64,000 bases of DNA from Tragulus kanchil. Its lineage: Eukaryota > Chordata > Mammalia > Artiodactyla > Tragulidae. This document shows, in pieces, positions 1 through 64,000 of the stretch (positions within the stretch are counted from its first letter, which is position 1; the number at the start of each line of letters is the position of its first letter). The stretch spans positions 138,343,301-138,407,300 of the forward strand of contig JAIOJX010000025.1 in NCBI GenBank assembly GCA_022376925.1, given 5' to 3'. The position numbers were made by a program, and so were the translations under genes. The notes beneath the pieces are model-generated. The model was not told the origin of the DNA and searched no databases. It worked only from the letters and a program-made list of their open reading frames with translations.

Positions 1-520
1 AGGGAAAACAGGGTCTTACTTAAATGATGGATGCCAATTCCATTTAAAAAGGTATGGAGGCTGGTTGGGAATGAAGAAATGTCACATTTTTTTTTTCTAT
101 TTTCATCTATGAATATGGTAAAATAATTGATTTTTGGTTGTTAAAGCAACTTTGCATTACTGAAATGAAATCCACTTGGTCTTTATATTTATCTTTTCTA
201 TATTTTTAGATTTTGTTTGACAGGTATTTTTGTGTATACATTCATGAAGAGGATAGGTATATATGATGCTTTTATTTTTTGCTTTTGGTGTTGGTGTCAT
301 TGAATGATGGCCTCATGGAATGAATTGTGGATTGCTATGTCATCTTTTATTTTCCGAAAAGATTTTGTAGAATTAGTATTATGTCTTGTTTAAATTATAG
401 GTGAAATTAGTAAGTGCTGAGTTGCTAAAGGAGTAGATCCTAAAAAAAATGTTTTTTCTTTATTTTTCTTTGTTTTTTTTTTTTGCATTTAAATAAGATG
501 ATAGTTGTTAGTTAAAATTA

Positions 521-555
521 TTGTAATAAATCTAGATTTATTGTAATAAATCTAG
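521..555. repeat. 20-bp tandem, 1.75 copies
   Basis: The unit ttgtaataaatctagattta occurs at 521-540 and repeats without its last 5 bases at 541-555. The same arrangement recurs in the second D1 copy near 1636-1671. Confidence 0.8.
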
Positions 556-629
556 TAACATAAGTCATTGTGTTTTATACCTTGAATTTACGCAATGCTG
601 TATGTCCATTATATTGCAATAAAATTGAG

Positions 630-686
630 CTGGGGTCTCCTGCATTACAGGTGGGTTCTTTACCAGCTGAGCTACCAGGGAAACCC
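630..686 (-). mobile_element. SINE fragment, tRNA-related head (Bov-tA or CHR type)
   Basis: The complement carries the ruminant tRNA-derived SINE head: the ccctggtagctcagctgg-type A-box region followed by the 'aagaacccacctgtaatgcaggagacc' type segment. The body is missing, so this is a 57-bp fragment. The family cannot be fixed from the head alone. Confidence 0.7.
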
Positions 687-1743
687 TTTGAGACTGTACT
701 CCTGCCCATAGGTTAGAAGGTCTTTCTGTTCTGGCTGTGGGAACATGAACTATTCATGGTCCTTTGTGAACTCCACCTGTCTGTGCCCTCTAGTCTGTGG
801 TTTAGGTAGTTTCTTCACATGCATGCACCAAGCAGTACTCAGTTAAAAACTCGGGGTGATCTGCAGATCTGCAGACCTCTCTCTATATATAGCTCTCTCC
901 TAATTACTACCCTGTTTCTGAATTCTAGCTGACTTGGTTTTCCTCACTCTCAACTCTGTTTCGTCAACTCAGAGAGATAACTGGGCTGCTAGCTCCAGGC
1001 TGTCGTGTCTGAAAAACATATATTTTGTCCACTTTTTAGCTGTTTTAAGCTGAGAAGGAAAACTTAGTTCCTCTTAGTTCATCATCATGGCCACAATTCA
1101 GATAACACTTAAAATAGTGAGGAACATGGAGTGTGGATTTACAGAGTATTGTTTCAGATATATGTATACATATACATGACTTTCTCTGAGATTATGATCT
1201 AAAGGTTTAAATCATTGACTTAGGACATAGACTGAGTAATGGAGGAGTTATATTAAATCACTAGCACTTCAGTCTCTGATTCTGAATTCAGACATTATCT
1301 CTTAACTATCCTGTACCATGTGATTGCACTTGAACTCCCTGTGTGTAAAAGGACAGTTTATCACCTGTTATTAGAGTCTGAAACATGCGATTTTATTTTG
1401 CTTTTGGTGTTGGTGTCATTGAATGATGGCCTCATGGAATGAATTGTGGATTGCTATGTCATCTTTTATTTTCCGAAAAGATTTTGTAGAATTAGTATTA
1501 TGTCTTGTTTAAATTATAGGTGAAATTAGTAAGTGCTGAGTTGCTAAAGGAGTAGATCCTAAAAAAAATGTTTTTTCTTTATTTTTCTTTGTTTTTTTTG
1601 CATTTAAATAAGATGATAGTTGTTAGTTAAAATTATTGTAATAAATCTAGATTTATTGTAATAAATCTAGTAACATAAGTCATTGTGTTTTATACCTTGA
1701 ATTTACGCAATGCTGTATGTCCATTATATTGCAATAAAATTGA

Positions 1744-1801
1744 GCTGGGGTCTCCTGCATTACAGGTGGGTTCTTTACCAGCTGAGCTACCAGGGAAACC
1801 C
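1744..1801 (-). mobile_element. SINE head fragment, second D1 copy
   Basis: Same fragment as at 630-686, repeated because it lies inside duplication D1. Confidence 0.7.
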
Positions 1802-2508
1802 TTTGAGACTGTACTCCTGCCCATAGGTTAGAAGGTCTTTCTGTTCTGGCTGTGGGAACATGAACTATTCATGGTCCTTTGTGAACTCCACCTGTCTGTG
1901 CCCTCTAGTCTGTGGTTTAGGTAGTTTCTTCACATGCATGCACCAAGCAGTACTCAGTTAAAAACTCGGGGTGATCTGCAGATCTGCAGACCTCTCTCAT
2001 ATATAGCTCTCTCCTAATTACTACCCTGTTTCTGAATTCTAGCTGACTTGGTTTTCCTCACTCTCAACTCTGTTTCGTCAACTCAGAGAGATAACTGGGC
2101 TGCTAGCTCCAGGCTGTCGTGTCTGAAAAACATATATTTTGTCCACTTTTTAGCTGTTTTAAGCTGAGAAGGAAAACTTAGTTCCTCTTAGTTCATCATC
2201 ATGGCCACAATTCAGATAACACTTAAAATAGTGAGGAACATGGAGTGTGGATTTACAGAGTATTGTTTCAGATATATGTATACATATACATGACTTTCTC
2301 TGAGATTATGATCTAAAGGTTTAAATCATTGACTTAGGACATAGACTGAGTAATGGAGGAGTTATATTAAATCACTAGCACTTCAGTCTCTGATTCTGAA
2401 TTCAGACATTATCTCTTAACTATCCTGTACCATGTGATTGCACTTGAACTCCCTGTGTGTAAAAGGACAGTTTATCACCTGTTATTAGAGTCTGAAACAT
2501 GCGATTTT

Positions 2509-3054
2509 CAGGTTTGACCCTGCCTAAGACCAGAAGAAAGACCTCTTCTAATTTCAAACCCTTTGACCTAGAAAACTGAAAATAACTTCTGTCTTTCAAT
2601 CAACAGAGAAAACACATTTGATGATTTCAGATTCTCAGCCTTTTCTGAAGATATCTTCTTGTTTTTCTCCTCAGATTTCAAAAAAGCTCTGATTATTAAT
2701 GCTCCAATAATAAGCATAATTTTACTGGACTTCAGAATTAGAACAGTATGGCTAATAATTCTTCTCTGAAAGGTCTACTGATGACATGAAGAAAAGTGCT
2801 TGTGAAGGTGTCAGTGACATCTGTCAGTGGGTCCAAAGGAAGCCAGAGAAAGTCATTTTGAAGTGTGTTTTCGCTATGGGTTCTTCCATATAGTCAATTA
2901 CAAATATCTTAAGTGATGAAATATCTTTTTCTTATGATACTTGACTTATGAAATAGTCAAATACATCAATAAATGACATTGAAAGTAAAAGTCTCAGCAA
3001 TCCTACACCTTAGGGAAAATGACTCCTGATTCTTTGAGATTTTTTTCCTTCATG
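2509..3054. other. Unrecognised AT-rich single-copy stretch
   Basis: I see no reading frame, SINE head, LINE reading frame or LTR end in this interval. It follows the second D1 copy directly. Confidence 0.5.
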
Positions 3055-3057
3055 TGT

Positions 3058-3125
3058 TTAAAAAAATATTTATTTTTAATTGGAGAATAATTGCTTTACA
3101 ATATTCTGTTGGCCTTTCCACACTA
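3058..3125 (-). mobile_element. Artiodactyl L1 3'-end fragment
   Basis: The stretch with 'aattggagaataattgcttt' followed by the acaatattctgttgg motif matches the remembered 3' terminus of ruminant L1 in antisense. Only the last ~70 bp are present. Confidence 0.6.
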
Positions 3126-3129
3126 ATTT

Positions 3130-3535
3130 GAAAGTCCACATGTGGCATACATTGAATTCTAGTGATTTTTGGATCTATGTATATATTTTCTAGCTTGGTT
3201 CCATGATTATTTTTGATATTCCTATTTTGGTATCACATGATTTAAATTTCAGCATTGTATGTAATTTTACCATCTGATAAGGCAAGGCCTTTTTCATTGA
3301 ATTTCTTTTTCACAATATTTTTTTTGCCTTTTGTCAATCATTTGCTTTATTAGAAGAATTTTAGATTATAGGATTCAATCCCAGGCATAAAAATTTCAAC
3401 AATGTGGTTGAACTTAACAAATGAGGAATTAGTTTGGGGAATTTTTCTGCATTTAAATTTTGTGCTTTTTTTGTTAAATTTATTCTCAAGAATTTTATTT
3501 ATTTATTTTGTTGTTGTTTTCATGCATGGTAAGAG
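3130..3535 (-). mobile_element. Old L1 (L1M-type) ORF2 fragment
   Basis: The order of decayed motifs resembles antisense L1 ORF2: a caatatt-type segment, a gattcaatcccaggcat segment, and 'tgttaaatttattctcaag' before an ATTTT-rich segment. It is heavily diverged and has no open frame. Part of it (3331 onward) is copied at 4395-4600 by duplication D2. Confidence 0.5.
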
Positions 3536-3830
3536 GAGAGTTGAAAGATGAGGCTCAAATACTTCCCAGAGATCAGAACCAACAGAACCTTTAAAATATG
3601 TCCAGAACTCTGAATTCTTTTCACAAGATTAATGAGGTGTTATTAAAGGATTTTAAGCAGAAAAGTGGTGTATGGTCAGATTTCTTTAATTGGTGGAATC
3701 TCAACTGTTACATAGTCAGGACACCAATTGGGAAGCTATTATGATGATCCTGAGAAAGGATGACAGTAATGAAAAGAAGGGTTTTAACTAGATGCTCCTC
3801 TGTTTCAAGAAGAGATGTGATTTTGACTTT
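3536..3830. repeat. Ancient interspersed repeat, family not resolved
   Basis: Phrases such as 'attttaagcagaaaagtggtg', then a gtcagatttc step, then 'ttgggaagctattatgatga', match a common mammal-wide repeat that I cannot name with confidence. The region at 45640-46160 looks like another member. Repeated at about 4600-4894 by D2. Confidence 0.4.
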
Positions 3831-3994
3831 ACTTGTGGTGTTTAACCCTCACCTTCTGTATATCATCATTATTAGATTATTTGTTATTCTACCGCTTTCT
3901 CAATAAACTTTGGTAATACATAGTTTTCTTGAAAATTGTCCATTTTCTGTATATTTGCAAAATTTTAAGTATAAAGCTTACATACAGTTCTTTT

Positions 3995-4294
3995 TTTTTT
4001 TTTTTAAACATTTATTTATTTATTTTGGCGGGGGTGGGCCACTTCCTCTGGTCTTTCATTTGTCTAGTTTAATCCATCGTTGTTCTTTGGCCCGTGTGGG
4101 CCTCCCATCGCGGTGGCCTCTGTTGTCACAGAGCACCAGCTCTGGGCGCATGCGCTCCAGAGCTCCGGCTCTGTAATTGGACACATCGGTCCAGCCGCTC
4201 CGCAGCACGCGGGATCTTCCGAGGCCAGGGATCGAACCAGCGCCCCTTGCACTGCGAGGGGATGTCCTTACCCACTGGACCACCAGGGAAGCCC
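3995..4294 (-). mobile_element. Long-tail CHR-type SINE, complete
   Basis: Read on the minus strand it starts with the tRNA-like gggcttccctggtggtccag head. It has a B-box-like ggttcgatccc, a CpG-rich body around the catgcgc core, and an A-rich tail. The flanks are imperfect target-site duplications, acatacagttctttt at 3980-3994 and acatgcagttctttt at 4295-4309 (one mismatch). CpGs in the body are largely kept, suggesting a fairly recent insertion. Confidence 0.85.
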
Positions 4295-5058
4295 ACATGC
4301 AGTTCTTTTATCTTAATCTCGTCCATTTCTATGTTTTACTCTCCTCTTTTTCCCTCATCAAGAGGCTCTTTAGTTCCTCTTCACTTTCTGCCATTTGTCA
4401 ATCATTTGCTTTATTAGAAGAATTTTAGATTATAGGATTCAATCCCAGGCATAAAAATTTCAACAATGTGGTTGAACTTAACAAATGAGGAATTAGTTTG
4501 GGGAATTTTTCTGCATTTAAATTTTGTGCTTTTTTTGTTAAATTTATTCTCAAGAATTTTATTTATTTATTTTGTTGTTGTTTTCATGCATGGTAAGAGG
4601 AGAGTTGAAAGATGAGGCTCAAATACTTCCCAGAGATCAGAACCAACAGAACCTTTAAAATATGTCCAGAACTCTGAATTCTTTTCACAAGATTAATGAG
4701 GTGTTATTAAAGGATTTTAAGCAGAAAAGTGGTGTATGGTCAGATTTCTTTAATTGGTGGAATCTCAACTGTTACATAGTCAGGACACCAATTGGGAAGC
4801 TATTATGATGATCCTGAGAAAGGATGACAGTAATGAAAAGAAGGGTTTTAACTAGATGCTCCTCTGTTTCAAGAAGAGATGTGATTTTGACTTTACTTGT
4901 GGTGTTTAACCCTCACCTTCTGTATATCATCATTATTAGATTATTTGTTATTCTACCGCTTTCTCAATAAACTTTGGTAATACATAGTTTTCTTGAAAAT
5001 TGTCCATTTTCTGTATATTTGCAAAATTTTAAGTATAAAGCTTACATACAGTTCTTTT

Positions 5059-5358
5059 TTTTTTTTTTTAAACATTTATTTATTTATTTTGGCGGGGGTG
5101 GGCCACTTCCTCTGGTCTTTCATTTGTCTAGTTTAATCCATCGTTGTTCTTTGGCCCGTGTGGGCCTCCCATCGCGGTGGCCTCTGTTGTCACAGAGCAC
5201 CAGCTCTGGGCGCATGCGCTCCAGAGCTCCGGCTCTGTAATTGGACACATCGGTCCAGCCGCTCCGCAGCACGCGGGATCTTCCGAGGCCAGGGATCGAA
5301 CCAGCGCCCCTTGCACTGCGAGGGGATGTCCTTACCCACTGGACCACCAGGGAAGCCC
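5059..5358 (-). mobile_element. Long-tail CHR-type SINE, second D2 copy
   Basis: Identical in arrangement to the element at 3995-4294, including both target-site duplications. It is present because it lies inside D2, not because of a second insertion. Confidence 0.85.
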
Positions 5359-5399
5359 ACATGCAGTTCTTTTATCTTAATCTCGTCCATTTCTATGTT

Positions 5400-6975
5400 T
5401 TACTCTCCTCTTTTTCCCTCATCAAGAGGCTCTTTAGTTCCTCTTCACTTTCTGCCATTAGAGTGGTATCATCTGTGTACCTGAAGTTGTTGATGTTTCT
5501 TCAGGCAGTCTTGAGTCTAGCTTGTGATTCACACAGCCTGACATTTCCCATGATGTGCTCTGCATTTAAGTTAAATAGAGTGGCAGTATACAACCTTGTC
5601 ATACTCCTTGCCCAATTTTGAACAAGTCAGTAGTTCCATGTGAGATTCTAACTGTTGCTTCTTGATCCACATACAGGTTTCTTGGGATACAGGTGAGGTG
5701 GTCTGGTCGTCCCATCTCTTTAAGAATTTTCCACAGTTGGTCATGATCCACACAGTCAAAGGCTTTAGGATAGTCGATGAAGCAGAAGTAGATGTTTTTC
5801 TGAAATTCCCTTGCTTTCTGTATGATCCAGTGAATCTTGGAAATTGGATCTCTGGTTCCTCTGCATTTTCTAAACCCTGCTTGTACATACTTGAAAGATT
5901 TGGAATATAACCTTAATAGCATGTGAAATGAGTGCAGCTCTATGGTAGTTTGAACATTGTTTGGCTCTGCCCTTCTTTGAGATTGGAATGAAAACTGACC
6001 TTTTCCAGTCCTGTGGCCACTGCTGAATTTTCCGTATTTGCTGACCTATTGAGTGCAACACTTTAACAGCATCATCTTTTAAGATTTGAAATAGCTCAGC
6101 TGGAATTCTGTGACATCCACTAGGTTTGTAGTAGTGCTTCTTGAGGCCCACTTGACAATCTAGGATGTCTGGCTTTAGGTGAGTGACCATACCATCGGCG
6201 TTATATGGGTCAGTGAGATCTTTCTTGTATAGTTCTTCTGTGTATTCTTTCTCCCTCTTCTCAATCTCTCCTGCTTCTGTTAGGTCCTTACTGTTTCTGT
6301 CCTTTATTGTGCCTACCCTTGCAAGAAATGTTCTCTTGATGTCTCCGGTGTTCATGAAGAGATCTCTAGTTTTTGCTGTTCTGTTGTTTTCCTCTATTTC
6401 TTTTCATTGTTCATTGAAGAAGGCCTTATCTCTCCTTACTATTCTCTGGAAGTCTGCATTTAGGTGGGTGTATCTTTCCCTTTTGCCTTTCGCTTCTCCT
6501 TTTTTCTCAACTATTAGGGAGGCCTCCTCAGACAACCACTTTGCCTTCTTGCATTTTTTTCCCTTTGGAATGGCTTTGGTCACCACCTCCTGTACAGTGT
6601 TACCAACCTCTGTCCATAGTTCTACAGACACTCTGTCCACCAGATCTAATACCTTGAGTTCACTCATCACCTCCCCTGTATAATCAGAAGGTATTTGATT
6701 TAAGTCATACATGAATGGCCCAGTAGTTTTCCCTTACTGTCTTCAGTTTAAGCCTGAATTTTCCAAGAAGGAGTTCATGATCTGAGCGCTAGTCAGCTCC
6801 ATGTCTTGTTTTTGCTGACTGAATAGAACTTCTCCATCTTTGGCTGCAAAGAATATAGTCAGTCTGATCTTAGTATTGACCGTTTGGTGATGTCTGTGTG
6901 TGGACTCATCTCTTGTGTTGTTGGAACAAGGGGTGTTTGCTATGACCAGTATGTTCTCTCGACAAAACTCTTTTG
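5400..6975 (-). mobile_element. BovB (RTE) LINE fragment, antisense
   Basis: The whole interval aligns by eye with antisense BovB, from the segment downstream of the reverse transcriptase core (low coordinates) towards the endonuclease end (high coordinates). BovB is an RTE-clade non-LTR retrotransposon abundant in ruminants. The low-coordinate end abuts the SINE of D2, and the high-coordinate end stops abruptly at an L1M fragment near 6976. Confidence 0.88.
5599..6712 (-). pseudogene. Decayed BovB polyprotein: linker and reverse transcriptase part
   Basis: BovB encodes an endonuclease plus reverse transcriptase that copies its RNA at a nicked genomic target. Three broken frames follow one another on the minus strand: 6712-6404 (102 codons, ends at a stop), 6355-5870 (161 codons) and, after a frame change, 5922-5599 (107 codons). 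The last contains FIDYPKAFDCVDHDQLWKIL, the RTE reverse transcriptase segment around the first catalytic Asp, followed by the EMGRPDHLT-like and RNLYVDQEATVR-like segments. The middle frame has the QWPQDWKRSVFIPISKKGRA-type upstream RT segment. Stops and frame changes make it inactive. Family assignment is firm; no intact protein is possible. Confidence 0.88.
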
Positions 6976-7453
6976 ACCCTAGGCAACCACTAATCCACTT
7001 TCTGTCTCAACTATGGATTTGCCTATTCTGGACATTTTATATAAATGGGATCATATAATATGTGACCTGTTATCACTAAGTTCTTTCATTTAGCGTAATG
7101 TTTTCAAAGTTTATCCATGTTGTAACATGTGTAAATAACTCATTTGTTTTTATTATCAGATAATATTTCATTGTATGGATATTTCACATTTATCTGTTCA
7201 TCAGTTGATGAACATTTGTTTGTTTGCTTTGGGCTCTTATAATGATACGGTTCTGAACATTCATGTGCAAGTTTTTGTGTAAATATATGCCTTCATTTTG
7301 AGTATATGCTGAGAGTGGAGTTGCTGGTTTAACTTTTTGAAAAACTAGCCAACTGTTTTCCATAGTGGTTATACTGTTTTAAAGTCCCACCAGCATTGTT
7401 GGCAGGGTATAATTTCTCTACCAACTCTTGTTATTTCCTGTATTTTTATTATA
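6976..7453 (-). mobile_element. L1M (old L1) 3' region, left part
   Basis: The sequence follows the familiar antisense 3' region of L1ME-type elements: a ccctaggcaaccactaatcc start, then tggatttgcctattctggac, then 'ttcattgtatggatatttca', then 'caactgttttccatagtgg'. The element resumes after an inserted LTR at 7843. Confidence 0.8.
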
Positions 7454-7454
7454 A

Positions 7455-7842
7455 ACAACTGTTATTTACTTAATTGCCCCTTTTCCTCTGCCATTCATGT
7501 TTTGAAACCTAAGCCCCCAAAGTGACTGTGCTAGAGATACAGCTTTTAGAGAGATAATTAAGGTTAATGAGGTCTTAGGGGTGGGATCCTAATTCAGTAG
7601 GATCGGTATCCTTATAGGAAGAAGAGATACCAAGATACCATGCACACACACGGAGAAAAGCTATGTGAGGACGCAGGGAGTTGGCCGTTTGCAGTCAAGG
7701 GAGACCTCAGGAGAACCTAAACCTGCTGAGGCCTTCATCTTGGACTTTCGGCTTTCACAACTATGAGGAAATAGACTTCTGTTGTTTAGACTGCCCAGTC
7801 TGTGGTATTTTGTTAAGGAAGCACTCCCAAACTAATACAGCA
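7455..7842 (+). mobile_element. MLT1-type MaLR LTR inserted in the L1M
   Basis: Matches the common MLT1 solo-LTR pattern: gataattaaggttaatgagg, then 'gggatcctaat', then 'tatccttataggaagaagag', then 'gaggccttcatcttggact', then 'cttctgttgtttagactgcc', ending 'ccaaactaatacag'. The L1M reading continues on both sides, so it is an insertion. It is an old non-autonomous ERVL-MaLR LTR with no coding content. The internal end of D2-like duplication D3 begins inside it at 7630. Confidence 0.75.
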
Positions 7843-7950
7843 TCCTAGTTAGTGCGAAGTGCTAGCTCATTGCACTTTGGGTTTGCATTTTCCACATGGG
7901 TAATGACATTGAGCATCTTTTTGTATTGGATATTATCCATTGCATTTTTT
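7843..7950 (-). mobile_element. L1M 3' region, right part
   Basis: Continues the L1M interrupted at 7453, with the catcctagttagtgcgaag start and the 'gacattgagcatctttt' motif. Some L1M may continue past the SINE at 8188, but I cannot follow it. Copied at 8950-9057 by D3. Confidence 0.7.
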
Positions 7951-8187
7951 TTCTTTTCCCCATCATGCCTCTTTTTATTATATTTATTTCCATCCATCTT
8001 TTTTTTCTTTGGCCTGTGTGAGCCTCCCATTGCAGTGGCCTCTCTCACTGCAGAGCACTGGCTTGTAATTGGACACACTGGCCCAGCTTCTCCGCAGCAT
8101 GTGGGATCTTCCAGGGCTAGGGATCGAACTGGTGCCCCTTGCACTGCAAGGTGGACTCTTTATCCACTGGACCACCAGGGAAGCCCC
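7951..8187 (-). mobile_element. CHR-type SINE inserted in the L1M
   Basis: Antisense tRNA-derived SINE ending in the gggaagcccc head. The target-site duplication is tccattgcatttttt at 7936-7950 and 8188-8202, a perfect 15 bp. The body lacks a segment of the long form, since the catgcgc core is missing. Confidence 0.85.
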
Positions 8188-8202
8188 TCCATTGCATTTT
8201 TT

Positions 8203-8726
8203 TAATGTCTTATTATTTATTATGATTTCATGTTATTTCTTTAATTTTCTTTCCTATCTTTTGCTCAGTTAACTTTAATACGTTATAATTTTTATTTCAA
8301 TTGTAATAATGTTTGTCCTTAGATTTTTATAAATGAATTGAGACATATATTTTCTGTCCATGCAGGAATGAAGCATGGGGACACATAGTAGTCTTTTCTT
8401 CTCTTCTGCCAGCTCTCCTCCTCAGCCTCCAATTCTGTCATCTTAAGACTGATCAGAGTCACAAAGATGAAACCTATTGCTGGCCTCTACTGCAAGTTCA
8501 GTACCAAGTTGTAACCTTTCAGAAAGAAAGATACAACTCTTAAATTCTTGAATTCTACAGCTTGAGCTTATTAAACTCTGTCCAATAGGGGGAAAAAAAA
8601 GATTTGTTTCTGGGCATTGCCTTTTAAACTTTCTTTGAAATGTTCTGTATTTGTTTATCTGTGAAATTTACATTTGGAAATGTCACTCCTGAAAAGTGGA
8701 AAGTAAATGGGATAATGTTTCAGCAA
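8203..8726. other. Unrecognised stretch
   Basis: AT-rich near 8203-8370 and mixed later. I recognise no repeat family or reading frame. It is repeated at 9310-9833, and its part from about 8452 appears a third time from 10698. Confidence 0.5.
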
Positions 8727-9057
8727 GGAGTTTGGGCCAAGATACCATGCACACACACGGAGAAAAGCTATGTGAGGACGCAGGGAGTTGGCCGTTTGCA
8801 GTCAAGGGAGACCTCAGGAGAACCTAAACCTGCTGAGGCCTTCATCTTGGACTTTCGGCTTTCACAACTATGAGGAAATAGACTTCTGTTGTTTAGACTG
8901 CCCAGTCTGTGGTATTTTGTTAAGGAAGCACTCCCAAACTAATACAGCATCCTAGTTAGTGCGAAGTGCTAGCTCATTGCACTTTGGGTTTGCATTTTCC
9001 ACATGGGTAATGACATTGAGCATCTTTTTGTATTGGATATTATCCATTGCATTTTTT

Positions 9058-9294
9058 TTCTTTTCCCCATCATGCCTCTTTTTATTATATTTATTTCCAT
9101 CCATCTTTTTTTTCTTTGGCCTGTGTGAGCCTCCCATTGCAGTGGCCTCTCTCACTGCAGAGCACTGGCTTGTAATTGGACACACTGGCCCAGCTTCTCC
9201 GCAGCATGTGGGATCTTCCAGGGCTAGGGATCGAACTGGTGCCCCTTGCACTGCAAGGTGGACTCTTTATCCACTGGACCACCAGGGAAGCCCC
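9058..9294 (-). mobile_element. CHR-type SINE, second D3 copy
   Basis: Same element and same target-site duplication as at 7951-8187, carried by D3. Confidence 0.85.
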
Positions 9295-9558
9295 TCCATT
9301 GCATTTTTTTAATGTCTTATTATTTATTATGATTTCATGTTATTTCTTTAATTTTCTTTCCTATCTTTTGCTCAGTTAACTTTAATACGTTATAATTTTT
9401 ATTTCAATTGTAATAATGTTTGTCCTTAGATTTTTATAAATGAATTGAGACATATATTTTCTGTCCATGCAGGAATGAAGCATGGGGACACATAGTAGTC
9501 TTTTCTTCTCTTCTGCCAGCTCTCCTCCTCAGCCTCCAATTCTGTCATCTTAAGACTG

Positions 9559-11830
9559 ATCAGAGTCACAAAGATGAAACCTATTGCTGGCCTCTACTGC
9601 AAGTTCAGTACCAAGTTGTAACCTTTCAGAAAGAAAGATACAACTCTTAAATTCTTGAATTCTACAGCTTGAGCTTATTAAACTCTGTCCAATAGGGGGA
9701 AAAAAAAGATTTGTTTCTGGGCATTGCCTTTTAAACTTTCTTTGAAATGTTCTGTATTTGTTTATCTGTGAAATTTACATTTGGAAATGTCACTCCTGAA
9801 AAGTGGAAAGTAAATGGGATAATGTTTCAGCAAAACAAAATGCAGAGTTTTTGAGAGAGAAAGACATTACATAAATCCAAAGCCAGTAAAGAAAATTTAA
9901 AACTATGTTTTTTTTCCCAAAAAATAGTGAAATTGGCTCAGTAGAACTTTGTCACGTATAAAAACCTGGTTTTCAGAGTGAGTTGGAATGTTTATGGTTA
10001 CACATAATTCTGTCAGATGGTCTGTATATGGAATCCTATCTCAAGTGCCTTGGTCTCTTGGAGAGGGCTTTAATGTACTTAAATGCATTCTTGCTGTCAA
10101 ACTCATGTAAACTTCTTGCCTTTTGCTTCAGTATAAATGCTTTTCTAGTTTAAATGAGTTTTTAAAGACTTCTGCCTAATAATTTAGAGCTCAGGCTCTC
10201 AGCATTGATGGAAGGACTAAAAAAAAGTCACAGCACAGTAGTAGTTATAGTTCTATTAGAAATAACAAATTGCTCAGCTAGTCAACAGCCCTTATCCAGC
10301 CTCAGTTTTAAAGCACTGTACTAAAGACTGTGGAAACTTATAGAGAAATCCCTCATGAACCCAAATTCTATTAACATGTATCAAAAAATAGAGGAAAATC
10401 AAAGCAGTACTTGAAAGCACAACTTAGTGCCTGACTTTGCAAGCTCCACATCAGCCCTATGTCCACCTTGATTAGTGCTGATGTTGGATAACTCACTATG
10501 CATTCAGTGTGAAGATGTGTAGAATGATGAGTATAGGTATAATACCTGCCTCATAGACTGGGAAAGTCTAACTAGGATAAAACAGATAAATGTGCTGAAT
10601 ATAGTAGCTGATAGATACATAGTAAGCATTCAGCAAATGTAAGCAATTGTTTTTCAGTGATTTTAAATTATTAAGTATTATATATATCCAGTAAAATATC
10701 AGAGTCACAAAGATGAAACCTATTGCTGGCCTCTACTGCAAGTTCAGTACCAAGTTGTAACCTTTCAGAAAGAAAGATACAACTCTTAAATTCTTGAATT
10801 CTACAGCTTGAGCTTATTAAACTCTGTCCAATAGGGGGAAAAAAAAGATTTGTTTCTGGGCATTGCCTTTTAAACTTTCTTTGAAATGTTCTGTATTTGT
10901 TTATCTGTGAAATTTACATTTGGAAATGTCACTCCTGAAAAGTGGAAAGTAAATGGGATAATGTTTCAGCAAAACAAAATGCAGAGTTTTTGAGAGAGAA
11001 AGACATTACATAAATCCAAAGCCAGTAAAGAAAATTTAAAACTATGTTTTTTTTCCAAAATATAGTGAAATTGGCTCAGTAGAACTTTGTCACGTATAAA
11101 AACCTGGTTTTCAGAGTGAGTTGGAATGTTTATGGTTACACATAATTCTGTCAGATGGTCTGTATATGGAATCCTATCTCAAGTGCCTTGGTCTCTTGGA
11201 GAGGGCTTTAATGTACTTAAATGCATTCTTGCTGTCAAACTCATGTAAACTTCTTGCCTTTTGCTTCAGTATAAATGCTTTTCTAGTTTAAATGAGTTTT
11301 TAAAGACTTCTGCCTAATAATTTAGAGCTCAGGCTCTCAGCATTGATGGAAGGACTAAAAAAAAGTCACAGCACAGTAGTAGTTATAGTTCTATTAGAAA
11401 TAACAAATTGCTCAGCTAGTCAACAGCCCTTATCCAGCCTCAGTTTTAAAGCACTGTACTAAAGACTGTGGAAACTTATAGAGAAATCCCTCATGAACCC
11501 AAATTCTATTAACATGTATCAAAAAATAGAGGAAAATCAAAGCAGTACTTGAAAGCACAACTTAGTGCCTGACTTTGCAAGCTCCACATCAGCCCTATGT
11601 CCACCTTGATTAGTGCTGATGTTGGATAACTCACTATGCATTCAGTGTGAAGATGTGTAGAATGATGAGTATAGGTATAATACCTGCCTCATAGACTGGG
11701 AAAGTCTAACTAGGATAAAACAGATAAATGTGCTGAATATAGTAGCTGATAGATACATAGTAAGCATTCAGCAAATGTAAGCAATTGTTTTTCAGTGATT
11801 TTTAAATTATTAAGTATTATATATATCCAG
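9559..11830. repeat. Tandem duplication D4 (1,139-bp unit)
   Basis: Unit A is 9559-10691, starting inside the second copy of D3, and unit B is 10698-11830. Bases 10692-10697 are junction filler. The copies differ in a short run near 9910 versus 11049 (tcccaaaaaatag against tccaaaatatag). Because A overlaps D3, the first ~270 bp occur three times (8452, 9559, 10698). Confidence 0.96.
10525..10655 (+). mobile_element. MIR SINE, 3' part
   Basis: Contains ataatacctgcctcatagac and the 'tagtaagcattcagcaaatg' tail, which are the standard MIR 3' motifs in sense orientation. Old and mammal-wide. Copied at about 11664-11794 by D4. Confidence 0.7.
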
Positions 11831-11914
11831 AAATGGAGCAATTCATACCTATACACATTAACAAATCATAATAAAATGAGCTCCAAGGAAGTCAGCACTC
11901 CAATGGCAGGAAAT

Positions 11915-12330
11915 GGAACATCGTCAGCATCTAGAAACTGACTCTCTGTGCATCTTCCCCATCACAGTTCCTTCCCTCCCTGCCTCCACTATCTTGACAT
12001 GTGTTGTAATTATTCTCTTCTAAGTTTTACTGCCTAAGCAATGTAGGTTAGTTTTGTCTATTTGGGGACTCTATTTAAAAATGGGTGTGTTTTGCTTCTT
12101 TCATTTCAACTCTGTCCATTGCTCTCATTCATTCCTTTTCATTGTATGTGGTATTCCGCCATATAAATATATAAACAATTTATTTCATTATTGGTGTATA
12201 TTTAAGTTGTTTCCAGTTTTTTATTTTTAAAAACAGTGCCATTATGAACATCATGGTGCTCCACATTCAAGAAATTCTTTAGCAATGCAGTTTCTGAGGT
12301 ATACAGGATATGTTGCTTTAGTTTTCTGAA
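11915..12330 (-). mobile_element. L1M (L1ME-type) 3' region fragment
   Basis: The order of cattccttttcattgtatg, 'ttgtttccag' and 'gccattatgaacatcatgg' matches the antisense 3' region of old L1 elements. Heavily diverged, no frame. Confidence 0.65.
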
Positions 12331-12369
12331 ATAAAGCCAGTTTATTTCTCTTTTCTACATCAGGGCCTC

Positions 12370-12555
12370 GCCTGAACACGTGCCTTCGTGCCCTTCACAC
12401 AGCTTTACTTTTCTTAGCCTTCAGGTCTCACCTTAATTGTCCTCTCCCGAGATGGATCTTCTGGGATTATCACGAAGTTCCTCTCATCCCACAGGTCATT
12501 ACTTTCTATTTAAATACCCTTGTTTCTTTTTAGTACTTAACGTGATTTGAAGGCA
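12370..12555 (+). mobile_element. L2 LINE 3' fragment, likely
   Basis: Phrases such as cttcaggtctcaccttaatt, then 'tcctctcccgagatgga', then a cattactttctatttaaat segment follow the L2 3' end in sense. Old and diverged. Confidence 0.5.
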
Positions 12556-12589
12556 TTTGCTTTTTTCTTTTTTCTTTTTTTAGTTTTTT

Positions 12590-12738
12590 TTGATATGGAC
12601 CATGTCTTTATTAAATTTGTTACAAAATTGTTTCTGTTTTATGTTTTGGTTTTGTGGCGGGGAGATGTGTGGGATCGAATCTGCACGCCCTGCATTGGAA
12701 GGCGAAGTCCTAGCCATTGGGCAGCCAAGGAGGTCCCC
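12590..12738 (-). mobile_element. CHR-family SINE with L1-like tail
   Basis: Antisense. Starts with tgatatggaccatgtctt and 'tttattaaatttgttacaa', a tail typical of a common artiodactyl CHR-type SINE. It ends with the tRNA-like head gcattggaaggcgaagtcct to aggtcccc. Confidence 0.7.
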
Positions 12739-12950
12739 GTTGGCTTCTTTCCTTGCTTGTTGTCTCCTTTACCCCGTTAGACTCCCGGCTCAGGAGAAGA
12801 GCAGCTTGCGCACACGTGCAGCATGTGTGCTAGAAGAGGAATGCTGGTTCAGCACTCAGTCCCACCAGGAGTGAACGCAGGGCAGTTGTCTGAAAGAGCA
12901 CATGCCTCCTTTCTGAGGCGTGAAGAAGAAGATTAAAGGCGACTGTTGAG

Positions 12951-13160
12951 GGGGCTTCCCTGGTGGCCCACTGGTTACAAATCTGCCTCGCGATGCATCG
13001 GGCACGGTTTCAACCCCTGGTCTGGGAGCTAAGATTCCCAAATGCCTTGGAACAACTAAGCCCACACACTGCAATAAGAGACTCTGTGTGCTGCAAGGAA
13101 AGAGCCCATATGATACAACTAAGACCTGATACAGCCACTTAAATAAATTTTTTTTTAAAA
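12951..13160 (+). mobile_element. CHR-type SINE, sense
   Basis: Begins ggggcttccctggtggccca and continues through a degraded B box (ggtttcaacccc) to the 'acaactaagcccacacactg' body. It ends in an A/T-rich tail near 13140-13160. Confidence 0.8.
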
Positions 13161-13598
13161 AAGGCTACTATTCATGTAAGAGAGTAAGATGTGTATTAGA
13201 AGCTAATTTTTCCAATGCTGCAAATGGCCAAGACAGGAAAATCAGTGGGATTCCATTAATAAACCATGATGAAATCTGCATCAGTGAATTCTCTTAGCTT
13301 TAAAACAAAAGACACGTTGTTTCACAGGGCCATAGAGCTTATGAGAGAGACCTTGAAAGCCAGTCTCCCATCTTCCGTTGTGTATGTTACTCAGCGTATA
13401 TGGAGCTATGCATAGAGTGGAAAACTGGACTCAACAGAGATGTTCATCGTTATCCATAAGCTTTTGTCAGGAGACATGACTACTAGGTAAAGGGACAAAA
13501 AGCCACAGGAAAGAACAGGAACCCAGCTACTCACTTTCCTAAAGGATTTTTGTAACAATTAGACCTATTCAGATCTGTTGTAAAGATATGGGATTTTT
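13161..13598. other. Unrecognised stretch
   Basis: No repeat or coding signal recognised between the SINE tail and the start of duplication D5. Confidence 0.45.
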
Positions 13599-14149
13599 CA
13601 CCTATTGATTTTTTTAAAGGTTTTCAGGGCCAGTTTTTTTGGCTAAAATACAAATTTAATCCAACAATAATGATGACTGTTTTAGCTGATCTGTAGTAAC
13701 AAGTAGCCTCAAATTTCAGTGGCCTCTAAGAACATAGGATTATTTCTTGCCCACATGATGTGTCTTTGGCAGATGGACACTGCATCTACTCCTGCTCTCG
13801 GTATCTTTTCATCCTGTGGTCCAGACCAAAGGAGCAGCCTCTCTCTCTGGGACATGGTGTGCTTTCGGCAGAAGGAGAAGAGCCAGTGGAAATGTGCATT
13901 GTCTATTAAAATTTATGATCAGACATTATCTGTGTTGTGTCTCCCCACAGGCTAGTGGCTGAGGCAAGCCACATGGCCAAGCCTGTTGTCAGTGGGTTGG
14001 GAATAATAATCCTTCTACAGAATCCTGGGAACCACATAGAACCAGTGGCGATAACAGGGCACATCCTTCGAACACCAGAAAGGAACCAGAGGAAACAGAA
14101 AAGGAACTGAGTTTTGGAAACAGTGGTGCAGTGTACCATGTTGGAAACA

Positions 14150-14340
14150 TTTGCTGAATGCTATTTGCTGGCTACTTTTTCGTATTAATTCATTGAATTT
14201 CTGCAATGATTCTATCAGATTGTGTTTATTAACTACTCCCGTTTAACAGATGTGGAAACTGAGGGCCAAGTCCATATAGCTGGTAGCTATGAGTCAGGCT
14301 TCAAGTCTGGACATCTATGTTTAAAGACGTCCTCACTCTA
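14150..14340 (-). mobile_element. MIR SINE, antisense
   Basis: Contains the standard antisense MIR core: attaactactcccgtttaac, then 'agatgtggaaactgagg', then the agctggtagctatgagtcag segment. Confidence 0.75.
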
Positions 14341-15239
14341 GGAGATCTGAGAATGAACACAAGTTGTTGATTGAAACATTTGGTGTGTGCTTTTGGAGCA
14401 TAGTGCTGCATGGTGATTAATGTTAAATTGTATTGCTAGTTATTTTCCTAGGTAGAGTATATTTCCAAGGAACTAAAATTTTAAAACAGTATTAACCATG
14501 ATAGCTATATGGACCAGTCCATTGATCTCTAAGGACCTGAGAATTCTCTCCATTCCTGTTTGCCATTCATGTCAACATTCTGATTTGTGAACCTATGGAA
14601 ACAAATATATTTGGTTCATATATTTATTGAGTTCTTTAAAAAAAAAACGTATTTGTTTTTTTGTTTCTTAATGTGGCTTATCCCATGGGCTCACCTATTG
14701 ATTTTTTAAAGGTTTTCAGGGCCAGTTTTTGGCTAAAATACAAATTTAATCCAACAATAATGATGACTGTTTTAGCTGATCTGTAGTAACAAGTAGCCTC
14801 AAATTTCAGTGGCCTCTAAGAACATAGGATTATTTCTTGCCCACATGATGTGTCTTTGGCAGATGGACACTGCATCTACTCCTGCTCTCGGTATCTTTTC
14901 ATCCTGTGGTCCAGACCAAAGGAGCAGCCTCTCTCTCTGGGACATGGTGTGCTTTCGGCAGAAGGAGAAGAGCCAGTGGAAATGTGCATTGTCTATTAAA
15001 ATTTATGATCAGACATTATCTGTGTTGTGTCTCCCCACAGGCTAGTGGCTGAGGCAAGCCACATGGCCAAGCCTGTTGTCAGTGGGTTGGGAATAATAAT
15101 CCTTCTACAGAATCCTGGGAACCACATAGAACCAGTGGCGATAACAGGGCACATCCTTCGAACACCAGAAAGGAACCAGAGGAAACAGAAAAGGAACTGA
15201 GTTTTGGAAACAGTGGTGCAGTGTACCATGTTGGAAACA

Positions 15240-15430
15240 TTTGCTGAATGCTATTTGCTGGCTACTTTTTCGTATTAATTCATTGAATTTCTGCAATGAT
15301 TCTATCAGATTGTGTTTATTAACTACTCCCGTTTAACAGATGTGGAAACTGAGGGCCAAGTCCATATAGCTGGTAGCTATGAGTCAGGCTTCAAGTCTGG
15401 ACATCTATGTTTAAAGACGTCCTCACTCTA
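15240..15430 (-). mobile_element. MIR SINE, second D5 copy
   Basis: Same element as at 14150-14340, carried by D5. Confidence 0.75.
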
Positions 15431-15854
15431 GGAGATCTGAGAATGAACACAAGTTGTTGATTGAAACATTTGGTGTGTGCTTTTGGAGCATAGTGCTGCA
15501 TGGTGATTAATGTTAAATTGTATTGCTAGTTATTTTCCTAGGTAGAGTATATTTCCAAGGAACTAAAATTTTAAAACAGTATTAACCATGATAGCTATAT
15601 GGACCAGTCCATTGATCTCTAAGGACCTGAGAATTCTCTCCATTCCTGTTTGCCATTCATGTCAACATTCTGATTTGTGAACCTATGGAAACAAATATAT
15701 TTGGTTCATATATTTATTGAGTTCTTTAAAAAAAAAACGTATTTGTTTTTTTTGGTTTTCTTAATGGGCTCAAAGTATGACATTAAAATCCCACTGGTTT
15801 GCTGAAAGGCACAGCTCAACATCACTTCCTTTGGGAAGCCTTCCTTGGCATTTC

Positions 15855-16190
15855 TTTTTTAAAAAAATTATTTATTTATTTATATTTGGCTATGTTGAGT
15901 TTTCACTGCTGCTACAGGCTCTTCTCTAGTTGCAGGGAGTGGGGGCTACTCTGTAGTTGAGATGAGCAGGCTTCTTGTTGCGGTGACTTCTCTTACTGTG
16001 GAACTCGGGCTTTAGGGCAGATGGGCTCAATAGTTGCAGCTCTGAGGCTCTAGAATGCAGGCTCAATAGTTGTGGCTCACAGGCTTACTTGCTTTGCAGC
16101 ATGTGGGATCTTTCCGGATTAGGGATCAAACCCATGTCTCTTGCATTGGCAGGTGAACTCTTTACCACTGAGCTACCAGGGAAGCCCTGT
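15855..16190 (-). mobile_element. CHR-type SINE (long CHRL-like form)
   Basis: Nearly complete antisense element: A/T tail, then a ctcttctctagttgcaggg segment, then 'gtggctcacaggctta', then the 'gcagcatgtgggatcttt' segment and the gggaagccc head. tccttggc occurs on both sides (15842-15849 and 16191-16198) as target-site duplication. It is inserted into sequence that resembles an L2 (ctttgggaagccttccttgg). Only its head (17240-17297) recurs in the D6 second copy. Confidence 0.82.
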
Positions 16191-16519
16191 TCCTTGGCCT
16201 TTCAAGCTGAATTTGCCACTCCTGCCTCTGAGGTGAATTAGAAAGAGCCTAGGAGACCTGGCATTGCCGCTTAGCAACTGTGTGACCTGAGGACTGACTC
16301 TGTCTCCTGAATAAAGAGGTCAGGATACATCCCTCACAGAAACAATCATGAAACCTCAATAATGTTTCATATGAAAGTACTTTGTGATCATTAAAGTTTT
16401 TTGCAAAAATGTAAGGATATGATTAATCTTCTTAGCATTCGTCCTGACTTCTTCCCTGACCTTACTCTCCTCCTCTCCTCTGTTGATTCACTCAACTTCC
16501 TGAACCCCTGCGGTTAGGG

Positions 16520-16700
16520 ACAGTCACTGCAGTACTTAGGGACATGGACGCTGGGGCCTGACTGCTTGAGTTTAAATCCCTGCTCTACCATGCATTTGCT
16601 GTGTCAGCTTGGTATTTAACCCTACCCTGCCTTAGTTTTCTAATCTGTAAAATGGAAATAGTAATAATATCTTTATCTCTTGACTTATTGTGGGGAACTC
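16520..16700 (+). mobile_element. MIR SINE, sense
   Basis: Sense MIR motifs: gcctgactgcttgagtttaa, 'tccctgctctacca' and 'tctaatctgtaaaatggaaa'. Copied at about 17629-17808 by D6. Confidence 0.75.
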
Positions 16701-16744
16701 TGCCTTGATATATATCATTACGTGGTAGCATATATACTCTCCAT

Positions 16745-16858
16745 GGACTTCCCTGGCAGTTCAGTGGTTAAAGCTCCACCTTCCAATACAGGAGGCACAG
16801 GTTTGATCCCTGGTCAGGAAATCAGGGTCACACGGTGTGGCTGGAATTTTTTAAAACA
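16745..16858 (+). mobile_element. CHR-type SINE, short
   Basis: Begins ggacttccctggcagttcag, has a B-box-like ggtttgatccc, and ends in an A/T tail. Only about 110 bp, with most of the body missing. Confidence 0.75.
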
Positions 16859-16867
16859 TGTATGCAA

Positions 16868-17075
16868 GCTTCCTTCATGATTCATATGGTAAAGAATCTG
16901 CCTGTAATGCAGGAGACCTGGGTTTGATCCCTGTCGGGGAAAATACCCTGGAGAAGGGCATGACTACCAACTTCAGTATTCTTACCTGGAGAATTCCAAG
17001 GACAAAGGAGCCTGGTGGGCTACAACCCATGTGTGGTCACCAAGATTCAGACATGACTGAGCACACACATGCTCC
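16868..17075 (+). mobile_element. Bov-tA SINE, sense
   Basis: tRNA head (gcttccttcatgattcatat to aagaatctgcctgtaatgca), B-box-like ggtttgatccc, then the Bov-A body with its gagaattcc and the 'attcagacatgactgagc' 3' end. Confidence 0.85.
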
Positions 17076-17137
17076 ATAAGTACAGTGATTTCATGGCTAT
17101 GCTTCAGTGCCAAGAACAGTGCCTAGAAATAATAAGT

Positions 17138-17236
17138 AAGTGTTAGCCGCTCAGCCGTGTAACCCATGGACTGTGTCCCACCAGCCTCTTCTGTCCATGG
17201 GATTCTCCAGGCAAGAGTCCTGAAGTGGGTTGGCAT
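17138..17236 (-). mobile_element. Bov-tA SINE truncated by the D6 junction
   Basis: Antisense Bov-tA whose body starts as in the complete copy at 18246 but stops at 17236, where unit B of D6 begins. The left target-site copy agaaataataagt is at 17125-17137. The truncation is made by the duplication junction, not by the insertion. Confidence 0.85.
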
Positions 17237-17851
17237 TTTCCCATGTCTCTTGCATTGGCAGGTGAACTCTTTACCACTGAGCTACCAGGAAGCCCTGTTC
17301 CTTGGCCTTTCAAGCTGAATTTGCCACTCCTGCCTCTGAGGTGAATTAGAAAGAGCCTAGGAGACCTGGCATTGCCGCTTAGCAACTGTGTGACCTGAGG
17401 ACTGACTCTGTCTCCTGAATAAAGAGGTCAGGATACATCCCTCACAGAAACAATCATGAAACCTCAATAATGTTTCATATGAAAGTACTTTGTGATCATT
17501 AAAGTTTTTTGCAAAAATGTAAGGATATGATTAATCTTCTTAGCATTCGTCCTGACTTCTTCCCTGACCTTACTCTCCTCCTCTCCTCTGTTGATTCACT
17601 CAACTTCCTGAACCCCTGCGGTTAGGGACAGTCACTGCAGTACTTAGGGACATGGACGCTGGGGCCTGACTGCTTGAGTTTAAATCCCTGCTCTACCATG
17701 CATTTGCTGTGTCAGCTTGGTATTTAACCCTACCCTGCCTTAGTTTTCTAATCTGTAAAATGGAAATAGTAATAATATCTTTATCTCTTGACTTATTGTG
17801 GGAACTCTGCCTTGATATATATCATTACGTGGTAGCATATATACTCTCCAT

Positions 17852-17966
17852 GGACTTCCCTGGCAGTTCAGTGGTTAAAGCTCCACCTTCCAATACAGGA
17901 GGCACAGGTTTGATCCCTGGTCAGGAAATCAGGGTCACACGGTGTGGCTGGAATTTTTTAAAACAT
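17852..17966 (+). mobile_element. CHR-type SINE, second D6 copy
   Basis: Same short element as at 16745-16858. Confidence 0.75.
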
Positions 17967-17976
17967 GTATGCAAGC

Positions 17977-18185
17977 TTCCTTCATGATTCATATGGTAAA
18001 GAATCTGCCTGTAATGCAGGAGACCTGGGTTTGATCCCTGTCGGGAAGATACCCTGGAGAAGGGCATGACTACCAACTTCAGTATTCTTACCTGGAGAAT
18101 TCCAAGGACAAAGGAGCCTGGTGGGCTACAACCCATGTGTGGTCACCAAGATTCAGACATGACTGAGCACACACACATGCTCCAT
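17977..18185 (+). mobile_element. Bov-tA SINE, second D6 copy
   Basis: Same element as at 16868-17075, with a few base changes and an extra CA step at its 3' end. Confidence 0.85.
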
Positions 18186-18245
18186 AAGTACAGTGATTTC
18201 ATGGCTATGCTTCAGTGCCAAGAACAGTGCCTAGAAATAATAAGT

Positions 18246-18440
18246 AAGTGTTAGCCGCTCAGCCGTGTAACCCATGGACTGTGTCCCACCAGCCTCTTCT
18301 GTCCATGGGATTCTCCAGGCAAGAGTCCTGAAGTGGGTTGGCATTCCCTTCTCCAGGGGATCTTCCGGACTCAGGGATTCAACCCTAGTCTCCTGCATTG
18401 CAGGCAGATTCTTTGCCATCTGAGCCACAAGGGAAGCCCA
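18246..18440 (-). mobile_element. Bov-tA SINE, complete
   Basis: Antisense Bov-tA running from the 'agccgctcagccgtgtaacc' 3' end to the 'tgagccacaagggaagccc' head. The target-site duplication agaaataataagt is perfect at 18233-18245 and 18441-18453. The flank resembles an L2 or MIR tail (aataaatatttgttgaatga). Confidence 0.9.
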
Positions 18441-19060
18441 AGAAATAATAAGTTCTTAATAAATATTTGTTGAATGAATGAGTGAATATTATAAGCCTTG
18501 TAGAGAAAAAAAAGTGAAATCATATGTAGTAAGTGCTTTTTAAAAAAACCTTTACTTTTATTTTAGTCTTTGAATACTTAGAAATTTAATTTTGGCTGAG
18601 TATTAAATATGTTTATTGGCATATTGTCATTCACTATCACTGAATCAAAATATTCTTTCTAATTAAAAAATTAATTCTTTGAGATTTCAGTAGGAAAATA
18701 ATAATGTTTCTAAAATAAAACATCAGCACAGTATCTTTTAACCTTAAATTAAGCTACAGGTACTCTTAGATAATTATTTTAGTTCTTTCATTACACTCTT
18801 GACTAGATGTCTATTTGTGTTGACTTGAAATTGTGAGGTTTTTTAATGCTTTTAGTGAAGCCTGGTAAAGACCGTTCTATGAAGAGTTATAAGCAAAACT
18901 TCTGGAGAATAAGGCCTCTAATAAAAAAATATTTTTGGAAGTTAGAGTTTACTGAACCATGAGTTCTTCAAGAATTGAGACTGTGTCTTACTGTGCCTTT
19001 GAATCCGCACAGAAGCTTGATTTTCAGCGTCTCGGAGAAGCTTAAGAAATGGACAGACAG

Positions 19061-19205
19061 GGACTTCCCTGGTGGACTAGTGGTTAAGACTCTGTGTTCC
19101 CAAAGCAGTGGGGCCTGGGTTCGATCCCTGGTCAGGGAACTAGATCCCACATGCCGCAACTAAGACTCAGTGCAGCTACATAAATAAATAATATTAAAAA
19201 AGAAA
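19061..19205 (+). mobile_element. CHR-type SINE, sense
   Basis: Begins ggacttccctggtggactag, has a perfect ggttcgatccc B box, a 'cacatgccgcaactaagac' body and an A-rich tail. It sits in sequence that resembles an L2 3' end. Confidence 0.82.
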
Positions 19206-19370
19206 AGAACAGACAAATGGGTGGATAAGTATCTGTTTTCTGAAAGATTGACTGGAAGGAATGTCATCCATCCGCTTTTTCTGAACTCTTGAGACCTATC
19301 ATTCAATTTACTAGCAAATAGCACTGTTGAGCAAAATCACCTACTTAAAGAATTCCCTCAGCAAGGGAAA

Positions 19371-19550
19371 AGCCGTGTAACCCATGGACTGTGTCCCACC
19401 AGCCTCTTCTGTCCATGGGATTCTCCAGGCAAGAGTCCTGAAGTGGGTTGGCATTCCCTTCTCCAGGGGATCTTCCGGACTCAGGGATTCAACCCTAGTC
19501 TCCTGCATTGCAGGCAGATTCTTTGCCATCTGAGCCACAAGGGAAGCCCA
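19371..19550 (-). mobile_element. Bov-tA SINE, third partial copy
   Basis: The portion from the D7 start onward of the Bov-tA at 18246-18440, duplicated by D7. Confidence 0.85.
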
Positions 19551-20176
19551 AGAAATAATAAGTTCTTAATAAATATTTGTTGAATGAATGAGTGAATATT
19601 ATAAGCCTTGTAGAGAAAAAAAAGTGAAATCATATGTAGTAAGTGCTTTTTTAAAAAAAAACCTTTACTTTTATTTTAGTCTTTGAATACTTAGAAATTT
19701 AATTTTGGCTGAGTATTAAATATGTTTATTGGCATATTGTCATTCACTATCACTGAATCAAAATATTCTTTCTAATTAAAAAATTAATTCTTTGAGATTT
19801 CAGTAGGAAAATAATAATGTTTCTAAAATAAAACATCAGCACAGTATCTTTTAACCTTAAATTAAGCTACAGGTACTCTTAGATAATTATTTTAGTTCTT
19901 TCATTACACTCTTGACTAGATGTCTATTTGTGTTGACTTGAAATTGTGAGGTTTTTTTTTAATGCTTTTAGTGAAGCCTGGTAAAGACCGTTCTATGAAG
20001 AGTTATAAGCAAAACTTCTGGAGAATAAGGCCTCTAATAAAAAAATATTTTTGGAAGTTAGAGTTTACTGAACCATGAGTTCTTCAAGAATTGAGACTGT
20101 GTCTTACTGTGCCTTTGAATCCGCACAGAAGCTTGATTTTCAGCGTCTCGGAGAAGCTTAAGAAATGGACAGACAG

Positions 20177-20325
20177 GGACTTCCCTGGTGGACTAGTGGT
20201 TAAGACTCTGTGTTCCCAAAGCAGTGGGGCCTGGGTTCGATCCCTGGTCAGGGAACTAGATCCCACATGCCGCAACTAAGACTCAGTGCAGCTACATAAA
20301 TAAATAATATTAAAAAAGAAAAGAA
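20177..20325 (+). mobile_element. CHR-type SINE, second D7 copy
   Basis: Same element as at 19061-19205. Confidence 0.82.
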
Positions 20326-20484
20326 CAGACAAATGGGTGGATAAGTATCTGTTTTCTGAAAGATTGACTGGAAGGAATGTCATCCATCCGCTTTTTCTGA
20401 ACTCTTGAGACCTATCATTCAATTTACTAGCAAATAGCACTGTTGAGCAAAATCACCTTCGTCACTTAAAGAATTCCCTCAGCA

Positions 20485-21466
20485 GAGGTGAGTTTTAATG
20501 TTTTCTGCTGTTTTTTTTTTTTTAATCAAAGGATGATACAAGGAAATTAATAAAATCAGTTACTGCATTTATTCCAGAAGTTTTGAGGACAGTGTCTACT
20601 GTCTCAATTCAGTCACCCCCGCCTCCTCCCCAAAGATTGTTCCATTTGAGAATTTCCTTTTAAAATTTCAGGCTAGGAAAACTTTGCTTTCTTGAAGTGT
20701 TGCCTGCCTCCTTTCTGCTTATGAAAACGATGTGACTAATTGTGCCTCTTCTTTCATTTTGACTGCCTGGAGCTCCACAATCAAACTTAGGGTATGATAA
20801 TAGCACATATATTTCTGTCTTTCATTTCAGTGGTCTGGAATTTCTCCTCTCATTTATGTCCTCCCTGTCTGGACTTTAAATATCTATTAATATATCACTG
20901 TTATTCAGTTTCACATGTACTTGCTGAAAGCCACCCCAGATCCCTATGGAATGAGGTAAATTATGAATTAATACACACATATGCATTCTTACAGTCCAAA
21001 AGTAACTGTGTGTAGAAAGGCTTCTAAGTTGGGTTGCTGACACTTAGTAGGAAGAATCTCTTTTCCACAGATCAAGTAGTACCACCATATGCTGTTTCTC
21101 TGTTTTGTCTCTGTGGTTCATAAATAAATTCTTCAAAATGTATGGATCAGGTGTGGCTTTCTGAGATTGAGCAGCCTACTTTGGGGTTCTTTCAGTTTGC
21201 TAAAGTGGTGCTATTGCCTGAAAGTCTCTAGACCTATCCTGTAAAATAAATGAATGGTTTTTTTTCTTTGTAACTTTCTCTAAAGAAAGACCAAAGATCA
21301 TCCAGTAAGTTCTTGCCTTCTTGGGTAAAGTTAGACCTCCTTTGTGCTCTGCCTGTTATTCTCAAAAAAGGACATTTTGAGGAGTTGTAATCATTTGAGC
21401 TCAATTGGCAATTATTTTATTAGAGGTTTGTAGAAGAGGATGAATCTCTGCAGAAGACTTGATAAG
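20485..21466. other. Unrecognised single-copy stretch
   Basis: Close to 1 kb without a repeat family, frame or strong motif that I can recognise, apart from a T-run near 20512-20523. It is one of the longest apparently single-copy tracts here. Confidence 0.5.
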
Positions 21467-21510
21467 AAAACAAATATCAAGTAGAAGCTTGTCTACTTGA
21501 TATTTGTTTT
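21467..21510. repeat. Perfect 18-bp inverted repeat with 8-nt loop
   Basis: The left arm aaaacaaatatcaagtag (21467-21484) is the exact reverse complement of the right arm ctacttgatatttgtttt (21493-21510). The spacer aagcttgt lies between them. The second copy at 22570-22606 keeps about 13 bp of the left arm because duplication D8 starts inside that arm. Confidence 0.95.
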
Positions 21511-21724
21511 AAGGGGCAATAATGGCTTCTCTTTATGGCTGACAGTCACCTTTGTGATGATGTGTCAACAGGGGAGAGAAGAATGTGTATCACAAGCGAA
21601 GTGCCACATCCATTGGGGTGATGTCACTGAGTGGGCACCATCAATCAGCTTTTCAAGCATTCTGGCTGAATTCTAAATTCACATATTGATGAAAAAATAA
21701 AGAACGATTTCAGGACCGTTTTTA

Positions 21725-21889
21725 TTTTATTTTAACTTTTATTTATTTATTTTTGGCTGCGCTAGGTCTTTGTTGATGTGTGGGTTTAGCTGCTCCGCAG
21801 TATGTGGGATCTTCCTGGATCAGGGATCGAACCTGTGTCTCCTGCATTGGCAGATGGGTTCTTACCCACTGAGCCACAAGGGAAGCCCC
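21725..21889 (-). mobile_element. CHR-type SINE, 'cacacatcaacaaagacc' subfamily
   Basis: Antisense. The complement reads gggcttcccttgtggctcag, then a ggttcgatccctgatcc B-box region, then 'gcagctaaacccacacatca', and a short tail with taaa repeats. An almost matching element is at 51237-51395. Imperfect ttattttatttt flanks may be target-site duplications. Confidence 0.82.
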
Positions 21890-22024
21890 TTATTTTATTT
21901 TTTAAGACTTTTTATTTTGTATTGGAGTAGAGTGGATCAGGTCAGATTTTAGAGCACAGCTTCTTTTTCAGTAATATCCTTTGAATTCCAGAGAAGTATA
22001 AGCTTGTACCCTGTGCCTCTGAAC

Positions 22025-22289
22025 CTTTTTTTTTTTTTTTGGCCACTTCTGTTGATCTTTCATTTATTTATTTCCATCCATCTTTGTTTTTTTGGCCTTT
22101 ATGGGTCTCCCATCTTTCGCTGCAGAGCACCGGCTCTGGGCGCACGTGCTTCAGAGCCCTGGCTCGGTAGTTGGACACATCGGTCCAGCCGCTCCGCGGC
22201 ACGTGGGATCTTCCCAGGCCAGGGATCGAACTGGCGTTCCTTGCACTGCAAGGCTGTGTCCTTACCCACTGGATCACTAGGGAAGCCCA
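22025..22289 (-). mobile_element. Long-tail CHR-type SINE, antisense
   Basis: T-rich tail, then the CpG-rich body around the gcgcacgtgc core, then the tRNA head (ggaagccc). The short target-site duplication cctctgaac is at 22016-22024 and 22290-22298. Confidence 0.85.
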
Positions 22290-22823
22290 CCTCTGAACTG
22301 TTAAATGCTCTTTTTCTCTTCTCCTTTCTTGCTTCTCCAGCAGGTAAAAATACAACTTTTCACATTCAACCCAAAGTCATTTTCCCTGTGGACCACTGCT
22401 CACCTCCCATATACAGTAGTAGTTGTATGTTGTATATTATGTAATAGCAGCTATTATACTTTCTCGTGCTGTGATGGTTCACCCCTCTGGGGAAGAATCA
22501 TTCTTAAAGTCCTGTTATGCAATTATCATGAAAAAAGAAGGAAAATGATCATTAATATTCACAGAAAAGAAATATCAAGTAGAAGCTTGTCTACTTGATA
22601 TTTGTTTTAAGGGGCAATAATGGCTTCTCTTTATGGCTGACAGTCACCTTTGTGATGATGTGTCAACAGGGGAGAGAAGAATGTGTATCACAAGCGAAGT
22701 GCCACATCCATTGGGGTGATGTCACTGAGTGGGCACCATCAATCAGCTTTTCAAGCATTCTGGCTGAATTCTAAATTCACATATTGATGAAAAAATAAAG
22801 AACGATTTCAGGACCGTTTTTAT

Positions 22824-22987
22824 TTTATTTTAACTTTTATTTATTTATTTTTGGCTGCGCTAGGTCTTTGTTGATGTGTGGGTTTAGCTGCTCCGCAGTA
22901 TGTGGGATCTTCCTGGATCAGGGATCGAACCTGTGTCTCCTGCATTGGCAGATGGGTTCTTACCCACTGAGCCACAAGGGAAGCCCC
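22824..22987 (-). mobile_element. CHR-type SINE, second D8 copy
   Basis: Same element as at 21725-21889. Confidence 0.82.
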
Positions 22988-23122
22988 TTATTTTATTTTT
23001 TAAGACTTTTTATTTTGTATTGGAGTAGAGTGGATCAGGTCAGATTTTAGAGCACAGCTTCTTTTTCAGTAATATCCTTTGAATTCCAGAGAAGTATAAG
23101 CTTGTACCCTGTGCCTCTGAAC

Positions 23123-23389
23123 CTTTTTTTTTTTTTTTTTGGCCACTTCTGTTGATCTTTCATTTATTTATTTCCATCCATCTTTGTTTTTTTGGCCTGT
23201 ATGGGTCTCCCATCTTTCGCTGCAGAGCACCGGCTCTGGGCGCACGTGCTTCAGAGCCCTGGCTCGGTAGTTGGACACATCGGTCCAGCCGCTCCGCGGC
23301 ACGTGGGATCTTCCCAGGCCAGGGATCGAACTGGCGTTCCTTGCACTGCAAGGCTGTGTCCTTACCCACTGGATCACTAGGGAAGCCCA
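23123..23389 (-). mobile_element. Long-tail CHR-type SINE, second D8 copy
   Basis: Same element as at 22025-22289, with a longer T-run. Confidence 0.85.
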
Positions 23390-24235
23390 CCTCTGAACTG
23401 TTAAATGCTCTTTTTCTCTTCTCCTTTCTTGCTTCTCCAGCAGGTAAAAATACAACTTTTCACATTCAACCCAAAGTCATTTTCCCTGTGGACCACTGCT
23501 CACCTCCCATATACAGTAGTAGTTGTATGTTGTATATTATGTAATAGCAGCTATTATACTTTCTCGTGCTGTGATGGTTCACCCCTCTGGGGAAGAATCA
23601 TTCTTAAAGTCCTGTTATGCAATTATCATGAAAAAAGAAGGAAAATGATCATTAATATTCACAGAAAAGAATTCTAGCACTTGCTGCCATATCTCTAGTA
23701 CATTTTCTCCTATTTATTGAGAGAGGGTCTCCTTAGGAAAGCTATAAAAGTCTTCCTACAGGTACTCACAGTGCCCAAATACTGTCATCACCGGTATTAA
23801 CTAACTCCAGCCTCCTGGGTGTAGTGCTACATTGTACCTGTTCTCTTGTCTTGGCTTTTAAAAAAATATGTGAACTATTAAACTAACTTTTAGTGGAACT
23901 TACCTTTGTGTAAAAGTCAGTGCTTATTTTATTAAAGACCCAGCTGAGTCACCAGAGAAGACCTGCTATAGAAAATCTAGCAAAATCAACCACACAAGAA
24001 AACCCACAGCTAAGTTACTCTCATGTTTTGATATTTTTAACCATCCCATATTTTGAATTGGGAAACGTTTCAAACTATTTTGCTACCTGCTTTTTAAACT
24101 GGGCTACTTACATAAAGTCTGTATTAACATGAGCAGACTCTACAGAACATATGTCCCCCTTCTATAGAAGATAGGTGCTTCTATAGAAAATCATTAAGGA
24201 CATTAAGGACTTCAAATAGAAACTGTTCGCTGTGT

Positions 24236-24412
24236 TTTTCCCTAGTGGCTCAGATGGTAAAGATTCTGCCTGCAAGGCAGGAGACCCGGGTTCAATCCTT
24301 GGGTCAGGAAGATCCTTTGGAGAAGGAAATGACAACCTGCTTCAGTAGTCTTGCCTGGAGAATCCCATGGACCAGGGCCCACCAGGCAAAGAGTAGGACG
24401 CAACTAAGCAGC
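24236..24412 (+). mobile_element. Bov-tA SINE, sense
   Basis: tRNA head ttccctagtggctcagatgg with the aaagattctgcctgcaaggc segment, a near B-box gggttcaatcc, and the Bov-A body ending 'gacgcaactaagcagcc'. Copies lie at 25353-25529 and 26468-26645 through D9 and D10. Confidence 0.88.
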
Positions 24413-24427
24413 CAACACATGTACACA

Positions 24428-24612
24428 TATGCACTGAATCCAGGTTTGAATTCTGTTTCTGCCCTTTGTCAGCTGTGTGACTTTGAGCAAGCTGCTTAAA
24501 CCTTGGGAGCCTTTGTTTTCTCACCAGTAAAATGAGGACAGTTAGGCCTGCCTTTTCCAGGCACCATAAAAATGAAATGATCTGATGTACATACATGAGC
24601 CTGTTGCTGGTT
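24428..24612 (+). mobile_element. MIR SINE, sense
   Basis: Sense MIR motifs: caggtttgaattctgtttct, then 'agctgtgtgactttgagcaa' and 'ttttctcaccagtaaaatga'. The Bov-tA abuts it. Copies are near 25546-25729 and 26661-26845. Confidence 0.78.
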
Positions 24613-25352
24613 TTAGTCTGCCTCCCATATACAGTAGTAGTTGTATGTTGTATATTATGTAATAGCAGCTATTATACTTTCTCGTGCTGTGATGGTTCAC
24701 CCCTCTGGGGAAGAATCATTCTTAAAGTCCTGTTATGCAATTATCATGAAAAAAGAAGGAAAATGATCATTAATATTCACAGAAAAGAATTCTAGCACTT
24801 GCTGCCATATCTCTAGTACATTTTCTCCTATTTATTGAGAGAGGGTCTCCTTAGGAAAGCTATAAAAGTCTTCCTACAGGTACTCACAGTGCCCAAATAC
24901 TGTCATCACCGGTATTAACTAACTCCAGCCTCCTGGGTGTAGTGCTACATTGTACCTGTTCTCTTGTCTTGGCTTTTAAAAAAATATGTGAACTATTAAA
25001 CTAACTTTTAGTGGAACTTACCTTTGTGTAAAAGTCAGTGCTTATTTTATTAAAGACCCAGCTGAGTCACCAGAGAAGACCTGCTATAGAAAATCTAGCA
25101 AAATCAACCACACAAGAAAACCCACAGCTAAGTTACTCTCATGTTTTGATATTTTTAACCATCCCATATTTTGAATTGGGAAACGTTTCAAACTATTTTG
25201 CTACCTGTTTTTTAACCTGGGCTACTTACATAAAGTCTGTATTAACATGAGCAGACTCTACAGAACATATGTCCCCCTTCTATAGAAGATAGGTGCTTCT
25301 ATAGAAAATCATTAAGGACATTAAGGACTTCAAATAGAAACAGTTCGCTGTG

Positions 25353-25529
25353 TTTTCCCTAGTGGCTCAGATGGTAAAGATTCTGCCTGCAAGGCAGGAG
25401 ACCCGGGTTCAATCCTTGGGTCAGGAAGATCCTTTGGAGAAGGAAATGACAACCTGCTTCAGTAGTCTTGCCTGGAGAATCCCATGGACCAGGGCCCACC
25501 AGGCAAAGAGTAGGACGCAACTAAGCAGC
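25353..25529 (+). mobile_element. Bov-tA SINE, second copy of three
   Basis: Same element as at 24236, in D9 unit B and D10 unit A. Confidence 0.88.
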
Positions 25530-25737
25530 CAACACATGTACACATATGCACTGAATCCAGGTTTGAATTCTGTTTCTGCCCTTTGTCAGCTGTGTGACTT
25601 TGAGCAAGCTGCTTAAACCTTGGGAGCCTTTGTTTTCTCACCAGTAAAATGAGGACAGTTAGGCCTGCCTTTTCCAGGCACCATAAAAATGAAATGATCT
25701 GATGTACATACATGAGCCTGTTGCTGGTTTTAGTCTG

Positions 25738-25990
25738 TTCACCTCTACCTACCTGTGGAGCCTCATTGTCACTGACCTTTGCCCCCTCTTCTTCTGCCAT
25801 TTGATCTTCCTGCAGTTCACCAACCAGACCAGCGTATCTTGTGCAAATGTACTCTTTACTCATTACATTCTGACGTGTTCACTGGTGCAGGGGGAAGATG
25901 TAGAGGAAGGGAAAGGACTCCAGACAAAGCCTTTATCTGGAGGTTCTGGATAAAGCAAGATAACTACAGACACAGTCCTCATCCTAAATA
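25738..25990 (+). mobile_element. Possible L2-like fragment
   Basis: Phrases such as cctgtggagcctcattgtca and 'tcttcttctgccatttgatc' look like a diverged L2 sense segment. Tentative; the short open frames here are not credible genes. Copied near 26852-27104. Confidence 0.3.
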
Positions 25991-25999
25991 AGATCTGTG

Positions 26000-26424
26000 G
26001 TTTAAAACAAAATTAATGTCTATCAAGAAAATAATTAGCTGAGATGTGTTCTTTATTCCTGGTATTTGTAATAACTAGTTCTCAGCCTTTGGATTTGTAG
26101 GGGTAGCACAGCGTGAGATGTTTGTTTTTATAGCAAGATCACTTAATGAAAGTGATTCTATCAGGAAGGACTAAAATAGCATTTTACATTTGCATACATT
26201 TGCATGTTTAAGCAATGTGTAAAATTAGGAGGGACTGTGGAAAGAAAAGGAAAAAATATCTATTTTCCTCTGACATTTGCAGTTGAAAAAAAAAGAAGGA
26301 GCCACACAGATTGATGTGATTTGGGCCCCCAAGAGTGATTTTATCACATATGCCCACCAGATTCATCCCATTTCCGGCAAATGAAGTCTCTTCCTTTTTA
26401 AGCTCTGGATTCTTCTGTTTATGC
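26000..26424. other. Unrecognised stretch, duplicated by D10
   Basis: I recognise no element here. The same sequence recurs at 27115-27541. Confidence 0.45.
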
Positions 26425-26467
26425 ATTAAGGACATTAAGGACTTCAAATAGAAACTGTTCGCTGTGT

Positions 26468-26645
26468 TTTTCCCTAGTGGCTCAGATGGTAAAGATTCTG
26501 CCTGCAAGGCAGGAGACCCGGGTTCAATCCTTGGGTCAGGAAGATCCTTTGGAGAAGGAAATGACAACCTGCTTCAGTAGTCTTGCCTGGAGAATCCCAT
26601 GGACCAGGGCCCACCAGGCAAAGAGTAGGACGCAACTAAGCAGCC
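26468..26645 (+). mobile_element. Bov-tA SINE, third copy of three
   Basis: Same element as at 24236, in D10 unit B. Confidence 0.88.
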
Positions 26646-27944
26646 AACACATGTACACATATGCACTGAATCCAGGTTTGAATTCTGTTTCTGCCCTTTG
26701 TCAGCTGTGTGACTTTGAGCAAGCTGCTTAAACCTTGGGAGCCTTTGTTTTCTCACCAGTAAAATGAGGACAGTTAGGCCTGCCTTTTCCAGGCACCATA
26801 AAAATGAAATGATCTGATGTACATACATGAGCCTGTTGCTGGTTTTAGTCTGTTCACCTCTACCTACCTGTGGAGCCTCATTGTCACTGACCTTTGCCCC
26901 CTCTTCTTCTGCCATTTGATCTTCCTGCAGTTCACCAACCAGACCAGCGTATCTTGTGCAAATGTACTCTTTACTCATTACATTCTGACGTGTTCACTGG
27001 TGCAGGGGGAAGATGTAGAGGAAGGGAAAGGACTCCAGACAAAGCCTTTATCTGGAGGTTCTGGATAAAGCAAGATAACTACAGACACAGTCCTCATCCT
27101 AAATAAGATCTGTGGTTTAAAACAAAATTAATGTCTATCAAGAAAATAATTAGCTGAGATGTGTTCTTTATTCCTGGTATTTGTAATAACTAGTTCTCAG
27201 CCTTTGGATTTGTAGGGGTAGCACAGCGTGAGATGTTTGTTTTTATAGCAAGATCACTTAATGAAAGTGATTCTATCAGGAAGGACTAAAATAGCATTTT
27301 ACATTTGCATACATTTGCATGTTTAAGCAATGTGTAAAATTAGGAGGGACTGTGGAAAGAAAAGGAAAAAATATCTATTTTCCTCTGACATTTGCAGTTG
27401 AAAAAAAAAGAAGGAGCCACACAGATTGATGTGATTTGGGCCCCCAAGAGTGATTTTATCACATATGCCCACCAGATTCATCCCATTTCCGGCAAATGAA
27501 GTCTCTTCCTTTTTAAGCTCTGGATTCTTCTGTTTATGCATTCTTTTGACTGAAATGAAGCACACCCTAACTAGGGCAGGTACAACTAGGGTTACCTACT
27601 TTGTTGAAAAGCACAGTTTGGCATCAGAGATATGTAGGTTTTCTTTTTTCTTTTTATGATGGCTTTGTCAAATTGAATAAATCACATACATTTTAAAATA
27701 TATTATAAATTTATAAACCCCACTCCCTGCAGCAAATATCTCTGCTGCACATAACTTTTCCCATACATTGGATTATTTCCTAAAGTCATAAAAATGGAAA
27801 ACCTGATGGAGAGGAATGAATATGTTTATGGCTCAGAATGCAAACTGCCTTCCAAACAGTGTTCATTTACATTTACATTAGCAATGAATTCATCTTAGCT
27901 GTCTCGATTTGAACTCTGCTTGTTGATTTAATAAGCAAAATATT

Positions 27945-28062
27945 TTTTTTCTTTTTTTGACCACATGGCATGTGGGATCTTCGTTTTCCAACCAGGGATC
28001 AAGCCTGTGTCCCCTGCATTGGAAGCACAGAATCTCAACCCCTGATCACCAGAGAAGTCCCC
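27945..28062 (-). mobile_element. Short CHR-type SINE, antisense
   Basis: Antisense: tail, gcatgtgggatcttcgtttt, catcaagcctgtgtcccc, then the gaagtccc head. Target-site duplication taagcaaaatatt at 27932-27944 and 28063-28075, perfect 13 bp. Confidence 0.82.
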
Positions 28063-28339
28063 TAAGCAAAATATTGAATCTCATTGTATTGCTTTATTTC
28101 TCTGATTGTAAGGTAATCATTTTTCTCTAAGTATGTAAATTAGCCTTTCTTTTTTTTTTTTTTTTGACAAATTGTCTGTTAAGGATATTTGACCTTTTAT
28201 CTCATGAAGTAACACTGTTTCTATGTAAGTGGGAAAATGTTAATGTTTATAGATATTCCATAAGGCATCTAGCACTGACATCCTGGAACCCTCTAAGGAC
28301 AACATTTCTGCGGACCCATCCACCACTCAGAGAGGCTGT

Positions 28340-28540
28340 GTAGCTACTAAGGGCATGGACTTAGGGAGTGGGTCCACCTGGGTTTCCCCCAGACTGTGCC
28401 ACCTTCTAGCTGCACATCTTTGGATGCGTTACTTTGCTTGCCATGGCTTCACGTCCGTACATTTTAACTGGGCATTCCACAGTCGTGTGAGTTCAAGGTC
28501 AGTCCCCATGGCACCTGGCACACAGCATGCACTTAAGACA
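28340..28540 (+). mobile_element. MIR SINE, sense
   Basis: Sense MIR motifs: actaagggcatggacttagg, then the tctagctgcacatctttgga-type loss-of-'tgtgaccttgg' region and a 'gcacctggcacacagcatg' tail. Copied near 29438-29638, with a third partial copy from 30693. Confidence 0.7.
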
Positions 28541-29042
28541 CGTAAGCTGCTTGCCGTCCTTCAGAATGTACGCTCCAGGAGAGCAGGGCCTTCGGTCTTG
28601 TTTGTTGCTGTGTCCCTTTCTCAGGAAATGCCCCTGTGGATGCCCGCAGTGGTCCATTGACCGAGTAACTAGGGCAGGTACAACTAGGGTTACCTACTTT
28701 GTTGAAAAGCACAGTTTGGCATCAGAGATATGTAGGTTTTCTTTTTTCTTTTTATGATGGCTTTGTCAAATTGAATAAATCACATACATTTTAAAATATA
28801 TTATAAATTTATAAACCCCACTCCCTGCAGCAAATATCTCTGCTGCACATAACTTTTCCCATACATTGGATTATTTCCTAAAGTCATAAAAATGGAAAAC
28901 CTGATGGAGAGGAATGAATATGTTTATGGCTCAGAATGCAAACTGCCTTCCAAACAGTGTTCATTTACATTTACATTAGCAATGAATTCATCTTAGCTGT
29001 CTCGATTTGAACTCTGCTTGTTGATTTAATAAGCAAAATATT

Positions 29043-29158
29043 TTTTCTTTTTTGACCACATGGCATGTGGGATCTTCGTTTTCCCAACCAGGGATCAAGC
29101 CTGTGTCCCCTGCATTGGAAGCACAGAATCTCAACCCCTGATCACCAGAGAAGTCCCC
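29043..29158 (-). mobile_element. Short CHR-type SINE, second D11 copy
   Basis: Same element and target-site duplication as at 27945-28062. Confidence 0.82.
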
Positions 29159-29738
29159 TAAGCAAAATATTGAATCTCATTGTATTGCTTTATTTCTCTG
29201 ATTGTAAGGTAATCATTTTTCTCTAAGTATGTAAATTAGCCTTTCTTTTTTTTTTTTTTTTGACAAATTGTCTGTTAAGGATATTTGACCTTTTATCTCA
29301 TGAAGTAACACTGTTTCTATGTAAGTGGGAAAATGTTAATGTTTATAGATATTCCATAAGGCATCTAGCACTGACATCCTGGAACCCTCTAAGGACAACA
29401 TTTCTGCGGACCCATCCACCACTCAGAGAGGCTGTGTAGCTACTAAGGGCATGGACTTAGGGAGTGGGTCCACCTGGGTTTCCCCCAGACTGTGCCACCT
29501 TCTAGCTGCACATCTTTGGATGCGTTACTTTGCTTGCCATGGCTTCACGTCCGTACATTTTAACTGGGCATTCCACAGTCGTGTGAGTTCAAGGTCAGTC
29601 CCCATGGCACCTGGCACACAGCATGCACTTAAGACACGTAAGCTGCTTGCCGTCCTTCAGAATGTACGCTCCAGGAGAGCAGGGCCTTCGGTCTTGTTTG
29701 TTGCTGTGTCCCTTTCTCAGGAAATGCCCCTGTGGATG

Positions 29739-30199
29739 TTCCTTCAGGAACTAGTCCTGGAAACATTCCTGAGAGCAGTGATAGGACCACCGATGTATCT
29801 GCAATTGATACTTTTCTTTTTCCCAAGCAGTTGGGGATGAAGGTGTGGGTCAGGCTGAACATAGCAGAAAGTGATATGATTTACCTCAGCTTCCTTAACA
29901 CAGTGGATCAAGAACTTCTCAGGAGTCTGTGAAGCATGGCCAAAAGCCGCCATCTAGGTCTATAGCTTCCAGCTGCCCACGCTGTTTGTCTTTCCTCCTG
30001 CTTGCTTTTGGAGATTAAGCCTGCCCCAAGGTACTCCCCGGACAGTCTTTGAGAGGAAACAAATGAAGTGTCTCTGACTCAAATCACAGTGTTAACTCCT
30101 GTTCAGAGTGTAACCTGAAGAGCAATTTATTGGAACTATTTAGACCTCTTCCCCATTTATCTTTGCCCAAGGAGCTTTCTGTAGCAGTTTTGGACAGGT
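29739..30199. other. Unrecognised stretch, duplicated by D12
   Basis: I recognise no repeat. Short open frames are present but lack any familiar domain. Confidence 0.45.
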
Positions 30200-30418
30200 T
30201 GTTTGAGGTCTAGTTTACACACAGTGAACTTCAGCTTTTTCCAGGTACACTTTGAGCAGTGTGCCCATGCCACAATCAATACAGAACGTCCCCATCACTC
30301 CAAAGCGTCCCTTCTTGTCCCTTTACCGTTAGTCCCCCTGTCTTGTTCCCAGTCTTGGCAACCACTGATCTGCTATATGTCTGCATAGCCTTGTCCTTTC
30401 CAGTGTCATGTAAGGGGT
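30200..30418 (-). mobile_element. L1M 3' region fragment
   Basis: Follows the antisense L1ME 3' region: cacaatcaatacagaacgtc, 'ccccatcactccaaagcgtc' and 'tcttggcaaccactgatctg'. Copied at 31291-31509. Confidence 0.65.
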
Positions 30419-30424
30419 ATCATA

Positions 30425-30504
30425 TTGGGTTGACCAAAGAGTTCGTTTGGGTTTTTATGTACCATCTTATGGGAAAACCTGAGCAAGATCTTGGCCAGTC
30501 CCAA
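30425..30504. mobile_element. 80-bp mariner-type MITE
   Basis: Starts ttgggttgaccaaagagttc, preceded by the TA dinucleotide at 30423-30424. It ends 'cttggccagtcccaa' at 30504, which is roughly inverted relative to the start. This matches internally deleted mariner-derived MITEs with terminal inverted repeats of the ttgggttggccaaaa type known in ruminants. Exactly 80 bp long, which is also the usual MITE size in this superfamily. The right-hand TA appears changed to TG. Confidence 0.78.
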
Positions 30505-30692
30505 TGCACCCTCAACCTTTTGTGTCTGCATTGGAGCTTTTGAAAGACAGAGATTCATTTTATTTAGTTTGCAGCCTCATTTGTGGCTGCATTTACCTCA
30601 CACAGAGATAACAGACTGGCTGAATGAGGCAGCCCATAGCCTGGAAATAAAGGTATATATGTCTTAGAGCAGGAGCCTGTTTTCCATGTCTG
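30505..30692. other. Unrecognised stretch next to the MITE
   Basis: No feature recognised. The same sequence recurs at 31596-31789. Confidence 0.4.
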
Positions 30693-31515
30693 CCATGGCA
30701 CCTGGCACACAGCATGCACTTAAGACACGTAAGCTGCTTGCCGTCCTTCAGAATGTACGCTCCAGGAGAGCAGGGCCTTCGGTCTTGTTTGTTGCTGTGT
30801 CCCTTTCTCAGGAAATGCCCCTGTGGATGTTCCTTCAGGAACTAGTCCTGGAAACATTCCTGAGAGCAGTGATAGGACCACCGATGTATCTGCAATTGAT
30901 ACTTTTCTTTTTCCCAAGCAGTTGGGGATGAAGGTGTGGGTCAGGCTGAACATAGCAGAAAGTGATATGATTTACCTCAGCTTCCTTAACACAGTGGATC
31001 AAGAACTTCTCAGGAGTCTGTGAAGCATGGCCAAAAGCCGCCATCTAGGTCTATAGCTTCCAGCTGCCCACGCTGTTTGTCTTTCCTCCTGCTTGCTTTT
31101 GGAGATTAAGCCTGCCCCAAGGTACTCCCCGGACAGTCTTTGAGAGGAAACAAATGAAGTGTCTCTGACTCAAATCACAGTGTTAACTCCTGTTCAGAGT
31201 GTAACCTGAAGAGCAATTTATTGGAACTATTTAGACCTCTTCCCCATTTATCTTTGCCCAAGGAGCTTTCTGTAGCAGTTTTGGACAGGTTGTTTGAGGT
31301 CTAGTTTACACACAGTGAACTTCAGCTTTTTCCAGGTACACTTTGAGCAGTGTGCCCATGCCACAATCAATACAGAACGTCCCCATCACTCCAAAGCGTC
31401 CCTTCTTGTCCCTTTACCGTTAGTCCCCCTGTCTTGTTCCCAGTCTTGGCAACCACTGATCTGCTATATGTCTGCATAGCCTTGTCCTTTCCAGTGTCAT
31501 GTAAGGGGTATCATA

Positions 31516-31595
31516 TTGGGTTGACCAAAGAGTTCGTTTGGGTTTTTATGTACCATCTTATGGGAAAACCTGAGCAAGATCTTGGCCAGTCCCAA
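31516..31595. mobile_element. 80-bp mariner-type MITE, second D12 copy
   Basis: Identical to the element at 30425-30504. Confidence 0.78.
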
Positions 31596-31884
31596 TGCAC
31601 CCTCAACCTTTTGTGTCTGCATTGGAGCTTTTGAAAGACAGAGATTCATTTTATTTAGTTTGCAGCCTCATTTGTGGCTGCATTTACCTCACACAGAGAT
31701 AACAGACTGGCTGAATGAGGCAGCCCATAGCCTGGAAATAAAGGTATATATGTCTTAGAGCAGGAGCCTGTTTTCCATGTCTGCCATGGAAGCCTTTTCT
31801 CTGCAATAGCAGACTTGAGTACTTGCATCTGGGACCATCTGGCCCTGAACCTAAAACTTACACTTTTCCTTTACAGGAAAAGTT

Positions 31885-32040
31885 TCCCCATCCCTGCCTT
31901 AGAGTCACACTGTCCGGATTCGCATCTCAGTTTTCCCACTTTTGGTGTGATGCTGGGCAAACCTCTTGATTATACTAAACTGGAGCTTCCTCCTCTGTAA
32001 AATAGAGATAATAGGAGTAGCTACCTTGGAGTCATTAAAC
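31885..32040 (+). mobile_element. MIR SINE, sense
   Basis: Sense MIR motifs such as tccggattcgcatctcagtt and 'cctctgtaaaatagagataa'. Confidence 0.7.
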
Positions 32041-32401
32041 CTGCCAACTGGATCAAGACATGTTTCTCTTGCCTCCCTGGACCAACAAATTAAATAGAAA
32101 CTTTGATTATTTCCAGATTATAAACTTTCTGCTAGATTTTAAGCCCCTTCACAGGTAGAATGTTGAAGTTTTCATCTTGGTAGGCCCCCAGTGTAAACAC
32201 ACAGTACTGTGGACATGGTGGGCATCAATAACCTTGTCTTAAATGCAGAATTGTTTTTGGTGGGCTGTCTTTATAAGTATTAGTCTGGGTTGGCTCTTAA
32301 GTATTTACTTGTTTCAAAGGACCATATGAAAGAACAAGAACTTGAAGGTAAAATCTCAATGATCCTAAATGTCCAACAACAGATGGACAGATAAGTAAAT
32401 T
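32041..32401. other. Unrecognised stretch
   Basis: No element recognised between the MIR and the target-site of the SINE at 32418. Confidence 0.45.
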
Positions 32402-32417
32402 AAATACTATTCAGTAG

Positions 32418-32561
32418 GGACTCCCCTGGTGGTCCAGTGGTTAAAACTCTGTGTTCCCAATACAGTGGGGCCTGGGTTCGAGCCCTGGTCAGGGAACTAA
32501 GATCCCACATGCTGCAACTAAGACCCAGAGCAGCCAGATAAATAAATAATTTTTTTTTTTT
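32418..32561 (+). mobile_element. CHR-type SINE with clear 16-bp target-site duplication
   Basis: Head ggactcccctggtggtccag, ggttcgagccc B box, 'acatgctgcaactaagaccc' body, short tail. The perfect target-site duplication aaatactattcagtag lies at 32402-32417 and 32562-32577. This is the clearest insertion of its subfamily here. Confidence 0.92.
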
Positions 32562-32577
32562 AAATACTATTCAGTAG

Positions 32578-32934
32578 AGTAGTATGGAAGCAGGTAAAAT
32601 GATGATAATACTCTGGTTTCTCTTCATGTTGCTTAAATCTTTCATCTTTTAAAAGTGATGATAAGAGAACAATCTAGTAACATGGAACAATGCTTATTAT
32701 GGAACGTGAGTTCCAAAAATTAAAAAATGGAGATAAAGTTGTGTGTAAATTATAATTAAAATCTTTTCAAAGGCAGAGCAAAGATCCTCAAATTTTCCAA
32801 CTTGAACTGTAAATCTTGTATTGCTAAGACCCTGTCCTCACAGGTTCTAAGTGTAGGATGGGACCCTGAAGTCTGCCTATTGCCAGGCATCCGAGGTGAT
32901 TCTGGTGTAAACAGTCCACCCAGACTTTAAAAAC
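32578..32934. other. Unrecognised stretch
   Basis: No repeat or gene signal recognised between two SINEs. Confidence 0.45.
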
Positions 32935-32943
32935 ACTATCCTG

Positions 32944-33273
32944 GGGGCTTCCCTGGTGACCAGTGGGTAAGGACACCGCCTTGCATTGCAAGGGACACCA
33001 GTTTGATCCCTGGCCTGGGAAGATCCCATGTGCCGCGGAGCAGCTGGACGGATGTGTCCAATTACCGAGCCGGAGCTCTGGAGCGCATGCGCCCAGAGCC
33101 GGTGCTCTGCGACAGCAAAGGCCACTGCGATGGGAGGCCCACACGGGCCAAAGAACAAAGATGAATGAAAATAGATAAATGAAAGACCAACAGAGGTGGC
33201 CCGCCCGTCCCCCTCCCTGCCCAACCCGCCCCCCACAAACAAATAAATAAATAAAATTAAAAAAAAAAAAAAA
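32944..33273 (+). mobile_element. Long-tail CHR-type SINE, sense
   Basis: About 330 bp: head ggggcttccctggtgaccag, B-box-like gtttgatccc, CpG-rich body with ccgagccggagctctggagc and the gcatgcgcccagagccggtg step, then a C-rich segment near 33200-33238, taaa repeats and a poly-A tail. The short match actatcctg at 32935-32943 and 33274-33282 is a likely target-site duplication, possibly with additional A. Confidence 0.88.
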
Positions 33274-33282
33274 ACTATCCTG

Positions 33283-34250
33283 AAAGAACTAACCCAGTAG
33301 CTTAGTGGGGTTGTGGATAATTTTTAATGTCTTGATGTATGTTTGGGGGTGTTATTTCCTGCTTTTACAATGTAAAAAGGAATTTCAAATTTTATTAAAT
33401 TATTAATACCTTTATCAATTATTTTAATTCTTAAGTAAGCCATAATGTATCCATAGAGCTGCTAAAAAAGGAAACGTAACTATCTACATTGTACTGATGC
33501 AATAACCTCAGTTGTTAAGGGAAAATAGAAACTCGTAAGACAGTGTGTATTGTATCTAATATTTGTGTTAAGAAAAGGAAAAGGAAAAGAGTTGAGGACA
33601 TACACATGTATGTTATATATACAGAGAATTTCTGGAAAGACATAGAAGAAGCTGGAACCAACCTTACCCACCTTCCTTGAAACCAATGGCATTTAGGAAC
33701 ACAGAAAGACAGTGATGTGGATAGTCACGAGAGCCAGCCCGAGAGCCTAACGACAACTTATCACATGGTTTTTATAAGAAAAGACCATCAGCATTTCCAC
33801 AACGGGCTTTACAAGCCAATATATTAAAATGGCTGATTTTACAAACCAATAGATAAAATCGTATTCTCAGGGATTAAATACTACCTACATTAATGCCACA
33901 ATACAGTCATTACTGAAACTGGTGAGATTCATCAGGGACTGGAGTGTGGGTAGATCAGTGATAGTAGAAGTCAGTTCCCAATGCTAGGGAAAAAACTCAT
34001 GGGAGAAAGTTTCTTTGTAGTCAAATAGAGAAGATTCTCTACTGTGTTCTCAAATCCCATCAAAGGGGACCAGAACTGAGTTGAGTCAAAAAGTACTTTA
34101 CAGGATAAAATGAGGTAAGATAGGAGAAATAGAAATTCTGGGAGAACCTTCAAGAAGGTTCCACACTTGAGGGTTGTTATCTTAGAATTATGTTTAATGT
34201 CTAAATCTTTTTTTATCATCTGGTCAAGAACGGTGGCTGCTTACCATTAG
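33283..34250. other. Unrecognised single-copy stretch
   Basis: Nearly 1 kb without a recognised element or credible frame. It lies outside every duplication. Confidence 0.5.
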
Positions 34251-34254
34251 CTTA

Positions 34255-34452
34255 AGTGGTGGTGGTTTAGTTGCTAGGTCATGTGACCCTGTGGACAGTA
34301 GCCCACCAGGCTCCTCTCTCCATGGGATTCTCTAGGCAAGAATACAGCAGTAGGTTGCCAGTTCCTTCGCCAGGGGATCATCCCGACTCAAGGATTAAAC
34401 CCAGGGCTCCTACACTGCAGGTGGACTCTTTACCAGCTGAGCCACTAGGGCT
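34255..34452 (-). mobile_element. Bov-tA SINE, antisense (first of tandem pair)
   Basis: Antisense Bov-tA running from the body (tggtttagttgctaggtcat to caggctcctctctccatggg) to a ctttaccagctgagccacta head with no intact gggaagccc. Diverged in the head. Confidence 0.82.
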
Positions 34453-34650
34453 CTGCAAAGTGTTAGTGGCTCAGTTGTGTCTGATTCTTTGTGACCCCAA
34501 GGCCTGTAGCCTGCCAGACTCCTCTCTCCATGGGATTTCCCATCAAGAGTACTGGAGTGGGTTGCCATTCCCTTCTCCCGGGGATCTTCTTGACCCAGGA
34601 TCAAACCTGGGTGTCCCACATTGTGGGCAGATTCTTTACCATCTGAGCCA
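34453..34650 (-). mobile_element. Bov-tA SINE, antisense (second of tandem pair)
   Basis: A second antisense Bov-tA follows directly: 'gtgttagtggctcagttgtg' body start to the tctttaccatctgagcc head. Both members keep a tRNA head, so the pair is not a Bov-A2 dimer. Confidence 0.82.
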
Positions 34651-35272
34651 GATTCTTCCTTAAGTAGTGGTATGTCTTCTCAAAAGGATGTTGGCTGTTC
34701 CTTTCAAAGCCCTGCCTTTGATACGTGGTGAACAGGTGAACAGGTTCGTGATCCTATGCTAAGTCTATCCTCCCATGCCTGAACCTTAGAATTTCCTTTA
34801 AGAATATAGTAAATAAATAGCTGTTTATTCTCTAACTGAATATCAGAGAGATGCAGTTTATCCCCTAAGATGTACTCATGAGCAGTTGCCTTTGAGAAGT
34901 TGCAAATAGAGAAACAGATTAGTTTACTCATCTGTAATTCAAACAACCAGCAGAGGTATTTATCTGGTGAGCTGCTTTCCTGCAAAGAATTGAATGAGTT
35001 AGGTCTGTGATGTTCAGGTTCTGTTTGTGCGTTCACCGAGTAGCAGAACGAAAAACCTGCCTGTTCTTCCTCCTCCACCCTCTGTAATAGAATAAGCTCC
35101 CAAGGCCAGCTTTACAAACACAGAATACTCTTCCTCACTTGGCTGCACACTCCCTGCCTATCACATGCGTTCTGGTTTGAGTGAATTAATGCTTCCTGAT
35201 AGAGTTCAGGTAGCCTTGCAGGTGGTGGGCTCTGTGATTGTGTTGGAAATAGTGATCACGAATCACAGTGTT
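34651..35272. other. Unrecognised stretch
   Basis: About 620 bp with no recognised repeat family or gene signal. Confidence 0.45.
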
Positions 35273-35398
35273 AGAGGGAGTGTAAAATGGAAGGCCTGAG
35301 GAAAGCCAAGTGTTTTTCTCAGCTGCTCAGTTAAAATGAGGGAGGCTGAGAGTTGAGCCTCATCCTGTATATTTGTAGGATGCAAGAACACTGATTTG

Positions 35399-35722
35399 GG
35401 GCCTTCCCCTGGTGGTCCAGTGGGTAAGGACACCGCCTTGCAGTGCAAGGGGCGCCGGTTCGATCCCTGGCCTGGGAATATCCCACGTCGCGGAGCGGCT
35501 GGACTGATGTGTCCAATCACCGAGCCGGAGCTCTGGAGCGCATGCGCCCAGAGCCGGCGCTCTGCGACAACGGACGCGACCGCGAAGGGAGGCCCGCAGG
35601 AGCCAAAGAACAAAGACGGATGAAAACAGAGAAATGAAAGACCAATAGAAGTGGCCCGCCCATCCCCCTCCCTCCCCACCCCACCCCCCAAAAAAGATAA
35701 ATAAACAAAATTACAAAAAGAA
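35399..35722 (+). mobile_element. Long-tail CHR-type SINE, sense
   Basis: About 324 bp, one of the most complete long-tail copies. It has a perfect ggttcgatccc B box and a CpG-rich body around gcatgcgcccagagccggcg. The target-site duplication aagaacactgatttg is perfect at 35384-35398 and 35723-35737. Confidence 0.93.
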
Positions 35723-35737
35723 AAGAACACTGATTTG

Positions 35738-36177
35738 TCCAGAGGAGGCAGTTTGTGATGGGAGATGGGAGATGTCAGGTAATAGAACTGGCTTGGGTAG
35801 GTGATGTGGGGCCAGGTGTTGGGGTGAGGGGTCTTAAATGTCAGACCCAGCTAGAAATTTATTCTGAAATAAATAATAGGGAGTCATTGCATGTTTTGTA
35901 GGAAGGGAGTAACAATGCAAGCAGATTTTCCTGAATTAACCTGACAGTAATGTTTAGGGCATAGCAGAGAAAGACTAACTGAGCAATGGGATATTGAGTA
36001 AGTGAGGTGTGAGTCGATCATAAAAACCTGGATTAATAGAGAACAGATTCAAGAGGCATCAAGGAAGGCAACACATAACCTTTAAAAAACTAATCAGGCT
36101 TGGAGAATGACGGGAAATGAAAATGTAAAATGACTGGTGGTAAGTCTTAGAAAATCTAATATTTGCTTTGCTTTGAA
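35738..36177. repeat. Ancient interspersed repeat, family not resolved
   Basis: Phrases such as ttattctgaaataaataata, 'agtcattgcatgttttgtag' and 'tagagaacagattcaagagg' look like the same unresolved mammal-wide repeat class seen near 45640. Copied at about 36887-37327. Confidence 0.35.
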
Positions 36178-36395
36178 GATTCATCAAGTAGCACTAGTGG
36201 TAAAGAATCCTCCTACTGATGCCAAAGATATAAGAGATGTGGGTTTGATCCCTGGGTTGGGAGAATTCCCTTGAGGAGGGCATGGCAACTCACTTCAGTA
36301 TTCCTGCCTGGAGAGCCCCTTAAACAGGGGACCCTAGCAGGCTGCAGTCCATGGCGTTGCAAAGGCTCAGACATGACTGAAGCGATTTAGCAAAA
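36178..36395 (+). mobile_element. Bov-tA SINE, sense
   Basis: Head attcatcaagtagcactagt and aaagaatcctcctactgatg, B-box-like ggtttgatccc, body with ggcatggcaactcacttcag, ending 'cagacatgactgaagcga'. Copies at 37328-37543 and 38411-38627. Confidence 0.85.
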
Positions 36396-36545
36396 AGATT
36401 TATCAGTGGAAGTAATAAAAGAGGGAGTGTAAAATGGAAGGCCTGAGGAAAGCCAAGTGTTTTTCTCAGCTGCTCAGTTAAAATGAGGGAGGCTGAGAGT
36501 TGAGCCTCATCCTGTATATTTGTAGGATGCAAGAACACTGATTTG

Positions 36546-36871
36546 GGGCCTTCCCCTGGTGGTCCAGTGGGTAAGGACACCGCCTTGCAGTGCAAGGGGT
36601 GCCGGTTCGATCCCTGGCCTGGGAATATCCCACGTGCCGCGGAGCGGCTGGACTGATGTGTCCAATCACCGAGCCGGAGCTCTGGAGCGCATGCGCCCAG
36701 AGCCGGCGCTCTGCGACAACGGACGCGACCGCGAAGGGAGGCCCGCAGGAGCCAAAGAACAAAGACGGATGAAAACAGAGAAATGAAAGACCAATAGAAG
36801 TGGCCCGCCCATCCCCCTCCCTCCCCACCCCACCCCCCAAAAAAGATAAATAAATAAAATTACAAAAAGAA
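36546..36871 (+). mobile_element. Long-tail CHR-type SINE, second D13 copy
   Basis: Same insertion as at 35399-35722, with the same 15-bp target-site duplication (36531-36545 and 36872-36886). It includes the gtgccgcgg segment missing 2 bases in the first copy. Confidence 0.93.
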
Positions 36872-37327
36872 AAGAACACTGATTTGTCCAGAGGAGGCAG
36901 TTTGTGATGGGAGATGGGAGATGTCAGGTAATAGAACTGGCTTGGGTAGGTGATGTGGGGCCAGGTGTTGGGGTGAGGGGTCTTAAATGTCAGACCCAGC
37001 TAGAAATTTATTCTGAAATAAATAATAGGGAGTCATTGCATGTTTTGTAGGAAGGGAGTAACAATGCAAGCAGATTTTCCTGAATTAACCTGACAGTAAT
37101 GTTTAGGGCATAGCAGAGAAAGACTAACTGAGCAATGGGATATTGAGTAAGTGAGGTGTGAGTCGATCATAAAAACCTGGATTAATAGAGAACAGATTCA
37201 AGAGGCATCAAGGAAGGCAACACATAACCTTTAAAAAACTAATCAGGCTTGGAGAATGACGGGAAATGAAAATGTAAAATGACTGGTGGTAAGTCTTAGA
37301 AAATCTAATATTTGCTTTGCTTTGAAG

Positions 37328-37543
37328 ATTCATCAAGTAGCACTAGTGGTAAAGAATCCTCCTACTGATGCCAAAGATGTAAGAGATGTGGGTTTGATCC
37401 CTGGGTTGGGAGAATTCCCTTGAGGAGGGCATGGCAACTCACTTCAGTATTCCTGCCTGGAGAGCCCCTTAAACAGGGGACCCTAGCAGGCTGCAGTCCA
37501 TGGCGTTGCAAAGGCTCAGACATGACTGAAGCGATTTAGCAAA
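37328..37543 (+). mobile_element. Bov-tA SINE, second copy of three
   Basis: Same element as at 36178-36395. Confidence 0.85.
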
Positions 37544-37899
37544 AAGATTTATCAGTGGAAGGGGAAAAGAGTATGTAGAGGATTAAAGGGAATCAGGAAG
37601 ACAGTAATCAAGGAGCCTAACGAAACAGACAGATTCAAAACACTGGTGTCCAGTTGGCAGTGTCATATATTAGGGGCGGTGGATGGGAGGATGGCGAGTC
37701 TTGAGACAGATGTGAGTTGAGCCCACACTTGTTTGGAACTCAGAGATCACTGTGCAATTTGAGTACCCTGGTGAGATCGGGAGTGGTTTTGGTGGGTTGA
37801 GAAAGCAATGCTGAGATAAATGAAAGATATAGACCACTTGCCTCTGAAGTTAACACTGAAAGGAAGACTATTAATTCATGAAAGTTAATAGTAACTTTA

Positions 37900-38095
37900 G
37901 ATTCCCTGGTGGCTCAGGTGGTAAAGAATCTGTGCAGTGTGGGAGACCTGGGTTCTGTCCTGCGTGGGGAATCCCATGAAGAAGGGAATGGCAACCCACT
38001 CCCATATTCTTTGCTATGAAATCCCATGGAGAGAGGAACCTGGCAGGCTACACATGGGATCGCCAAGAGTCAGACACGACTGAGCAACTAACTCG
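37900..38095 (+). mobile_element. Bov-tA SINE, sense (second locus)
   Basis: Head attccctggtggctcaggtg, body with gcaacccactcccatattct and the 'gtcagacacgactgagc' 3' end. Copies at 38985-39178 and, as a 3' part only, 40227-40303. Confidence 0.88.
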
Positions 38096-38410
38096 ACAGG
38101 TCACCAAAATTTGTAGTTTAGCCAAGTGTTTTCTATGTGGAGAAATTATAGAAAATTATAAAGTCTGGGAGTGGAAAAAGGTGGATTTGGGGCATAGCAG
38201 AGAAAGACTAACTGAGCAATGGGATATTGAGTAAGTGAGGTGTGAGTCGATCATAAAAACCTGGATTAATAGAGAACAGATTCAAGAGGCATCAAGGAAG
38301 GCAACACATAACCTTTAAAAAACTAATCAGGCTTGGAGAATGACGGGAAATGAAAATGTAAAATGACTGGTGGTGAGTCTTAGAAAATCTGTAATATTTG
38401 CTTTGCTTTG

Positions 38411-38627
38411 AAGATTCATCAAGTAGCACTAGTGGTAAAGAATCCTCCTACTGATGCCAAAGATATAAGAGATGTGGGTTTGATCCCTGGGTTGGGAGAA
38501 TTCCCTTGAGGAGGGCATGGCAACTCACTTCAGTATTCCTGCCTGGAGAGCCCCTTAAACAGGGGACCCTAGCAGGCTGCAGTCCATGGCGTTGCAAAGG
38601 CTCAGACATGACTGAAGCGATTTAGCA
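38411..38627 (+). mobile_element. Bov-tA SINE, third copy of three
   Basis: Same element as at 36178-36395, carried by D14. Confidence 0.85.
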
Positions 38628-38984
38628 AAAAGATTTATCAGTGGAAGGGGAAAAGAGTATGTAGAGGATTAAAGGGAATCAGGAAGACAGTAATCAAGGA
38701 GCCTAACGAAACAGACAGATTCAAAACACTGGTGTCCAGTTGGCAGTGTCATATATTAGGGGCGGTGGATGGGAGGATGGCGAGTCTTGAGACAGATGTG
38801 AGTTGAGCCCACACTTGTTTGGAACTCAGAGATCACTGTGCAATTTGAGTACCCTGGTGAGATCGGGAGTGGTTTTGGTGGGTTGAGAAAGCAATGCTGA
38901 GATAAATGAAAGATATAGACCACTTGCCTCTGAAGTTAACACTGAAAGGAAGACTATTTATTCATGAAAGTTAATAGTAACTTT

Positions 38985-39178
38985 AGATTCCCTGGTGGCT
39001 CAGGTGGTAAAGAATCTGTGCAGTGTGGGAGACCTGGGTTCTGTCCTGCGTGGGGAATCCCATGAAGAAGGGAATGGCAACCCACTCCCATATTCTTTGC
39101 TATGAAATCCCATGGAGAGAGGAACCTGGCAGGCTACACATGGGATCGCCAAGAGTCAGACACGACTGAGCAACTAAC
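38985..39178 (+). mobile_element. Bov-tA SINE, second copy
   Basis: Same element as at 37900-38095, carried by D14. Confidence 0.88.
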
Positions 39179-39382
39179 TCGACAGGTCACCAAAATTTGT
39201 AGTTTAGCCAAGTGTTTTCTATGTGGAGAAATTATAGAAAATTATAAAGTCTGGGAGTGGAAAAAGGTGGATTTCAGCCCTTGGGCCTGACTGTTATGGA
39301 CAGGGTGTCTGTGAGGATGTTTTCACCTGCTAATGGCTTTAGATGTCCTCTTTTATAGCTTCGACCACACAGCTTTACACGT

Positions 39383-39500
39383 AACTTTTTTTGGTTTTGT
39401 TTTGTTTTTAAACAGCTTTATTGAGGTATAATTTACATACATAAAATGCACTTATTTTAAGTGGGTAACTCAATGAGTACATGTAGCTTTTATACCTGCT
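39383..39500 (-). mobile_element. L1M 3'-terminal fragment
   Basis: The segment taaacagctttattgaggta with 'taatttacatacataaaatg' matches the antisense L1ME 3' terminus. Copied near 40505-40622. Confidence 0.65.
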
Positions 39501-40226
39501 CGCTCTCAGAAGTTCTTTTGGGTAAGGTGAGAGGAAGGTGCAGAACTAAAAGGAGGTTAGAGTGTCACTGCTTAGGACCTGCTGTCTACTGAGAGCCACC
39601 AAAACTGGTGTCACAGCTTTTCCTGCCAATGCTCTTGACAACAGACTGAGAATACACTGCTCCCAGGGACCGTGTTGCGTCTGCCTGCAAAGCTGAAGCC
39701 ACTCAGACAGAAATCTAATTCTCCCTGGCCAGAACCAGTAGCACAGTTACCAGTCTGGGCAGAAACCTTCCGAGAAATTCAGCTGCAGTTTCTGTTACAA
39801 TCTGCTCTCAAGTGGCAGGTCACTGGCATCATGACTTGCAGAAGTAAATGAATCCCAGAGATGTGGTCCTGACATCCCATCTTCCTGACTGCTGCTGGAC
39901 CAAGAGCTTGAAATACAGGAAACTTAGCACTTATTTAAAATATAGGATTCTTAGCACTTGTTTTGGGAGGATTGGACCCCACAACCAGTAGGGACTGTGA
40001 AACGTCCAACATGTGACTGTGGAAAATGGAAAATGTCTACTTTTCAGTTTATTCAAAGGAGTTTACCTGGAGATACTTACTCTGTGTCCACTGAGAGATC
40101 TCAGGCAGTCCCTAGGGTGTGGTATCAAACATGCATGGTCTCATTATTGCTGATTTTGTTTTTTGGTCTGAAAACAGCCAAATGTAGGAATTTGCAGATC
40201 AAGTGTTCACATTTCATGGGTTCTGC
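39501..40226. other. Unrecognised stretch, duplicated by D15
   Basis: No element or gene recognised. A 100-113 codon frame starting 39958/41080 crosses it and then runs on into the SINE, which argues against a gene. Confidence 0.5.
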
Positions 40227-40303
40227 AAATCCCATGGAGAGAGGAACCTGGCAGGCTACACATGGGATCGCCAAGAGTCAGACACGACTGAGCAACTAAC
40301 TCG
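40227..40303 (+). mobile_element. Bov-tA SINE, third copy, 3' part only
   Basis: Only the 3' part of the element at 38985-39178, because D15 starts inside it. Confidence 0.85.
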
Positions 40304-41442
40304 ACAGGTCACCAAAATTTGTAGTTTAGCCAAGTGTTTTCTATGTGGAGAAATTATAGAAAATTATAAAGTCTGGGAGTGGAAAAAGGTGGATTTCAGC
40401 CCTTGGGCCTGACTGTTATGGACAGGGTGTCTGTGAGGATGTTTTCACCTGCTAATGGCTTTAGATGTCCTCTTTTATAGCTTCGACCACACAGCTTTAC
40501 ACGTAACTTTTTTTGGTTTTGTTTTGTTTTTAAACAGCTTTATTGAGGTATAATTTACATACATAAAATGCACTTATTTTAAGTGGGTAACTCAATGAGT
40601 ACATGTAGCTTTTATACCTGCTCGCTCTCAGAAGTTCTTTTGGGTAAGGTGAGAGGAAGGTGCAGAACTAAAAGGAGGTTAGAGTGTCACTGCTTAGGAC
40701 CTGCTGTCTACTGAGAGCCACCAAAACTGGTGTCACAGCTTTTCCTGCCAATGCTCTTGACAACAGACTGAGAATACACTGCTCCCAGGGACCGTGTTGC
40801 GTCTGCCTGCAAAGCTGAAGCCACTCAGACAGAAATCTAATTCTCCCTGGCCAGAACCAGTAGCACAGTTACCAGTCTGGGCAGAAACCTTCCGAGAAAT
40901 TCAGCTGCAGTTTCTGTTACAATCTGCTCTCAAGTGGCAGGTCACTGGCATCATGACTTGCAGAAGTAAATGAATCCCAGAGATGTGGTCCTGACATCCC
41001 ATCTTCCTGACTGCTGCTGGACCAAGAGCTTGAAATACAGGAAACTTAGCACTTATTTAAAATATAGGATTCTTAGCACTTGTTTTGGGAGGATTGGACC
41101 CCACAACCAGTAGGGACTGTGAAACGTCCAACATGTGACTGTGGAAAATGGAAAATGTCTACTTTTCAGTTTATTCAAAGGAGTTTACCTGGAGATACTT
41201 ACTCTGTGTCCACTGAGAGATCTCAGGCAGTCCCTAGGGTGTGGTATCAAACATGCATGGTCTCATTATTGCTGATTTTGTTTTTTGGTCTGAAAACAGC
41301 CAAATGTAGGAATTTGCAGATCAAGTGTTCACATTTCATGGGTTCTGCAAAGCTCCCCCTGAGGATGTCAGAAGGGAAGTGAATAGAGATGGGGTGAGGG
41401 TTCAAACCTAAGTTTTCAACATGGGATGAAAGATGAGTTATA

Positions 41443-41548
41443 GGGACTTCCCTGGCAGTTCAGTGGCTAAGACTCCCCTCTTCTCCTGTAGGGGTGCAGT
41501 TTTGATGCCTGGTCAGAGAAGATCCTGCATGCCATGGCCAAAAAATAA
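41443..41548 (+). mobile_element. Short CHR-type SINE, sense
   Basis: Head gggacttccctggcagttca, degraded B box and a 'catgccatggccaaaaaata' end. A second SINE follows after about 12 bp. Confidence 0.75.
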
Positions 41549-41560
41549 GCGGGGGTAGGG

Positions 41561-41795
41561 GGGCATCCCTGGTGGTCCAGTGGGTAAAGAGTCTGCCTTG
41601 CAGTGCAAGGGGCACTGGTTCAATCCCTGACCTGGGAAGATCCCACGTGCCGAGGGATGGCTGGGCCAGTGTGTCTAATTACAAGCCAGTACTCTGGAGT
41701 GCATGTGCCCAGAGCCAGTGCTCTGCAACGAGAGAGGCCACTGTGATGGGAGGCCCACACAGGCCAAAGAATAAAGATAGATGAAAAAATAAACG
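41561..41795 (+). mobile_element. Long-tail CHR-type SINE, sense
   Basis: Head ggcatccctggtggtccagt, a near B box ggttcaatccc, and a body with gcatgtgcccagagccagtg in place of gcatgcgc: the CpGs are decayed to TG/CA here, making this the oldest of the long-tail copies. Confidence 0.85.
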
Positions 41796-41799
41796 ATGA

Positions 41800-42667
41800 C
41801 TTAGAGGCAAAAAAAGGAAAAGAAATGACATTTAAAAAAAAAAAACAATGTAAATTGCTACCCCCACAGTAAGTGAGTTTCTATGAAGCTAGTTCTATTC
41901 AGTGAAAACCTTGCTTGGGTGTCATGAAATTTACTTTGAGCTTCCCCAGACCACTTTTGTTTAAATGGGAAGAAATTTCAGAGAGGAAAACCAGATATCA
42001 GACTTGGAACCCCAGGTGCAGTTGGTCCTCATTATTCTTTGATTCTGTATTTGCCAATTTGCCTATGGGTTAAATTTTGTTTATAACGCTAAAACCAGTG
42101 CTTGTAGCACTTGAGTCATCATTTGCAGACATCCACAGGAGTGGCCACAAATTTTGAGTTGTCCAGTGTGCACATTCCTAGCTGAGGTCAAACAAAGCAG
42201 TACTCAACCTTCTTGTTTCTACTCTCATTCTGTAAACAGGTATCCTTCTTGCCTTCTGTTTAGGGCCATGTGTTTGCATATTCATGGTGTTTGTGTTGTT
42301 TCCAGTGGAGGTGATTTTGCTACTTGACCCAGGATAATACCAACATGCTATTTAGTATTCCTGAAATGCAGGAAAATTGTAATGGGCTGTATGGAGAAAA
42401 TGCATGTGTTAGATAAGCTTAATTTAATCATGAGTTGTAGGCTGTTGGCCTGAGTTTAATGTTAATGAATCAATCTATATTAAACAAGTTATCCTTAAAT
42501 AGAAACCCAGCTAAAATGGTATACATGTATTGATTGCTTGCTGAACGTGTTATGAACAGAGGCTCTCAGGAACCTAACCCTATATTTTCCCCTAGGCGCC
42601 AGTATTCATCGTTCACGAATTCTGTGTCCACTGAACCACCTCATCCTGTATCACACTCTTCTCCTTT
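41800..42667. other. Unrecognised stretch
   Basis: About 860 bp without a recognised element between the SINE and the BovB. No credible frame. Confidence 0.5.
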
Positions 42668-43745
42668 TGCCTTCAATATTTCCCAGCATCAGGGTCTTTT
42701 CCAATGAGTCAGCTCTTCACATCAGGCAGCCAAAGTATTGGGGCTTCAGCATCAATCTTTCCAGTGAGTGTTCAGGGTTAATTTCCTTTATGATTAACTG
42801 GTTTGATCTCCTTGCAGTCCATGGGACTCTCAAGAGCCTTCTCCAACACCACAATTCAAAAGCATCAATTCTTTGGCACTCAGCCATCAATTCTTTGGCA
42901 CTCAGCCTTCTTTAGGGTCCAACTCTCTCACATCCGTACATGATTACTAGGGAAACCATAGCTTTGACTGTATGGACCTTTATTGGCAAAGCAATGTGTC
43001 TCCTTTTTAATACGCTGTCTAGGTTTATCATAGCTTTCCTCCCAAGGAGCAGGTGTCTTTTAACTTCATGGCTGCAGTCATTGTCCACAGTGATTTTGGA
43101 GCCCCAGGAAATAAAGTCTGTCACTTCTACTTTTTGCCCATCTGTTTGCCATGAAGTGGTGGGACTGGCTGCCATGATCTTAATTTTTGAATGTTGAGTT
43201 TCAAGCCAGCTTTTTCACTCTCTTTCACGTTTTTATCAAGAGACTCTTTAGTTCCTCTTCACATTCTGCCTTCTAGAGTGGTATCATTTGCATATCTGAA
43301 GTTGTTGATGTTTCTCCAGGCAGTCTTCAGTCTAGCTTGTGATTCACCCAGCCTGACATTTCCTATGATGTACTCTGCATGTAAGTTAAATAAGCAGGGT
43401 AACAGTATTCAGCCTTGGCTGTCCCAATTTGGAACCCATTTGGAACCAGTCAGTTTGGAATCATGTCCGGTTCTAGCTATTGTTTCTTGAGCCATATACA
43501 GGTTTCTCAGAAAACAGGTAAAATGATCTGGTCCTCCCACCTCTTTGAGAATTTCCACAGTTTGTTGTGATCCACACAGTGGAAGACTTTAGTGTAGTCA
43601 GTGAAGCAGAAGTAGATGTTTTTGTGGATTTCCCTTACTTTCTCCATGATCCAGCGACATTGGCAGTTTGATCTCTGGTTCCTCTGCCTCTTTGTACGGC
43701 AGTTGTAACATTCTTTGGCCAAGTCTTAAAGGCCCTTTTATCAAG
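42668..43745 (-). mobile_element. BovB (RTE) LINE fragment, antisense
   Basis: Antisense BovB from the downstream part of the element (cagcatcagggtcttttcca, 'aatgagtcagctcttcacat' and 'ccaacaccacaattcaaaag') through to the reverse transcriptase core at high coordinates. The part from 43146 is duplicated by D16, ending near 44884. Confidence 0.88.
43507..43722 (-). pseudogene. Decayed BovB reverse transcriptase segment
   Basis: A 71-codon frame contains FCFTDYTKVFHCVDHNKLWK, aligned with the RTE segment that usually reads DYAKAFDCVDH. The second acidic position of that motif is His here, and the frame ends soon after with PVF, so no active enzyme can be encoded. BovB normally encodes an endonuclease-reverse transcriptase. 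Family assignment is firm. Confidence 0.85.
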
Positions 43746-44284
43746 ATCCTCATAATGCTGTGGTAATCATCTGATTTTTTTTTTTGTTTCTTTCAACTAA
43801 GACAGGATGTGCGTCTTCCCTCCTTCCTAAGTCTCCAGCACAGTGATTTCCAAGCTATAGACAAAAGTTCACTTCATTCAAACAAAAAGTTTGTTTATAA
43901 GTATTGAATATACTGATTATCATAAAACATGCATGAAATGGACATTTTTTAAAAAGTACGATAAAGAGAAAATCTTTAAAATTTTATTTTATTGATTAAA
44001 ACTTCAAAAAATTCCCTTTGCTTTATGAGAACACAGTAATTGAATGTGTATCGTTATTTTTTGCTTTGTTTTGTTTTGATTTAACACTGTGATTCATTTG
44101 ATGGTGTGGTCATAAGACCATTTTATTCTGAAAATTGACTTTTAATAACCAAAAGAGATAATTCATAAAGAGGTATTGATCCAAATGGAAGAAAGACATC
44201 ATTGGCTGCACTTAGTAAATTAAAATGTTTTTTTCCATTGAATTCAACAACAATGCCGAAAGTTTCATTTCAGCTCAGCTAGTA
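43746..44284. other. Unrecognised stretch, duplicated by D16
   Basis: AT-rich sequence with no element recognised, repeated at 44885-45424. Confidence 0.45.
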
Positions 44285-44884
44285 TTGCCATGAAGTGGTG
44301 GGACTGGCTGCCATGATCTTAATTTTTGAATGTTGAGTTTCAAGCCAGCTTTTTCACTCTCTTTCACGTTTTTATCAAGAGACTCTTTAGTTCCTCTTCA
44401 CATTCTGCCTTCTAGAGTGGTATCATTTGCATATCTGAAGTTGTTGATGTTTCTCCAGGCAGTCTTCAGTCTAGCTTGTGATTCACCCAGCCTGACATTT
44501 CCTATGATGTACTCTGCATGTAAGTTAAATAAGCAGGGTAACAGTATTCAGCCTTGGCTGTCCCAATTTGGAACCCATTTGGAACCAGTCAGTTTGGAAT
44601 CATGTCCGGTTCTAGCTATTGTTTCTTGAGCCATATACAGGTTTCTCAGAAAACAGGTAAAATGATCTGGTCCTCCCACCTCTTTGAGAATTTCCACAGT
44701 TTGTTGTGATCCACACAGTGGAAGACTTTAGTGTAGTCAGTGAAGCAGAAGTAGATGTTTTTGTGGATTTCCCTTACTTTCTCCATGATCCAGCGACATT
44801 GGCAGTTTGATCTCTGGTTCCTCTGCCTCTTTGTACGGCAGTTGTAACATTCTTTGGCCAAGTCTTAAAGGCCCTTTTATCAAG
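44285..44884 (-). mobile_element. BovB fragment, second D16 copy
   Basis: Second copy of the 43146-43745 part of BovB, with the same FCFTDYTKVFHCVDHNKLWK frame at 44646-44861. Confidence 0.88.
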
Positions 44885-45316
44885 ATCCTCATAATGCTGT
44901 GGTAATCATCTGATTTTTTTTTTTGTTTCTTTCAACTAAGACAGGATGTGCGTCTTCCCTCCTTCCTAAGTCTCCAGCACAGTGATTTCCAAGCTATAGA
45001 CAAAAGTTCACTTCATTCAAACAAAAAAAGTTTGTTTATAAGTATTGAATATACTGATTATCATAAAACATGCATGAAATGGACATTTTTAAAGAGTACG
45101 ATAAAGAGAAAATCTTTAAAATTTTATTTTATTGATTAAAACTTCAAAAAATTCCCTTTGCTTTATGAGAACACAGTAATTGAATGTGTATCGTTATTTT
45201 TTGCTTTGTTTTGTTTTGATTTAACACTGTGATTCATTTGATGGTGTGGTCATAAGACCATTTTATTCTGAAAATTGACTTTTAATAACCAAAAGAGATA
45301 ATTCATAAAGAGGTAT

Positions 45317-47517
45317 TGATCCAAATGGAAGAAAGACATCATTGGCTGCACTTAGTAAATTAAAATGTTTTTTTCCATTGAATTCAACAACAATGCCGAA
45401 AGTTTCATTTCAGCTCAGCTAGTAATTGTTATTTTTCCCATGCCTTTCAATTATTCTTATAAATTATTATTAAGGTATTAACATTTTTATATTTCTAACG
45501 AAAAGTTCACAGTTCATTAAAATTCATTTGGAAGATTTAGAAAATGCTGTTTCCAAGTCTGTCAAGTGTACAGATATGAAGGTTTTATAAATTCCTTGTT
45601 CTTTCAGCATCAAATATTCACATATTCAAGAATTATTGCCAGGCATTATTTCAGACCTTGGAGCTAGAACACTGAACACAAAACAGAATTCCTGCCCTCA
45701 CTCAGTGGGACAATAGCAGATAAGCAAGTGTAGTTGAAATTTGTTAGATGGTGATAAACGTTAAAGAAACAAGCAAACCAATGAAGGGGAGTGGGAAGTG
45801 TCGGGAATAGTTGCTGTTTTAGATGGGAACCAGGGGAAAACCACATGGGCAAGGGACGTTTCAGTAAAAATCTGAAGGAAGTGGAGGAAGATAAGCAGAG
45901 AAATATTCCAGACAAACCTCAATGCAGCATGTGCCAGGCCTCTTTGAGGCATAGGTTCTTTGGTGCTGGGGGTAATAGTGTAATGTCCCTGTCACGCAGC
46001 GGGGACCATTGTAGGGAATTTGGCTTTTATGCTGAGACATGTGAGAAACCATTAGATGGATTTGCGCAGGTGAGTGTTAGCAGGCTGAGGCTGGCTGCTG
46101 GGAGCGGTGGTATAGTGACGGAGCTGGGGGAGGCCGATCACCAGGAAGCTGCTGCTGTAATCTAGGAGTGAGGTGACAGTAGCCAGGACCAGGAACATCG
46201 TAGCTGATGAGAAGTGCCTGTGGGCTTCATATGTTGTAAAGGTGTATCCATTAGTTGTCAGAAGAGACAAATTAGGCTTGGGACAGTTGTGGGCAGGGTG
46301 AGAAAGAGAGGACTTACCAGTGACTCCTACAGCTGATGACTTCCATCAATCACCTGATGGAAAACCCTTCAAATGACTTCCATTTTTTGAAAAGGAGTAA
46401 AAAAACACTTCTGATCCAAATGGAAGAAAGACATCATTGGCTGCACTTAGTAAATTAAAATGTTTTTTTCCATTGAATTCAACAACAATGCCGAAAGTTT
46501 CATTTCAGCTCGGCTAGTAATTGTTATTTTTCCCATGCCTTTCAATTATTCTTATAAATTATTATTAAGGTATTAACATTTTATATTTCTAACGAAAAGT
46601 TCACAGTTCATTAAAATTCATTTGGAAGATTTAGAAAATGCTGTTTCCAAGTCTGTCAAGTGTACAGATATGAAGGTTTTATAAATTCCTTGTTCTTTCA
46701 GCATCAAATATTCACATATTCAAGAATTATTGCCAGGCATTATTTCAGACCTTGGAGCTAGAACACTGAACACAAAACAGAATTCCTGCCCTCACTCAGT
46801 GGGACAATAGCAGATAAGCAGGTGTAGTTGAAATTTGTTAGATGGTGATAAACGTTAAAGAAACAAGCAAACCAATGAAGGGGAGTGGGAAGTGTCGGGA
46901 ATAGTTGCTGTTTTAGATGGGAACCAGGGAAAGCCACATGGGCAAGGGACGTTTCAGTAAAAATCTGAAGGAAGTGGAGGAAGATAAGCAGAGAAATATT
47001 CCAGACAAACCTCAATGCAGCATGTGCCAGGCCTCTTTGAGGCATAGGTTCTTTGGTGCTGGGGGTAATAGTGTAATGTCCCTGTCACGCAGCGGGGACC
47101 ATTGTAGGGAATTTGGCTTTTATGCTGAGACATGTGAGAAACCATTAGATGGATTTGCGCAGGTGAGTGTTAGCAGGCTGAGGCTGGCTGCTGGGAGCGG
47201 TGGTATAGTGACGGAGCTGGGGGAGGCCGATCACCAGGAAGCTGCTGCTGTAATCTAGGAGTGAGGTGACAGTAGCCAGGACCAGGAACATCGTAGCTGA
47301 TGAGAAGTGCCTGTGGGCTTCATATGTTGTAAAGGTGTATCCATTAGTTGTCAGAAGAGACAAATTAGGCTTGGGACAGTTGTGGGCAGGGTGAGAAAGA
47401 GAGGACTTACCAGTGACTCCTACAGCTGATGACTTCCATCAATCACCTGATGGAAAACCCTTCAAATGCTCATTTTCAGGGGATTCTTTTGAGAGTCAGT
47501 TTTCTTGAAAAGGAGTT
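45317..47517. repeat. Tandem duplication D17 (about 1.10 kb unit)
   Basis: Unit A is 45317-46411 and unit B 46412-47517. It begins inside unit B of D16, so 'gatccaaatggaagaaag' occurs three times (44178, 45318, 46413). The last ~40 bases of A are degraded relative to B. Differences elsewhere: aggggaaaaccac against agggaaagccac and gcaagtg against gcaggtg. Confidence 0.95.
45640..46160 (+). repeat. Ancient interspersed repeat, family not resolved
   Basis: Clear member of a common mammal-wide repeat that I cannot name with confidence: attgccaggcattatttcag, 'gaacacaaaacagaattcct' and 'gaagctgctgctgtaatcta' are its usual order. A 124-codon frame at 45791-46165 lies wholly within it. Copied near 46735-47255. 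Confidence 0.55.
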
Positions 47518-48060
47518 ATTTACCCCTCATTATGACAGGATCCACTTTATCAGAAAAGTTAATGACAACTAGCTTATCATCTGGATCGCTATTTTAAAAA
47601 ATTTATGGAAAAACAAACAAACAAACAAACATGTTCTCTCTTTCTCTTTTTTCTCACCAAAAACATCTCTTCTAAAACAAACAGCTGACAGTTGCCTTCA
47701 CTGAAGCAGTCAGGATGTGTCAGAAAACATGTTGACTTGTAGAAGAACAAATAAGTCAACTTAAAATTTGACAGGTCTTCTTGGTTCTGTGGTGGAAGTA
47801 ACCAAGGACCCACTGTGTAGTGTATGATTTTCATACTCAGTCCTATGTTATGACAAGGTTTTACAGTGATTCTACTAAACTGACTGTGCCAGTTATCTGT
47901 ATCTCTGTATCTCTTGGTGCTTTGCTGGAATCAACCTCTTTTCTGTAGTAGCTTGCCTCTGAACGATGCAGTGAATGCCTTTCACAGCTGGTGTTATCTT
48001 TTCCTGGACTCCTGTCTTTACTCCATCAATTTGTACAGGCTATCCATAAAACAAGTGGTT
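47518..48060. other. Unrecognised stretch after D17
   Basis: No element recognised except the short (AAAC)n tract listed separately. Confidence 0.45.
47608..47631. repeat. (AAAC)n microsatellite
   Basis: About five to six units of aaac/acaa. Confidence 0.9.
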
Positions 48061-48064
48061 TTTC

Positions 48065-48160
48065 TTCTTCTTTTTTTGATGGAAGGATAATAGCTTTACA
48101 GGGTTTTGTTGTTTACTGCCAGACATCAACATAAATCTGCCATGGATATTACATACGTGA
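48065..48160 (-). mobile_element. Artiodactyl L1 3'-end fragment
   Basis: Contains 'gatggaaggataatagcttt' and 'acagggttttgttg', matching the antisense 3' end of artiodactyl L1. The same motif type occurs in the younger L1 near 62050. Confidence 0.55.
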
Positions 48161-48825
48161 TTTTTTTTTATATTAAAGAAGCCATTTATTATGAGAATGT
48201 GTATTTCCTCTGCCTTTTTTCCTTTGGTGGCTCACTAAAGTAGTAGTTCTTTATGGATTTCATTATTGAGACAGAAACATCTGTATTTTCATCTATAGTA
48301 TGATCAATTTCGTGTCTCAAGTAATTTTTCAGTATTTATTTCCTTAGATCTTCACCAGCATTTTAACTATTGACTAAGACATGACTTTGATTGTCAGTGT
48401 TTCATCTGTACATTTTTTAATTATTAGAAAGTTATTAATACCATTGGTTGATTTTTGTGTATCTTGTAAATCATTTTTTACAGAGGCAGGGAGAAGAAAT
48501 ATTTCACAGATGATGTATGGCTTGTCTTTTGTTTGGAAATAACTATTACCAAGTAGTCATAGTGACTTAATATCACAGGAAAATAGATTTGTATTCACAT
48601 TTTGTAGACTTAATTGTAAAATGTCTTGCTAATTACACTGGATTTATAGTATTATAGTTGCCCATTTAAGCACTTCGAATGATGTAAAGCAGTGTTTCAG
48701 ATACTCATATTGACAGTTTCACATCTTGGAAGCTAATGTCTCAGGCCATCATTGTTTTAACTTCATAGTGTTGCTGACAAAGAGCTCATATTCGAAATTC
48801 TGGAACCTCTATGTGTTTATTTCTG
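48161..48825. other. Unrecognised stretch
   Basis: About 660 bp of AT-rich sequence without a recognised element. Confidence 0.45.
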
Positions 48826-49019
48826 TTTTTCTCTTTTTGTTTCTCTGTATAGAATGAAAGCAAAAGTTTTACAGGCAAAATAGACCCTGTGTCTTTGGGA
48901 CCAACAACAGGGAAATGAGACAATCTATCCAAAATCAGTGCTGTAGGAAGAAAATTCTTAGGTCATGCGACTGGTGCGAGAGGCTTTGACTCTGCTTTAT
49001 GAGGACCAGCTAAGGGTTA

Positions 49020-49690
49020 ATCAGGGTTATTCATCTTTTTCAAATAACCAGGCTTTGCCTTTGTTGATTTTTTTCTACTTTGTGATTGTTTTCTGTCTAG
49101 TTCATTTATTTCTGTTCTTATTATTTCCTCTTTCTGTTTTTGGATTTATTTCTATGCTCTTTTTCTAATTTTTTGATATAGATATATAAATTATTAATTT
49201 CTGACCTTCCTTTAAAATATAGCTTAGGGCTTCCCTGGTGGTCCAGTGGGTAAGGGCACCGCCTTGCAGTGCAAGGGGCGCCGGTTCGATCCCTGGCCTG
49301 GGAAGATCCCACGTGCCGTGGAGCGGCTGGACCGATGTGTCCAACTACTGAGCCAGACCTCTGGAGTGCATGCGCCCAGAGCTGGTGCTCAGCAATGAGA
49401 GAGGCCACTGTGATGGGAGGCTGCCACAGGCCAAAGAACAAATATAAATAGATGAAAGACCAATAGAAGTGGTCAAAGAAAAAAAAGAAATTAAAATATA
49501 GCTTAGCTACATTTCACTGCTTTTTGTCATCATGTTGTTTATTATTTTGGTTAAGTTTTTTTCTAATTACTTTTGTGATTTCTTCCTTGACCTGAGCTAT
49601 TTAGATGTGTACTGCTTCATTTTCAAACATTTGAGAATTCTCTTGTTAACATTTTTTTGTGTCAACTTAATTGAAAACATACTGTAGTAT
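49020..49690 (-). mobile_element. L1M ORF2 fragment, antisense, split by a SINE
   Basis: Antisense L1 ORF2 endonuclease-side sequence: gcctttgttgatttttttct, 'tttctgttcttattatttcc', 'gtgatttcttccttgacctg' and 'cattttcaaacatttgagaa' in the expected order. It is interrupted by the SINE at 49228-49490. No open frame. Copied at 50183-50850. Confidence 0.65.
49228..49490 (+). mobile_element. Long-tail CHR-type SINE, sense
   Basis: Head ggcttccctggtggtccagt, perfect ggttcgatccc B box, 'gcatgcgcccagagctggtg' body. Target-site duplication ttaaaatatagcttag at 49212-49227 and 49491-49506, perfect 16 bp. Confidence 0.93.
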
Positions 49691-49742
49691 ATGTCAGTTA
49701 ATCTTTGATGAAGGTGCTATAACAGTTTAATGGGCAAAGGAA

Positions 49743-49933
49743 GTAAAAGTGAAAGTCGCTCAGCCGTTTCTGACCATTTATGACCCCATGGACAAGCCAT
49801 GGAATTCTGTAGGCAAGAACGCTGGAGTGGGTAGCTTGTTTCTTCTCCAGGGTATCTTCCCAACCCAGGGATCAAGCCCAGGTCTCCCACACTGCAGATG
49901 GGTTCTTTACTGTTTAAGCCATCAGGGAAGCCC
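49743..49933 (-). mobile_element. Bov-tA SINE, antisense
   Basis: Antisense Bov-tA from 'gtaaaagtgaaagtcgctca' to a tttaagccatcagggaagcc head. It lies in the L1M in this region: 'tttgatgaaggtgctataac' and 'tttaatgggcaaagg' precede it. Confidence 0.88.
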
Positions 49934-50390
49934 AACCAATGTGAGAACAAGTCGAGGAAAAAATGGACCGCTTAATAATAATAGTTTTTCTTTCTCTTTT
50001 GGTTTCTCTGTATAGAATGAAAGCAAAAGTTTTACAGGCAAAATAGACCCTGTGTCTTTGGGACCAACAACAGGGAAATGAGACAATCTATCCAAAATCA
50101 GTGCTGTAGGAAGAAAATTCTTAGGTCATGCGACTGGTGCGAGAGGCTTTGACTCTGCTTTATGAGGACCAGCTAAGGGTTAATCAGGGTTATTCATCTT
50201 TTTCAAATAACCAGGCTTTGCCTTTGTTGATTTTTTTCTACTTTGTGATTGTTTTCTGTCTAGTTCATTTATTTCTGTTCTTATTATTTCCTCTTTCTGT
50301 TTTTGGATTTATTTCTATGCTCTTTTTCTAATTTTTTGATATAGATATATAAATTATTAATTTCTGACCTTCCTTTAAAATATAGCTTAG

Positions 50391-50650
50391 GGCTTCCCTG
50401 GTGGTCCAGTGGGTAAGGGCACCGCCTTGCAGTGCAAGGGGCGCCGGTTCGATCCCTGGCCTGGGAAGATCCCACGTGCCGCGGAGCGGCTGGACCGATG
50501 TGTCCAACTACTGAGCCAGACCTCTGGAGTGCATGCGCCCAGAGCTGGTGCTCAGCAATGAGAGAGGCCACTGTGATGGGAGGCTGCCACAGGCCAAAGA
50601 ACAAATATAAATAGATGAAAGACCAATAGAAGTGGTCAAAGAAAAAGAAA
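50391..50650 (+). mobile_element. Long-tail CHR-type SINE, second D18 copy
   Basis: Same insertion as at 49228-49490, with the same target-site duplication at 50375-50390 and 50651-50666. Confidence 0.93.
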
Positions 50651-50902
50651 TTAAAATATAGCTTAGCTACATTTCACTGCTTTTTGTCATCATGTTGTTT
50701 ATTATTTTGGTTAAGTTTTTTTCTAATTACTTTTGTGATTTCTTCCTTGACCTGAGCTATTTAGATGTGTACTGCTTCATTTTCAAACATTTGAGAATTC
50801 TCTTGTTAACATTTTTTTGTGTCAACTTAATTGAAAACATACTGTAGTATATGTCAGTTAATCTTTGATGAAGGTGCTATAACAGTTTAATGGGCAAAGG
50901 AA

Positions 50903-51093
50903 GTAAAAGTGAAAGTTGCTCAGCCGTTTCTGACCATTTATGACCCCATGGACAAGCCATGGAATTCTGTAGGCAAGAACGCTGGAGTGGGTAGCTTGTT
51001 TCTTCTCCAGGGTATCTTCCCAACCCAGGGATCAAGCCCAGGTCTCCCACACTGCAGATGGGTTCTTTACTGTTTAAGCCATCAGGGAAGCCC
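50903..51093 (-). mobile_element. Bov-tA SINE, second D18 copy
   Basis: Same element as at 49743-49933 with one C/T change (gtcgctc against gttgctc). Confidence 0.88.
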
Positions 51094-51236
51094 AACCAAT
51101 GTGAGAACAAGTCGAGGAAAAAATGGACCGCTTACCCTTTCCTTCCTTACACCACAAACAAAAATTAGTTTGAGATAGATCATAGGCAGAAACATAAAGC
51201 TAAAACTATAGAACTTCTTGGAAAAAAAGTAGGTGA

Positions 51237-51395
51237 GGGCTTCCCTTGTGGCTCAGTGGATAAGAATCCATCTGCCAATGCAGGAGACCCAGGTTCGATC
51301 CCTGATCCGGGAAGATCCCACGTACCGCAGAGCAGCTAAACCCACACATCAACAAAGACCCAGCACAGCCAAAAATAAATAAATAAAAGTTTTAA
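51237..51395 (+). mobile_element. CHR-type SINE, 'cacacatcaacaaagacc' subfamily
   Basis: Sense counterpart of the element at 21725-21889: gggcttcccttgtggctcag head, perfect ggttcgatccctgatcc, 'gcagctaaacccacacatca' body, taaa tail. The target-site duplication aaaaaaagtaggtga is perfect at 51222-51236 and 51396-51410. Confidence 0.92.
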
Positions 51396-51771
51396 AAAAA
51401 AAGTAGGTGAATATCTTTTAGACTTTGAAGTAGGGAAAGATTTCTTAAAGGATGCCAAAAGCACTAATGTAAAGAAAAAAGTGATAAATTAGAATTTATC
51501 AGCATTAATTAAAAACTTGTGCACATCAAAAGAGTGTTAGAAAGACAAACCACAGACTGGGAGAAAATATAAACAATACGTATATCTGATGAAAGACTAG
51601 CATCAATACAAAATGGGCTCCTATAAATCAGTAATTTAAAACAACATTTGAAAAAAATAGACTAAAGACTTGAACAGACACTGCACAAAACGATATGCAA
51701 AATGCTATGATTAGCCTCCACGGAAATTTCTGTCACAACCTCACACTAGAATGGCACAAACTAAAAGTCTG

Positions 51772-51974
51772 CATAGTCACTTCAGTTGTGTCTGACTCTG
51801 TAACCACATGGACTGCAGCCCCTCAGGTTCCTCTGTCCATGGGGATTCTCCAGGCAAGAATACTGGAGTGGGTTGCCATGCCCTTTTCCAGGGGATCTTC
51901 CCAACCCAGGGATGAAACCTGGCTGTCCTGCATTGCAGGCAGATCCCTCCTCACTAAGCCATCAGAGAAGCCAT
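51772..51974 (-). mobile_element. Bov-tA SINE, antisense, followed by AT/AC tract
   Basis: Antisense Bov-tA from 'gcatagtcacttcagttgtg' to the ctaagccatcagagaagcc head. An (AT)/(AC) simple repeat (51975-52011) lies at the tRNA-head side. A part of it recurs at 53003-53076 through D19. Confidence 0.88.
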
Positions 51975-54083
51975 ATATATATATGTACATATACACACAC
52001 ATATATATTTGAGACCCCCATGGAAAACCCCTCAGTTTCCTATAAGGTTATATTCAGCAACTCTATAACATAGCATTTCCTTCCTATGTTTTTACCCAAC
52101 AGGAGTGGGAATATATATTCACAAAGAAATTTACATAAGAATATTTATAGCAGCTTTAGTCATATCAGCCCCCAAATGGAAACAACCAAATATCCATCTA
52201 TAAGGGAATATATTTAAAAATTGTGCTATTTTCATACAGTGGACCATTTATTGCTTAGCAATAAAGAAGAATGACCTATTGATACACTCAACAGTGTAGA
52301 CAAATCTCAGAGACATTATGCTGAGTAAATAAAGCCAGATAGAAGAGAGTACATACCATCTGAGCCCATTTTTTATAAAGCTCAAGAACAGGCAAAACCA
52401 ATCTGTGGTAATAGCAGTGAGAACAGTGCTTGCCTTTGGGATGTGGGGATTGATTAAAAAAGCACCTGAGGGAGCTTTCTGGAATGATGGAAATGTTCTG
52501 TATTTTTTTTTTGTTGGTGGTTACACAGTTGGATTTCTTTATCAAGATATATCAGACTGTACACTTAAAATCAGCCTGATTTACTGAATATAAGTTTTAC
52601 TTTAAAAAATGATTATTTTGCAATTTCCTGTGAATCTTTATTACTTCAAAATAATAGGTTCAGAAAAGTACACTATGGTTTCCATTTGTTGAAATTTCTT
52701 GAAACTTTTATAATGCACGTGTGGTTTATTTCCGTAAGTGTTAATGTGTGTATCTTAGGCACTATGTAATCACAGTTGTAGAGTGAAGTTTTCACTGTCT
52801 TTTTTTTCTTCCTGAAAATGTGTCCTGGTATGCCTAGTGATTGTTGATTGGATGCAGAACATTGTGTAGAGAGAGTCATAGATATGGTGGATGATGGTGT
52901 CTTTCTCTAGAGGTTTCCTTTGCTTCTGATAGGCAGTTGGAGTAACATGGACCTCTGTAATCTACTGAGGGACTGAAATGGACTCATATATGTACATTTT
53001 TACCCAACCCAGGGATGAAACCTGGCTGTCCTGCATTGCAGGCAGATCCCTCCTCACTAAGCCATCAGAGAAGCCATATATATATATGTACATATACACA
53101 CACATATATATTTGAGACCCCCATGGAAAACCCCTCAGTTTCCTATAAGGTTATATTCAGCAACTCTATAACATAGCATTTCCTTCCTATGTTTTTACCC
53201 AACAGGAGTGGGAATATATATTCACAAAGAAATTTACATAAGAATATTTATAGCAGCTTTAGTCATATCAGCCCCCAAATGGAAACAACCAAATATCCAT
53301 CTATAAGGGAATATATTTAAAAATTGTGCTATTTTCATACAGTGGACCATTTATTGCTTAGCAATAAAGAAGAATGACCTATTGATACACTCAACAGTGT
53401 AGACAAATCTCAGAGACATTATGCTGAGTAAATAAAGCCAGATAGAAGAGAGTACATACCATCTGAGCCCATTTTTTATAAAGCTCAAGAACAGGCAAAA
53501 CCAATCTGTGGTAATAGCAGTGAGAACAGTGCTTGCCTTTGGGATGTGGGGATTGATTAAAAAGCACCTGAGGGAGCTTTCTGGAATGATGGAAATGTTC
53601 TGTATTTTTTTTTTGTTGGTGGTTACACAGTTGGATTTCTTTATCAAGATATATCAGACTGTACACTTAAAATCAGCCTGATTTACTGAATATAAGTTTT
53701 ACTTTAAAAAATGATTATTTTGCAATTTCCTGTGAATCTTTATTACTTCAAAATAATAGGTTCAGAAAAGTACACTATGGTTTCCATTTGTTGAAATTTC
53801 TTGAAACTTTTATAATGCACGTGTGGTTTATTTCCGTAAGTGTTAATGTGTGTATCTTAGGCACTATGTAATCACAGTTGTAGAGTGAAGTTTTCACTGT
53901 CTTTTTTTTCTTCCTGAAAATGTGTCCTGGTATGCCTAGTGATTGTTGATTGGATGCAGAACATTGTGTAGAGAGAGTCATAGATATGGTGGATGATGGT
54001 GTCTTTCTCTAGAGGTTTCCTTTGCTTCTGATAGGCAGTTGGAGTAACATGGACCTCTGTAATCTACTGAGGGACTGAAATGG
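51900..54083. repeat. Tandem duplication D19 (about 1.10 kb unit)
   Basis: Unit A is 51900-52981 and unit B 53002-54083. Bases 52982-53001 (actcatatatgtacattttt) match neither side. A begins within the Bov-tA and ends beyond the L1M. Difference: attaaaaaagc against attaaaaagc near 52456/53558. Confidence 0.96.
53077..53775 (+). mobile_element. L1M 3' end, second D19 copy
   Basis: Second copy of the last part of the L1M that lies at 51975-52672. Confidence 0.8.
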
Positions 54084-54466
54084 TCGAAGGCTTCAGTTCT
54101 GGTGTTTTTTACGGCCTTCATTCTAGAATGCAAACTTTTAAGGCATTGTAACTGAAAGCATGGGATATTTACTTGGACTTTTCCTTTGTTGGTGAGTCCT
54201 GAACTCTCATTTTCATTCCTCCAGCATCATTGAACTATCAGACGCATTGTTTAACTCCTCAACCCCTTAGCTGCTGTTTTCTGCTTGGTTTAAGTTGTGT
54301 TTCAATTAGCAAGTGCTTAGAGAGGCAGAATGCAGAGCTTGCTTCTCTGGACGTCCCTTTCTCAGCCTTGTGAGCCAGTCAAAAGGTCTGTTCACTTTAT
54401 GTGCCTGTGAGTGGCTGCTTTCTGCTTGAATTCTCAGCAGTTTTGCGCTGTGCCTCTTGAAGATTT
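54084..54466. other. Unrecognised stretch
   Basis: About 380 bp without a recognised element. It lies between D19 and a SINE. Confidence 0.45.
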
Positions 54467-54650
54467 TGGGGGCTTCTCTGGTGGCTCAGTGGGTAAAAAA
54501 TCTGTCTGCCAATGCAGAAGACACTGGTTCAATCCCTGATCAGAAAAGATCTCATACACTGCAAGCAGCTAAGTCTGTGTGCCACAACTATTGAGCTGTG
54601 TCTGTAGCCCAGGAGCCACAGCTGTTGAGCCCAGGTGTTGCAACTACTGA
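54467..54650 (+). mobile_element. CHR-type SINE, sense, diverged
   Basis: Head gggggcttctctggtggctc, a degraded B box (ggttcaatccc), a 'gtgccacaactattgagctg' body and a 'gcaactactgataatatgat' end. No clear tail. Confidence 0.72.
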
Positions 54651-55154
54651 TAATATGATGACCTGCCTTGGGTTTATTTCCTTTCTCCCTAAGATCTTGG
54701 CCTCTCATGTCCTGGATGCTCTGGGAGCACTCCAGGGCCTTCAAAGAATTTTTAAAAATAATTCTGTCTAGCTTTTCTGGCTGTTTCAATGGAAGTTGAT
54801 CTGATACAAACTTTTCCTCATAGCCATGACTGGGAATCCTTCTCTAAGCCCACACTGTGAACTCCTCAAAAAGGCCCAGCGGCCATTGTTATTCTGAGAA
54901 AATTGAAGCAATTTCTTCCTGTCATTACCCCAGAATGTTGTCTTCTTTTCCTGGGCTTTGTGAAGGGCATATTTGAATCTGGGATTGTTTCTTGGACATT
55001 TCCCTCCTTTCCAGTTGCAATCTCCAGTCATTACATCATGATACCCACTCCAGTATACTTAAAGGGATTGTGTGTGGCCTACCCACAAGAGAGCCCATTA
55101 GCGTGGTTAACACTGTGGTTGGTATTTGAATAAAAAGATGCCCTCATCACCTTT

Positions 55155-55396
55155 CAGTTCAGTTCAGCCACTCAATCGCATCTGACTCTTTGTGACCTCA
55201 TGGACTGCGGCATGTCCAGGGTTCCCTGTCCTTCACCACCTCCTGGAGCTTGCTCAGACTCTTGTCCATTGCCTCAGTGATGCCATCCAACATCCTCTGT
55301 TGTCCCCTTGTCCTTCTTCCTTCTATTTTTCCCAGGGTCTTTTCCATCAGGATCTTTCCCAATGAGTCATCTCTTCACATCAGATGGCCAAAGTAA
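55155..55396 (-). mobile_element. BovB 3' end, antisense
   Basis: The sequence cagttcagttcagccactca, then 'ctcagactcttgtccattgc', then 'ccaatgagtcatctcttcac' and 'cagatggccaaagta' is the antisense BovB 3' end, ~240 bp. Copied at 56287-56528 by D20. Confidence 0.85.
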
Positions 55397-55827
55397 GGAA
55401 GTAATCTAATGATTACTGCCTTCACTTCTCTGCTAGATTAAATTTGTGTCTTCTAGCTCTTGAATTTTAGCTGAATTTCCATGAAAAATAAATACAAGAA
55501 TTCTGTGAATAAGAAGGATGGGAGCCTCAATATTCATGAGCATGATCCTTTCAGCCTCTTCAAAAGTGGAAACAGTTTATAATAAATGCTTTTAAGGCCC
55601 TAGAATAAATTTAGGCTAAAGAATGTAAATTTAATGTCTCTAAACCTAATTGGAAACCTCAGCAAAGAAGAAAACAAAGAATAAAAAACCTCTTTTGTAA
55701 TGACTTCTGCCAAGGAATGGGAAAGAGATTCATTTTAAAGATGTCTCCAGAGAGAACTGAAGCTATAAAGTTTGTGTTTTTTTTTTTTCTCAACAGTTCA
55801 CAAGAGCAGTGATTCTCAAGCTTTCTC
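55397..55827. other. Unrecognised stretch, duplicated by D20
   Basis: No element or gene signal recognised. The same sequence recurs at 56529-56960. Confidence 0.45.
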
Positions 55828-56286
55828 CCAAGACTTGGCCTCCATGCGATGCTCTGGGAGCACTCCAGGGCCTTCAAAGAATTTTTAAAAATAATTCTGT
55901 CTAGCTTTTCTGGCTGTTTCAATGGAAGTTGATCTGATACAAACTTTTCCTCATAGCCATGACTGGGAATCCTTCTCTAAGCCCACACTGTGAACTCCTC
56001 AAAAAGGCCCAGCGGCCATTGTTATTCTGAGAAAATTGAAGCAATTTCTTCCTGTCATTACCCCAGAATGTTGTCTTCTTTTCCTGGGCTTTGTGAAGGG
56101 CATATTTGAATCTGGGATTGTTTCTTGGACATTTCCCTCCTTTCCAGTTGCAATCTCCAGTCATTACATCATGATACCCACTCCAGTATACTTAAAGGGA
56201 TTGTGTGTGGCCTACCCACAAGAGAGCCCATTAGCGTGGTTAACACTGTGGTTGGTATTTGAATAAAAAGATGCCCTCATCACCTT

Positions 56287-56528
56287 TCAGTTCAGTTCAG
56301 CCACTCAATCGCATCTGACTCTTTGTGACCTCATGGACTGCGGCATGTCCAGGGTTCCCTGTCCTTCACCACCTCCTGGAGCTTGCTCAGACTCTTGTCC
56401 ATTGCCTCAGTGATGCCATCCAACATCCTCTGTTGTCCCCTTGTCCTTCTTCCTTCTATTTTTCCCAGGGTCTTTTCCATCAGGATCTTTCCCAATGAGT
56501 CATCTCTTCACATCAGATGGCCAAAGTA
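56287..56528 (-). mobile_element. BovB 3' end, second D20 copy
   Basis: Same element as at 55155-55396. Confidence 0.85.
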
Positions 56529-57224
56529 AGGAAGTAATCTAATGATTACTGCCTTCACTTCTCTGCTAGATTAAATTTGTGTCTTCTAGCTCTTGAATTT
56601 TAGCTGAATTTCCATGAAAAATAAATACAAGAATTCTGTGAATAAGAAGGATGGGAGCCTCAATATTCATGAGCATGATCCTTTCAGCCTCTTCAAAAGT
56701 GGAAACAGTTTATAATAAATGCTTTTAAGGCCCTAGAATAAATTTAGGCTAAAGAATGTAAATTTAATGTCTCTAAACCTAATTGGAAACCTCAGCAAAG
56801 AAGAAAACAAAGAATAAAAAACCTCTTTTGTAATGACTTCTGCCAAGGAATGGGAAAGAGATTCATTTTAAAGATGTCTCCAGAGAGAACTGAAGCTATA
56901 AAGTTTGTGTTTTTTTTTTTTCTCAACAGTTCACAAGAGCAGTGATTCTCAAGCTTTCTCAACAATGGACCCTATTTCTGGGCACACATACCACTGAGGG
57001 TGAATTCTCCTTTTTTACAAGAAGAAAATTTTGGGTGAGCACTCTCTGCAAGGAAAGAACGTATAGCTATTCAGAGAGGTAAGTCATTTATTTAGAGGAT
57101 GGGGAAAGAAGTAGCTTAAAAAAGAAAATGCTACAGACTATTTCATTTATTGTGAGTGAGGATTTGAAATGCATAGTAGACATTTCACTAAATATCATGT
57201 TAGAAGATCCTTGTCATTGATGAT

Positions 57225-57385
57225 CTCATTCTAGATTTAATTCTCAGCTCTTTTACTCACCATCTGTGTAAATTTGGACAAGTTATTTAAATTCTCAGAG
57301 CTCCAGTTCTTTCATCTGTAAAGGAAAATTTCATAGGAAAATGTTTTACCGATGGGAGAATATAATATAAAAATAAAATTGTTAC
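57225..57385 (+). mobile_element. MIR SINE, sense
   Basis: Sense MIR motifs: ctagatttaattctcagctc, 'catctgtgtaaatttggaca' and 'ctttcatctgtaaaggaaaa'. Copied at about 58350-58510 by D21. Confidence 0.7.
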
Positions 57386-57955
57386 TGTTTATTGTTAATT
57401 ACCATTATTTGTTGCTGTTGAAACATTCTGTGAAGTAGCCAGTGGCTTTGTGTCTCATGGTGTATTTGGACTGCTGAGCTTGGTGCTGTGGACTGGGGGC
57501 TTTGTCTTGAGTACTGGGAGTGGAAGGCATTCCCCAGCTGCCTCCTGTAAAAGCAACATCAGACCCTTTTTTCACCTGCCAGCATTGTCACCTACCTTTT
57601 GCAAATTGAGGGAAAGGGAGGAAGTTAAAGATAAGATCAAAGATGAGAAAATAAGAACTACTTGTATTAGTTGTTACAGCAAGGGTTGTATTAAGTATTG
57701 TTTTGCTTAATCCTTGGAAAGTGAGTGGCATTCATACCGTGGCATTTTCTCCTCAAGAGACAGGATTCCTTAGGGAGTCATTTAAGATAAAAGCATTTGG
57801 GTTTACACGACTGGGGAGATATCATTGGATGGAGGGAATTCGAAATTCTTAATTTTTTCTGATGTTTTTGATGACATGTACAGTTTCTGTAATTAGAAAG
57901 TGGCCAATTATAATCAAATAATGGATTAACAGAAAACTTTGTTGAGCACCGCTCA
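57386..57955. other. Unrecognised stretch, duplicated by D21
   Basis: No element recognised. An 86-codon frame at 57450-57710 (and 58575-58835) has no familiar domain and is not accepted as a gene. Confidence 0.45.
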
Positions 57956-57959
57956 TGAA

Positions 57960-58250
57960 CTAAGTACATCTCTTCTAGATGTTTCTTCTTATCAGTGAAC
58001 AAAACAGGTGAAGATCCCTGCCTTCATGGAGCGTATTCTAGCACGTAGACAGATAATAAATACTGTACACCATAGAGAATTTAATTAAGGATAATCCAGG
58101 ATATTAGAAGCCAGAAAAAGTATGGAGAAAAGAAAAACGTAGAGCCAAGAAGAGGGAATTGGAAATATGGTGGGCGGGTGGGGCAATAGCGGCAGAGTTA
58201 AGTAAGTGGTGGAGTCTACCTTACTGAGGAAAGCCAAGAGTCACTCCAAG
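57960..58250. repeat. Ancient interspersed repeat, family not resolved
   Basis: tcagtgaacaaaacaggtga, 'tccctgccttcatggagcg' and 'gcacgtagacagataataaa' are the left part of the unresolved repeat class also seen near 45640. Copied near 59084-59390. Confidence 0.45.
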
Positions 58251-59617
58251 TGTGTTTCCAGCCAAGGTAGTCAAGTCCTGGGGCATGGTAGGGAAGTCCA
58301 AAAGGAGGTTACATGTTCTTTAAAACATGTTAGAAGATCCTTGTCATGATCTCATTCTAGATTTAATTCTCAGCTCTTTACTCACCATCTGTGTAAATTT
58401 GGACAAGTTATTTAAATTCTCAGAGCTCCAGTTCTTTCATCTGTAAAGGAAAATTTCATAGGAAAATGTTTTACCGATGGGAGAATATAATATAAAAATA
58501 AAATTGTTACTGTTTATTGTTAATTACCATTATTTGTTGCTGTTGAAACATTCTGTGAAGTAGCCAGTGGCTTTGTGTCTCATGGTGTATTTGGACTGCT
58601 GAGCTTGGTGCTGTGGACTGGGGGCTTTGTCTTGAGTACTGGGAGTGGAAGGCATTCCCCAGCTGCCTCCTGTAAAAGCAACATCAGACCCTTTTTTCAC
58701 CTGCCAGCATTGTCACCTACCTTTTGCAAATTGAGGGAAAGGGAGGAAGTTAAAGATAAGATCAAAGATGAGAAAATAAGAACTACTTGTATTAGTTGTT
58801 ACAGCAAGGGTTGTATTAAGTATTGTTTTGCTTAATCCTTGGAAAGTGAGTGGCATTCATACCGTGGCATTTTCTCCTCAAGAGACAGGATTCCTTAGGG
58901 AGTCATTTAAGATAAAAAGCATTTGGGTTTACACGACTGGGGAGATATCATTGGATGGAGGGAATTCGAAATTCTTAATTTTTTCTGATGTTTTTGATGA
59001 CATGTACAGTTTCTGTAATTAGAAAGTGGCCAATTATAATCAAATAATGGATTAACAGAAAACTTTGTTGAGCACCGCTCATGAACTAAGTACATCTCTT
59101 CTAGATGTTTCTTCTTATCAGTGAACAAAACAGGTGAAGATCCCTGCCTTCATGGAGCGTATTCTAGCACGTAGACAGATAATAAATACTGTACACCATA
59201 GAGAATTTAATTAAGGATAATCCAGGATATTAGAAGCCAGAAAAAGTATGGAGAAAAGAAAAACGTAGAGCCAAGAAGAGGGAATTGGAAATATGGTGGG
59301 CGGGTGGGGCAATAGACGGCAGAGTTAAGTAAGTGGTGGAGTCTACCTTACTGAGGAAAGCCAGGAATTCTGCAGTCACTCCAAGTGTGTTTCCAGCCAA
59401 GGAGTAGCTGATACAAAGCTCCTAATGAGAGAGCATGGTAGGGAAGTCCCAGACACAACTGGAAGGCCAGTGAACTAGAGCAGAGTGTGTGGGAAAGAGT
59501 AGCAGCGTCAGCCCCGGAGGAAATGTTATTCCATACTTGGTTTAGAAACATAAGAAAAATTACCTTGTTTTCTTCTTATATCTATTGTTTATTCTAGGTG
59601 TCTTTCCTCTGCAATTA

Positions 59618-59640
59618 AAACACACACACATACACACATG
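59618..59640. repeat. (CA)n microsatellite, interrupted
   Basis: Short ca run interrupted by one ta step. Confidence 0.85.
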
Positions 59641-59664
59641 CAATAAGTAAACTCCACCTCCACC

Positions 59665-59985
59665 TCTATTAGTTTGTTTCCGAGTGTTGCTATAACAAAA
59701 TACCACAAACTGGGAGGCTTAAAACAACAGAAATGTACTGTCTCACTGTTTTGCAAGGTAGAAGTCCAAAATTAAGGTGGGGTCATGCTCCCTCTTGTGA
59801 GACGGGAAGAGGATGTGGTGGTGGCCATTGTTGACTGGTGTTCCTGGACCTGAGCTAAATCACTCCAGTTTCTGCCTCTCCAGTCATGTGACAGTCTCCC
59901 TAAATGTTTGTGTCTTTTCTTGGTGGTCCTTTCTTTTATAAGGATGCCAGACAGATTAGATTAAGAGCCTAACCCAGGAGGCCCC
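59665..59985 (-). mobile_element. MLT1-type MaLR LTR, antisense
   Basis: Antisense MLT1 pattern: tattagtttgtttccgagtg, 'aaaataccacaaactgggag', 'cttaaaacaacagaaatgta', then 'cttttataaggatgccagac' and 'gattaagagcctaaccc'. It is the same LTR class as at 7455-7842, opposite strand. Confidence 0.75.
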
Positions 59986-60309
59986 CGTCTCTGGGATCCA
60001 GTGTCAGATGATCTAAAGTAGAGCTGATATAATAATAATAGGAATAAAGTGCACAATAAGTGTCATGTGCTTGAATCATCCTGAAACCGTACCCCCAACC
60101 ATGGTCTGTGGAAGAATTGGCTTCCATGAGACCAGCCCCTGGTGCCTAAAAGACTGGGTACCCCTGGTCTGACCTATTCAGCCTGACTCCATCTTAACAA
60201 TGACATGATCAATCACCCTCTCTCCAAATCAGGCCACATTCTGAGGTGGTGAGAGTTAGGAATTCAATACATTGTTGGAGGGTGACACATTCAGCCATAA
60301 TGGCACCTT
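59986..60309. other. Mostly unrecognised stretch
   Basis: Near 60100-60175 the phrase tggtctgtggaagaattggc with 'cccctggtgcctaaaagac' resembles a common ancient repeat that I cannot name. Nothing else recognised. Confidence 0.35.
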
Positions 60310-60430
60310 AAATAATAGGTAATGGTCATTACTATTCTCATCTTGCAAAGAGAGAAACAGGCTCAGGAGGCTTCAGTGGCTTGGCCAAGGTCAGAGTCAG
60401 GAAGCAGAAGAGCCTGGTCAGTGAGATTTT
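60310..60430 (-). mobile_element. MIR SINE, antisense
   Basis: Antisense MIR core: 'attctcatcttgcaaagaga', 'gaaacaggctcaggagg' and 'cttggccaaggtcagagtca'. Confidence 0.7.
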
Positions 60431-60732
60431 CTCGTGGGCTCATCTGTGCTTTTCAGTGCAATTTTATCATGCTGGGGCAGTGAGGTCAGGATGGAGGTGC
60501 CAGGGCACTGCTTAGCTCAGGGCAGGAATTACATACATACACGCAATATTGAGTTCCTCATCCATACTGCTTAACCCCACGATAGCTCAAACTTGATGCT
60601 CTACCTCAGCATTCCTATCAAAAGGGAAAATAGATGCCCTTCATGGCCCATTCCCCAATTTGCATTTTATTCCACAACATGATAAACATAGGAAACAGAT
60701 GCTTTTCCCCTCTTTTAGAATTTTTCCCAGAA
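60431..60732. other. Unrecognised stretch
   Basis: No element or gene signal recognised just before D22. Confidence 0.4.
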
Positions 60733-62981
60733 AATTATTGCTACAGTTTCTGTGGTGTGTAGAACATTTTGTGACAGAACCGCATGGTTTTTTCACACAC
60801 AACACAGGAAAAAAATTAGGACTCTCTGAGTCAGTTGGCATATTGCAGTAGAATTAGAGGACTTTGCAACCTTTAATATATTTTGCTTTCTCATTGTAGT
60901 ATTTTTTTAAAAACCTTTATTTTGCTTTTAACTTTTACAGAGTTTTGTTGTTTACAGATATGTATGTTCCCAGATTAGTCATATGTATATCCCCCCCTTC
61001 CCACCCCTCCCAACCATCACATAGCACCCTTGAAGGATCCCCTTTTCTCACAGAGCAATGACTAAAGCTGTTTTCTTCACTTATGATAGTACAGGCCTTC
61101 ATGCTACTTCCTTTACGCCTCCCACCTTCTGTTCCTTCCCCACAATGTCCATATGTCCACTGTCCATATCTGTCTTTCTGTCGCTTCACTGCTTGTGCCA
61201 TCATCACCATCCTACTAGATTCCATATATATGTGTTAATATACTGTATTTGTCCTTCTCTTTCTGACTGACTTCACTTTTGATGATATGTTCTAGATCCA
61301 GCCACCTCATTAGGGCTGATTCTTACGCATTTCTCTTTACAGCTGTGTAGTATTCCATTGTATGTATGTGCCAGAGCTTTTGGATCCATTCGTTCGTCGA
61401 TGGGCATCTAGGTTCCTTCCATGTTCTAGCTATTGTATAGAGAGCTGCAATGAACATTGGGGTACAGGTGCTTCTTTCAGATTTGATTTCATCAGGGTAT
61501 AAGCCTAAGAGTGGGATAGCTGGGTCATATGGTGCTTCTATTTTTAGTTTTTTAAGAAATCTCCAGACTGTCTTCCTAGAGGCTGTATCAATTTACACTC
61601 CCACCAGCAATGCAGGAGTGTTCCCTTTTCTCCGCAGCCTCTCCAGCATTTATTGTCTGTCGATTTGTGGATGGCCATTCTGACGGGTGTGAGGTGATAT
61701 CTCATTGTAGTTTTGATTTGCATTTCTCTAATTATTAGTGAAGTTGAGCATCGTTTCATGTGCTTTTGGGCCATCTGTATGTCATCATCGAAGAGGTGTC
61801 TGTTTAGGTCCTTTCCCCATTTTTTGATTGGGTTGTTCATTTTTCCAGTGCTGAGTTGTAATTATTGCTACAGTTTCTGTGGTGTGTAGAACATTTTGTG
61901 ACAGAACCGCATGGTTTCACACACAACACAGGAAAAAAATTAGGACTCTCTGAGTCAGTTGGCATATTGCAGTAGAATTAGAGGACTTTGCAACCTTTAA
62001 TATATTTTGCTTTCTCATTGTAGTATTTTTTTAAAAACCTTTATTTTGCTTTTAACTTTTACAGAGTTTTGTTGTTTACAGATATGTATGTTCCCAGATT
62101 AGTCATATGTATATCCCCCTTCCCACCCCTCCCAACCATCACATAGCACCCTTGAAGGATCCCCTTTTCTCACAGAGCAATGACTAAAGCTGTTTTCTTC
62201 ACTTATGATAGTACAGGCCTTCATGCTACTTCCTTTACGCCTCCCACCTTCTGTTCCTTCCCCACAATGTCCATATGTCCACTGTCCATATCTGTCTTTC
62301 TGTCGCTTCACTGCTTGTGCCATCATCACCATCCTACTAGATTCCATATATATGTGTTAATATACTGTATTTGTCCTTCTCTTTCTGACTGACTTCACTT
62401 TTGATGATATGTTCTAGATCCAGCCACCTCATTAGGGCTGATTCTTACGCATTTCTCTTTACAGCTGTGTAGTATTCCATTGTATGTATGTGCCAGAGCT
62501 TTTGGATCCATTCGTTCGTCGATGGGCATCTAGGTTCCTTCCATGTTCTAGCTATTGTATAGAGAGCTGCAATGAACATTGGGGTACAGGTGCTTCTTTC
62601 AGATTTGATTTCATCAGGGTATAAGCCTAAGAGTGGGATAGCTGGGTCATATGGTGCTTCTATTTTTAGTTTTTTAAGAAATCTCCAGACTGTCTTCCTA
62701 GAGGCTGTATCAATTTACACTCCCACCAGCAATGCAGGAGTGTTCCCTTTTCTCCGCAGCCTCTCCAGCATTTATTGTCTGTCGATTTGTGGATGGCCAT
62801 TCTGACGGGTGTGAGGTGATATCTCATTGTAGTTTTGATTTGCATTTCTCTAATTATTAGTGAAGTTGAGCATCGTTTCATGTGCTTTTGGGCCATCTGT
62901 ATGTCATCATCGAAGAGGTGTCTGTTTAGGTCCTTTCCCCATTTTTTGATTGGGTTGTTCATTTTTCCAGTGCTGAGTTGT
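60733..62981. repeat. Tandem duplication D22 (about 1.12 kb unit)
   Basis: Unit A is 60733-61859 and unit B 61860-62981. Differences: ggttttttcacac against ggtttcacac, and a C-run (cccccc against cccc). A repeats the 3' end of the L1 described below, so that L1 appears to end twice. Confidence 0.96.
60905..61859 (-). mobile_element. L1 3' end, first D22 copy
   Basis: Antisense 3' UTR and the last part of ORF2, a direct copy of 62027-62981. A 98-codon ORF2 end lies at 61840-61544. Confidence 0.9.
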
Positions 62982-64000
62982 CTGAGTTGCTTGTAGATTT
63001 TGGAGATTAATTCTTTGTCTGTTGTTTCATTTGCTATGATTTTCTCCCACTCTGTGGGCTGTCTGTTCAGCTTTTTTGTGATTTCTTTTGCTGTACAAAA
63101 GCTTTTAAGTTTCATTAAGCCCCACATGTTCATTTGTCTTTTTAGTCCCGCTATTCTAGTAGGTGGGTCAGAGAAGACCTTGCTTTGATTTATGTCCTTG
63201 AGGGTTTTGCCTATATTCTTCTCTAAGAGTTTGATGGCTTCTGGCCTTACATTTAAGTCTTTAATCCATTTTGAGTTGATCTTTGTGCATGGTGTCAGGG
63301 AATGTTCCAACTTCATTTTTTTGCATGTAGCTGTCCAATTTTCCCAGCACCATTTGTTGAAGAGGCTGTCTTTGTCCCATTTTATAGTTTTGCCTCCTTT
63401 GTCAAAAATAAGGTACCCATAGGTGCGTGGGTTTATCTCTGGGTTCTCAATCTTGTTCCATTGATCTATAGTTCTGTTTTTGTGCCAGTACCGTACTGTC
63501 TTGACGACTGTTGCTTTGTAGTAGAGTCTGAAGTTGGGGAGGCTCATCCCTCCAGCTCCATTCTTCTTTCTCAGGATTGCTTTGGCTATTCGAGGTCTTT
63601 TGTATATGAACTGTGTTATTCTTTGGTCTAGTTCTGTGAAGAATGTTACTGGAAGTTTGATAGGGATCGCATTGAATCTATAGATGACATTTGGTAGTAT
63701 GGTCATTTTCACAATATTGATTCTTCCAACTCAGGAACATGGAATATTTCTCCATCTGTTTAAGTCTTCTTTAATGTCTCTCATGAGTGTCTTGTAATTT
63801 TCTGTGTACAGTTCTTTTGTTTCTTTGGGTAGGTTTATTCCTAGATATTTGATTCTTTTGGTTGTGATGGTGAAGGGGATTGCCTCTTTGATTTTGTTTT
63901 CTGATTTTTCATTGTTTGTGTATAGGAATGCCAGTGATTTCTGTATATTGATTTCATATCCTACGACTTTGCTGAATTTGCTGATTAACTCTAGTAGTTT
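62027..64000 (-). mobile_element. L1 retrotransposon, 3' part, antisense, comparatively young
   Basis: Antisense artiodactyl L1: 3' terminus near 62027-62045 (tttttttaaaaacctttatt on the plus strand), about 620 bp of 3' UTR, then the C-terminal half of ORF2 up to the window edge. The element continues beyond 64000. ORF2 is nearly free of stops, so this copy is younger than the L1M fragments elsewhere. Confidence 0.92.
62666..64000 (-). pseudogene. L1 ORF2 C-terminal part with one in-frame stop
   Basis: ORF2 of L1 encodes an endonuclease and reverse transcriptase that carry out target-primed insertion. Only the part after the catalytic RT core is in this window. From the window edge the minus-strand frame reads [20 protein letters not shown], a conserved RT thumb segment, and stays open to a TGA at 63731-63733 that replaces a conserved Trp (PCSW becomes PCS-stop). 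A further 348-codon frame begins at 63712 and holds RRYHK-type segments such as [20 protein letters not shown] and the Cys-rich CX3CX7HX4C motif near the C-terminus ([18 protein letters not shown]). The stop is at 62666, at FLKN. The stop could be a decay mutation or a sequencing error. Confidence 0.88.

Follow-up and report, generated by a model that had tools for sequence, protein, structure and literature searches.

Duplicated, overlapping contigs in genome assemblies were described by Kelley and Salzberg (2010; PMC2864568), and in the part of that paper cited here duplications within a contig are held to be rarely false and the treatment is limited to separate contigs. A 2022 study names homotype false duplication and, in the part cited here, gives 3.7–15.9% false duplication for three older assemblies, most of it heterotype (PMC9516828). 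The consensus built on graph edges by wtdbg2 and wtpoa-cns (PMC12037172) and the adjustable node length of wtdbg2 (PMC11087460) also appear in the cited parts of their sources. Among titles and abstract openings, no published report of a failure in graph-edge merging was found. The Tragulus kanchil sequence resembles the faults as presented in these parts of PMC2864568 and PMC9516828 in that the same DNA is written twice where two pieces were left unmerged, and coding sequence may suffer. Unlike them, its units are found within gapless sequence, are of nearly one length and account for about 28% of the sample. Judged from the sequence, these doublings of about 1.1 kb are almost certainly an assembly artefact, in which a near-constant overlap between chunks would have been left untrimmed.

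Self-BLAST of the window (the whole stretch of 64,000 nucleotides analysed) and global alignment of each pair of copies revealed 22 head-to-tail duplications, each with a first copy, A, and a second copy, B (Table 1). This agrees with the preliminary description, made from the letters alone, which had listed 22 direct duplications with a unit of 1,064–1,163 bp and B starts that fall within 10 bp of the BLAST boundaries (exact in 13 of the 22). The A copies measured 1,059–1,147 bp and the offsets determined by pairwise global alignment 1,064–1,163 bp, with a mean of 1,114, an SD of 23 and a CV of 2%. Identity between A and B ranged from 98.5 to 100%, and in three of the 22 pairs the copies were identical to the letter. 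The distance from junction to junction varied about threefold, from 1,766 to 5,727 bp, and the chunk length from 1,769 to 5,720 bp, so that a nearly constant overlap is combined with variable spacing, much as had been proposed (1.8–5.7 kb, with an overlap near 1.1 kb). With the units collapsed, the window was reduced to 39,490 bp, close to the 40 kb anticipated. The earlier view that the units share no content does not strictly hold: eight of the 21 neighbouring pairs overlap by 86–458 bp in collapsed coordinates, and some stretches are therefore present three times (for example, 8452–8726 = 9559–9833 = 10698–10972), while self-BLAST found the same interspersed repeats in several units. The remaining self-matches of at least 150 bp, among those listed, were interspersed elements with 72–93% identity or third copies.

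Table 1. Positions of the doubled units in the window, from self-BLAST and global alignment of each A/B pair
Unit	Extent	A copy	B copy	Offset (bp)	Remarks
1	266..2508	266-1394	1385-2508	1119	
2	3321..5459	3321-4395	4385-5459	1064	
3	7630..9833	7630-8726	8737-9833	1107	Copies identical; 275 bp collapsed overlap with unit 4
4	9559..11833	9559-10694	10698-11833	1139	
5	13598..15770	13598-14678	14691-15770	1093	Start gaps in B, end gaps mainly in A
6	16131..18345	16131-17237	17240-18345	1109	
7	18261..20484	18261-19363	19371-20484	1110	
8	21465..23671	21465-22571	22563-23671	1098	
9	23503..25737	23503-24620	24621-25737	1118	
10	25310..27542	25310-26427	26424-27542	1114	Single near-start gap in A, contrary to the rule
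11	27568..29738	27568-28642	28666-29738	1098	Filler of 23 bp
12	29602..31789	29602-30698	30693-31789	1091	Copies identical
13	35273..37561	35273-36412	36420-37561	1147	
14	37102..39274	37102-38188	38186-39274	1084	
15	39105..41351	39105-40229	40227-41351	1122	Copies identical
16	43146..45424	43146-44284	44285-45424	1139	
17	45317..47468	45317-46375	46412-47468	1095	Filler of 36 bp, 12-base exact match just past B
18	48828..51134	48828-49974	49991-51134	1163	
19	51900..54083	51900-52981	53003-54083	1103	
20	54681..56960	54681-55827	55821-56960	1140	Five gaps, all in B, at most 35 bp from unit start
21	57196..59402	57196-58267	58326-59402	1130	Filler of 58 bp, 17-base exact match beyond B; start gaps in B, end gaps in A
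22	60733..62981	60733-61859	61860-62981	1127	

The assembly that contains the window comprises 3.17 Gb in 32 contigs. To it belongs a sample of 20 ten-kilobase stretches (200 kb), placed at round coordinates on 14 of the 32 contigs and chosen regardless of content, two of which flank the window. Units of about 1.1 kb were present in all 20 stretches and hence on all 14 contigs, an occurrence unrelated to content. The stretches held 43 abutting pairs, with offsets of 989–1,225 bp (mean 1,117), and a total of 55 units once 12 cut or interrupted units were included, or about 2.75 sites per 10 kb. The redundant second copy made up about 28% of the sampled 200 kb (95% bootstrap interval, 24–31%). 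From these 14 of 32 contigs, we infer that the fault is present across the whole assembly. In a whole-genome search, 26 of 43 repeat matches outside the window had a partner on the same strand 1,065–1,203 bp away, and 17 had no partner at 1.1 kb. Similarly, among the 11 distinct exons of DNA polymerase B that were found, four were doubled or tripled, with copies 1,060–1,160 bp apart, and seven were seen once (tallied by hand). The single-copy matches and exons are expected with partial doubling and do not by themselves support the model.

The differences between A and B copies are not evenly distributed. Near the starts of units gaps fall mostly in B, and near their ends mostly in A. When gaps within 60 bp of unit ends were counted, 17 in the window lay in the predicted copy vs three in the opposite one (p 0.0013), and in 42 units of the sampled stretches the figures were 57 vs 11, in a set from which one of the 43 abutting units, at the edge of its stretch, and all 12 cut or interrupted units had been excluded. 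Because gap events within one unit end are not independent, counts by unit end were also used: nine predicted vs one opposite and one tie in the window (tallied by eye), and 24 vs four, with two ties, in the stretches (p 9e-5). In both data sets, errors at the start of a unit thus lay mostly in B and those at its end mostly in A, with the opposite placement at one of 11 unit ends in the window and four of 30 in the stretches. Gaps further inside the units, which served as a control, showed no such bias (A 10 vs B 14 in the window, A 29 vs B 23 in the stretches). The density of differences near unit ends was about five times that inside the units in the window and about nine times in the stretches. 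Indels prevailed over substitutions, 44 vs 26 in the window, where 24 of the indels lie in homopolymers of four or more, and 120 vs 79 in the stretches. This pattern, which is not predicted by real duplication, suggests that A and B would be the ends of consensus chunks built separately.

The filler found between the copies at some junctions was compared with the sequences flanking the units. Two of the nine fillers tested in the window, those of units 17 and 21, matched the bases immediately after B (p 0.002 and 0.003 without correction), and five of 15 in the stretches matched the sequence just before A at p<0.002. Seven of the nine window fillers and eight of the 15 stretch fillers matched neither flank at p<0.05. 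In a stricter anchored test of the nine window fillers against both flanks, the match of unit 17 was unsupported (p 0.16–0.17), and only unit 21 gave a clear result.

The preliminary description had attributed the duplications to an artefact of assembly, and this reading is supported by the occurrence in 20 of 20 stretches, by the placement of gaps in window and stretches, and by the matches of some fillers to flanks. The window would be a string of consensus chunks of about 1.8–5.7 kb, each sharing about 1.1 kb with the next, which were very probably placed end to end with the common stretch left unmerged. A would then close one chunk and B open the following one, both of them copies of one genomic stretch, and we infer that the animal carries a single copy of each unit. 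A likely cause is a graph assembler in which neighbouring chunks share one node of fixed length and were joined untrimmed; the fixed length would be that of a node in a graph of the wtdbg/wtdbg2 type whose consensus step failed to align and merge the edges.

In wtdbg2, two adjacent edges have one node in common, and wtpoa-cns, in building the consensus, aligns and merges neighbouring overlaps; here the overlaps would have been left unmerged. The default settings are a node of 1,024 and a bin of 256, which place a floor on spacing at 1,792 (2 x 1,024 - 256). The shortest of the 21 window and 35 stretch spacings was 1,766 bp, close to this floor, with two boundaries corrected. Before correction, two thresholded stretch spacings fell below 1,792, namely 1,621 and 1,756. 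In the first (stretch L025), the B copy is broken by a run of 300 N; it starts at 3084, which gives a spacing of about 2,030; in the second (L016), a second short match sets the B start at about 1304 and the spacing at about 1,878. The longest stretch spacings, 6,117 (L024) and 7,781 (L022), may conceal a junction below the thresholds. Against a wtdbg naming, the mean overlap of 1,114–1,117 is about 9% above the node of 1,024, and a 256-bp step was not significant in the 21 window spacings (best period 248 bp, p 0.18). A wtdbg/wtdbg2-type layout probably fits best. Graph-edge merging may have failed systematically, and the failure may have entered a chromosome-scale assembly.

An artefact of the same kind could have been produced by another program, through polishing in chunks, gap filling or a script concatenating pieces with constant flanks. 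This is a variant of the untrimmed-overlap explanation, with which its probability overlaps, and as a possibility we consider it rather doubtful. Constant overlaps and frayed ends would likewise be obtained, and the sequence carries no indication of the software. Windowed polishing, however, usually yields chunks of constant length, while those observed vary from 1,769 to 5,720 bp at constant overlap, and gap filling was rejected, as it should not touch 20 of 20 stretches chosen blind to content. Side-by-side placement of two haplotypes (heterotype false duplication) is a known fault in the cited parts of PMC9516828 and PMC2864568, and some of the internal substitutions could be allelic. Yet this offers no reason for a fixed length of 1.1 kb or for recurrence every few kilobases, and allele-like differences spread along the copies were not found: they concentrate at unit ends, and three of 22 pairs are identical. 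Haplotype duplication was thus rejected as highly improbable.

The deposited sequence does read as head-to-tail duplications, and short overlaps at some window junctions resemble microhomology, as might be left by real tandem duplications in the animal through in-place copying of about 1.1 kb. However, when 22 tandem duplications of the observed lengths were drawn at random in each of 20,000 simulated series, junctions were as far apart as observed in none and as evenly spaced in one, and 69 had no unit straddling an earlier junction; the mutually independent placement of junctions that real duplication implies was not what we found. Random duplication thus leaves the even spacing and lack of straddling unaccounted for, and nothing would set the length. 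Because all window copies are 98.5–100% alike, the duplications would all have to be recent; in the sampled stretches they would also have had to arise at about 2.75 sites in every 10 kb, and they would have had to affect exons too. The indel-rich differences, and the frayed copy that mostly obeys the chunk-end rule, also count against real duplication, which we regard as exceedingly improbable. Still less credible is a living genome in which segments of about 1.1 kb were recently and widely copied in tandem at intervals of a few kilobases, and the frayed ends argue strongly against such a process.

If the figure of about 28% holds throughout the assembly, its non-redundant size would be near 2.29 Gb (2.17–2.40) vs 3.17. 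The doubled units would falsely double parts of genes as well, and because exons are repeated at the unit spacing, any gene models, counts of copy number, mapping quality or maps of segmental duplications based on this assembly are unsafe. Lying in gapless sequence, the fault is beyond the reach of checks directed at contig ends. It can nevertheless be detected from sequence alone, since self-matches accumulate at offsets close to 1.1 kb, and real duplication can be told apart from it by the frayed-end test; together, these would allow a cheap screen of other assemblies.

As for other sequence content, some repeats look like the ruminant retroelements BovB and Bov-tA and point to a ruminant. 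When seven open frames were searched against Pfam, a single reverse transcriptase fragment was found, and an Rfam search gave three tRNA-like matches, two of which are a single element doubled by unit 7.

Self-comparison of the window showed 22 head-to-tail pairs, in which the offset between the first copy (A) and the second (B) is 1,064–1,163 bp (mean 1,114, SD 23), in keeping with the 22 direct duplications of nearly one length claimed in the preliminary description. The B starts listed there all lie within 10 bp of ours (13 of 22 exactly), and the collapse it foresaw to about 40 kb was computed as 39,490 bp. Its statement that the units have no content in common did not hold, since 8 of the 21 adjacent units overlap by 86–458 bp in coordinates that count each duplicated piece once. 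Parts of these units are thus present in three copies, as expected where a chunk (a separately built consensus piece) is shorter than two overlaps. The spacing between junctions, the boundaries of A and B, varies from 1,766 to 5,727 bp. The duplications are real as a sequence pattern, and random duplication as its source was ruled out by simulation: among 20,000 series of 22 duplications of the observed lengths placed at random, junctions as far apart as those observed never occurred, spacing as even occurred once, and no unit straddled an earlier junction in 69.

The window sits on contig C8 of a genome of 3,167,203,957 bases in 32 contigs. Outside it, 14 contigs were sampled at round coordinates in 20 stretches of 10 kb, of which two flank the window, and all 20 contained units of this kind. 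They held 43 abutting pairs (offsets 989–1,225, mean 1,117, SD 36), or 55 units once cut or interrupted ones were counted, and second copies made up 28% of the sequence. The whole genome was also searched with a repeat-bearing piece of the window, and 40 of 3,090 candidates were scored. Among these best matches, 43 lay outside the window, and 26 of them formed 13 same-strand pairs 1,065–1,203 bp apart (two pairs seemingly in one unit); there was one more pair 685 bp apart, and 17 matches were without a 1.1-kb partner.

Suppose that one chunk ends with A and the following one begins with B, the two being joined without trimming. The consensus would then be expected to be of low quality where B starts and where A ends, and at each such place the other copy would sit well inside its own chunk. 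Gaps should therefore fall in B near unit starts and in A near unit ends. In the window, tested before the same prediction was applied to 42 stretch units, 17 gaps within 60 bp of unit ends agreed with this and 3 ran counter to it (p 0.0013), with 11 versus 2 at 30 bp and 18 versus 3 at 100 bp. The stretch units gave 57 versus 11 gaps within 60 bp or, counted by unit end, 24 versus 4 with 2 ties (p 9e-5), and 20 versus 5 and 32 versus 3 unit ends at 30 and 100 bp. No such bias was found for gaps more than 60 bp inside (A 10 versus B 14 in the window, 29 versus 23 in the stretches). A real duplication gives no reason for this mirrored damage. Differences per base were also denser near the ends than inside, at 0.0106 versus 0.0019 in the window and 0.0208 versus 0.0023 in the stretches. 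The window pairs differ by 44 indels, 24 of them in homopolymers of at least 4, and 26 substitutions, and the stretch pairs by 120 indels and 79 substitutions; germline change in mammals is mostly substitution, while long-read consensus error consists mostly of homopolymer indels. The 1.1-kb doubling is very probably not a biological feature, and the reading as an assembly artefact made in the preliminary description is supported and, with units in every stretch and the gap test repeated there, extends to every part of the assembly read.

Constant overlaps between chunks of varying length suggest an assembly graph whose neighboring edges have one fixed-length node in common. Assemblers of the wtdbg/wtdbg2 type by default use nodes of 1,024 bp, bins of 256 bp, and an allowed node overlap of 256 bp. 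The shortest edge is then 1,792 bp, against 1,766 bp for the shortest of the 21 window spacings. The 35 stretch spacings were 1,621–7,781 bp as first called, the two lowest being due to an N run and a split match and measuring about 2,030 and 1,878 bp on re-reading. The mean overlap, about 1,115 bp, is 9% above 1,024, an excess that could stem from raw reads rich in deletions and with ragged ends. A 256-bp step was not found in the 21 window spacings (p 0.18). An assembler of the wtdbg/wtdbg2 family seems reasonably likely; the artefact reading is independent of the family.

Some junctions carry extra bases that are part of neither copy. These fillers have exact matches of 12 bases in unit 17 and 17 bases in unit 21 to sequence 30–50 bp past B, as if the first chunk continued there in damaged form; under a stricter anchored test the match held for unit 21 but not for unit 17. 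Five of 15 stretch fillers match sequence before A (p < 0.002, uncorrected), as if they were a damaged start of the second chunk. At p < 0.05 (uncorrected), 7 of the 9 window fillers and 8 of the 15 stretch fillers matched neither side.

That assemblies can contain false duplications is well documented (PMC2864568, PMC9516828). The 2010 paper excludes within-contig duplications as rarely false (PMC2864568); the present ones differ in lying inside one contig, the kind set aside there. The titles and abstract openings of the literature searched contain no report of such a failure.

Coding sequence is affected as well. A search with the DNA polymerase B family yielded 16 matches, by hand count 11 distinct exons, of which seven turned up a single time and four repeatedly. 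One exon, in three copies at spacings of 1,087 and 1,160 bp (G000:C15:245979942-245982428), is an example of false exon gain. Three others are doubled at 1,060, 1,094, and 1,122 bp, the 1,094 bp being measured between the upper ends of two matches that differ in length.

Other features of the window and of three of the sampled stretches (L011, L017, L025)
Feature	Position	Strand	Remarks
Reverse transcriptase fragment	window 5599-6045	-	Pfam RVT_1, E 1.5e-7
Open frame, 354 aa	window 62666-63730	-	overlaps B of unit 22 and extends past it
tRNA-like matches	window 19066-19139, 20182-20255, 32423-32496	+	just over Rfam threshold
Interspersed repeat, 220-270 bp	window 4032-4297, 22041-22290, 32942-33206, 35397-35661, 41561-41786, 49227-49472	both	about 76-87% identity, self-comparison
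N run	L025 3193-3492		300 N, mid B copy
N run	L011		394 N
N run	L017		237 N

The N runs are assembly gaps or withheld stretches. The reverse transcriptase fragment presumably belongs to a BovB/RTE-type LINE. The 354-aa frame matched no Pfam family at E 0.001, and we take it to resemble part of LINE-1 ORF2. A more distant copy of the interspersed repeat, at about 7950-8187 in the window, yielded the whole-genome matches. The three tRNA-like matches are probably tRNA-derived SINEs, the first two being a single element doubled by unit 7.
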